From: Patescibacteria group bacterium
GTDB lineage: Bacteria > Patescibacteriota > Minisyncoccia > Minisyncoccales > JANBVM01
DNA length: 38,623 bases
NCBI GenBank assembly: GCA_024239015.1
Contig: JANBVM010000005.1
Span: forward strand, 1-38,623
Direction: 5' to 3'
The notes under the pieces were generated by a model. That model did not search any database. It saw only the letters and a list, made by a program, of their open reading frames with translations, and was not told the origin of the DNA. Both the position numbers and the translations under genes were made by a program. Shown one piece after another: positions 1 through 38,623 of this stretch; positions within the stretch are counted from its first letter, which is position 1, and each line of letters opens with the position of its first letter.

Positions 1-32
1 AAATAAGTCAATTCGTATAAGGATATGATAAA

Positions 33-1067
33 ATGTATAAAAAATACTTAATTCAAATAATAATAATTATGTTGATTGTGCCTCAATCAACGGGATCATC
101 AACTTTTGTATTTATGGAAAAAGAAAGCAATCCTAGTCAAAATATGAATAGTTGGTGGAATTATGATACAGGAAATGAAACAATTAATTCATTTGCTATG
201 TTTAATTCATCGAACAATGTAGAAGTTAATACAAGTCTTGTTAATATCAAAGCATCTTGGAATAATCTAGTGGATATTACATTAAGATATGATGCAAATA
301 TTGGAATTCTTGTTGGAATGAATATTAGTATTAATGATCCATCAGTAATTTATTATCATAATATTCATAGATACTCTTTCTTTAATTATAGCGAATATGC
401 AGGATCATCTATTATGGTTCGACAAACAACCGATCAAAAAGTAATATCAATTGCTGAAAATGTTACTGCTATTTCTTCTGTAAATTATACTATGAATATT
501 TCAAATTTACAAAATTATATTCTAAATAATGAAACAATAAAAGTATATAATTTTGATGGAATTATAAGAAACACATTAAAAGTTTCATATGGCAACAGAT
601 CAAGGTCAGAGTATTATTCTATAATACAATCCTTTGGGAACGGAACGACAGGTCGTGATCATTATTATTCAAATGGGACAGTTATTAGTACTAGAAATTA
701 TTACCCCATAGATCAAGATTTAGATCACGTTTGGGGGTATTTTGCTCCAAGTCTTTATAGAGTAGTTGAATCACACTATGATTATGATTATCCTCTTGGT
801 CTTGATAAAATAGGTCTTGATAGTCTTACATTATTAAATAAAAAACTAATTGATTATTCTCTTTATGATGATAAAATTATAACTGGAATCAATTCAAGTG
901 TTTTTACTACAAAAAGTAGTGATTATACCAAAAGTACAACTTTAATTGTTCCTACAAGTTCTAGTATTTCTTCAAGTATATTATCAAATAATAATGATTC
1001 ATCTTTTCCTATAATGATTACTGTTTTATTAATTCCAATTATTGTTCTATATAAAAAACGGAGATAA
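33..1067 (+). CDS. Secreted/membrane-anchored surface protein, archaeal style
   Basis: Hydrophobic N-terminal signal (YLIQIIIIMLIVPQ), many N-x-S/T sequons, Ser-rich stalk and C-terminal TM plus basic tail (PIMITVLLIPIIVLYKKRR). Confidence 0.7.
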   Translation: MYKKYLIQIIIIMLIVPQSTGSSTFVFMEKESNPSQNMNSWWNYDTGNETINSFAMFNSSNNVEVNTSLVNIKASWNNLVDITLRYDANIGILVGMNISINDPSVIYYHNIHRYSFFNYSEYAGSSIMVRQTTDQKVISIAENVTAISSVNYTMNISNLQNYILNNETIKVYNFDGIIRNTLKVSYGNRSRSEYYSIIQSFGNGTTGRDHYYSNGTVISTRNYYPIDQDLDHVWGYFAPSLYRVVESHYDYDYPLGLDKIGLDSLTLLNKKLIDYSLYDDKIITGINSSVFTTKSSDYTKSTTLIVPTSSSISSSILSNNNDSSFPIMITVLLIPIIVLYKKRR

Positions 1068-1071
1068 TATT

Positions 1072-1767
1072 ATGACTGACGGTACTTCAAAGGTTTGTAG
1101 AAAATGTGGATTAATCTACCCTTTCAATTGGTTCTATAAACAAATAAGAGAAAATGGAACATATGGAAGGCGAGCTCAATGTAAAAAATGTTTGTTAGAT
1201 ACAAAACACAAATATCTTGCTAATCCCGAAAATCGAAAAAAACAACAAAAAACTTACAAAGAATATCATAATAAATTGGAAGTTAAAAAGAGAAAAAGAA
1301 ATAATAGAATTATTTGGGAAATAAAAAATAAAGAAAGGACAGCTATAAATTTAAAAAGGTGGAAGAAAGAAAATCCAAACAAAATAAAAATATTACGATT
1401 AAGACAAGCACGCAAAAGAAGTAATGATCCTTTATGGAGAATGCAAAATAATATGAGTAGAGCCATTAGAAAATCATTGAAAGATAATAAAAATGGAAGC
1501 TGGACAAATCTAGTAGACTATTCTATAGAAGAATTAAAAATGCATTTAGAACAAGGATGGGAAGATTGGATGAGTTGGGATAATTATGGTAGACCTAAAA
1601 ATGGGGAGCAAAAGTGGGTAATTGATCATATAAAACCACAGGTTTTATTTATTATTATAGATCAATATTGTCAAGAATTTAAAGATTGTTGGGCATTAAA
1701 TAATTTACAGCCTTTAAGTTGGATCGAAAATTCTAAAAAACACGCACGATATATGGAGGGGGCTTAA
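1072..1767 (+). CDS. HNH endonuclease (likely free-standing homing type)
   Basis: CRKCG...CKKC zinc-binding pair, basic middle, C-terminal WVIDHIKPQ...NNLQPLSWIENSKK HNH-like motif; ATG at 1072 preferred over 1042. Confidence 0.75.
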   Translation: MTDGTSKVCRKCGLIYPFNWFYKQIRENGTYGRRAQCKKCLLDTKHKYLANPENRKKQQKTYKEYHNKLEVKKRKRNNRIIWEIKNKERTAINLKRWKKENPNKIKILRLRQARKRSNDPLWRMQNNMSRAIRKSLKDNKNGSWTNLVDYSIEELKMHLEQGWEDWMSWDNYGRPKNGEQKWVIDHIKPQVLFIIIDQYCQEFKDCWALNNLQPLSWIENSKKHARYMEGA

Positions 1768-1804
1768 CATCACAGATGGCACAAGTCGCTGGGTAAATCT
1801 GCTA

Positions 1805-3646
1805 ATGACAGATATCCTACCCAGTATTTTTGATACAACCGGTGGAACATCCGCTCCAACCACCGGGTATATTATGCAAAGCGACGGGGATGGCACAATC
1901 TCTTGGGTTGATGCTTCGGTAGTTGCAGAAGCAGATATAGGTCTTACCAATCTTGATGATGTCACTCTTACCAACCCCCCTGATAATCTTGAAATTCTAC
2001 AATATTATACCACCGGGGGATATTGGAGAAATCAAACATTTACCGAAGCAGATATTCCAACAAAAACCTATGTTGACAGTTTAGATCATCATACAATTTT
2101 TAGTCCGGGTGTAGTTACGGCTCATACTGATATAATAAGTGCTGGAAGTCAATCCATAATTACTACTGCGGAAAGAAACGATTTACATCCTGCAGTCACA
2201 ACTCTATCTGCAAGTGCAATTACTACTGGTACTTTTGGTGCGGGAAACTATGTATTTCCAAGTAATCTAGATGTTGGAGCTGGAATCGATGTTAGTGGTA
2301 GTGATTCAACATTTACAACTAAATCTGATATGTCTCCAATTCGAATCAACAGTGCGGGTTCATTTGCCACAGGTGCGGGATTAGAAATAGAATATAGTAG
2401 TGGTAATGCCTTTATAACAGCATATAATAGGTCTACATCAACCTACCTACCTTTATATTTACGAGGATCGGTAATAAATGTTCTAGGTAATGCGAATTTC
2501 GATGCTGGTATTGATGTGACAGGAAGCGGAATTGCTTCAACAGGTTTTCACGTTCTTAATGATGCAACAGATACTTTTAAGCCATTAACTGTATTTGGTG
2601 AGGGTATTGCATCAATTGGTAATTTTGGAATGTTATTATGGAATACTAGCGGAATTACCGGAGATTGGGCTACTGCTATTTTCACCGCAAATCAATCCAA
2701 TAGAAGAATTAGTTTTCTCAAACAAAATTCTGCGGGAACACCAACTTTACATGCTCATTTTACAGAAATGGGGTATTTCGATGGAGATGATAGTAGTTTT
2801 AATGTTAATGGTAATATTACACTTTCAGGAACAGTTGATGGAGTAGACATAGCAGGTAGAGATCACGCACCTGTTACATCTTTACCTGCAAGTAGTATAA
2901 CAGCAGGAATATTCGGATCAGGAAATTATGCTATAGCGGGAAGATTGACTGCGTATGATGGACAGGCGTTCCGATATATGATGGGTTGGAATGGTGCAAA
3001 CTATAAACATGGTATCTATTCAGTTCACAGCAGTACTACCTTAGCTTCTGAGTCAATAAGTTTTTATTGTTGGACACCGGGTGTTGATGCAAATCTAGGC
3101 GATCCAACAACGTACATGGTTAGAATGGGAGGAACTTATTTTACTGCGTATAATGACATATATTTCCCTGACCTTCCTAATGAGTCTGGTACTTATTATA
3201 TGAGATGGAATACTAGCGGTGGAAAAATATCATATACTTCATCTTCTGCGAGATTTAAACGAGATATAACTTCTCTTGTTATACAAAACTCTGAACGGAT
3301 CTTTGATTTACAGCCAAAACGCTTTTATTTTAAAGGAGATGGAGTAGACGCTCATCCTCAGATTGGATACATATCAGAAGAGGTCTTTGAGATTATCCCG
3401 GAGGCTTGTTCATATTCTCATGAACTTGTCCCACTTGGAGTAGATGAAAAACCTGTATATGACGATGAAGAAAGACCGATTCGGGTTGAAAAACTAGATA
3501 TAGATGGAAACCCAATTAAGATTCCTGAAAATGTAGAATATCAGCTTCTTATTCTATTCTTAACAGAAGAACTTAAGAAATCGAATAGTCGAATATTAGA
3601 TCTAGAGAGTGAGATCGCCACAATAAAACAAGCAGTTGGTATTTAA
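1805..3646 (+). CDS. Tail fiber/spike with C-terminal peptidase S74 (intramolecular chaperone) domain
   Basis: Gly/Thr/Ser-rich repeats (LxASxITxGxFGxGNY twice), C-terminal SSARFKRDITSL...PQIGYISEEVFEIIPE...LLILFLTEELKKSNSRI typical of S74. Confidence 0.85.
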   Translation: MTDILPSIFDTTGGTSAPTTGYIMQSDGDGTISWVDASVVAEADIGLTNLDDVTLTNPPDNLEILQYYTTGGYWRNQTFTEADIPTKTYVDSLDHHTIFSPGVVTAHTDIISAGSQSIITTAERNDLHPAVTTLSASAITTGTFGAGNYVFPSNLDVGAGIDVSGSDSTFTTKSDMSPIRINSAGSFATGAGLEIEYSSGNAFITAYNRSTSTYLPLYLRGSVINVLGNANFDAGIDVTGSGIASTGFHVLNDATDTFKPLTVFGEGIASIGNFGMLLWNTSGITGDWATAIFTANQSNRRISFLKQNSAGTPTLHAHFTEMGYFDGDDSSFNVNGNITLSGTVDGVDIAGRDHAPVTSLPASSITAGIFGSGNYAIAGRLTAYDGQAFRYMMGWNGANYKHGIYSVHSSTTLASESISFYCWTPGVDANLGDPTTYMVRMGGTYFTAYNDIYFPDLPNESGTYYMRWNTSGGKISYTSSSARFKRDITSLVIQNSERIFDLQPKRFYFKGDGVDAHPQIGYISEEVFEIIPEACSYSHELVPLGVDEKPVYDDEERPIRVEKLDIDGNPIKIPENVEYQLLILFLTEELKKSNSRILDLESEIATIKQAVGI

Positions 3647-3716
3647 TAAAGATGGATAATACAAAAACTACAAAAATCTCGCAATATTTATAAACAATTA
3701 AAATAAATAAATTATA

Positions 3717-4022
3717 ATGGTAGAACCACTATTAGACCGATTTGAAAAAATAAAAGATAAACAGATATCTGAATATACAATAGAGGAAGTAAAAACACTT
3801 TTAGAAATTCTTAGTAATCAATCAATAACATTAGTATCAATTCCACCTATAATAGAAAAAATACAGGATGAAATCGCCGGATTTCGACAAAATGCAGCTA
3901 TTCGATATGTTTCTAAACAACATTATGATACTAAAATGATGCAATTAGAAGAAGAAACCAAAAATTTACAAAAAGCTGTGTCAACATTAAGTGAATTACT
4001 AAAAGAACTAAAAACTAACTAG
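3717..4022 (+). CDS. Small coiled-coil protein, unknown function
   Basis: 101 aa ORF, helical/coiled-coil C-terminus, between fiber and strand switch. Confidence 0.6.
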   Translation: MVEPLLDRFEKIKDKQISEYTIEEVKTLLEILSNQSITLVSIPPIIEKIQDEIAGFRQNAAIRYVSKQHYDTKMMQLEEETKNLQKAVSTLSELLKELKTN

Positions 4023-4386
4023 GATTCTCTGCTACCTTCATAATAATTTCTTCACTGGTCAATTGTTTAGTATTTGCCTCAAATTTCAATACAGTCCAAA
4101 TTGATATTGTTCCTATACTCCCTGATAAGAAATCACTTGCTAACCATTGGTGTTGAATTTGTCCTGTTGCCAAAGCCACTTCAATTAAAACTCTACCATC
4201 GATAATGTTAGTAGTAGCAGCAGGAACTATAAATTTAACAAATGTCTTACTTTCTGCAATGGTCAAATCTAAACCGGAATTACTTAGATCCTGAACTACT
4301 CCCGCTTTGTTTTTAACTACAAAATCTAAGGGAGGCATGTTGTCAGTGATATATAAAGTATCGATCACTGTAGTTGTTGTACTCAC
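4015..4386 (-). CDS. Possible baseplate/tail-associated beta-rich protein (BppU_N-like pattern)
   Basis: 123 aa ORF opposite to neighbours; PPLDFVVKNKAGVVQDLSNSGLDLTIAE...HQWLASDFLSGS beta-rich pattern; family call is weak. Confidence 0.45.
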   Translation of the reverse strand: MSTTTTVIDTLYITDNMPPLDFVVKNKAGVVQDLSNSGLDLTIAESKTFVKFIVPAATTNIIDGRVLIEVALATGQIQHQWLASDFLSGSIGTISIWTVLKFEANTKQLTSEEIIMKVAENPS

Positions 4387-4433
4387 AAATAATGATTGGG
4401 TAAGGTGATATATAATTATTGTTAATCAATGTT

Positions 4434-4511
4434 GATTATCAGATCAAGATCGAGAACAGGCGTGATTATCAGATCAAGATCGAGAACAGGCGTGATTATC
4501 AGATCAAGATC
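4434..4511. repeat. Tandem 30-bp direct repeat, 2.6 copies
   Basis: gattatcagatcaagatcgagaacaggcgt at 4434-4463 and 4464-4493, then 18 bp gattatcagatcaagatc at 4494-4511. Confidence 0.98.
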
Positions 4512-4684
4512 AATTCCGTTTGGTTCTATGGGTGCTGCCATGTTGTACTCAAATTAAACTACAATAGATTAATATTAAAGGATTTGGATGTTCAAATCAA
4601 TGTTCAATTAATTAAAGAAATTTTAATATTATTAATAAGATATTTCAATACTTTTAAAATGAAAAAATTCACTCCTAAATAAGA

Positions 4685-5806
4685 GTGAAAGTTGGAATTG
4701 CAATTATAGTTAGTGCTAGACCCCAAGAACTGAAAAAAGCAATTAAAAGTGCAAAGGGGTTATATGATTACCTAAGTATTTGTGTTGTTGAACATAAAGG
4801 AGCAAAATTAGAGAAAACGATAAAAGTTGCAAATCGTTATGGAGCAATTGTTTCCAAATATAAGGTTAGAGTAGGATGGGATCATCCTTTTATCGATGAT
4901 TTTGCATCTGCTAGGAACCAAGCCGTAGAGTTTCTTCCTGATGACACCGATTGGGTTTTTATTTTAGATTCTGATGATATTGTATTAGATCCTGAAGAAA
5001 TTCGAAATCATTTGGAAGAGATGAAAAAACCAATGGTAGCAATGGTTCGCATTTTGGCTCCTGATAAACTTTCATCATTGTTACAAATCCGGGTTTGGTC
5101 AACTGATGTAGATATATATTGGTTGGGTCGAGTCCACGAATTACCTCAATTTGATAAGGATAAAATCGAGCTTGTTTCATTACCCGATGTAAAAATTCAT
5201 CATGTTCCTAAAAAGACCAAAATTCATCACAATCGAAATGATATTATTCTTAAAGATATGATTGATAATGGTGAAGCAACTTCAAGAGAAAACTTCTTCT
5301 ATGCTGAATCTCGTTATATTCAGTCTCTTCAAAGAAAGAAGGGATGGAAAAAAATAGAGAAAGAAGCAATTAAATCATTTACTAAACTTAAAGATCTAAA
5401 GGACATTTATACTGCAAGATACAAAATTCTTTGTTATTTGGCAGATTATAGTATAACTAAATCAACAAATGATAAATCGCCGCTTGATCCTGCAATTGAA
5501 CATATTTTAGATGCTTTGAAATATTCTGTTTTTTATCCTGAACCCTATTATTTAATGGGTAAAGCATTATATCTCACCAACAAAATGAATAATGCAATTG
5601 GATGGTTAAAACAAGCGCTTGAACTGCCTGAGGTAGTTTCCATTTGGCATTCAACCAATTATTTTAGAAGATCTTTGCCTGTTGAACAATTGGCTTTTTG
5701 TTATCTTGAAATTGGTAATAATAACAAAGCCTATGAATATCATGCTCTTGCTAGAACATTAGATGATAGTTTAAAGAAAAATGATAAGTTGTTTGGTGTT
5801 GTTTAA
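4685..5806 (+). CDS. Glycosyltransferase family 2-like protein with C-terminal TPR-like helices
   Basis: N-terminal GT-A: ASARNQAVEFLPDDTDWVFILDSDDIV, later GRVHE; C-terminal PEPYYLMGKALYLTNKMNNAIGWLKQALEL; GTG start. Confidence 0.8.
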   Translation: MKVGIAIIVSARPQELKKAIKSAKGLYDYLSICVVEHKGAKLEKTIKVANRYGAIVSKYKVRVGWDHPFIDDFASARNQAVEFLPDDTDWVFILDSDDIVLDPEEIRNHLEEMKKPMVAMVRILAPDKLSSLLQIRVWSTDVDIYWLGRVHELPQFDKDKIELVSLPDVKIHHVPKKTKIHHNRNDIILKDMIDNGEATSRENFFYAESRYIQSLQRKKGWKKIEKEAIKSFTKLKDLKDIYTARYKILCYLADYSITKSTNDKSPLDPAIEHILDALKYSVFYPEPYYLMGKALYLTNKMNNAIGWLKQALELPEVVSIWHSTNYFRRSLPVEQLAFCYLEIGNNNKAYEYHALARTLDDSLKKNDKLFGVV

Positions 5807-5844
5807 GGAATACAATTAAATATTACAAATTCAATATTAATATA

Positions 5845-6384
5845 ATGAGCGATCTAGCATGGATGGGATTGAAAAATGATAGATCCCCTCTTCCTAAAGA
5901 TCAGCAAATTGCTTTGGTTAATGCAATTACAGAAGAGATTTTAGATACTAGTTCAGTTGATCTTACAACCATTGACGAAGAAGAGGAAGACATTGATGAA
6001 GCAGAAGATACTGGAATAAGTACTAATGATTTTGATGATATTGACAAAATTCACCCTTATGAAGCCTTGAAACTGGTTTTGGGTACATTACGAACAATAA
6101 AACAAAGGGCAGATATATATTCAGACAAAGACAACGCAGATTGGGGAAGAATTTCTCTTTCCGCCGTAAAAGAAGCACGTCATGCAGTAAAAGACATTCT
6201 TCCCATATGGGAAGAGATGGAAAATCGATTTAATGAAAAGAAGGAAGAATGGGTTAATCAATTAATAGATTTTAATTGTAAATATATTACAAAAGAGTTT
6301 GGAGAGGGTCAAATGTTACATTATATGGAAACACTTAATGAATTTAGAAAATCAGTAGAAGAAGAAAATAAAAAAATCGCCTAA
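5845..6384 (+). CDS. Acidic hypothetical protein
   Basis: 179 aa ORF, acidic linker then helical domain; last gene of plus-strand block. Confidence 0.65.
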   Translation: MSDLAWMGLKNDRSPLPKDQQIALVNAITEEILDTSSVDLTTIDEEEEDIDEAEDTGISTNDFDDIDKIHPYEALKLVLGTLRTIKQRADIYSDKDNADWGRISLSAVKEARHAVKDILPIWEEMENRFNEKKEEWVNQLIDFNCKYITKEFGEGQMLHYMETLNEFRKSVEEENKKIA

Positions 6385-6398
6385 CTATAAAGTTAGGC
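6379..6398. terminator. Convergent-junction hairpin covering stop codons of both flanking genes
   Basis: GCCTAACT-ATAA-AGTTAGGC, 8 bp; plus stop 6382-6384, minus stop 6393-6395. Confidence 0.7.
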
Positions 6399-6632
6399 TG
6401 AACAAAATTTTCCCAAATGTTCAAGAGCAAGTAGATATCTCGCTCTTTTCATCGATTTTGCTCGATCTTTGGGTTTTCCTGCATCGTAAGTTGAAAGAGT
6501 TCCTAGACATTTATTACAAACAAAATTATATTCTTCGTTACCAATATCTTTTTCTTCGTAGTATTCTTTCAACTGTTTAATTTTTTTCGTATTACGCTTG
6601 TAATAATTATGATCAAATTTTTCGTTTGACAT
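6393..6632 (-). CDS. Small protein with a CxxC pair
   Basis: 79 aa from ATG 6632 (MSNEKFDHNYYK...FVCNKCLGTL); longer ORF in track overlaps the upstream gene. Confidence 0.65.
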   Translation of the reverse strand: MSNEKFDHNYYKRNTKKIKQLKEYYEEKDIGNEEYNFVCNKCLGTLSTYDAGKPKDRAKSMKRARYLLALEHLGKFCSA

Positions 6633-6634
6633 TA

Positions 6635-6665
6635 CCCCAAAAGGGGATAATCTAAATAGATTATC
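6635..6665 (-). promoter_or_regulatory. Intercistronic hairpin plus mini-hairpin
   Basis: GATAATCT-AAAT-AGATTATC (6646-6665) and CCCC-AAAA-GGGG (6635-6646) just before ATG. Confidence 0.7.
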
Positions 6666-7221
6666 ACATTTTAAAAAAATCAATAGGAATGAATGCTTTA
6701 AATCCCAATTTTGACAATAATTTGTAGGTTTTATTCTTTTGCCGACCATGATCAGAAGGTGATTGATTTGCTAACCAAAATATTTGCATAATATCAAATT
6801 CTTTGGTTTGGCACATCAATTTGAAATGTTTTTCTAATCTTTCATCAGAAAAGTTAATTTCAACTCGTTTCTCTGTTGGATCAAATCTTGGTGGTGGAGT
6901 TATTTTCCTTAAACTTTGTGCTCCTTCATCATAGAAATCATTTTCTCCAACATAGATATAAGGATTAGCATTTTCAAATACCCACCGAGTAGGATCTACA
7001 ATTGTATCATCCTTTTTTCGAACCCAACCATGTCTAGAAACTAAGTTCCCCGCAAACATTGATTTGGGATGAATGTTTCCCGTCCACAACCCATAAACGG
7101 CAATACCGTCAATTATTTTATGCAATTCAAAAAGCGTTGCTATATAATAACATTGACCTATCCATTCATCGGTCGTTTTATTGATTTTCTTTTCGATTTC
7201 GGAAATAATTAATTTCTTCAT
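6664..7221 (-). CDS. Candidate transglutaminase/papain-like fold protein (Cys-His-Asp order)
   Basis: GQCYYIA ... RHGWV ... IVDPTRWVF spacing resembles transglutaminase-like C/H/D core. Confidence 0.5.
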   Translation of the reverse strand: MKKLIISEIEKKINKTTDEWIGQCYYIATLFELHKIIDGIAVYGLWTGNIHPKSMFAGNLVSRHGWVRKKDDTIVDPTRWVFENANPYIYVGENDFYDEGAQSLRKITPPPRFDPTEKRVEINFSDERLEKHFKLMCQTKEFDIMQIFWLANQSPSDHGRQKNKTYKLLSKLGFKAFIPIDFFKM

Positions 7222-7225
7222 CTTA

Positions 7226-7257
7226 CCCCGAAGGGGAGCAACCTAAAAAGGTCACTC
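7226..7257 (-). promoter_or_regulatory. Intercistronic hairpin plus UUCG-type mini-hairpin
   Basis: mRNA GAGUGACC-UUUUUA-GGUUGCUC then CCCCUUCGGGG, then TAAG-ATG. Confidence 0.7.
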
Positions 7258-7262
7258 TATCT

Positions 7263-8720
7263 CTATCTCTCAAAGATTTCAGGATTGCTTAATGCTAATA
7301 CAGTACAGTTTGCTCCAAGTTTTGCTAATCTATCTACATAATCTCCACTTAAATGAATTGTATCGCTAGAATAGGATTGATTGTCATGTCCAAGTTCATG
7401 GAGAATTAACTCCAATATTGATTTAACACTATTATCAAACCATGATTTACCAAGTCTTCCAACATTAAATGTTAAGATTGAACCATCATACATTGCTAAT
7501 GTATTTACGCCTTTATTATCGATAAAATCTACTTGGATTTTTTTTCCAAGTAATCGACTTCCAAGAGTTTTGGTAAAACTTTCAACCCATTTCATGCCTT
7601 CAGTCTTATTAATTGTTCGCAGATATTTTCCATCCGTAAAAGATGTAGAATATGCAGAGCTAGAAGAATGTACAAATCCTGATGATCTAGCTCGTTCCCG
7701 AATTGTGGGATCGAGTGTGCGTGGATGCACAATTTGTTTACCATCAAGTATCGCTTGCTCATTTGCTCTTGCGTCAGGCGACCACAAAACTGCTTTTGGA
7801 TACTTTCGTGTCCAAATGTGTTTAAAAGTCCTGTCATCAATGTTCTTTGATGAAAGAGCTTCATTTACCCAATTCTGTGATCGATCCTCTTCAGTGAGCA
7901 AACTTGCGACAACATTTGCACAAGCCCCTCTGACTTCTTTGAGGTATTTTGGAGAGATTGTATCTCTCTTAGTATCTAATGGTACTTTCTGTTGAATGTC
8001 ATAGGAGAACCTATCTTCTTCCAGTTTTTGTACAGGAATACCCATCTCGTAAATCCAAGCTTCTTTTTCTTCGTAGACAAAGATCTTGGTATTTCGTCTT
8101 GGGATAACCTTTTTTGTGTTCTCATCGAGAAACCATGTAGGCAATATAGCAGATGCAACTTTTAAAGGTTCAATATATTCAAGATTATCTTCAAATAGAA
8201 ATTTTAATTCATCTTTCCAATCAATTTTGTAATAAATATTAATTCCTTTAGGAATTTTTACTCGCTGAATAAAATCAGCAAAATATTCCATAGTTTCGAT
8301 ATCGAAATCTATATAGAAAAACAGATTAGATCCTTCTGTTGTTTTGGTTCCTGAATTGTAAGTTCTTGTTCCATCTTCATTGAAATATACTATTCCAGTA
8401 GTGGATAATAATTCCGCGTGTTTGGAATGAGACAATACAATTTTTTCACCCTGATTAAATCGACCTCTAACCTCTGCGAGATGTCGCTTTGGTGTGTGTC
8501 GAAACAACGTAAAGGAATCAGATAAATCTGCAAATCCTTTGGGAGCATTATCAAGTGCTTGAATCGATGTTGGAGTAACTACAATTTTACCAATTGTAGC
8601 TCCATTTCGTTGCTCGTCTAGTATGTTTGCCAACAGTTCTCGAAGTGAATGTCTTACAGGAAAAATATCTCTTAATCCCTCAACAGAAACTTCAAACCAT
8701 TGATCAGATGTTTTTGTCAT
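7263..8720 (-). CDS. GHKL (Hsp90/histidine-kinase-type) ATPase with C-terminal HExxH metallopeptidase-like motif
   Basis: N-box RELLANILDEQ, LDNAPKGFADL, RGRFNQGEK; C-terminal ILELILHELGHD; ATG 8720 (the track start is a TTG 9 nt upstream). Confidence 0.75.
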   Translation of the reverse strand: MTKTSDQWFEVSVEGLRDIFPVRHSLRELLANILDEQRNGATIGKIVVTPTSIQALDNAPKGFADLSDSFTLFRHTPKRHLAEVRGRFNQGEKIVLSHSKHAELLSTTGIVYFNEDGTRTYNSGTKTTEGSNLFFYIDFDIETMEYFADFIQRVKIPKGINIYYKIDWKDELKFLFEDNLEYIEPLKVASAILPTWFLDENTKKVIPRRNTKIFVYEEKEAWIYEMGIPVQKLEEDRFSYDIQQKVPLDTKRDTISPKYLKEVRGACANVVASLLTEEDRSQNWVNEALSSKNIDDRTFKHIWTRKYPKAVLWSPDARANEQAILDGKQIVHPRTLDPTIRERARSSGFVHSSSSAYSTSFTDGKYLRTINKTEGMKWVESFTKTLGSRLLGKKIQVDFIDNKGVNTLAMYDGSILTFNVGRLGKSWFDNSVKSILELILHELGHDNQSYSSDTIHLSGDYVDRLAKLGANCTVLALSNPEIFER

Positions 8721-8733
8721 CTTACCCAAAGGG

Positions 8734-8757
8734 AGCAGAAACTAAAAAGTCTCTGCT
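8734..8757 (-). promoter_or_regulatory. Intercistronic hairpin
   Basis: mRNA AGCAGAGACU-UUUU-AGUUUCUGCU, 10 bp, starts right after stop codon at 8758-8760. Confidence 0.75.
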
Positions 8758-8922
8758 TTATTTCAAATCTCCATCTTCTATTTCATAGATAATCTGATCA
8801 ATAAGATCATTCATGTTCTCATTATTATTGAAGCCGCCACAGGCGCCCACAACGATTGTTTGATCATCCCACTGATTTTGTAGTTTTTTGAGAAGATTTA
8901 ATTTTTCTGTTGTAGTTAACAT
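8758..8922 (-). CDS. Small acidic protein, 54 aa (not in ORF track)
   Basis: MLTTTEKLNLLKKLQNQWDDQTIVVGACGGFNNNENMNDLIDQIIYEIEDGDLK; flanked by hairpins and TAAG-ATG. Confidence 0.7.
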   Translation of the reverse strand: MLTTTEKLNLLKKLQNQWDDQTIVVGACGGFNNNENMNDLIDQIIYEIEDGDLK

Positions 8923-8931
8923 CTTATGGGT

Positions 8932-8963
8932 ATCAAACCGATTCTAAAAAGAATCAGTTTGAT
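8932..8963 (-). promoter_or_regulatory. Intercistronic hairpin
   Basis: mRNA AUCAAACUGAUUCU-UUUU-AGAAUCGGUUUGAU, 14 bp. Confidence 0.8.
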
Positions 8964-8965
8964 TT

Positions 8966-9244
8966 TTATGTTGCGGTAACTCCAAGATGTTTCAGAACCA
9001 AATTTAAAGCATTAACAGTGATATAACTTGTTAATTTTTTAAAATCATAAGGAAGCAAATATCGTTCTTTTTCAATCCATTCTTTGAAATGATATCGATA
9101 TATTTCTGTTTTGATAAATGGATTGAAAGCAAATTTTTTCTTCTGCTTCTCAAAATTATCTAGAAATTTATCCCTTTGGTCTTTGAAATCCATCGTTTGT
9201 TGATACCGGGTTTCAAGTTCTTTAGTATATTCTTCTAAAGTCAT
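8966..9244 (-). CDS. Hypothetical helical protein
   Basis: 92 aa from ATG 9244 with TAAG-ATG context. Confidence 0.65.
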   Translation of the reverse strand: MTLEEYTKELETRYQQTMDFKDQRDKFLDNFEKQKKKFAFNPFIKTEIYRYHFKEWIEKERYLLPYDFKKLTSYITVNALNLVLKHLGVTAT

Positions 9245-9257
9245 CTTACCCAAAGGG

Positions 9258-9281
9258 AGTAGATATTTAAAAATATCTACT
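9258..9281 (-). promoter_or_regulatory. Intercistronic hairpin
   Basis: AGTAGATATT-TAAA-AATATCTACT, 10 bp perfect; contains stop 9277-9279. Confidence 0.75.
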
Positions 9282-9468
9282 TATCTTCTTTAATGTTATC
9301 AATCGTTATGGTTGTACTATAAACGTGTGCTTTGGCAGTAGCTTCACATTTAAGGTCGTTGCATTGCACCGGCACTTCAATGGTCACTTCACCACCAACA
9401 TTCCACATTTCGACTTCCATTTCATCATTATAATGATTGATCCATTCGTGTTTATGTTCTTCTGACAT
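9277..9468 (-). CDS. Small hypothetical protein
   Basis: 63 aa MSEEHKHEWINHYN...; between two hairpins. Confidence 0.65.
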   Translation of the reverse strand: MSEEHKHEWINHYNDEMEVEMWNVGGEVTIEVPVQCNDLKCEATAKAHVYSTTITIDNIKEDK

Positions 9469-9472
9469 TACT

Positions 9473-9501
9473 GCTCAAAAGAGCAAACTAAATAGTTTAC
9501 T
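9473..9501 (-). promoter_or_regulatory. Intercistronic hairpin plus overlapping mini-hairpin
   Basis: AGCAAACT-AAAT-AGTTTACT (9482-9501) and GCTC-AAAA-GAGC (9473-9484). Confidence 0.7.
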
Positions 9502-9715
9502 TTTGAGTTCCACATTCTTGACATTGCGAATAGCTGTATCTATCTACATGTGTACTTCCTTCAATATAAGAATGCTTGGTGTCTTTTTTACATTTATTAC
9601 AAAATTCTTCATATACGTCAGTGACTTTACTCCATGTATTATCTTCTACACATTGTTGAGCCCAAGTTAATGGAGATGGTTCATAATAATCGTTGTCATC
9701 ATATTCATCAGACAT
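9497..9715 (-). CDS. Small zinc-ribbon protein
   Basis: 72 aa, CNKCKKDTKH...CQECGTQK. Confidence 0.7.
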   Translation of the reverse strand: MSDEYDDNDYYEPSPLTWAQQCVEDNTWSKVTDVYEEFCNKCKKDTKHSYIEGSTHVDRYSYSQCQECGTQK

Positions 9716-9729
9716 CTTACCTGAAATCA

Positions 9730-9751
9730 GAATGATCTCAAAAGATCATTC
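9730..9751 (-). promoter_or_regulatory. Intercistronic hairpin
   Basis: GAATGATCT-CAAA-AGATCATTC, 9 bp perfect, contains stop 9746-9748. Confidence 0.75.
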
Positions 9752-10492
9752 ATTAGTAGATTCAAGATATTTCTTGAGTAAATCAAATGTTGTTTTAACA
9801 ATAGATCGCCAGTGTTTTCTTGAAGATCCTTCACAATTATGAACCATACTTTCTGCAAACGGTATTTCTTTATTATTTTCACACCAATAAATAAATCCTT
9901 TATAACTAGGTATCCATCCCATTTTATAGGCAATCTGATATTCGCCCGGTTTTGGTATTGGTGGTAGATAATCATCATCATACAAAACACTTTCTTTGGG
10001 TCGGTCTATCTTTCTATTTTCAAGAAGATGCCCTTTAAGTCTATAATGACATATTAATTCCCATTCACGCTCAATTGTATCATTTTTATCTTCAAAAAAT
10101 TCGCAACTTATTATTTCAAAGGTTTTATTTTGTTTTTTCCAAAATTGTTTTTCGTGCTGATCTATTCTTGCAGAAAAATCACCACTATATCCTATATATA
10201 TTGAGTTTTCAATATCTAGTGTATATACTGTAAAATTATATTTTTTGGATTCTTCTATCCATAACAAATCTGATGCGGAAAAATTAAACGGATCTCTGAA
10301 TTTTCTTTTGGTTGGGGAGTATCCTAAATTATAAGTAATTCCATTTTCTCTTTTCCATTGTTCAAAATCAAATCCTGATATGTTTATCCATTTATAGACA
10401 GCTTGCCTAGTAACACCATGTTCTTTAGCAATTGTTGCTACATTTCGATACTTATCAAATAAGTGTTGTAATTCCTCTTTAGTTTTACTCAT
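9746..10492 (-). CDS. GIY-YIG-like nuclease with N-terminal helix-turn-helix
   Basis: HTH: ATIAKEHGVTRQAVYKWI; GIY-YIG-like: FTVYTLDIENSIYIGYSGDFSARIDQH ... EREWELICHY. Confidence 0.7.
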   Translation of the reverse strand: MSKTKEELQHLFDKYRNVATIAKEHGVTRQAVYKWINISGFDFEQWKRENGITYNLGYSPTKRKFRDPFNFSASDLLWIEESKKYNFTVYTLDIENSIYIGYSGDFSARIDQHEKQFWKKQNKTFEIISCEFFEDKNDTIEREWELICHYRLKGHLLENRKIDRPKESVLYDDDYLPPIPKPGEYQIAYKMGWIPSYKGFIYWCENNKEIPFAESMVHNCEGSSRKHWRSIVKTTFDLLKKYLESTNE

Positions 10493-10510
10493 AAGTATAA
10501 TACTGATTTT

Positions 10511-10561
10511 AGTTTACATAAAGTTTACTATTGTAAACTTGTCAACTGTAAATTTGTCAAC
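10511..10561. promoter_or_regulatory. Candidate operator: clustered direct and inverted repeats upstream of HTH/GIY-YIG gene
   Basis: agtttac (10511, 10522), GTTTAC-TATT-GTAAAC (10523-10538), 15-nt tandem tgtaaa(c/t)ttgtcaac (10532-10546, 10547-10561). Confidence 0.6.
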
Positions 10562-10588
10562 CATAAATTACACATTTATGTGAGGAAT

Positions 10589-10610
10589 CTCCCACTTAAA
10601 AAAGTGAGAG
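10589..10610 (-). promoter_or_regulatory. Hairpin at gene end
   Basis: mRNA CUCUCACUU-UUUU-AAGUGGGAG, 9 bp, abuts end of CDS at 10611. Confidence 0.65.
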
Positions 10611-10790
10611 TTAATAATCAACGCTCTCCATTATTTCTTTGATATCATCATCCCATTCAGCAGTCCAATCTTTTAATAGTTTTTTGACTTTAATTTTATT
10701 GGATAGTTGTAGAGAAATAGATATTTTCTTCAGAGATTGATTTATTTCCTTTAAGTATCGAACGATTTCTCGTTCAAGTCCAGTGGGCAT
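10611..10790 (-). CDS. Small hypothetical protein
   Basis: 59 aa from ATG 10790 (MPTGLEREIVRYLKEINQSL...); the longer track ORF overlaps the upstream gene. Confidence 0.55.
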   Translation of the reverse strand: MPTGLEREIVRYLKEINQSLKKISISLQLSNKIKVKKLLKDWTAEWDDDIKEIMESVDY

Positions 10791-10801
10791 ACTTATGTAG
10801 G

Positions 10802-10831
10802 ATAATCCCCACCTAAAAAGGTGAGGATTAT
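10802..10831 (-). promoter_or_regulatory. Intercistronic hairpin
   Basis: mRNA AUAAUCCUCACC-UUUUUA-GGUGGGGAUUAU, 12 bp, includes stop 10828-10830. Confidence 0.8.
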
Positions 10832-10989
10832 GTTTCGTACCCAATAAACCATTTTCGATCTGAAGTAACTTCTTCTTCATCATTAAGATTTTTTAATGCA
10901 TGAATAAAAGAAATTAATAATTCTAGAGTATTAGGTGGCAATTTTTTCATAAAGTTTGTTTGTACTTCAGGATAAAATTCTGCTTTCAT
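10828..10989 (-). CDS. Small protein, 53 aa (not in ORF track)
   Basis: MKAEFYPEVQTNFMKKLPPNTLELLISFIHALKNLNDEEEVTSDRKWFIGYET; TAAG-ATG start context. Confidence 0.7.
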   Translation of the reverse strand: MKAEFYPEVQTNFMKKLPPNTLELLISFIHALKNLNDEEEVTSDRKWFIGYET

Positions 10990-11000
10990 CTTACAATTAT

Positions 11001-11028
11001 TAAGCCCTACCCATAAAGGCAGAGCTTA
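11001..11028 (-). promoter_or_regulatory. Intercistronic hairpin
   Basis: mRNA UAAGCUCUGCC-UUUAUG-GGUAGGGCUUA, 11 bp, includes stop 11026-11028. Confidence 0.75.
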
Positions 11029-11265
11029 TTTGATTTCTTCTAATACGTCTTTAAATATTTTTATGTTAGCTTCATTAATAGCAATAGTATGTTCGAGATC
11101 ATCTTTATCTTCAGCATCACATAAATCAAGATCTTCATTTAATAATTTTAAATCTTTACCTAAATTTTTAGATAGATAATTCCGAAAAGCCATTACTACA
11201 TGATATTTTGAACCTAACGAAAAACGAATAGAAATATCATTGTTTTGATGTTTGGTTACTTTCAT
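11026..11265 (-). CDS. Hypothetical protein
   Basis: 79 aa, TAAG-ATG start context. Confidence 0.65.
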   Translation of the reverse strand: MKVTKHQNNDISIRFSLGSKYHVVMAFRNYLSKNLGKDLKLLNEDLDLCDAEDKDDLEHTIAINEANIKIFKDVLEEIK

Positions 11266-11278
11266 CTTATGAGCATCA

Positions 11279-11302
11279 AGCCCTACCTAAACAGGTAAAG
11301 CT
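11279..11302 (-). promoter_or_regulatory. Intercistronic hairpin
   Basis: mRNA AGCUUUACC-UGUUUA-GGUAGGGCU, 9 bp, follows stop 11303-11305. Confidence 0.7.
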
Positions 11303-13480
11303 CTATCTCTTTTGTCGTTTAAAGATCTTATTCAGTTCTTTCATCGAAGATTTATCATTGGCTGTTGCATAAAAGATTGTAGAATCAATCACGCTAAATT
11401 TAGTAGAGTGATTACTCACATACAGGTGTGCTATTTCATGACAGGCAAATTTTACAAACTTAAGTTTTTTCGCCAATGGTGGATCGAAAATCTTGGGTAT
11501 TGCAGACTCAGAAATTGCTACAATATCTTTGATAGTACATCCCTTACTTTCTTCATCATGTGCAAAATTAACTGCGGGTATAATATACGTCAAAAGTTTA
11601 TTAGGTTCTTCAGAGAAGTTCCTTATAACCAATTTCATAACTTTCTTCCAAGCAACATATCCCTTAGCAACTCTCTCAATTAATTGAGGACTGTTCTTAA
11701 TCTGATTAAATCTTTTTCGGGATTTTTTATCCACTAAACATAAAATTCTAGTGCCGTTCTCTGAGATTAATTCTTCATCATTAAGATGTTTCAAAGTCAA
11801 TTGATGAGATATTTTGCTTGCTTGTTCTTTAGGCATAAATTGCTTAAGAACACCAAAAAATTTCTCATCATCTTTTTCATCATCTTCATGACCATTAATC
11901 TCTTGGTCAGGATATCCTTCTTTTTCTTTCTCAATAGAGAAATCGTCATCAGGTTCAGAATACTTAGGAATCTTTTCTTCTGCTTGTTGTTTCATTAATC
12001 GAAACTGGTCTTTTACTTCTGTTGATACGTCAATTATTACCTTTTGTTTTTCTTCAAGTGTCCAACTTTCTGTTTCGGTTGGAAACCTTGCATAATACAG
12101 ATGTAAAGGATTAATCAATATTATTAATGATTGATTCTCGATTAAACCACTGACAAATAAATCTTGACTGAAATTTATCCATCTACTAAATTCAGAGTAA
12201 TCCTCACTCAATAAATGAAATAGTCTTGCCTCACCTGTAATTGAACCATTATCTACTAATAAGCCAATTACTTCATGATAAAAGAATTTGTGCTGAACAA
12301 ATCCAAAGCGTTTTTCAAACCAGTCGGAAAAGTCGTTAGGATCATTAAGTTCTTTGAGTTTTAAATGTAAAGCATGTTTATCATATATTTCATATAATGA
12401 TATTACTTCTAACTCATCGAGGTTTGCCTTCAAACTTGAGGATAATAATACTTCAATAAAATGATTAAAGTATTGTATCTCATAATTGATCGGATCTATT
12501 GTCTGATTATCTGTCAATTGATATTGGAAAACATCCATTGCTTTTACAAATATATCAGTAGGAAAGTCTAATTTCTTTCGAATATAGCCTAATCGTTCTC
12601 TAAACAATTTTAGCGTAGATCTACCATAGCTTAATGCCTTATTACTTAATTCTCTTTTTGAAAGATCTTTATTGATATTTTTAACCAATTCCTCAACATG
12701 CCATCTACCATAATCAGTAAATCCATTACGTGAGGTATTTAAAATCTCAGAGTTCGTACATACAACTACAAGTTCTTGAATCAAATTATTTGATTTTATC
12801 GAATCAAGATTTTTATCAATATTAAGAATTCTATAAGCATTGACGTTTGTTAATTTCAAAAGAACTACAAATTCTTGCTGAAAATGATTTTGATCATAAC
12901 AATAATTGCTTTCTCCCCACGTACTTTTATATGTTTGTACATCGAGAGATTTTCTTAGATATTGACAAACCTTTTTTCGATTGAGATATACTTTCCTGTG
13001 GTCATAAATAACCCAACTATCAAGTAGTTTCTCTATTTCTTGAGTTGAAAACTCACTCTTAAATTCGTCTTTCAGTTTTATAGTTACCTTAAATCCATCA
13101 ACAAACCCATTTTGAACAGGGTCATCAATATTTTTATGATCTTTAATAACTAATTTGAGATCTCCGGTTTCGACTATGGTTTCTTTTGATACTCGAAAAA
13201 CAGATACAAATCCAACACCACGATTTAACGTAATATCTTTTTCATCACCTGTTGACATTCCAGTTAATAGATATTTTTCCAATTGATTTTCATTCAATGT
13301 CATTCCATCATTATAAATTGATATTATTCCATTGATGTCATCAGATTGTACCCGAACGTGTTTTGAACAAGCTTCGAGAGCATTAGTTATCAATTCCTTA
13401 AGAGCATTGTGTTCAGCTCCTAATTGTTCAACAAAACGATCGATATCGACTTTATATTTCCATTTTTTGTCGTTGGTCAT
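11303..13480 (-). CDS. Large GHKL ATPase with C-terminal HEIAH metallopeptidase-like motif
   Basis: N-box LKELITNALEA, YNDGMTL, LLTGMSTGDEK..NRGVGFVSVFRVS; C-terminal KFACHEIAHLYVSNH (HEIAH at ~11426-11440). Confidence 0.75.
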   Translation of the reverse strand: MTNDKKWKYKVDIDRFVEQLGAEHNALKELITNALEACSKHVRVQSDDINGIISIYNDGMTLNENQLEKYLLTGMSTGDEKDITLNRGVGFVSVFRVSKETIVETGDLKLVIKDHKNIDDPVQNGFVDGFKVTIKLKDEFKSEFSTQEIEKLLDSWVIYDHRKVYLNRKKVCQYLRKSLDVQTYKSTWGESNYCYDQNHFQQEFVVLLKLTNVNAYRILNIDKNLDSIKSNNLIQELVVVCTNSEILNTSRNGFTDYGRWHVEELVKNINKDLSKRELSNKALSYGRSTLKLFRERLGYIRKKLDFPTDIFVKAMDVFQYQLTDNQTIDPINYEIQYFNHFIEVLLSSSLKANLDELEVISLYEIYDKHALHLKLKELNDPNDFSDWFEKRFGFVQHKFFYHEVIGLLVDNGSITGEARLFHLLSEDYSEFSRWINFSQDLFVSGLIENQSLIILINPLHLYYARFPTETESWTLEEKQKVIIDVSTEVKDQFRLMKQQAEEKIPKYSEPDDDFSIEKEKEGYPDQEINGHEDDEKDDEKFFGVLKQFMPKEQASKISHQLTLKHLNDEELISENGTRILCLVDKKSRKRFNQIKNSPQLIERVAKGYVAWKKVMKLVIRNFSEEPNKLLTYIIPAVNFAHDEESKGCTIKDIVAISESAIPKIFDPPLAKKLKFVKFACHEIAHLYVSNHSTKFSVIDSTIFYATANDKSSMKELNKIFKRQKR

Positions 13481-13490
13481 CTTAATGGTA

Positions 13491-13520
13491 ATTACCTAAT
13501 CCTTAAGAGGATCAGGTAAT
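13491..13520 (-). promoter_or_regulatory. Intercistronic hairpin overlapping last codons and stop
   Basis: mRNA AUUACCUGAUCC-UCUUAA-GGAUUAGGUAAU, 12 bp; stop 13496-13498 in 3' arm; competing GGUAAUUACC. Confidence 0.75.
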
Positions 13521-13771
13521 AGCTTTTTTGCTTCTGCAAGAAGTAACTCCGCAACAGTTATCATAAATATAGGATCGTGTTTATCGATATAAAAACCACC
13601 AAGCATATTGGCTGATGTTTCTGAAATACTACCATCTTTTTGTCTCGTTCGATGAATAATTTTCCACGAAACATTAAATTCATTAGTTCTTATAGTCGTA
13701 TGATCTATATCATAAATTTCGTGTCTAGGAGGTAATTCCTTGCGTTTCTTGTATTTTTGTTTTTCAGTCAT
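13496..13771 (-). CDS. Hypothetical protein
   Basis: 91 aa ORF downstream of promoter-like sequence at ~13.9 kb. Confidence 0.6.
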   Translation of the reverse strand: MTEKQKYKKRKELPPRHEIYDIDHTTIRTNEFNVSWKIIHRTRQKDGSISETSANMLGGFYIDKHDPIFMITVAELLLAEAKKLLPDPLKD

Positions 13772-13876
13772 AAATTCACCAAAAAATAGTTTGCCCTAGC
13801 CCACAAAAGCTAGGACAATGAGTACATTAGGCAACAAACCACTTCCACAAGTGAAAGCTCAAATCGGGTTTGTCCC

Positions 13877-13911
13877 TAATTTAATATCTGCTTTCTTTAT
13901 ATATAAACTTT
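13877..13911 (-). promoter_or_regulatory. Class 1 promoter candidate
   Basis: minus: AAAGTTTATATATAAAGAAAGCAGATATTAAATTA; TATA overlaps stop of upstream primase gene. Confidence 0.65.
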
Positions 13912-14947
13912 ATTCTTGTTTGGTAGTATCTTGTTTTTCTTTTCTTTCCTTTAATTTTTGAACAAAACGCAAAGTCTTCTCAAAATTGAAATTATCCCAT
14001 CTAATTAATGCAATCATGTTTGTAATCAAAATTGGTGGATATCCTGACTCTAATAAAATAGATGCACCATGTAATCGGGTATTGTTAGTGGGACAATCTT
14101 CAAGAAATTTTGTACACACCTTTTTTCCCATATAATAAGTAAAAATGTTTGTTACTTCTTCTCGAAGAGGTTCCCCATCATACGTGTCCAGTGCCTCTAA
14201 ATCATATTCGTAAATTTTGCCTAATCCAACATGGGTTTGTAAATTAACGTGCTTATAATCATTTTCAGTAACAAAATTATCAATATCCATCGCCCCATTT
14301 CCCCAATTTTTTAAAAGTTGTTTTCCCTTTTCCATCATTGAATTCCAACCCCGATGTTTTTTAACCCAAGAATTAATTTTCGCTTCAGTTGGTAAAATAA
14401 TCGGAAACATTTTGGTATCATATCTCTGTATTCCGGGAACCCTGCTTACTTGAGCAAAATCTCCAAAAACTGTTGTATCAGCACTTGGACACCCCGTTGT
14501 TATTTTTTGTTGAAATCCAATCATTTTTCGTTTGGTTTCCATAATAACATCCGGGTTGTATAATCCATCAATGGGCTGAATTTTTATATATAAATGAAAT
14601 CCCTTTTTCCCTGTCCAAACTTTGATGATATCATTTGTCCCAAAACCCCGATCGAGAAGTCGATGTATAATTATATCAACTTCTTTTTCTACTAATGGTT
14701 GAGATTGGTGTTCTTTCATATCAAAATCAAAGAAAATTTTATTAACTTTTGTGGGTATTCTTTCTCCATTATAAGCAGGTTCAGTTTCATGAACATCAGC
14801 AAAAATGGGTTGATCATAATGTAACTTACTTGCTTTTACAACAAAATCATCTGTTGATTTAACACCAACACGATATGGAGTAGAAATAAACTGGACTCGA
14901 TGAAACAAAGTTTCTAGTGAAAGTTTTACCAAATCCGGGTAAAGCAT
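13910..14947 (-). CDS. Archaeo-eukaryotic primase superfamily (AEP/PriS-like) primase
   Basis: IFFDFDMK (DxD), WTGKKGFHLYIKI (sxH), ADTTVFGDFAQVSRVPG. Confidence 0.8.
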   Translation of the reverse strand: MLYPDLVKLSLETLFHRVQFISTPYRVGVKSTDDFVVKASKLHYDQPIFADVHETEPAYNGERIPTKVNKIFFDFDMKEHQSQPLVEKEVDIIIHRLLDRGFGTNDIIKVWTGKKGFHLYIKIQPIDGLYNPDVIMETKRKMIGFQQKITTGCPSADTTVFGDFAQVSRVPGIQRYDTKMFPIILPTEAKINSWVKKHRGWNSMMEKGKQLLKNWGNGAMDIDNFVTENDYKHVNLQTHVGLGKIYEYDLEALDTYDGEPLREEVTNIFTYYMGKKVCTKFLEDCPTNNTRLHGASILLESGYPPILITNMIALIRWDNFNFEKTLRFVQKLKERKEKQDTTKQE

Positions 14948-15225
14948 TATTCAAAGTCTCCCATCCTAAAAACTTCCGTTTCACCAGTCATAGTAAGAGA
15001 ATAAGCAGAAATACGCATATCGCCCAAATTAGGAATATTTTGTAAAAGTTTTTGTTTCTCCATCTCCCTTAGTTTTTCTTTGGCATGTTCAAGATTAGTT
15101 AATTGTAAAATATGTTTTGTTTCTTTATAGTTAATCTTCGAATTATAAAAACAATAGCTCAAAATTTGTTTATATTCTCTAGTTAAACTATTGTTTTCTT
15201 TAGAGAATGAACTCTCCACAGACAC
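14947..15225 (-). CDS. Winged-helix-like small protein coupled to primase
   Basis: wHTH-like LREMEKQKLLQNIPNLGDMRISAYSLTMTGETEV; overlaps primase start. Confidence 0.55.
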   Translation of the reverse strand: MSVESSFSKENNSLTREYKQILSYCFYNSKINYKETKHILQLTNLEHAKEKLREMEKQKLLQNIPNLGDMRISAYSLTMTGETEVFRMGDFE

Positions 15226-15291
15226 TTAAAAGCTAACAACAGGATAATTATTTAAACTTAGTGAGATTTCTCAAGATAAAAATAAGAAAAT

Positions 15292-15311
15292 GCTTACCTG
15301 AAAAGGTAAGC
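15292..15311 (-). terminator. Terminator-like hairpin followed by U-rich tract
   Basis: mRNA GCUUACC-UUUUCA-GGUAAGC then AUUUUCUUAUUUUUAUC. Confidence 0.6.
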
Positions 15312-15320
15312 AGTCTCTTA

Positions 15321-15563
15321 TTATTCACTTATTTCTAAATCTAAGCCATCATAGGGACTAAGAATTCCTTTTAGTTCAGTTGTACTTGTAAGACCTTCAT
15401 ATAACCAATCATACAAATCATCTTCATTAATTTTTTCTTTTGTTAATTGAAGAAGCTCTTCTTTGAAATATTTTCGTACTTCTGATTCTGATAGTCTTTC
15501 TGAGGAATAGAACTTTAATTCAATGTCCCTAATTTTGACTTTATTTTTATAGAGATAAAACAT
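15321..15563 (-). CDS. Hypothetical protein
   Basis: 80 aa ORF flanked by hairpins. Confidence 0.6.
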   Translation of the reverse strand: MFYLYKNKVKIRDIELKFYSSERLSESEVRKYFKEELLQLTKEKINEDDLYDWLYEGLTSTTELKGILSPYDGLDLEISE

Positions 15564-15566
15564 GTT

Positions 15567-15602
15567 ATTTGGGAAAACCCAAATCTAAACAGATCTGAGT
15601 TT
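15567..15602 (-). promoter_or_regulatory. Two mutually exclusive intercistronic hairpins
   Basis: mRNA AAACUCAGAUCU-GUUU-AGAUUUGGGUUU (15575-15602) versus AUUUGGG-UUUU-CCCAAAU (15567-15584). Confidence 0.75.
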
Positions 15603-15964
15603 CACAAGTTTTTTAGGTAGTCTATAAATCTTTTCACGCCAAAAGCATGAATAGTTGCACAATCAATATATTGAAGTTTACTTTCATTAATAATCTTGTA
15701 AACTTGATATTCACCGTTGCCTACATGAAAAAGTATCACTTGGATATCGGTAAAAAATCGGGTTGAACCCAAAGTTTCACAATCATAATCAATTATCCAT
15801 TTGATTTCTTCTTCTGCATTATCAAGTGTTGTTTCTCTGTAATTAAAATGGTCATCTTCAATAAATTCCCATTGTCCATGAAAGTTTATAGCCCACCAAA
15901 TTGCTTTTTTTCGGAATTGTTTCTTCAAATCAGCAGATAGATCTGATATCGTTGTTGTTGACAT
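15602..15964 (-). CDS. Hypothetical protein
   Basis: 120 aa from ATG 15964 (MSTTTISDLSADLKK...) with TAAG-ATG context. Confidence 0.65.
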   Translation of the reverse strand: MSTTTISDLSADLKKQFRKKAIWWAINFHGQWEFIEDDHFNYRETTLDNAEEEIKWIIDYDCETLGSTRFFTDIQVILFHVGNGEYQVYKIINESKLQYIDCATIHAFGVKRFIDYLKNL

Positions 15965-15977
15965 CTTAGATAAAATG

Positions 15978-16001
15978 TGATCCAACTAAAAAGTTGGATC
16001 A
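15978..16001 (-). promoter_or_regulatory. 5' leader hairpin
   Basis: TGATCCAACT-AAAA-AGTTGGATCA, 10 bp perfect. Confidence 0.75.
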
Positions 16002-16097
16002 GGTGGTTACGGTTGTGTAGTTTTCTTCCTTACCGAACTCTATAAACCATGACACGAAATATTTTTAGAGTTTACTACACTACGCAGGAATTCCTTC

Positions 16098-16134
16098 CTC
16101 AAATAAATATCTGCATACTTCTTATATAAACTTT
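16098..16134 (-). promoter_or_regulatory. Class 1 promoter candidate
   Basis: minus: AAAAGTTTATATAAGAAGTATGCAGATATTTATTTGAG; TATA contains the stop codon of the methyltransferase gene. Confidence 0.65.
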
Positions 16135-18785
16135 TCCGACCACCCTTCATCCATCATATCAATTCTATCCTGTATATTTTGAATATATTCGGGTTTGATT
16201 TCAATGGCTAACCAATCTCTTTGTAGCTCTAATGCAACTTCCATAGTGGTTCCACTATTTCCACACCATACTGCTTTACCATTTCTTCTAATATATAGAA
16301 GATGAGAAGGTAAAATTTCTGCACAATATACCATTCCTGAATATTGTATTATTGTTCTTTGTGCTTTACGTTCTCCGTCCTTCAAATTGAGGGCTTGACC
16401 TCTAAATTTGGGTGTTAAAGCAGTAATTGATTCTGAAATATGATATGTTTCATGCGATTTTATAGTCCTCTTTAAAGTTTTAGAATATATTGACTTTCTC
16501 TCTCTTTTTGTTATAGAAGAAGCATTACCAATTTTAAATATTGCTTCCTGTAAATCATTAGCTAATCTTTTAGAACTGGTATAAAAAATTCTTGATCCAT
16601 GTTTTCGTAAACTTCCATCTCCAAGACCAAATGAATTTAGAAATAGATTTATCTTATCAGAAGATAAAGAGAGAACAAATCTATCAATATATTTCTCTTT
16701 TGTTTTTCCATGTTGTTTTAGGTATTTATGAAGATCTTTATCAAATGTTCTAAAACTAATACAATCATTTCCTTTATCGTATTCTTTCCAATTATAAGGC
16801 AATATAGAAATTATTTTTCTAAAATCACTAGTATATTTTTTTTGAGTTAAAGCAATTTTATAACCTCTGCCCGAATGATTTACATGACCATCTGCTAACC
16901 AAATACCATAAAACCGAATCCAATCGTTTATTGGTATTTTTTTATCTCCAATTTCAAAAAACTTTGTATTGTAATTGCCATCTATCCATCGTGTGTTTCT
17001 CCTTAATTTAAAATTAGATTTAATATCTTCAGGGAGATAAAATCTCCATCTTTTGTGTCTACCACACGCATACATTCGATGATTAGGAGTTACTAATATA
17101 TCAACAAAATTTGTTTCAAATTTATACATTTCTCCTTCATAAAAGTAATTAAAAACGGAAATGGGTCTAGTATAAATCAAATTCCCTTCTAAATCTTCCG
17201 TAGCTAGTTCTGTTACTTTTGTTACCTCTGAAAATGGAATAAAACCATTTTTTGTTAAAACTTCTGTTTTTTCATCATAACACCCTGCAAACGGATCAAG
17301 TACAATTCCTGATAAATATTCCTCATTACATTCACAATTCCATTCTTTTGGGGTATTACATTTACTACAAACCAATTTTGGACAAGTGGCTTGAATTGGT
17401 ATTTTGATTAGTTCTTTGGGATAAATAGCATAATGTTTTTTGGAATATTGTTTTCTTTTTTTTCCACTGGTAGGAATTTGAATTTTCCAAACGTCTTGAA
17501 TGGGTATATTTCGAGCTAATAGCCATCTTGAAAAGTCGTTCATTTTATCTTTCAAAAATTCATGAACCCAATACGGTAAATTTAATGTTGGATCAGACCA
17601 AGTTTCTCGCATATTTCGCATACCCTTTTTTGATGTTTTAACTTGATCCGGGACTAGTTTATAATTTATCAGTTCAGGATAGGATTTTATCCCAAAAGCC
17701 TTCTGTACAATCTGCCAATGTTCAATTGATGGCAATGTATTACTATCCCCACGATACCAATGATCAATGGTGGTTTTCTTAATCCCTGATTTATTAATTA
17801 ACTCATCTTTAACAAAAACACTTTTTAAAAATTTAACAAACTCCCCCTTTTCGGGCAAATCTCGTTTTCTAACCATCTTTTTGCCGCGATCTTTATGAAG
17901 CCCCGAACGATAATATCTTTCTTCCTCTATACTATTAAATTTAGAAAGGGCTTGTCTATTTGCACTTCCAGTCCAAGAAGTTATTTTTTCCACTGATTTT
18001 AATTTCTCAAATTGTTGTACAAAATAGTATTTTGGGCTTTTTGTAAACCACCACATATTTTCACGATCAGTAGTAAAACGGGTTTTAACACTTTCGGGTT
18101 TCGGGTTTGTCTTATACCATAATATTTCGTTTCGACACAACCAACCCTTTTCATATACCATTTTTGTTGCGAAAAGATGTGGAATTAATGCTTTTGATTG
18201 TTTATTTATTTGTGTATATTTATTCCGCAATTGAACAAAATTATCTAACAATGATTGGTTATAATCTGATTTACCAAACTTCTCTTTTCGATTTTTTGCT
18301 TCTAAATAATCCCCGTCTTTTTGTTTGTAAGTCAAATTCCCACCATGATAGGTATCTCCAAGATTGACCCATAGGCTTCCATAATCAACAAGTTTGGGTT
18401 TAAGCAATTCAAAAACCTGTATTAAGTGATCTACAAATAATTGAGGGCTTGGCTCTAATCCTAATTGTCCTAGCCACGAAAAACACTGTTTACAGAAATA
18501 AGACGTGTTGTTTATCGTTTTCCGTTCTTTAGTCCAAATGTGTTTTTCATCTGTATTGCCATCCTTACCAAATTTTGTGGGTTGTTTTTCGGCTTCTTCC
18601 CATTCATGTTCTACATTTAATTTTTCACATTTATATTCTGACTCAGAAGTAGGAAAAACTACATCAGGTATCCCATAATCCCTTTTTCCCCAATAAGGGC
18701 TCGATGTCAAAATTGTATGAATCGAATTATCAGGTATTTCGGGGATCTTGTCTAATACGTGACCTACAAGTATTTCATTACGCAC
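16122..18785 (-). CDS. DNA methyltransferase (motif IV before motif I) interrupted by intein
   Basis: N-terminal LTSSPYWGKRDYG; C-terminal DPFAG/intein/SGTTMEVALELQRDWLAIEIKPEYI. Confidence 0.9.
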   Translation of the reverse strand: MRNEILVGHVLDKIPEIPDNSIHTILTSSPYWGKRDYGIPDVVFPTSESEYKCEKLNVEHEWEEAEKQPTKFGKDGNTDEKHIWTKERKTINNTSYFCKQCFSWLGQLGLEPSPQLFVDHLIQVFELLKPKLVDYGSLWVNLGDTYHGGNLTYKQKDGDYLEAKNRKEKFGKSDYNQSLLDNFVQLRNKYTQINKQSKALIPHLFATKMVYEKGWLCRNEILWYKTNPKPESVKTRFTTDRENMWWFTKSPKYYFVQQFEKLKSVEKITSWTGSANRQALSKFNSIEEERYYRSGLHKDRGKKMVRKRDLPEKGEFVKFLKSVFVKDELINKSGIKKTTIDHWYRGDSNTLPSIEHWQIVQKAFGIKSYPELINYKLVPDQVKTSKKGMRNMRETWSDPTLNLPYWVHEFLKDKMNDFSRWLLARNIPIQDVWKIQIPTSGKKRKQYSKKHYAIYPKELIKIPIQATCPKLVCSKCNTPKEWNCECNEEYLSGIVLDPFAGCYDEKTEVLTKNGFIPFSEVTKVTELATEDLEGNLIYTRPISVFNYFYEGEMYKFETNFVDILVTPNHRMYACGRHKRWRFYLPEDIKSNFKLRRNTRWIDGNYNTKFFEIGDKKIPINDWIRFYGIWLADGHVNHSGRGYKIALTQKKYTSDFRKIISILPYNWKEYDKGNDCISFRTFDKDLHKYLKQHGKTKEKYIDRFVLSLSSDKINLFLNSFGLGDGSLRKHGSRIFYTSSKRLANDLQEAIFKIGNASSITKRERKSIYSKTLKRTIKSHETYHISESITALTPKFRGQALNLKDGERKAQRTIIQYSGMVYCAEILPSHLLYIRRNGKAVWCGNSGTTMEVALELQRDWLAIEIKPEYIQNIQDRIDMMDEGWSEKFI
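16257..17282 (-). mobile_element. Intein (342 aa) with LAGLIDADG/DOD homing endonuclease domain
   Basis: Starts CYDEKTEVLTKNG, block B VTPNHRMYA, DOD-like YGIWLADGH and FLNSFGLGDGS, ends YCAEILPSHLLYIRRNGKAVWCGN|S. Confidence 0.92.
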
Positions 18786-18827
18786 AAAGTAAAATACTTA
18801 TCCCCCTTTTTAATAATATTGTAATTT

Positions 18828-19010
18828 TTATATAAATTTACTAAGGTCAATGTTCCTTAATAACATATTTTGATTTACTAATTTAACTGAAGTCTCACAA
18901 TGTTTTTGAGAAAAACAAATACAAATTTTATCCTTGTAAAAATGAACTCTTTTAGCACACAAGCATACTGATGGACTAATATGTTCCATATTCTGAAAAC
19001 TACACTTCAT
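18828..19010 (-). CDS. Small Cys-rich protein (possible)
   Basis: 60 aa, overlaps upstream stop (ATGAAGTGTAG); weak. Confidence 0.35.
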   Translation of the reverse strand: MKCSFQNMEHISPSVCLCAKRVHFYKDKICICFSQKHCETSVKLVNQNMLLRNIDLSKFI

Positions 19011-19317
19011 CTTCTTCTTTTATATCCCATTCTTTAGTAAGTATCCCCGCAATGTGATTAAGAATATAAGAAGCAAAATTTAGGAATTTATCAGGGTTTT
19101 CTTTTGGAAAATCTTTCATATTGAGTTTGTAAGTAAAAATATGTCCAGCCATTTCAAAATGTAAAAGGCAATCTTTTCGAATAAATTTTATATTCAAAGT
19201 TTTTGAATCATCTAAAAAGGCAATATCGGTCTCAAATAGGTTAGTATTTTTGATTAATCTATAAATTTCAGTAATTTTCTCTGATTGTTGTAAAAATCTT
19301 TCAGTCATAACAGGCAT
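19000..19317 (-). CDS. Hypothetical protein
   Basis: 105 aa ORF in operon order. Confidence 0.6.
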   Translation of the reverse strand: MPVMTERFLQQSEKITEIYRLIKNTNLFETDIAFLDDSKTLNIKFIRKDCLLHFEMAGHIFTYKLNMKDFPKENPDKFLNFASYILNHIAGILTKEWDIKEEDEV

Positions 19318-19347
19318 GATGATTACTTCTCATATCAGTTTTTAAGA

Positions 19348-19740
19348 CTATTGAGATTTTTGTGCAAATTTCTTTAATTCTTTCATAATTATCTTTGCGG
19401 GTTTTTGATACATCTGATAGGGATAAAGGTGTATTACTTGAATATTATGTCGATTATACATCTTCTTCTTCCATGACATTTTCTTTTTGTATTCAGGATC
19501 ACTTATCATCCCCCAAAATTCGATATACACACCAAACTGATTGAGATAAAAATCGGGAAGCAACTGATAGATTTTTTTCCTAGACCAAACCGGAACAGGG
19601 CGTTCATATTCATATTCCAAACCAAGTTTTCTTAAAATATTTGCAATTCTCCATTCAGATTTTGATTTTACCTGTTCGCCTTTGTGTGTAATCATTTTCT
19701 TGGGTTTGGGCTTGAATTTTTTCACTATATAATTTACCAA
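19348..19740 (-). CDS. PD-(D/E)XK-type nuclease candidate
   Basis: KSKSEWRIANILRKLGLEYEYERP...LLPDFYLNQFGVYIEFWGM. Confidence 0.65.
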   Translation of the reverse strand: MVNYIVKKFKPKPKKMITHKGEQVKSKSEWRIANILRKLGLEYEYERPVPVWSRKKIYQLLPDFYLNQFGVYIEFWGMISDPEYKKKMSWKKKMYNRHNIQVIHLYPYQMYQKPAKIIMKELKKFAQKSQ

Positions 19741-20285
19741 TTTTCTTCTATTTCATATTTTGCATCTTTAAACAATAAAAAGAGATCCTTGCCACTAAAA
19801 GAAAATTCGGGGTGAGCTTTCATCCAATGGCGAACATACAAATCATAAGATAGATTCATTATATTTGTAATGATTACAAGAGTAAAGACAATATTTCTAT
19901 AAATGTCTTTTGTATAAATTGGACGGGCTTCTAGCATAGTATCTTCGTGTCGTAAAGATGCAACCAACATTTTAGCATCCATTTCTGACAGGGTTTGAAG
20001 TATAGACCCTTTTGCCATGTCTCTATCTCTTTTGACAATATTTTCTGTGGACAAATACTTTGGAGGAAATCGGGATTTTCGTATCGTTGGAACAAAATCT
20101 TCAGTTACCCACACACCATTTAGTTTCCACCATCCTTCTTTTTCTAATTTCTCAAATGGATCAAAATCATATTCAATATTAACAGGTTCATCATCTTGTT
20201 CAAATTCTGTAGATAATGAGGAGGGTGTTTGCCTTTGACTCCAATATGGTGGTTTATTCTTTCGTTTTTTTAACAGTCTGCTCAT
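19734..20285 (-). CDS. Hypothetical protein
   Basis: 183 aa ORF; class 2 promoter-like motif immediately upstream. Confidence 0.6.
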   Translation of the reverse strand: MSRLLKKRKNKPPYWSQRQTPSSLSTEFEQDDEPVNIEYDFDPFEKLEKEGWWKLNGVWVTEDFVPTIRKSRFPPKYLSTENIVKRDRDMAKGSILQTLSEMDAKMLVASLRHEDTMLEARPIYTKDIYRNIVFTLVIITNIMNLSYDLYVRHWMKAHPEFSFSGKDLFLLFKDAKYEIEENW

Positions 20286-20306
20286 AATAGTATTTTGATA
20301 TTTTTA

Positions 20307-20335
20307 CTATTAATATATTGTGTCATTTTTTTAGG
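20307..20335 (-). promoter_or_regulatory. Class 2 promoter candidate
   Basis: minus: CCTAAAAAAATGACACAATATATTAATAG, ~25 nt before ATG. Confidence 0.5.
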
Positions 20336-20726
20336 CACTTGCCGCAGCAATTATGGATGATCCCCCTGTTATTCCATCATGATATAATACCGCTGTTAAA
20401 TTATCAACGAATGGGGTTGTGTCAGAAGTTGTTAGATCTTCTGTAATTGTAAAACTGTCAATATTGGAAGTAGCCGTAGTTGGAATTCTCCTCCTTCTTT
20501 TCTTCTTTTTAGGTTTAACTTTGATTAATTCAACATCCTGACGAATACCACAACTTCTGCAATATTTATCAGCTTCCCATTTCCAAAATGGTTCAGGATA
20601 ATCACAAAAAATACAACAAATTGCAGGAATTGCTTCTACTTTTTTCCAGTTAATCATTATTTCATAACATTGATAACAAAACAGGTGATCACTATCAGTA
20701 CCACAGGCTCCACATTGTATTTTCAT
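20331..20726 (-). CDS. Zinc-ribbon protein with basic tail
   Basis: CGACG..CYQC..CCIFC..CRSCG; KPKKKKRRRR. Confidence 0.7.
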   Translation of the reverse strand: MKIQCGACGTDSDHLFCYQCYEIMINWKKVEAIPAICCIFCDYPEPFWKWEADKYCRSCGIRQDVELIKVKPKKKKRRRRIPTTATSNIDSFTITEDLTTSDTTPFVDNLTAVLYHDGITGGSSIIAAASA

Positions 20727-20938
20727 AAATCTTCATTTTCCCCAGCTTTTTTTATCCACTTTGCAGCAAAATCAGTATAATCAAAATCAACATCATATTT
20801 CTCACAATGTTCTTGATAAGTTATTCCACAATTATCGCATTTCCGTGTATCCCCTTTGTGTTTCAAATTTATTTCTTTATCATGGTGGTGTTGCTGTTTA
20901 GGAGAACCACAATTTTTACAAGTTACATTAAAACTCAT
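20723..20938 (-). CDS. Small zinc-finger protein
   Basis: CKNCGSPKQQHH...CDNCGITYQEHC. Confidence 0.65.
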   Translation of the reverse strand: MSFNVTCKNCGSPKQQHHHDKEINLKHKGDTRKCDNCGITYQEHCEKYDVDFDYTDFAAKWIKKAGENEDL

Positions 20939-21108
20939 TTTTCTTCCCCTATCTTATAATAAATCATAGTAAAACCAAGAATTAAAATAAATGAAATTTG
21001 ACCCAAAAGCTGTTTATAGGTATATGGATCATCAAACCATAATTTAGACCAACTAATTGTGGCGAGAACAGCCCACATCATTAAAAAATAGACAAAACTT
21101 TGTTTCAT
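20935..21108 (-). CDS. Small two-TM protein, 57 aa (not in ORF track)
   Basis: MKQSFVYFLMMWAVLATISWSKLWFDDPYTYKQLLGQISFILILGFTMIYYKIGEEK; overlaps next start (ATGA). Confidence 0.65.
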   Translation of the reverse strand: MKQSFVYFLMMWAVLATISWSKLWFDDPYTYKQLLGQISFILILGFTMIYYKIGEEK

Positions 21109-21422
21109 TCTATTAACTCCCAGCTTTCAAGTTGATCTAATGCTTCTAATATCTTCCAATGATCGGCATTTGAAATTCGGTCAAGAATTTCTGAAGTTGT
21201 TATACCGGGATGTTTATCTATAAATTTTTTTAATTTCATAGCATTATCAATATCATTAAATGATCGACTAGTCATTGCATAATCCCAAAATTCATTATCA
21301 TCACACCATCCACAATCATAATAATATTCGGTTCCCTCTTTTGCATTGGCATGTCCTATTACTCTAGGATTATGGAACCCAAATTTACATAATATTCTTT
21401 GAATTGCCTGTTTAGGTTTCAT
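21105..21422 (-). CDS. CxxC-containing protein with winged-helix-like C-terminus
   Basis: CGWC plus KHPGITTSEILDRISNADHWKILEALDQLESWELIE. Confidence 0.55.
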   Translation of the reverse strand: MKPKQAIQRILCKFGFHNPRVIGHANAKEGTEYYYDCGWCDDNEFWDYAMTSRSFNDIDNAMKLKKFIDKHPGITTSEILDRISNADHWKILEALDQLESWELIE

Positions 21423-21488
21423 TTTTTTTCACTCACCTCTAAAAACTTCCATGTTTGATTTAGAACCATTTACATACTTTAACTGGTT

Positions 21489-22415
21489 TTAATCCTCTTT
21501 TTTTTTAGGTTCCCTTGCTTCCATTTCTACATCTGTTTCAGATGTACCATACATTATTTCCATGCCTGCTTTATAGGTTTCATCATTGGGATAGAGATCA
21601 GTTTCAAGATGACTATCACTACAAAGGGGTGTTCTCATTAAACAAACAATACCAAGTTCTCTAAATCCTTCTACAACCTTTTTACCAATTCCTCTAATAG
21701 CCAAAAGATCATCGTCCTTAGCAGTAAATATTTTTCCCATGTCACCATCAAAATGTTTGTGAATTAAAACTGCCTTATCAAAACCTACATTACCAATTTT
21801 CATAAGCATGGCAACCTGTCTTGATTTGATTTCGTCCCAATCATCAGGAATACCTACATCTTCGTCCATGATACGCAAAGCATTTCCGGGAATATCAGAT
21901 TGATAGAGTTCTCCTTTCTTGATTTTTCTAGCATAATAAATAACTAAATCCTGAAATTCTCGTATAGTAGGCAATTGAAAAAATAAAACAGTGTTTTTGT
22001 TTTCCGTTTTGCGAAAGAGAGAAGCAAGTAAATTTACATTTGATGTGGGATAATGAGCTGAAAAACGATCAGGAACAAACTGGACATATTCATCATCAAA
22101 AAAATCTTCTCCTACAAATACAACCACTCCAAAATCCTTTTGCATTAAATTTGCAATTTGTGGTTTTAATCGTTTCTTTTTCTTATGTTTTTGTGAAAAT
22201 ATTGATTGATAAAAATCCCTACCAATTTTAAGTTCGATAAATACCTCTTGATCATTATCGCCTTTGATATGATAATCTCCCACTGGAAGCATTTTTTGAA
22301 TTGGTTTAAACCCGGCTTGTCTAATTTTCATCAAAGCGGGATTATGTTCTCGACTGTCGTAGAAGATTTCTACGTTTTTAGCTTTACTCATCTTTTTTAA
22401 TTGCTCCAATAGCAT
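21489..22415 (-). CDS. XPF/ERCC4-type nuclease with HhH domain (Hef/Mus81-like)
   Basis: FYDSREHN...LPVGDYHIKG...FIELKIGRDFYQSI; HhH IGNVGFDKAVLIHKHF...LLAIRGIGKKVVEGFRELG. Confidence 0.9.
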   Translation of the reverse strand: MLLEQLKKMSKAKNVEIFYDSREHNPALMKIRQAGFKPIQKMLPVGDYHIKGDNDQEVFIELKIGRDFYQSIFSQKHKKKKRLKPQIANLMQKDFGVVVFVGEDFFDDEYVQFVPDRFSAHYPTSNVNLLASLFRKTENKNTVLFFQLPTIREFQDLVIYYARKIKKGELYQSDIPGNALRIMDEDVGIPDDWDEIKSRQVAMLMKIGNVGFDKAVLIHKHFDGDMGKIFTAKDDDLLAIRGIGKKVVEGFRELGIVCLMRTPLCSDSHLETDLYPNDETYKAGMEIMYGTSETDVEMEAREPKKKED

Positions 22416-22701
22416 CTAATCCACCAAGAATAACCATTTGCATTTCTTCATGATTATCAAGTCTTTCAGTAAGGGTTTGTAGGGCTTCCATTATTTTATC
22501 ATTTGTTAATATTTCTTTGTGTGTTAGAAATACAAGTACAGTAACAGTACAAAAGGTTCCCATCAAAAATCCTGCAATTGCGAATCCCATATATTCAGGT
22601 AACAGATAAATAATAGCAATAATAATAAAGACAAATAAGCCAAAAATAAATATTGTTTGGGTTCTATATTGAGATTCTTCTTTTTCAGTTTCCATACTCA
22701 T
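22384..22701 (-). CDS. Small membrane protein with helical tail
   Basis: Two TM segments (IFIFGLFVFIIIAIIYLL, MGFAIAGFLMGTFCTVTVLVFL). Confidence 0.65.
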   Translation of the reverse strand: MSMETEKEESQYRTQTIFIFGLFVFIIIAIIYLLPEYMGFAIAGFLMGTFCTVTVLVFLTHKEILTNDKIMEALQTLTERLDNHEEMQMVILGGLDAIGAIKKDE

Positions 22702-22710
22702 TGTATTGAT

Positions 22711-22740
22711 TATTTATATTTAAAGATATTGTGATTTTTC
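22711..22740 (-). promoter_or_regulatory. Class 2 promoter candidate
   Basis: minus: GAAAAATCACAATATCTTTAAATATAAATA. Confidence 0.5.
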
Positions 22741-24686
22741 TAGTTGAAGCCTTTCATTACAATTGTTTGGAGTTCAGATAGTCTGTTTTCAACGGGTGTA
22801 GGTGTTTTCAGAACCATATTTTGTAAATCCATGAGTTTTGCGACTAGATCAGGATTGTTGATTTCATAGGATTTTTGTAGTCCTGCAAGCGCTGCACCCA
22901 TCTCTGCATCTCGTATTCTATCAATAGTTGCTCGAAAATCTCTGTCTCGTCTTGCTAAATCATTATAAAATCTTGTTTCAGCAGGTTTTCGTCCTCTCCA
23001 TATTGGATTATCTAATAACTGATCTCTAATCATATCTCTAGCTACATCAGCAGATTGAGGATTTGATAGTATCTCACTTTTTTCTTCTTCTGACATATCA
23101 GGAACTCTTTTTTCTTTCATCTTTCTAAGACCTTCTGCTCCCGCATATTTTGAAAATTCATCCTTTTTCGGTTTTTCTGCTACTGCTTCTGCTAATGTTC
23201 CGGTGGTTCGACCAGTTTTAAGAAAATCTTCTGAAAGATTAGCAATATCCTCCAAACTAGTTGCTCTATTCATTTCTGCTCTGTATGCTACTAGATCGGT
23301 CTTTTTCTTATTTTGTCTTGCTATGGCATCATCTTGATCGACTTTATCCAATTTAAGTCTTTTAATATTCTCTATTTTATTATTAATAGCATTAACCTTA
23401 TTTTGTTCTGCATTTACAAATTTATCAATTATTTTCTTTTTCCGAGCTTCTTCCCCCTTCTCAAACTTTGGTTTTGTTGCTTCTGATGCCACTCCAATTG
23501 CTAGTTGAGCTGCTTCTTTAGGATCTCTTTCGGGGTCTTTGGTCATTAATCTATTAAGCTCTGTTTGCATTGCGTCTTGAAAGTCCTCTCCAACTTTCGT
23601 TCCAATTTGTTCTGCTTTTTCTTTCTTCTTTACTCTACGCTCTTTAGTTTTAATATCTAATTTTGCCTCTTCTAATTTTGCCTCTTCTTCCTCTGTTTTT
23701 TTGGTTTTTGTAATTTTACCTGCCTCATTAATTCTTGCCTGAATTCCTGTAATCTTATCTTTTAATTCTTGAGGAACTGTAAGGTTTAACTCAAGTAATC
23801 CTGCCCGAGTTGACCGAAGAGTCTTTTCTTCTTTTAATAAGAGCTTTAATTCTTTAGCTTTGCGTACTTGTACCTTTTCTTGATAAGCACCTTCTGCTTC
23901 AGTTTTTTCTCTTCCTCTTCTTTTCTTTCTAGCACCGCTTATTCTTCCTCTTGCTTCTTTTACTTTAGCAGCTTCTTTTTCTGATAATCGAACCTTTTTT
24001 CCTTTCTTATCCATTTCTTTATGAACTTGTTTAAGCTGTTTGCGTTCATCTTTAGGCGATAATCCCATAGATTCGATTGCAGAAATCCTCTTCTTTCGTT
24101 CATCTTGTAAGTGTCTAGCAGATGCTCCACGCTTAAATAACAATTTTTCCTTCTCAGAAATTTTGGTTTTATCTCCCTTTCGTCGGAGTCTAGTAGAAAT
24201 ATCGGCTTTTCTTGCTTTAAATTTGGCTTTTCTTCCTGTTGGAGTCTCTTCTCTCTCTTTCTTTTCTTGTTTCCCTTTTTGAAATTGTCTTTCTTTTTCT
24301 CTACGCTCTTTCTTTTGCTTCATTCGACCTTTGAGTTTTTCTTTTCCAACTTTCCTTTTTTCCTTTTTTGCTAGTTGTCTTTTACTTAATTGTTTTACTG
24401 GTTTTTCTTTTTTTTTCTTCTTTTTAGAACCAGTAATATGATGTTGCGTGCCATGTTCTAGATTATAAGCCTTCTGCCACTCCTCTGTTTTTGTATTCCA
24501 ACCTTTAATGGGTTCACCAGCTGCGCCAGACTGTCTTTCTTTTTTTCTTTTTTCCTTTCCCTTTTTCTTTCTCTCTTCTCTTCCGGGAGGTAGTTGTAAA
24601 AGTGCTTTTTCTGTAATCTCATCTCTGACCATATAAGAGTGTTTAACTACTTTTTCTAATAACTCAAGCTGACTTAATGTACTCAC
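22740..24686 (-). CDS. Very Lys/Arg/Glu-rich coiled-coil protein
   Basis: 648 aa, long K/R/E repeats (KKKKKKEKPVKQLSKRQLAKKEKRK...), C-terminal less biased domain. Confidence 0.8.
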   Translation of the reverse strand: MSTLSQLELLEKVVKHSYMVRDEITEKALLQLPPGREERKKKGKEKRKKERQSGAAGEPIKGWNTKTEEWQKAYNLEHGTQHHITGSKKKKKKEKPVKQLSKRQLAKKEKRKVGKEKLKGRMKQKKERREKERQFQKGKQEKKEREETPTGRKAKFKARKADISTRLRRKGDKTKISEKEKLLFKRGASARHLQDERKKRISAIESMGLSPKDERKQLKQVHKEMDKKGKKVRLSEKEAAKVKEARGRISGARKKRRGREKTEAEGAYQEKVQVRKAKELKLLLKEEKTLRSTRAGLLELNLTVPQELKDKITGIQARINEAGKITKTKKTEEEEAKLEEAKLDIKTKERRVKKKEKAEQIGTKVGEDFQDAMQTELNRLMTKDPERDPKEAAQLAIGVASEATKPKFEKGEEARKKKIIDKFVNAEQNKVNAINNKIENIKRLKLDKVDQDDAIARQNKKKTDLVAYRAEMNRATSLEDIANLSEDFLKTGRTTGTLAEAVAEKPKKDEFSKYAGAEGLRKMKEKRVPDMSEEEKSEILSNPQSADVARDMIRDQLLDNPIWRGRKPAETRFYNDLARRDRDFRATIDRIRDAEMGAALAGLQKSYEINNPDLVAKLMDLQNMVLKTPTPVENRLSELQTIVMKGFN

Positions 24687-24774
24687 AAGTAGTAGTAAGA
24701 TACTGTAATATTAAAATTTATTCATCTAAAAGAAATTTGAATATTTATTTATTTATCTAAAAAAATTTAAATAT

Positions 24775-25350
24775 TCAAAAATTAGTAATTATTTCTCTTT
24801 TTGCTAATTCTTTTTCCGCCCAAATGCCTAGTAGGGGAGCTTTTTCAGCTATTGTTTCTAAATCAAAATTCATTTTCATTGTATTACAAACATAACAAAG
24901 AGTTTGAACATTTCCTTTTATATATCCTTTTTTAGAATCAATCCTATCTATACCATTATATTTTAATTGATAATTCTGATTACCACTTTTAGTATATAAA
25001 TTAGAAAGACTTGCTTCACATATACTACAATCTTTATCTATTAATGATAAAAATTGGCTAAAATCTATTTTAAATACGTGTCCCCTCTTTTTTGCAGTTC
25101 TTTTATAATGATTATATAATGATCTGTACCCCTTGTTTGTATATTTCCCAAATACAACTGGACAATAATTACAAGAATTTCGTTGTTTATTATTAATAAT
25201 AGTATCTAGATATGCATAATGTTTTTTCCCGCATTCACACCTAATTCTACAATCTGCTCCCTTCTTCTTATCAAACCTATAAATACTTAATATTGTATAT
25301 TGTCGTATTTTTTGATTTATATAGTTTTTAGCAATTTCATGTGATATCAA
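24775..25350 (-). CDS. HNH endonuclease (free-standing homing candidate)
   Basis: CNYC...CSIC...YNGIDRIDSKKGYIKGNVQTLCYVCNTMKMN. Confidence 0.8.
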   Translation of the reverse strand: MISHEIAKNYINQKIRQYTILSIYRFDKKKGADCRIRCECGKKHYAYLDTIINNKQRNSCNYCPVVFGKYTNKGYRSLYNHYKRTAKKRGHVFKIDFSQFLSLIDKDCSICEASLSNLYTKSGNQNYQLKYNGIDRIDSKKGYIKGNVQTLCYVCNTMKMNFDLETIAEKAPLLGIWAEKELAKREIITNF

Positions 25351-25369
25351 TACAATAATCTCTCTTCAG

Positions 25370-26245
25370 TTATACAAGAAATTTATCAGGTGGATCAAGT
25401 AACCAATTCCAATATGCCTGAAGTCCTTTTTTTCCAGTAACATCAAGATTTGCTCCAACTCTACCTGTAAGTTTATTAGATTTTACATTTGCAAAAAATT
25501 CAGTTGTTTCACCCAAAACATCTAATTCTCCATAACACCGGGTTAAAACCCATACTTCTTCTTTGATGTTTCCCGACCAAGTAGGAATATAATCAACTTC
25601 TTCCTCTGCGGCTCGTTCATCATATTTTTCATCCTTTTGTTCTGCTTTCTTTTTATCTTCCTGTATGCGATATTGTTTGTTATGTTCCTTCCTTTTGGTG
25701 GTTTCATGAACAGTTACCAATATTCCATCTGTTGCTCGGTCAGTAGATTCATTCCAAATTTTATCCAAGTTCCAATTGCGTTTTTTCCACGCGTTTCGAT
25801 TCTTTACGCCACCAAAGGGAGCAATATTTTGATCTGCTCTCATTGACATTTCTGCTATCCAATGCCACCTTTGATACCCATCATAAATTTCAAAATTGGG
25901 TTGGAAAGAATCAAGCTCAGCAAGATATTCGTCCTCTACTATCTCATATACTATCCTTGCCGCTTGTGGCAAATCTGTGTCACTAACTCCTTTGGTATGA
26001 GTTTTAAGATCACGTTTAATATCCCAAATTTTGAAGTTGTCATGTACTTTGGCGGGGAAATTGGCTTTCAGGGTTTGACGAGTGTTTCCATCAAAATCAA
26101 GAACACCAAACCTACCCTGTGCTTTGTTTAATGAATATGCTAAGACCGATTTACCAAATCCCTTATCTCCAAAGGATAACCATGTAAAAGGATCTACAAA
26201 TTGTGGGAAAATCTTATCTCCCAATGCTTCTTCCATGTGTTTCAC
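25370..26245 (-). CDS. RecA/Sak4-like P-loop ATPase
   Basis: Walker A-like GDKGFGKS, GVLDFDGNTRQTLK, GILVTVHETTK. Confidence 0.7.
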   Translation of the reverse strand: MKHMEEALGDKIFPQFVDPFTWLSFGDKGFGKSVLAYSLNKAQGRFGVLDFDGNTRQTLKANFPAKVHDNFKIWDIKRDLKTHTKGVSDTDLPQAARIVYEIVEDEYLAELDSFQPNFEIYDGYQRWHWIAEMSMRADQNIAPFGGVKNRNAWKKRNWNLDKIWNESTDRATDGILVTVHETTKRKEHNKQYRIQEDKKKAEQKDEKYDERAAEEEVDYIPTWSGNIKEEVWVLTRCYGELDVLGETTEFFANVKSNKLTGRVGANLDVTGKKGLQAYWNWLLDPPDKFLV

Positions 26246-27319
26246 CTATTGATAAAATTTATGAATAAGATTTAATGGAACAGGCTGTATTGCTATTGCA
26301 TTCATGGAAAATTTGCCATAATCTTCAGTTTTGGATTTTGATATAGCTCCTACTATAGCCAAAGCATGTACCTTATGATCCCAATTGGTAAAAACAGGAT
26401 CATCATATGCCCAAATACTAATTTTCTCAGTATCATCTTCAAGTGGGTAAGCAGTTATTGTAACCGAACCATTAGCAAGAGTTCTTGGTTGATCCTGTGG
26501 AACGACAATTAACATTTTAAAATCATCGTTTTTTGCATAACTTATTCCCTCATCATTTGGTTCAGTCATTTGCGATAATCCACAAGAAATTGTTTCCATT
26601 CCTTCTTCGGCTTCAACTTTGGTCATCGGAGCAAGATTGTAATACTTTTTGAACATATTAATAACGGTTGCATCTTTTCCAGCACCCCGTTTCTTGTTAT
26701 TAAAATTGGTACTGTCGCCCATCCAAATCAAATTTGGTTCAGAATATCCTACATTCCATTTGATTTCACTTCCTTTAGTGATAAAAATTTCATACAGATT
26801 ATAATGATCTGCCCGATCTATAAAATCAAGCCCCTCTTTTGAAGCAACTGATTTGGTTAGCTTCATAGGAGCAAACTCTTGAGATTTTTTGGGATTAAAA
26901 CAAAGTCCCCAAATAGATCCAATCCATTTTTTAGATTTTTTACCATACTGTTTCCCTTTACCCATAACAAGAAATTTGACTTTTTCACTTGATTTTTCCT
27001 TATCAAGCTCACCTCGAACTCCTGCCATAACTAAAGTTTTCAAAACTCGTTCGTGCAGATTAGAATGCTCTTTCTCTTTTAGTTTCTTAACACGCTTGTA
27101 TGTGTCAATAATTAAGGACTCATTTTTTAAGACCTTATATTCCTCAAGTAAAGTATCAAGATTTGCATCATTAACTTCACTTGCTTCCTTTGGTATCCTC
27201 TTCACTGGTTTGGAAGGCTTTTTTTCCTCAGCAGTTGATGCTTCGGGTTCAGCATTTTCCTCCAACTCAGTTAAGTAATCATCCAACTCTTCATTTTGAG
27301 TCTCTTTTGGATCACTCAT
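26246..27319 (-). CDS. Possible OB-fold ssDNA-binding protein
   Basis: Acidic N-terminus; beta-rich VKFLVMGKGKQYGKKSKKWIGSIWG...HALAIVGAISKSKTEDYGKFSMNAIAI; adjacent to RecA-like ATPase; inference. Confidence 0.4.
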   Translation of the reverse strand: MSDPKETQNEELDDYLTELEENAEPEASTAEEKKPSKPVKRIPKEASEVNDANLDTLLEEYKVLKNESLIIDTYKRVKKLKEKEHSNLHERVLKTLVMAGVRGELDKEKSSEKVKFLVMGKGKQYGKKSKKWIGSIWGLCFNPKKSQEFAPMKLTKSVASKEGLDFIDRADHYNLYEIFITKGSEIKWNVGYSEPNLIWMGDSTNFNNKKRGAGKDATVINMFKKYYNLAPMTKVEAEEGMETISCGLSQMTEPNDEGISYAKNDDFKMLIVVPQDQPRTLANGSVTITAYPLEDDTEKISIWAYDDPVFTNWDHKVHALAIVGAISKSKTEDYGKFSMNAIAIQPVPLNLIHKFYQ

Positions 27320-27339
27320 TAAACAAAAATGAGGATTAC

Positions 27340-27368
27340 GTTATTTAAACATATTGACATTTTTTTGG
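27340..27368 (-). promoter_or_regulatory. Class 2 promoter candidate
   Basis: minus: CCAAAAAAATGTCAATATGTTTAAATAAC, ~25 nt before ATG 27319. Confidence 0.55.
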
Positions 27369-27389
27369 TTAAGATAAGAATCAAAAAAG

Positions 27390-27409
27390 GGACTAGTAAA
27401 AACTAGTCC
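27390..27409 (-). terminator. Hairpin with U-tract containing stop codon
   Basis: mRNA GGACUAGU-UUUU-ACUAGUCC followed by CUUUUUUG; stop 27403-27405. Confidence 0.7.
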
Positions 27410-27618
27410 TTCTTTTGGAGTCTGTTCTTCAGTTTTTTTAAAGTAGAAATATTTCGTTCAATTTTTTCTAATTTATCAAAATCTATTTCTCGTACTTTAA
27501 TTAACGATTTTTTCTTGTATTTTTTTGTAGAATTGTTCATAGAAGTAACACACCCAACATTTGTACATTTCTGTATTAGGTATTTTATTGTTGATTGTTT
27601 TTGGAATATATTTACCAC
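27403..27618 (-). CDS. Small basic protein, start uncertain
   Basis: 71 aa ORF (GTG start); overlapping frame encodes zinc-ribbon-like peptide, see findings. Confidence 0.4.
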   Translation of the reverse strand: MVNIFQKQSTIKYLIQKCTNVGCVTSMNNSTKKYKKKSLIKVREIDFDKLEKIERNISTLKKLKNRLQKKD

Positions 27619-27702
27619 AATCGATACACGATATTAAAGTAAATTAAATCAACTCCTAAAAATAGATGCGTGGGAGGATTCTCCCACAAGTGAAACAATC
27701 TA

Positions 27703-27746
27703 AGATTGTTCTTAATTTAATATCTGTATTTATATTATTTAAGTTT
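27703..27746 (-). promoter_or_regulatory. Class 1 promoter candidate within 44-nt exact repeat
   Basis: identical to 36777-36820: agattgttcttaatttaatatctgtatttatattatttaagttt. Confidence 0.75.
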
Positions 27747-28176
27747 ATTCTATCTCAACTTTAGTTTGATCTTGGAATAAAAAGAGGTAAGTGTCGCATC
27801 CCTTCACAAGATATCGAGATTTTTCTTTATTAACAGCATACGCACAAAAATCTTCTGTTTTTTTGAAACAGGTTAAACAAAACTGATATTTATATTTTAC
27901 TCCCGTTGTAGTAGCTGTATGGAAATGAGAATCGTCTCCACAATTAGCTTCTGTGTGTTTATAAGACACATATTCAACGGTTTTAATTTCGTGTTCCTTA
28001 AATTCTGCCCATGCAACGTCCATACAAAGTTTTTGTTCGTGTATCAAAAATTGGAATTCATTTGCCACACCGATATCACAACCCCTTGTAGAAATAGATT
28101 GTGCAATACGTTGTTCAAAAAAATATTCTCTTTTTTGATCCTTAGTCATATTAAAAATAGGATTGTAGTATGTCAT
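27745..28176 (-). CDS. Hypothetical protein with Cys/His residues
   Basis: 143 aa ORF, stop abuts class 1 promoter. Confidence 0.6.
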   Translation of the reverse strand: MTYYNPIFNMTKDQKREYFFEQRIAQSISTRGCDIGVANEFQFLIHEQKLCMDVAWAEFKEHEIKTVEYVSYKHTEANCGDDSHFHTATTTGVKYKYQFCLTCFKKTEDFCAYAVNKEKSRYLVKGCDTYLFLFQDQTKVEIE

Positions 28177-28188
28177 AATAAGATCACG

Positions 28189-29571
28189 TTAGAAATACGA
28201 GATAATCTCCCCAAAAGGGATTTGATCTTGATTATAATGCTCATTATTTACAATCCAAACCGTCTTGTATTCGGGTTCGGTTTTTGGATAAGACCCCTCC
28301 GCATCAGTAAAATAAATTAATAATTCGGGTTGATCTAATTCTCCGATTATAGTGCTTTGGTCAATCCATTCAAACACAGGTTCAAATCGAGTGCCTCCAT
28401 AACCATGTCGCCTTTTATTTGCTGGGCTCCAAATTGCAGCTTCTCCATATTCAATTACTTCAACATTTTGAATTTGTGCATCACAATCAATTAAAATCAT
28501 TTTAACATTTGCAAGACTATTTAAAATATCAGAAACTTCGACTACAAACTCTGACATTTCATCGTCACCAATTGATCCACTGGTATCAAGAGCAACCACT
28601 ATTTCCAAATTGGATTTCTCTATTGCGGGCATATAAATATCATTTGCAAGCATGGCTTTGTTCAATCGTTTCCATGATACATCATAAATAACAACAGTTT
28701 GAATATAATATAATAACATTTGTCGCCAATCAATTTTTGGATCTTCCTCAAGCAAATCTACAAGGCGTTCAATCTGACCCGGCACGGTTCCTCTGTGTCG
28801 ATTTTTTCTAACCTCATCTTGAACCTTGTTTTCATATCGTTGTTTCTCAAGATTTTCCATGTCTTCGTCTACTTCCTCTTGAAATTTATCAAGAACTTCT
28901 CCAAGACTACATTGACAAGAACTTTGATGATCGCCTTTCATTTGTTCCATTGCCTGATCTCCTTTTTGTTGTAATTGTTCTTGATAGGTATTCATTTTGC
29001 TTTGAGCTTGACCCATTGCTTTCTGAAACTGTTGATTTAATTCCTCATAAATGTTTTCAGTAGACATATTATGAAATTGGGAATCAATGTAAGAAATATC
29101 ATGAATATCCATTTGTAACCTAGAAAGAAGATGTTTTTTTTGTAAATCATCTAATGTTTGATTACTTAGCAAGTCTGCTGATAACTCTGTTGCTAATTCC
29201 CAAATAGGCATAAATCTTTCTCCTTTTCTTCTAACGTGCTGAAAAATAAGATGAATTACGCTATGCAACATATCGCCTCTTAGTTGTCTATCAGATTGTT
29301 CTACTGACCAGTTTGGATTAAAATACCATCTACGATAGTCTGCACCATATGTTTCAATTTCGTAGGTTGGATGTAGTTCTAAACCACCAATTAGACCCTT
29401 GAAAAATGGCAAATGTAAGATTAAATGAACCTTGTTTTCTTTTGCCATACGAATAAGTTCGTTGGTTGCTTTACTATCTGTGGCTAGTTTAAATAGCACA
29501 ACACCCTTTTTGAAATTTTCATAGCTTAAATCAGTCATTTTAGTATTCAAAGCCTCTAATTGCTTTTGCAT
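28189..29571 (-). CDS. VWA-domain protein with N-terminal metallopeptidase-like domain (DUF2201-like)
   Basis: MLHSVIHLIFQHVRR; MIDAS IVVALDTSGSIGDDE; GYGGTRFEPVF; YFTDAEG. Confidence 0.8.
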   Translation of the reverse strand: MQKQLEALNTKMTDLSYENFKKGVVLFKLATDSKATNELIRMAKENKVHLILHLPFFKGLIGGLELHPTYEIETYGADYRRWYFNPNWSVEQSDRQLRGDMLHSVIHLIFQHVRRKGERFMPIWELATELSADLLSNQTLDDLQKKHLLSRLQMDIHDISYIDSQFHNMSTENIYEELNQQFQKAMGQAQSKMNTYQEQLQQKGDQAMEQMKGDHQSSCQCSLGEVLDKFQEEVDEDMENLEKQRYENKVQDEVRKNRHRGTVPGQIERLVDLLEEDPKIDWRQMLLYYIQTVVIYDVSWKRLNKAMLANDIYMPAIEKSNLEIVVALDTSGSIGDDEMSEFVVEVSDILNSLANVKMILIDCDAQIQNVEVIEYGEAAIWSPANKRRHGYGGTRFEPVFEWIDQSTIIGELDQPELLIYFTDAEGSYPKTEPEYKTVWIVNNEHYNQDQIPFGEIISYF

Positions 29572-30874
29572 TCCTCATACAAAACTGCAAGAATTCGGGG
29601 GAATTATCAATAATTCTATCTTCCTTGCTACCAGTAGAAAATCTAGCTAATAACTCCTTTGCTCCAAGAATAGCAATATCTGCTCTTGGAGTACTTTCAA
29701 ATTGAGCAAGAAAACTTTTCACAAAATTATTAACATAATCAAGTGAAAAATGTTGGTTAATTGTTTCAATTAACATTGAAATCATTACAAATTGTGAGTC
29801 AATTTCTTCGGGCATATCAAATGGTTTTCCCTCAAGAACGTCTTTTGGATTGGGGAGATCGTTTTTGTGCATTACAAATGTTTCAAACATTCCACCGGCT
29901 TCTTTTCCAACAGTTCCTCTAACCGCAGCAAAATATGCTTTAATATTAACATCTCGTAGCGGTTGCAAATTAGAAACAAATTCCCACGAACGAGGCGTTG
30001 CGTATGCTAATGATGGACTTTCAGCGTCAAAATTATGTAAATAACTTTGTGTTATCTTAGTTCCTTGTCGTGAAAACCCTAAACTAATAAATGAGATTAC
30101 AAATGGGTCTAAACGATTGTCTCTCGCCCAAGTAAGCCATTGAGGAACATCATGAACAATTTCAAAATGGGTAAATCTATTTGCAAGTGGTTTAGGAATA
30201 TTATAGGTGACCCCCCGATCAATAGCTCGATTTCCCGCAGCAAAAATTAACCAACCGTCAGGTACTTTATATTCACCAACTTTCTTATCGAGCGTTAATT
30301 GATAAGCTGCTGCTTGAACCGATGGTGGTGATGAATTTAATTCATCGAGTAAAATAATTCCACCCAATGATCCCGCTGGCGTGCTTTGTGGTAAAAATCC
30401 AGCCGGTAACCATTCAGCAACTCCTTTTTCTTTATTTGGAACAGGAATTCCTCTTAAATCAACTGGATCAATTGTTGGCAATCTTACATCAATAAATGCG
30501 AAATTATTATCTTCTGCGACCTGAGCAACCGCCTGAGATTTTCCTATTCCTGATGCTCCATGTAAGAAGAAACTTTGTAAGGATCGAATTCTATCCATTC
30601 GTATATTATGATATTTATAATGTGTTGCTTCTTCAAATCGGGGTTTTCTAAGCGTTTTATTGAATTTCGCCTTTTCATTATTTGATAAATTATCAAATAC
30701 TTCTTGTCCACCCAATTCTTCTATAAGCTTACTATTATATTTACGATTTTTCGTATCTTTTGTTCTAGCTTTTTTAAGATCGTCTTTAGACGGTTGGATC
30801 AGATTAATACTCTTAAGTAGGGTATTAATTATATCTTTGAACTCCTTTATTGTTATCGTTTGAAGTTTTTCCAT
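29540..30874 (-). CDS. MoxR-family AAA+ ATPase
   Basis: FLHGASGIGKSQAV, GIILLDELNSSPPSVQAAAYQL, WLIFAAGN, PKPLANRFTHFEI. Confidence 0.9.
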   Translation of the reverse strand: MEKLQTITIKEFKDIINTLLKSINLIQPSKDDLKKARTKDTKNRKYNSKLIEELGGQEVFDNLSNNEKAKFNKTLRKPRFEEATHYKYHNIRMDRIRSLQSFFLHGASGIGKSQAVAQVAEDNNFAFIDVRLPTIDPVDLRGIPVPNKEKGVAEWLPAGFLPQSTPAGSLGGIILLDELNSSPPSVQAAAYQLTLDKKVGEYKVPDGWLIFAAGNRAIDRGVTYNIPKPLANRFTHFEIVHDVPQWLTWARDNRLDPFVISFISLGFSRQGTKITQSYLHNFDAESPSLAYATPRSWEFVSNLQPLRDVNIKAYFAAVRGTVGKEAGGMFETFVMHKNDLPNPKDVLEGKPFDMPEEIDSQFVMISMLIETINQHFSLDYVNNFVKSFLAQFESTPRADIAILGAKELLARFSTGSKEDRIIDNSPEFLQFCMRNAKAIRGFEY

Positions 30875-30897
30875 AGTAATTTTAGAGTTCGTGAAAA

Positions 30898-30927
30898 GAT
30901 ATTTAAATCTTATTCCATTTTTTTATT
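30898..30927 (-). promoter_or_regulatory. Class 2 promoter candidate
   Basis: minus: AATAAAAAAATGGAATAAGATTTAAATATC. Confidence 0.5.
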
Positions 30928-33427
30928 ATAATACTAGTTCTTGCTGAACTTCTCCCCTCTCCCATAATAACAAATCGGGATAAGATACGTTAATGTGTTC
31001 AAGAACAGTTAATGCTCTATTTCTCAAACCGACATCTAATAATGCGGTTTTATCAATTCTGACTTTATTCCATTCAATTGGCTCTGCACTTTGAAAAACT
31101 AACCACCGAGTAAATTTAACATTTCGTGCAGGATTATACACCCAACCCTTTTTTAGTGGAATTGCAAACGGTTTGTCTCCGGGTTTAATTACATCATAAG
31201 GAAATTCTGTTTTTGATTGCCAAATATTCCACGCTTTTGCAGATGAGGCAAGAAACTTATACGATCCTTTTTTATATTTATCTAATTCTTCCCTAAATTT
31301 TGTGGGTTTGGCAACTTCTTCCATCTTATCTTGATCTACATGTAAAATTCGGATGGTTTTATCATAATATTCTTTATAGATCTTTTTAGATTTTTTCAAA
31401 TAATTTTGATCTGTTAAAACAATTTCTAATAATTCCCGTTGAAGTTCTCGACCAAGCAAAGCATAATCAGATCGAATTACTGCCATACCTTTTATTAGTA
31501 ATTCATTTCTATGATATCCCTGATCGCCATATCTCCAAATTATTCGTTGTGCGTAGTGTAATTTTCCATGAAATATCGAAGCAGATGCGACAACTTCGGG
31601 TTTAGCAATAAGAACAATATCCCATCCAAGTGATTTACATTTATCTTCTAACCATTTATTACCAATTGCAGCAATATCATATGGTGTTTTTTCATCCATA
31701 TCCCGGAGTTTAATATCAATAGAATCAGTAAAACCACTTAAAACCTTATACCCTTGTGATTTGTAATACTCCCCATATCCTTTGATAAATTCTCTTGATC
31801 TCTCTAATATTGTTCTTTTAATCTCAAGACGATAAAAACGAGAGGATTCTTGTGAAATATATCCCCAAAAACCACTATCCATTGTCTTTTGGACTTTTGC
31901 TTTTGCTCTTAATATAGTTTCTTCTTTTTTATCTACTGCAAGATCTGCCTGTAATTCTGTTTTCCCGCGACTTTTTGCTAAAAATTCTGCAAATGCGGTT
32001 AAAAACATAAATGGTTTATCAGATTTTGTCCCGTCAGGTAAAATATCCATAAAAGGTACAAACTTTTTATTGATAAATCTCTCCGGGGACAATCTTTCAC
32101 CGCGAATAATTGTTGAGTAAAATCGAGAAAAATCGATTTTCATGGTATGATAATGTAAACCACTAATAGTTTCAAATGCAAAGGCTCCTGCCATTTTTTC
32201 TTTGTGTTTATACGTTTTATCAGTTGCACGAACATTATTTAAATTAAGAAAGAACAAAGCAGGTATATCTAATCGTTTTGTATGGACATAACTATCCGAA
32301 GTTTGATTTAAACCATTAAATCGCCATATGTCCAAAAAACTGGTCATAGAAACTGCATCTCGTAATGCAATCATATCAAGTGTATCAGATGAATTATAAA
32401 ATGCCAAAGATTTGCTATCAAGACCCGCAGCATCAGTTCCTTTCTGTTTACTTCTATATTCGATATATTTTCTTGACATACTATCTGAATCATAATTTTG
32501 TAACAATTCAGGCAATAATTTTATTGCATCTTGTTTAAACCAGTGAATATATTTGAAAGTAAGTTTTAATTTTACAAAATCATGATAATCAAAATGTTCC
32601 GCATAACACTTCATCATACAAAATGTAGGAATATGAGCAATTTTTTCTATTAATTTTTTATCGATACCTAGTTTTTTTGCTCGTTTTAAAAGAAAAGGAA
32701 CATCAAAATCTTCATTGTAAGACATTAAGATGTGACATTCGGACAAACCAGTTAAAGATTGTATTATTAAATCCTCTTCAGTCACTATTTTTTTAGGATA
32801 AATTAATGCTTGATAAATATTGTGTCCAATTGTTCTTATCTCTTCTCCTTGTATATGATAAAATTGTACTGCATGGTCTATTAACGGTGTAGTAATGTGT
32901 TCATCAGTAAATGCAACGGACAAAACCCTTTCATTACTGGTTTCTATATCTAAATAACCCATTCTATAATTAAATGCAATATCATCAGAGGGAATAATAT
33001 CTTTATCCAAAACACCATCAATATCTTGATAACTTACCATTAAACTGTCTGAAGATATTGTAAACCATCGTTTTAGGTTTCTATCCAAACGAAATGCTAA
33101 ACAATGTGAAACATCTGATTGGTAAACAGGTATATTATTAGATTTATAAATCTTTTTTGTTGATTTTTTTTGAGATTCCTTTTTAAATAACGCTTTAACA
33201 AGAATTGTACCCATTAATGAATAATCAATTTGATTATTATCAAATGATGTAAAATTTGATAAACGAGATGCGTGAACCATTTCAGAATCAGGAATAAAAA
33301 AACGAAATTTAAATCCCTGAATGCGAAAAGTAACTTTTTCTCCATTTTTAGGATCTACTGCAAGTAGTCGAATTTCAGGCAAATCTTCATTTGGTTGATA
33401 AGCATTCAATAAAAACCAGTGTTTCAA
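30926..33427 (-). CDS. polB: Family B DNA polymerase
   Basis: Exo I YLDIETS, Exo II SYNEDFDVPF, Exo III YNSSDTLDM; motif A KIDFSRFYSTIIRGERLSPE; motif B KTMDSGFWGY; motif C LSGFTDSIDI. Confidence 0.92.
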   Translation of the reverse strand: MKHWFLLNAYQPNEDLPEIRLLAVDPKNGEKVTFRIQGFKFRFFIPDSEMVHASRLSNFTSFDNNQIDYSLMGTILVKALFKKESQKKSTKKIYKSNNIPVYQSDVSHCLAFRLDRNLKRWFTISSDSLMVSYQDIDGVLDKDIIPSDDIAFNYRMGYLDIETSNERVLSVAFTDEHITTPLIDHAVQFYHIQGEEIRTIGHNIYQALIYPKKIVTEEDLIIQSLTGLSECHILMSYNEDFDVPFLLKRAKKLGIDKKLIEKIAHIPTFCMMKCYAEHFDYHDFVKLKLTFKYIHWFKQDAIKLLPELLQNYDSDSMSRKYIEYRSKQKGTDAAGLDSKSLAFYNSSDTLDMIALRDAVSMTSFLDIWRFNGLNQTSDSYVHTKRLDIPALFFLNLNNVRATDKTYKHKEKMAGAFAFETISGLHYHTMKIDFSRFYSTIIRGERLSPERFINKKFVPFMDILPDGTKSDKPFMFLTAFAEFLAKSRGKTELQADLAVDKKEETILRAKAKVQKTMDSGFWGYISQESSRFYRLEIKRTILERSREFIKGYGEYYKSQGYKVLSGFTDSIDIKLRDMDEKTPYDIAAIGNKWLEDKCKSLGWDIVLIAKPEVVASASIFHGKLHYAQRIIWRYGDQGYHRNELLIKGMAVIRSDYALLGRELQRELLEIVLTDQNYLKKSKKIYKEYYDKTIRILHVDQDKMEEVAKPTKFREELDKYKKGSYKFLASSAKAWNIWQSKTEFPYDVIKPGDKPFAIPLKKGWVYNPARNVKFTRWLVFQSAEPIEWNKVRIDKTALLDVGLRNRALTVLEHINVSYPDLLLWERGEVQQELVL

Positions 33428-33981
33428 ATATTTTTGACACCTTTAATTGATAAAAACTGATCAACTGGAATGTCTGCCAAAATACATTCATATAAAACAG
33501 TGACAATAAACTCTGCAAGTACTCCACAAGAATATGGATTAATTTTGTGTGATGGATGAGCGGGATGAAATTTGGTATTAAAAGTTTCTTTAAATTTATT
33601 TTCAAAATCTCTTCCAATTGTAGTAAGATTCTTTTTATGATTTCCTCTATAATTATAAATATCATCATCTTCAATAAATTTGTGTTTAGCTAATAATCTT
33701 TCTCCTTGAAAGAAAAGAACCGTATTTTTAATTCCATGAAAAACCGTTTTTTCATCTGAAACCAACATAGCAGTTGCTGCAATCATTTCATCTGTTTTTG
33801 CAGTAAAATCGACTTCATCAATGACTTTTTTGACATCTTCAAAAAACGTTAAGGTCATTTGGTCTGCGGGTATCTCTTTAAGGTCATCAATCACAATTTC
33901 TTTTAATCGTCTGAAATAGACTTGCATTATAGGATATATTTTATTTTCGTCTTCATCTTCTCTATCAAATTCAAATGCCAT
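33424..33981 (-). CDS. Hypothetical protein coupled to PolB
   Basis: 185 aa ORF overlapping PolB start. Confidence 0.65.
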   Translation of the reverse strand: MAFEFDREDEDENKIYPIMQVYFRRLKEIVIDDLKEIPADQMTLTFFEDVKKVIDEVDFTAKTDEMIAATAMLVSDEKTVFHGIKNTVLFFQGERLLAKHKFIEDDDIYNYRGNHKKNLTTIGRDFENKFKETFNTKFHPAHPSHKINPYSCGVLAEFIVTVLYECILADIPVDQFLSIKGVKNI

Positions 33982-34000
33982 AATTGAATATTAATAAATT

Positions 34001-34029
34001 TAGATTTAAACGTATTGTCATTTTTTTGG
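34001..34029 (-). promoter_or_regulatory. Class 2 promoter candidate
   Basis: minus: CCAAAAAAATGACAATACGTTTAAATCTA. Confidence 0.55.
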
Positions 34030-34040
34030 AAAATAAAAAA

Positions 34041-34064
34041 AAGCTAGACTTTAAAGTCTAGCTT
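34041..34064 (-). terminator. Perfect palindrome/terminator-like hairpin with U-tract
   Basis: AAGCTAGACTTTAAAGTCTAGCTT; mRNA continues UUUUUUAUUUU; includes stop 34058-34060. Confidence 0.8.
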
Positions 34065-34363
34065 GATATTGTTTTGGTCAACGCAATTAGGCTTTCACCA
34101 TATTTTAGTTGCTGCCAAATTGTATGAGTTTCCCTCATTTTCATTCGGAGATATTGATAATGTCGAATAGTAATCCATACAAGCCTTCGCTTTCCAGTTA
34201 CTTCTTTACTATTCCATATATCAATCATTTCTTTAGCAAATTCAGGATCTTCTTTTTCTATTACTGCAAGAGTTATCCCAAATATATCTTCAAGACTTAT
34301 ATTTTCATTATGAAGAGGATCAGGATAATCATCAAACGGTTTTAAGATAAATTGTTCACTCAT
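34058..34363 (-). CDS. Hypothetical protein
   Basis: MSEQFILKPFDDYPDPLHNENISL...; TAAG-ATG start at 34363. Confidence 0.65.
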   Translation of the reverse strand: MSEQFILKPFDDYPDPLHNENISLEDIFGITLAVIEKEDPEFAKEMIDIWNSKEVTGKRRLVWITIRHYQYLRMKMRETHTIWQQLKYGESLIALTKTISS

Positions 34364-34373
34364 CTTAATATCA

Positions 34374-34403
34374 AACAAGCCAATCTTAATAGATCAGCTT
34401 ATT
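34374..34403 (-). promoter_or_regulatory. Intercistronic hairpin
   Basis: mRNA AAUAAGCUGAUCU-AUUA-AGAUUGGCUUGUU, 13 bp incl. 3 G.U; contains stop 34399-34401. Confidence 0.75.
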
Positions 34404-34710
34404 TTCCTGCATAGATTAATTTACAAACATTACATTGCCAAACAACATACATGCCTTTTGGTTGATCTTTGTGTTCAACAATTGTTGAGAAAGAAGGGGT
34501 TTCTTCCTTACAATTATTTTGACACATCATCAATTTTTCTTCACTTTTTCCAGTCAAGAAAAATTTATATTTGCCAACTCTGATCCATTGTGGAGTGGGA
34601 GCCATTGCAAATGCGAATCCGCCTTCAGGCATTTCTGTCGTTTTTGAAATAAATGCTCGTAAAATATCTCTGAGATCTTCTGATTGATTACTCAATTCAT
34701 CATTATACAT
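34399..34710 (-). CDS. Zinc-ribbon-like protein
   Basis: CQNNC...WQCNVCKLIYAGK. Confidence 0.65.
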   Translation of the reverse strand: MYNDELSNQSEDLRDILRAFISKTTEMPEGGFAFAMAPTPQWIRVGKYKFFLTGKSEEKLMMCQNNCKEETPSFSTIVEHKDQPKGMYVVWQCNVCKLIYAGK

Positions 34711-34718
34711 TATGTCAA

Positions 34719-34748
34719 GAAAACCTGACCTTAAAAGATCGAGTTTTC
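34719..34748 (-). promoter_or_regulatory. Intercistronic hairpin (one mismatch)
   Basis: mRNA GAAAACUCGAUCU-UUUA-AGGUCAGGUUUUC. Confidence 0.6.
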
Positions 34749-34778
34749 AATGATATTAGACACTACTTTATCTGCTTC

Positions 34779-35174
34779 TTATAGCTTATCTTGTCTCCAA
34801 TGATAAACAGGAATTTTCTTTTTCGGTGTAGAACCTACAAAGACTCCATCAGCAGGTGTAGTATGTTGTTTCGCAAAACGACATTCCACATATAAGCCAT
34901 CTTCTTTTTCTTGAACACAACTCAATGGAATGTTATTCCATACCCATTTTGAAATTAGTCCTGAACTGGTTTCAAATTCTATTTTCAAATTACAGGCTTT
35001 CTTTTTTCTGCCAAAAGGGATAATCGTAACTTTCGTTACAGTCCCTTTATATCTCCGTTTTATGAGAGAATTAATATGCCAAAAAAATTGTTTCCCGTTT
35101 TTCTTACTTGTAGCTTTAAAACCATTCCATTTCGCATTTTTAGGAATAGGTATGGTGGTCATATATGTTACCAT
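34779..35174 (-). CDS. Hypothetical basic protein, start uncertain (35174 or 35162)
   Basis: MVTYMTTIPIPKNAKWNGFKATSKKNGKQFFWHIN... Confidence 0.55.
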   Translation of the reverse strand: MVTYMTTIPIPKNAKWNGFKATSKKNGKQFFWHINSLIKRRYKGTVTKVTIIPFGRKKKACNLKIEFETSSGLISKWVWNNIPLSCVQEKEDGLYVECRFAKQHTTPADGVFVGSTPKKKIPVYHWRQDKL

Positions 35175-35203
35175 TACGCACAACAATTTAATATTAAAAA
35201 ATA

Positions 35204-35338
35204 TTAAATGGAACCCCGCATCCAAAAAGGACTAACGATCGATCTCCTTAAAGCAATTCTTAGCATTTGGCTTTTACTACTATCTATATACTCTATAGCA
35301 TGAGCCTGTTCTAAATAGCACCATTCAGGGAAGTACAT
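35204..35338 (-). CDS. Possible small ORF, 44 aa (not in ORF track)
   Basis: MYFPEWCYLEQAHAIEYIDSSKSQMLRIALRRSIVSPFWMRGSI between structured leader and next gene. Confidence 0.4.
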   Translation of the reverse strand: MYFPEWCYLEQAHAIEYIDSSKSQMLRIALRRSIVSPFWMRGSI

Positions 35339-35415
35339 CCCAACTCGGAGCGGGGTAGTCCGAAGGTATTTCTACCTTATGCGGGAAACCCCGACACTAA
35401 AAAGTATCGGGTTTC
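35339..35415 (-). promoter_or_regulatory. Structured GC-rich intercistronic RNA element
   Basis: 13-bp hairpin 35385-35415, AAGGUA-GAAA-UACCUU at 35363-35378, further CGGA...UCCG pairing. Confidence 0.6.
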
Positions 35416-35416
35416 T

Positions 35417-36733
35417 CTATGCTTTTATCTTAATCAAAGGTGCTTTGTAAAAAAGATCTCCACCAATTTCTTGGAGTTTTATCCTCTTTTGATAGTTCAC
35501 TGTTGGAACTATTGATGTTACCAGTTGAGCCATGTCATACTGGCTTGGGTTATCTGCTGTAAACAATACATCAACCTTGCACAATTCCTTCATTACTTCA
35601 CCATCTTCAAGTGATAAGGTGTCATATTTTCCGACTAACTTATCAATTTCTTTTGCTGGATCTGCAATTTGTAGTTGTGTAGATTTTTCCATTGCCTCAA
35701 ACATTTCATCACCAAAGTCGGATACTGTTGAATATATAGCTCTACCAAGTAGATCATAAAAGGCTTCTTCATATTGAGTAGGATAACTACTCTTTATGTG
35801 ACTCCACATTGGATTGATCCTCTTCATAACCTCTAACTCATCCCCGACAAATCGTTTGCCAAGAGCTTTTTGAATTAGAGTGGCACAATGACCAAGAAAG
35901 GCATTTTCTGTCTGATGTCGAATTTCAACACAGTCCTTAAAATCTTTAGAGACTGCTCCATTACTACACCAAACTGTCTTTACAAACGGTTGGACTACAA
36001 ATGTTCCTTTCGCAAGAAAATCGTTCTTCATTCGAAGTCCGACTGCTACAATTTGATTCTTCACAAGTGGGATTTCTTTACTTTTATCAGTAAAAAGGAT
36101 ATCAACGGATTGAGTCCCCTTTGCATCCCAATTGACCTCATCAATCACATAATTGACATTGTTTTTGGTTAATTGACCAATAATAGCCAATACCAACAAT
36201 GCAAACTTGAATTTGGTTGGATAGTGTTCTCCGGTCGCTCCCAAAACAGTGTTGTTGTGGGTTCGTAGATTATAAGTATCCATTTTGGGGTTATCTAGTG
36301 CAACTCGTAATGTATCCAACTGTGTTGGAATTCCGTTTCTGACGTATTTATCAGGAGTTTGTGCTTTATACACTGAATGAGAAGCAGGAGCTTCTGATAC
36401 ATTTCTTACCTGAAACATTGTGTCAACACTATGAGGTGTGACTTCTTTTATTTCGCCATTAACAGTTACAAAATAGTTTTCACCTTTTGCGACTTGATTT
36501 TCAACTGTTGCCAATTGAATATCCCTTAAATTGGTCTTGATATCCACGATTTCGCCTTCAAAAATTTCCATATCATTAATAATTCCAAGTTTTTGGTTAT
36601 TATTATTGATTCGATCAATTTCGTTTGATAATGATTTTTCCAAATCATCGTTGCGAGAATCGAGTATAGTTTTCACTCGCGAATTAACTTTTTCGTAATT
36701 AACTCGTTTTAGTTTTTTAGATGTTTCTGTCAT
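35417..36733 (-). CDS. DUF932/TIGR03299-like phage/plasmid protein
   Basis: FVVQPFVKTVWCSNGAVSKDFKDCVEIRHQTENA pattern; TAAG-ATG start. Confidence 0.5.
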   Translation of the reverse strand: MTETSKKLKRVNYEKVNSRVKTILDSRNDDLEKSLSNEIDRINNNNQKLGIINDMEIFEGEIVDIKTNLRDIQLATVENQVAKGENYFVTVNGEIKEVTPHSVDTMFQVRNVSEAPASHSVYKAQTPDKYVRNGIPTQLDTLRVALDNPKMDTYNLRTHNNTVLGATGEHYPTKFKFALLVLAIIGQLTKNNVNYVIDEVNWDAKGTQSVDILFTDKSKEIPLVKNQIVAVGLRMKNDFLAKGTFVVQPFVKTVWCSNGAVSKDFKDCVEIRHQTENAFLGHCATLIQKALGKRFVGDELEVMKRINPMWSHIKSSYPTQYEEAFYDLLGRAIYSTVSDFGDEMFEAMEKSTQLQIADPAKEIDKLVGKYDTLSLEDGEVMKELCKVDVLFTADNPSQYDMAQLVTSIVPTVNYQKRIKLQEIGGDLFYKAPLIKIKA

Positions 36734-36746
36734 CTTATGTAGAAAA

Positions 36747-36770
36747 ACTCGACACTATAAAGTGCCGAGC
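36747..36770 (-). promoter_or_regulatory. 5' leader hairpin
   Basis: mRNA GCUCGGCACU-UUAU-AGUGUCGAGU, 10 bp. Confidence 0.75.
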
Positions 36771-36776
36771 AAAAAC

Positions 36777-36820
36777 AGATTGTTCTTAATTTAATATCTG
36801 TATTTATATTATTTAAGTTT
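36777..36820 (-). promoter_or_regulatory. Class 1 promoter candidate within 44-nt exact repeat
   Basis: identical to 27703-27746; contains stop codon 36809-36811 of upstream small gene. Confidence 0.75.
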
Positions 36821-36967
36821 GTCCACCCATGTATTTTCGCACTGTGCGTTTTTACACTCCACAACAGGATACCTCTGTCCATTAACAAACGCAGTAACAA
36901 TCAAATTTTCTATGTTTTCACTACTACATTCAGGACAACAAACTTCTTTCTGCATTATGGTTTCCAT
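36809..36967 (-). CDS. Small zinc-ribbon protein, 52 aa (not in ORF track)
   Basis: METIMQKEVCCPECSSENIENLIVTAFVNGQRYPVVECKNAQCENTWVDKLK. Confidence 0.75.
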   Translation of the reverse strand: METIMQKEVCCPECSSENIENLIVTAFVNGQRYPVVECKNAQCENTWVDKLK

Positions 36968-36980
36968 ATTAATGGTCAAA

Positions 36981-37004
36981 CCCATGACCTAAAAAGATCA
37001 TGAA
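36981..37004 (-). promoter_or_regulatory. Intercistronic hairpin
   Basis: mRNA UUCAUGAUCU-UUUU-AGGUCAUGGG, 10 bp with G.U. Confidence 0.7.
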
Positions 37005-37005
37005 A

Positions 37006-37461
37006 TTAATGATAACTTGCATAATATTCACCAACAATATCAATTCCATTAGTCATATCAAGCATTCCCATTGTCCATAAAAGAGTATCTCCATTACCAT
37101 ATGAGGGAGTAAATCTAGCATCAATTCCATAAGATCCCTGTTCAGATTGAAGGTCTTTTACGGAAAATTCGCTATCAATATATTTATTGTCCTTAAAGGA
37201 TAGAGTTTTACATGGATAAGGAAGGTTTCTATGAAACATTCTGAAATCTTGCCATTTATCGTGAATATGTTTTTGCAAGTTAGTTTCATTCAATTCAACC
37301 ATTTGTTGTTTTCGAAACTTTGGTTTATAGTCGGTATAGATGATAAAATAGGGTAATATATTCTGTATAACTTTTATACGATTACGAACCCTTTGATCTT
37401 CCGATTGCCATAATCTAGAAACCATTCGTTTGAGATGTTCATTTACTTGTTTTTGTGCCAT
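37006..37461 (-). CDS. Hypothetical protein
   Basis: 151 aa ORF, TAAG-ATG start. Confidence 0.65.
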   Translation of the reverse strand: MAQKQVNEHLKRMVSRLWQSEDQRVRNRIKVIQNILPYFIIYTDYKPKFRKQQMVELNETNLQKHIHDKWQDFRMFHRNLPYPCKTLSFKDNKYIDSEFSVKDLQSEQGSYGIDARFTPSYGNGDTLLWTMGMLDMTNGIDIVGEYYASYH

Positions 37462-37474
37462 CTTATTACTCGAT

Positions 37475-37498
37475 ACCCTTATCTAAATAGATAAAGGT
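37475..37498 (-). promoter_or_regulatory. Intercistronic hairpin
   Basis: mRNA ACCUUUAUCU-AUUU-AGAUAAGGGU, 10 bp. Confidence 0.75.
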
Positions 37499-37501
37499 GG
37501 T

Positions 37502-37726
37502 TTATTGAGTAAATCTCAAAAGCTCAATATGCTTACATGTTCTTGTTTTGAATTTATGATCAAAACAGGTACACGACTCTAATGTAACTAAATATCCCCT
37601 TCGTTCATCACGTTCAGAACGGACAAAATATTGGGTTTTAGTTAATTTTATTGCAAAAATACCTTTTTGGAGCATTCTTGCAGCTCTTTGAGATCTATCT
37701 TTTAATCGTATTTTCGAAATAGACAT
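37502..37726 (-). CDS. Small SWIM-type zinc-finger protein
   Basis: GYLVTLESCTCFDHKFKTRTCKHIELLRF (CxC...CxH). Confidence 0.75.
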   Translation of the reverse strand: MSISKIRLKDRSQRAARMLQKGIFAIKLTKTQYFVRSERDERRGYLVTLESCTCFDHKFKTRTCKHIELLRFTQ

Positions 37727-37738
37727 TACCCCAAATCT

Positions 37739-37760
37739 CCCCATTCTTAATAGAATGAGG
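37739..37760 (-). promoter_or_regulatory. Intercistronic hairpin
   Basis: mRNA CCUCAUUCU-AUUA-AGAAUGGGG; stop 37747-37749 at stem/loop boundary. Confidence 0.7.
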
Positions 37761-37956
37761 GATTTTTAGGTATTGATGTATTGTTTTCAAGAAGAATTTC
37801 GGTATCAGTGATAAGAAACTTAATTGGTGCAAGTTGCAGCAAAAGTGTTCCATCAACATAACGATTTTCTTCTAAAACAAAGAAGTTTTTCAATAATTCA
37901 ATGAATTTGCGTTTTTTCCATTTCTTTTTTCGTTTCTTAAAAGAATTCAATCCCAA
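37747..37956 (-). CDS. Small basic hypothetical protein (TTG start)
   Basis: 69 aa ORF overlapping upstream stop. Confidence 0.5.
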   Translation of the reverse strand: MGLNSFKKRKKKWKKRKFIELLKNFFVLEENRYVDGTLLLQLAPIKFLITDTEILLENNTSIPKNPSFY

Positions 37957-38147
37957 TAGACCCCATTTTGTTTGAAATAGTAGCCAACATGTTCATGAAT
38001 AGAGTGTTCTTTACCTCTATATTTACCATCCCAATCCATTAATTCCTTTTCAGGAATATTTTCTGCTTGAATAGGTCGAGATTTTGGTAAAGGGTAACTT
38101 TGGAAAAAAATTACATTTTCACTAAGTTTGAATTTATGGTTTTCCAT
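37947..38147 (-). CDS. Small hypothetical protein
   Basis: 66 aa MENHKFKLSENVIFFQSYPLPKSRP... Confidence 0.6.
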   Translation of the reverse strand: MENHKFKLSENVIFFQSYPLPKSRPIQAENIPEKELMDWDGKYRGKEHSIHEHVGYYFKQNGVYWD

Positions 38148-38157
38148 TATGTGAGAT

Positions 38158-38183
38158 TAACTCACCCTTAACAAAGTGAGTCA
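38158..38183 (-). promoter_or_regulatory. Intercistronic hairpin; stop codon in loop
   Basis: mRNA UGACUCACUUU-GUUA-AGGGUGAGUUA, 11 bp; stop 38168-38170. Confidence 0.7.
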
Positions 38184-38389
38184 TAATAGTCTTGAGAGCA
38201 GGTACTGCAAAAATCTCCGGGAGGAATACTATCACTGTGTCTACAACAGTTTTCACCCTCTTCAGGATCATAGTTTTCAACTTCCTTAAAATATTCGCAA
38301 TCCGTTCTTCCGCACTCAAAACATATAATTTTATCGATTTTTTTAACAGGGGTAAATCCTGAGAAGATAGTTTTAAATCGCTTAAACAT
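38168..38389 (-). CDS. Small Cys-rich zinc-finger protein
   Basis: CFECGRTDC...CCRH...CSTC; TAAG-ATG at 38389. Confidence 0.7.
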   Translation of the reverse strand: MFKRFKTIFSGFTPVKKIDKIICFECGRTDCEYFKEVENYDPEEGENCCRHSDSIPPGDFCSTCSQDYYDSLC

Positions 38390-38400
38390 CTTAATGGGAA

Positions 38401-38428
38401 TAATCCCAATCTATAAAGATTGAGATTA
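38401..38428 (-). promoter_or_regulatory. Intercistronic hairpin with competing GGGA-UUAU-UCCC
   Basis: mRNA UAAUCUCAAUCU-UUAU-AGAUUGGGAUUA, 12 bp, includes stop 38426-38428. Confidence 0.8.
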
Positions 38429-38623
38429 AGTGAATTCGTCTGCTACTACACCCCAAATAACCACTAGAACCGCAGTTAAACCAAGTCCAAGTGATGCTTC
38501 ATATATTACAAAAGCTAACCATTTGACTGCTGTATAATTATCTTCATTGAAAATACTTATTCCTGCGGTTAATTGTGCTAATTTGAATAATCCTACATGA
38601 AGTAGAATTATTAGGGTTAACAT
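38426..38623 (-). CDS. Small membrane protein, may extend beyond window
   Basis: 65 aa with two hydrophobic segments; starts at window edge. Confidence 0.55.
   Translation of the reverse strand: MLTLIILLHVGLFKLAQLTAGISIFNEDNYTAVKWLAFVIYEASLGLGLTAVLVVIWGVVADEFT

Follow-up and report, generated by a model that had tools for sequence, protein, structure and literature searches.

What do the hairpins at the gene boundaries of this DNA do? The window analysed here, the whole stretch of 38,623 nucleotides, is virus-like DNA of archaeal type, and an earlier note had described in it a family of about 27 hairpins punctuating minus-strand operons.

Anatomy of the elements

Hairpins are present at, for example, 9730-9751, 10802-10831, 11001-11028, 34373-34404 and 38401-38428, as first noted, and we counted 28 members in all, 24 internal and four terminal, listed below with the promoter-like repeats.

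38387-38430, minus: internal element, hairpin with UAAG and AUG (alignment and covariance model, 45.6 bits)
38143-38186, minus: internal element (UAAUG), 28.6 bits
37722-37765, minus: internal element (UAAUG)
37459-37502, minus: internal element (UAAGAUG)
36965-37008, minus: internal element (UAAUAUG)
36777-36820, minus: promoter-like repeat, head of a punctuated unit (the 36.8-kb repeat)
36731-36774, minus: internal element (UAAGAUG), opening its unit, within the leader that follows the 36.8-kb repeat
35373-35416, minus: internal element, UAAG then GUA instead of AUG
35170-35213, minus: internal element (UAAUG)
34706-34749, minus: internal element (UAAUG)
34361-34404, minus: internal element (UAAGAUG)
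34041-34064, minus: terminal hairpin, then T-run, without UAA
27703-27746, minus: promoter-like repeat, 44 nt identical to the 36.8-kb copy
27382-27417, minus: terminal hairpin, then T-run; apex deviates from the C-G pair
16096-16134, minus: promoter-like repeat, degenerate copy
15962-16005, minus: internal element (UAAGAUG), upstream stop 132 nt away
15561-15604, minus: internal element (UAACAUG)
15282-15321, minus: terminal hairpin, then T-run
13867-13910, minus: promoter-like repeat, degenerate copy
13478-13521, minus: internal element (UAAGAUG)
11263-11306, minus: internal element (UAAGAUG)
10987-11030, minus: internal element (UAAGAUG)
10789-10832, minus: internal element (UAAGUAUG); start of the next gene thereby at 10790, within a longer ORF
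10572-10615, minus: internal element (UAAAUG), 15-codon frame downstream
9713-9756, minus: internal element (UAAGAUG)
9464-9507, minus: internal element (UAAUG)
9242-9285, minus: internal element (UAAGAUG)
8920-8963, minus: internal element (UAAGAUG), 45.4 bits
8718-8761, minus: internal element (UAAGAUG)
7219-7262, minus: internal element (UAAGAUG)
6628-6671, minus: internal element (UAAUG)
6379-6398, minus: terminal hairpin, then T-run, between convergent genes

The 24 internal elements, all on the minus strand, align without gaps and consist of a stem of 8-10 bp closed by a loop that is always 4 nt long, with the apex consensus CU-NUNN-AG. Measured from the loop centre, a UAA is invariant at +21 to +23 in 24/24 sites, and in 22 of them a gene of at least 50 codons has its start codon at +23 to +26. 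As the UAA is fixed at +21 while the AUG floats between +23 and +26, the UAA rather than the AUG is the measured site. The four terminal hairpins belong to the same class and close transcription units; they lack the UAA and are followed by a T-run, the hallmark of intrinsic terminators, which is absent from all 24 internal elements.

Comparison of hairpin spans with ORF stops showed that the upstream stop codon overlaps the stem or loop in 19/28 cases, exceeding the at least 13 first claimed. Its position is nevertheless variable (approximately -10 to +19 nt, and 45-132 nt away at some sites), and the original label of stop-codon hairpins thus named the wrong anchor, the fixed geometry being that of the UAA and the next start codon.

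The element at 35373-35416 keeps its UAAG and has no start codon behind it, which may reflect a broken gene downstream rather than a non-coding RNA. A non-coding RNA between 35376 and 35210 was considered and is not claimed, given a fold z of only -2.2 and a 44-codon frame that fits there. Rfam gave no match above gathering score in the window and none at E<=1 in 35170-35440.

Pairing is conserved and specific to one strand

Hairpins with a 4-nt loop on the minus strand far outnumber those in dinucleotide shuffles, the null proposed in the earlier note: 22 score at least 21, against a shuffle mean of 1.85 (maximum 6), and 15 score at least 23, against a mean of 0.7 (maximum 2). Because no relative was found, compensatory changes were sought across 24 sites inside this one genome instead of among related genomes. 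Across 240 cells of the stem alignment, 96.7% are paired, and double changes occur in 9 of the 10 pairs. The covariation score of 1.006 compares with 0.239 after shuffling, none of 500 shuffles being as good, and with 0.12-0.21 in slid controls. When sites were selected by the loop motif and UAA, ignoring the six pairs outside the apex, 21 of the 28 minus-strand matches were fully paired over those six pairs; the corresponding counts were 0/9 for the plus strand and 0/451 for the remainder of the bin. The view of a conserved shape rather than a copied sequence is supported by the covariation of the stems, but the loop, like the UAA(G) behind it, is conserved in sequence as well.

Departures from Watson-Crick pairing within the stems are strongly asymmetric, with 25 G-U pairs against a single A-C mismatch (p = 8e-7), which indicates that the element acts as a sense-strand nucleic acid, most likely RNA; in a double-stranded DNA palindrome or promoter box, G-T and A-C would be equally rare. 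From their sequences, the hairpins almost certainly form one family of cis-acting RNA elements.

Placement along the contig

Using gene calls curated by hand, we found a hairpin at 27/30 gene boundaries in the punctuated regions (34-38.6 and 6.4-16 kb), which hold about half of the contig's genes, but at only 1/20 in the replication core (Fisher p = 9e-10), bearing out the scarcity that had been reported between core replication genes. Four copies of a promoter-like repeat, paired with the four terminal hairpins, stand at the head of units. Shine-Dalgarno pairing shows no excess at hairpin-linked genes (mean -1.70 versus a background of -1.65 kcal/mol); it is present at other internal genes (mean -4.33 kcal/mol), and core genes close to a promoter resemble leaderless ones (-0.48 kcal/mol). 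A UAA before the AUG is not general at the other genes of the contig.

Searches for relatives and other copies

No relative of PolB was found in viral contigs, phages or genome contigs, none of the primase or the RecA-like protein in viral contigs, none of the RecA-like protein or the 438-aa protein (35417-36733) among phages, and none of the RecA-like protein in the bin's order. A MoxR/VWA pair was tried as a marker of relatives and rejected: it occurs in many phages and 80 IMG/VR loci that share no other gene with the contig and carry no hairpin family. Among the matches listed, element DNA patterns in IMG/VR and GTDB genomes returned only chance or single terminator-like matches. The covariance model gave two single matches in 243 genomes of the bin's order, one of them a hairpin between a tRNA and glyS, and none in 330, 400 and 344 genomes from three archaeal phyla, where the search had no positive control. 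Overall, the element was absent from the approximately 1,300 sampled genomes bar these two isolated matches, and no close match to the hairpin system was found elsewhere. A host element was rejected, as the rest of the bin has no copy.

A candidate signal for processing at the UAA

The hairpins look like a dedicated signal to cut or start each message. Because no relative was found, their function is read from their anatomy, and the best reading, to which we give about an even chance, is a viral late-mRNA processing signal at which cutting at the UAA would yield mRNAs that are almost leaderless and are protected at the 3' end. The hairpins would punctuate polycistronic late messages of an archaeal-type virus and be bound by a loop-recognising factor, probably virus-encoded since the bin has no other copies. 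An endonuclease would then cut at or beside U^AA, approximately 10 nt past the stem, so that the downstream message would begin about 0-4 nt before its AUG and the upstream one would end in a stable hairpin resisting 3' exonucleases; at the end of a unit, the terminal hairpin and T-run would provide an equivalent 3' end. Counted for processing are the covariation, the G-U bias, the fixed UAA, the AUG-less element at 35373-35416, the absence of Shine-Dalgarno pairing and the terminal copies, which close units without a following gene and would not be needed by a pure translation signal. Among the roles first proposed, mRNA processing or 3'-end protection is still the best option and binding of a viral regulator is still a candidate. 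The distance from stop to UAA (e.g. 35, 21, 21, 39 and 37 nt) has no common phase, which speaks against simple coupling of stop and start. Against processing, Pfam recognised no nuclease in the minus-strand late proteins scanned, although most of these are orphans.

A precedent for processing comes from Halobacterium salinarum, where transcripts dependent on the RNase VNG2099C have a short motif on the 3' side of a strong stem-loop, close to where they are processed (PMC8303175), although those sites use a CGGCCG motif, concern few host genes and have no link to a start codon. In the 'hairpin rule' of Mimivirus, Megavirus and Pithovirus, with RNase III-like cleavage by Mimivirus R343 (PMC4402537), genome-wide hairpins without sequence-conserved stems likewise mark viral transcript ends. 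Our elements similarly have stems that differ yet pair, and they lie at gene ends in 19/28 cases. However, the giant-virus loop is not a conserved motif, and a polyadenylated 3' end is set by the hairpin there, whereas our elements combine a fixed loop with a UAA at constant spacing and the start codon of the next gene behind it. Pfam gave no match to an RNase III-like protein or poly(A) polymerase in the minus-strand proteins scanned, though the contig may not hold the whole virus.

Yeast Rnt1p, an RNase III, recognises hairpins with AGNN tetraloops and cuts inside their long stem. Its substrates share with our elements a fixed tetraloop, a variable stem and a site of action set by the distance from the loop, but here the fixed site is single-stranded and beyond a short stem. 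The MS2 coat operator is a hairpin whose conserved tetraloop precedes a start codon, a layout also seen here.

Alternative explanations

The main rival to processing is a translation-initiation or operator element. Its loop would be a binding site for the ribosome, for an initiation factor or for a viral protein switching translation from the downstream AUG on or off in a late-gene regulon. We consider this unlikely, despite the start codon of a gene with at least 50 codons 23-26 nt from the loop centre in 22/24 elements, the missing Shine-Dalgarno pairing at these genes and phage precedents such as the conserved-tetraloop T4 gp43 operator hairpin (PMC3014915). Counting against processing, the stem base lies approximately 11-16 nt before the AUG, which would also fit a hairpin placed where the mRNA leaves the ribosome. 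Yet the fixed point is the UAA and not the AUG, no gene follows the terminal copies, an AUG is missing at 35373-35416, and 24 operators would be an unusual number for one repressor. The gp43 and MS2 coat systems have one or few operators per protein and no genome-wide punctuation.

An improbable alternative is a transcription-level signal, either promoter-like or a pause or termination site, whose sense-strand hairpin forms during transcription. The loop centre does lie at about archaeal TATA-box distance, 23-26 nt before the AUG, similar to the spacing of the TTTAAATA boxes of core genes, and T-runs stand behind the terminal copies; but stems that covary with G-U and not A-C are unexpected for a double-stranded DNA box, internal copies lack a T-run, and the units are already headed by four separate promoter-like repeats.

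That the hairpins are independent, generic 3'-end stabilisers protecting mRNA only, with the UAA as start-codon context, is very doubtful. It would agree with the stop-codon overlap and with the stem-loops of SRPS operons such as Clostridium cip-cel, which act in this way and, like the 24 internal elements, separate the cistrons within a single polycistronic RNA, for the most part without a U-run (PMC4423207). However, those stem-loops occur near fewer than half of the processing sites with no reported common loop or spacing, as opposed to a fixed format at nearly every boundary here; stability alone does not explain a fixed loop and a 21-nt UAA spacing in 24/24, nor is UAA a general start-codon context on this contig. 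Chance, or the copying of a repeat from site to site, is negligible, already refuted statistically by the shuffle tests and the 0/500 in the covariation test, and although a few neighbours are 84% alike (8716-8758 and 9240-9282), stem sequences at other sites are diverse.

Implications

Many archaeal messages are leaderless, and a leaderless start can serve only a transcript's first gene. To our knowledge, how internal genes in viral operons start is largely an open question. Here we may be looking, at somewhat less than even confidence, at a private viral punctuation code, in which one hairpin-plus-UAA format and a virus-encoded reader split long late transcripts into near-leaderless messages and every operon-internal gene can start without a Shine-Dalgarno sequence. 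If true, it would be the first genome-wide system of this kind described in an archaeal-type virus, and a fixed hairpin-UAA-AUG format at almost all boundaries would explain internal starts by one testable rule. It would also offer a compact RNA tag for tracing the late genes in related viruses and, if its reader protein can be identified, a portable operon-splitting part.

A hairpin family at minus-strand gene boundaries

On the minus strand of the window, a scan for hairpins with 4-nt loops, one mismatch being allowed, found 22 scoring at least 21, against a shuffle mean of 1.85, and 15 scoring at least 23, against 0.7 in the shuffles. This shuffled-sequence null bears out the hairpin family claimed in an earlier note. 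The loop form U-NUNN-A/G was common to 28 of the 30 such hairpins scoring at least 19.5, and the other contigs of the bin (~0.96 Mb) contain fewer than one hairpin of this type per 20 kb; the bin-wide count of 60 includes the window copies in loci L001, L002 and L005.

The 24 internal sites of the family align without gaps on the loop centre, from which positions are counted on the sense strand. The closing pair is U-A in 23 sites and the second pair of the apex C-G in 20, whereas U at loop position 2 and UAA at +21 to +23 are invariant. A start codon lies at +23 to +26 in all sites except one; that of the element at 10572-10615 opens a frame of only 15 codons. The earlier description as stop-codon hairpins misplaces the anchor: the fixed point of the geometry is the UAA, and neither the AUG nor the upstream stop codon.

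Both-sided changes occur at nine of the ten stem pairs, and 96.7% of the cells in the stem alignment are paired, in agreement with the proposal of a conserved shape with varying stem sequence. The covariation score was 1.006; shuffles gave 0.239 and slid partners no more than 0.213. As the choice of these sites may itself have been biased by stem pairing, a second choice was made by loop motif and UAA alone: the six further pairs were all formed in 21 of 28 minus-strand matches, and in none of 460 matches elsewhere. Non-Watson-Crick stem cells comprised 25 G-U and one A-C, which points to the element acting as sense-strand single-stranded nucleic acid, most simply mRNA.

Two further features were observed:

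35204-35376, minus strand: internal element, then UAAG-GUA and a 44-codon frame starting 38 nt later (a broken gene, an odd start codon or a non-coding RNA)
13791-13818, minus strand: related yet distinct leader hairpin (loop UUGU) ahead of 13496-13771, with a Shine-Dalgarno-like GGTGA in between

Placement and transcription units

As the earlier note had it, the element is dense at 34-38.6 kb and 6.4-16 kb (27 of 30 gene boundaries; with overlapping boundaries set aside, 27 of 28) and nearly missing from the replication core between them (1 of 20). Four terminal copies have a T-run and no UAA. In addition, a promoter-like repeat of ~40 nt with core CAGATATTWAWTTRRG occurs four times in the window, each copy directly preceded by a stop codon and two being identical over 44 nt; the rest of the bin has no copy. 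Each repeat has its own terminal hairpin, as listed by unit:

36777-36820, minus strand: promoter-like repeat
34053: terminal hairpin, same apex class
27703-27746, minus strand: promoter-like repeat
27400: terminal hairpin, apex departing at the second pair
16096-16134, minus strand: promoter-like repeat
15302: terminal hairpin, same apex class
13867-13910, minus strand: promoter-like repeat
6389: terminal hairpin, same apex class

The first unit of the window (38.6-36.8 kb) begins past the contig edge. In place of this repeat, core genes have TTTAAATA boxes ~25-30 nt ahead of their start. From this arrangement we infer that transcription units fall into an early and a late class, the elements belonging to the latter. 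Operator-like repeats (two GTTGACAAATTTACA-like copies and GTAAAC/GTTTAC palindromes) were also seen at 10520-10575, upstream of an HTH and GIY-YIG gene (9746-10492).

Origin of the contig

The bin (1.03 Mb, 58 contigs, the window being contig C5) contains two sorts of contig: some of ~0.36 GC, of which one carries a 16S of bacterial, Patescibacteria type (read by eye), and low-GC ones of archaeal look. Since the latter encode MCM-type replicative and HerA helicases despite the bacterial 16S, the bin is a mixture. In the window itself there are genes for a family-B DNA polymerase nearest to archaeal enzymes, a PriS-like primase (weak match) and an ERCC4 nuclease, together with the following:

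28189-30874, minus strand: MoxR ATPase with a VWA/metallopeptidase partner, a kind of pair that many phages have
16122-18785, minus strand: N6/N4 DNA methyltransferase interrupted ahead of its catalytic end by a LAGLIDADG domain, probably an intein
4433-4522, plus strand: tandem repeat, three copies of a 30-nt unit

We treat the window as a virus of archaeal type.

Relatives and proposed mechanism

No Rfam family matches the element. A covariance model built from the 24 internal sites gave only two isolated matches across the bin's order (243 genomes) and no match across 1,074 archaeal genomes; the comparison with viral_contigs covered the exact pattern. A lone hairpin that shares the CUUUUUAG apex lies between a tRNA and glyS in a genome of the order (L243:3027-3070) and was set aside as a terminator look-alike. 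Its closest known counterparts are the giant-virus hairpin rule (PMC4402537), SRPS operons (PMC4423207) and the stem-loop-plus-motif processing sites of Halobacterium (PMC8303175). In none of them does a fixed loop occur together with a fixed UAA downstream of it and with start codons at almost all boundaries, as in the window element. A full-text literature search found no system of this format, which is weak evidence given limited literature coverage.

Shine-Dalgarno pairing is absent at hairpin-linked genes and present at other internal genes (p = 0.017, small samples). A role of the hairpin in translation or as an operator fits the geometry from hairpin to start nearly as well as processing does, although it less easily explains the UAA and the terminal copies. 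The processing mechanism that we propose, as yet unproven, is a cut at U^AA. Messages would then begin 0-4 nt ahead of the AUG, the form that promoter-proximal genes seem to use, and each upstream message would keep the hairpin on its 3' end, so that the terminal hairpins could be explained as the final 3' end of each unit. The element is provisionally classed with hairpin-directed mRNA maturation.
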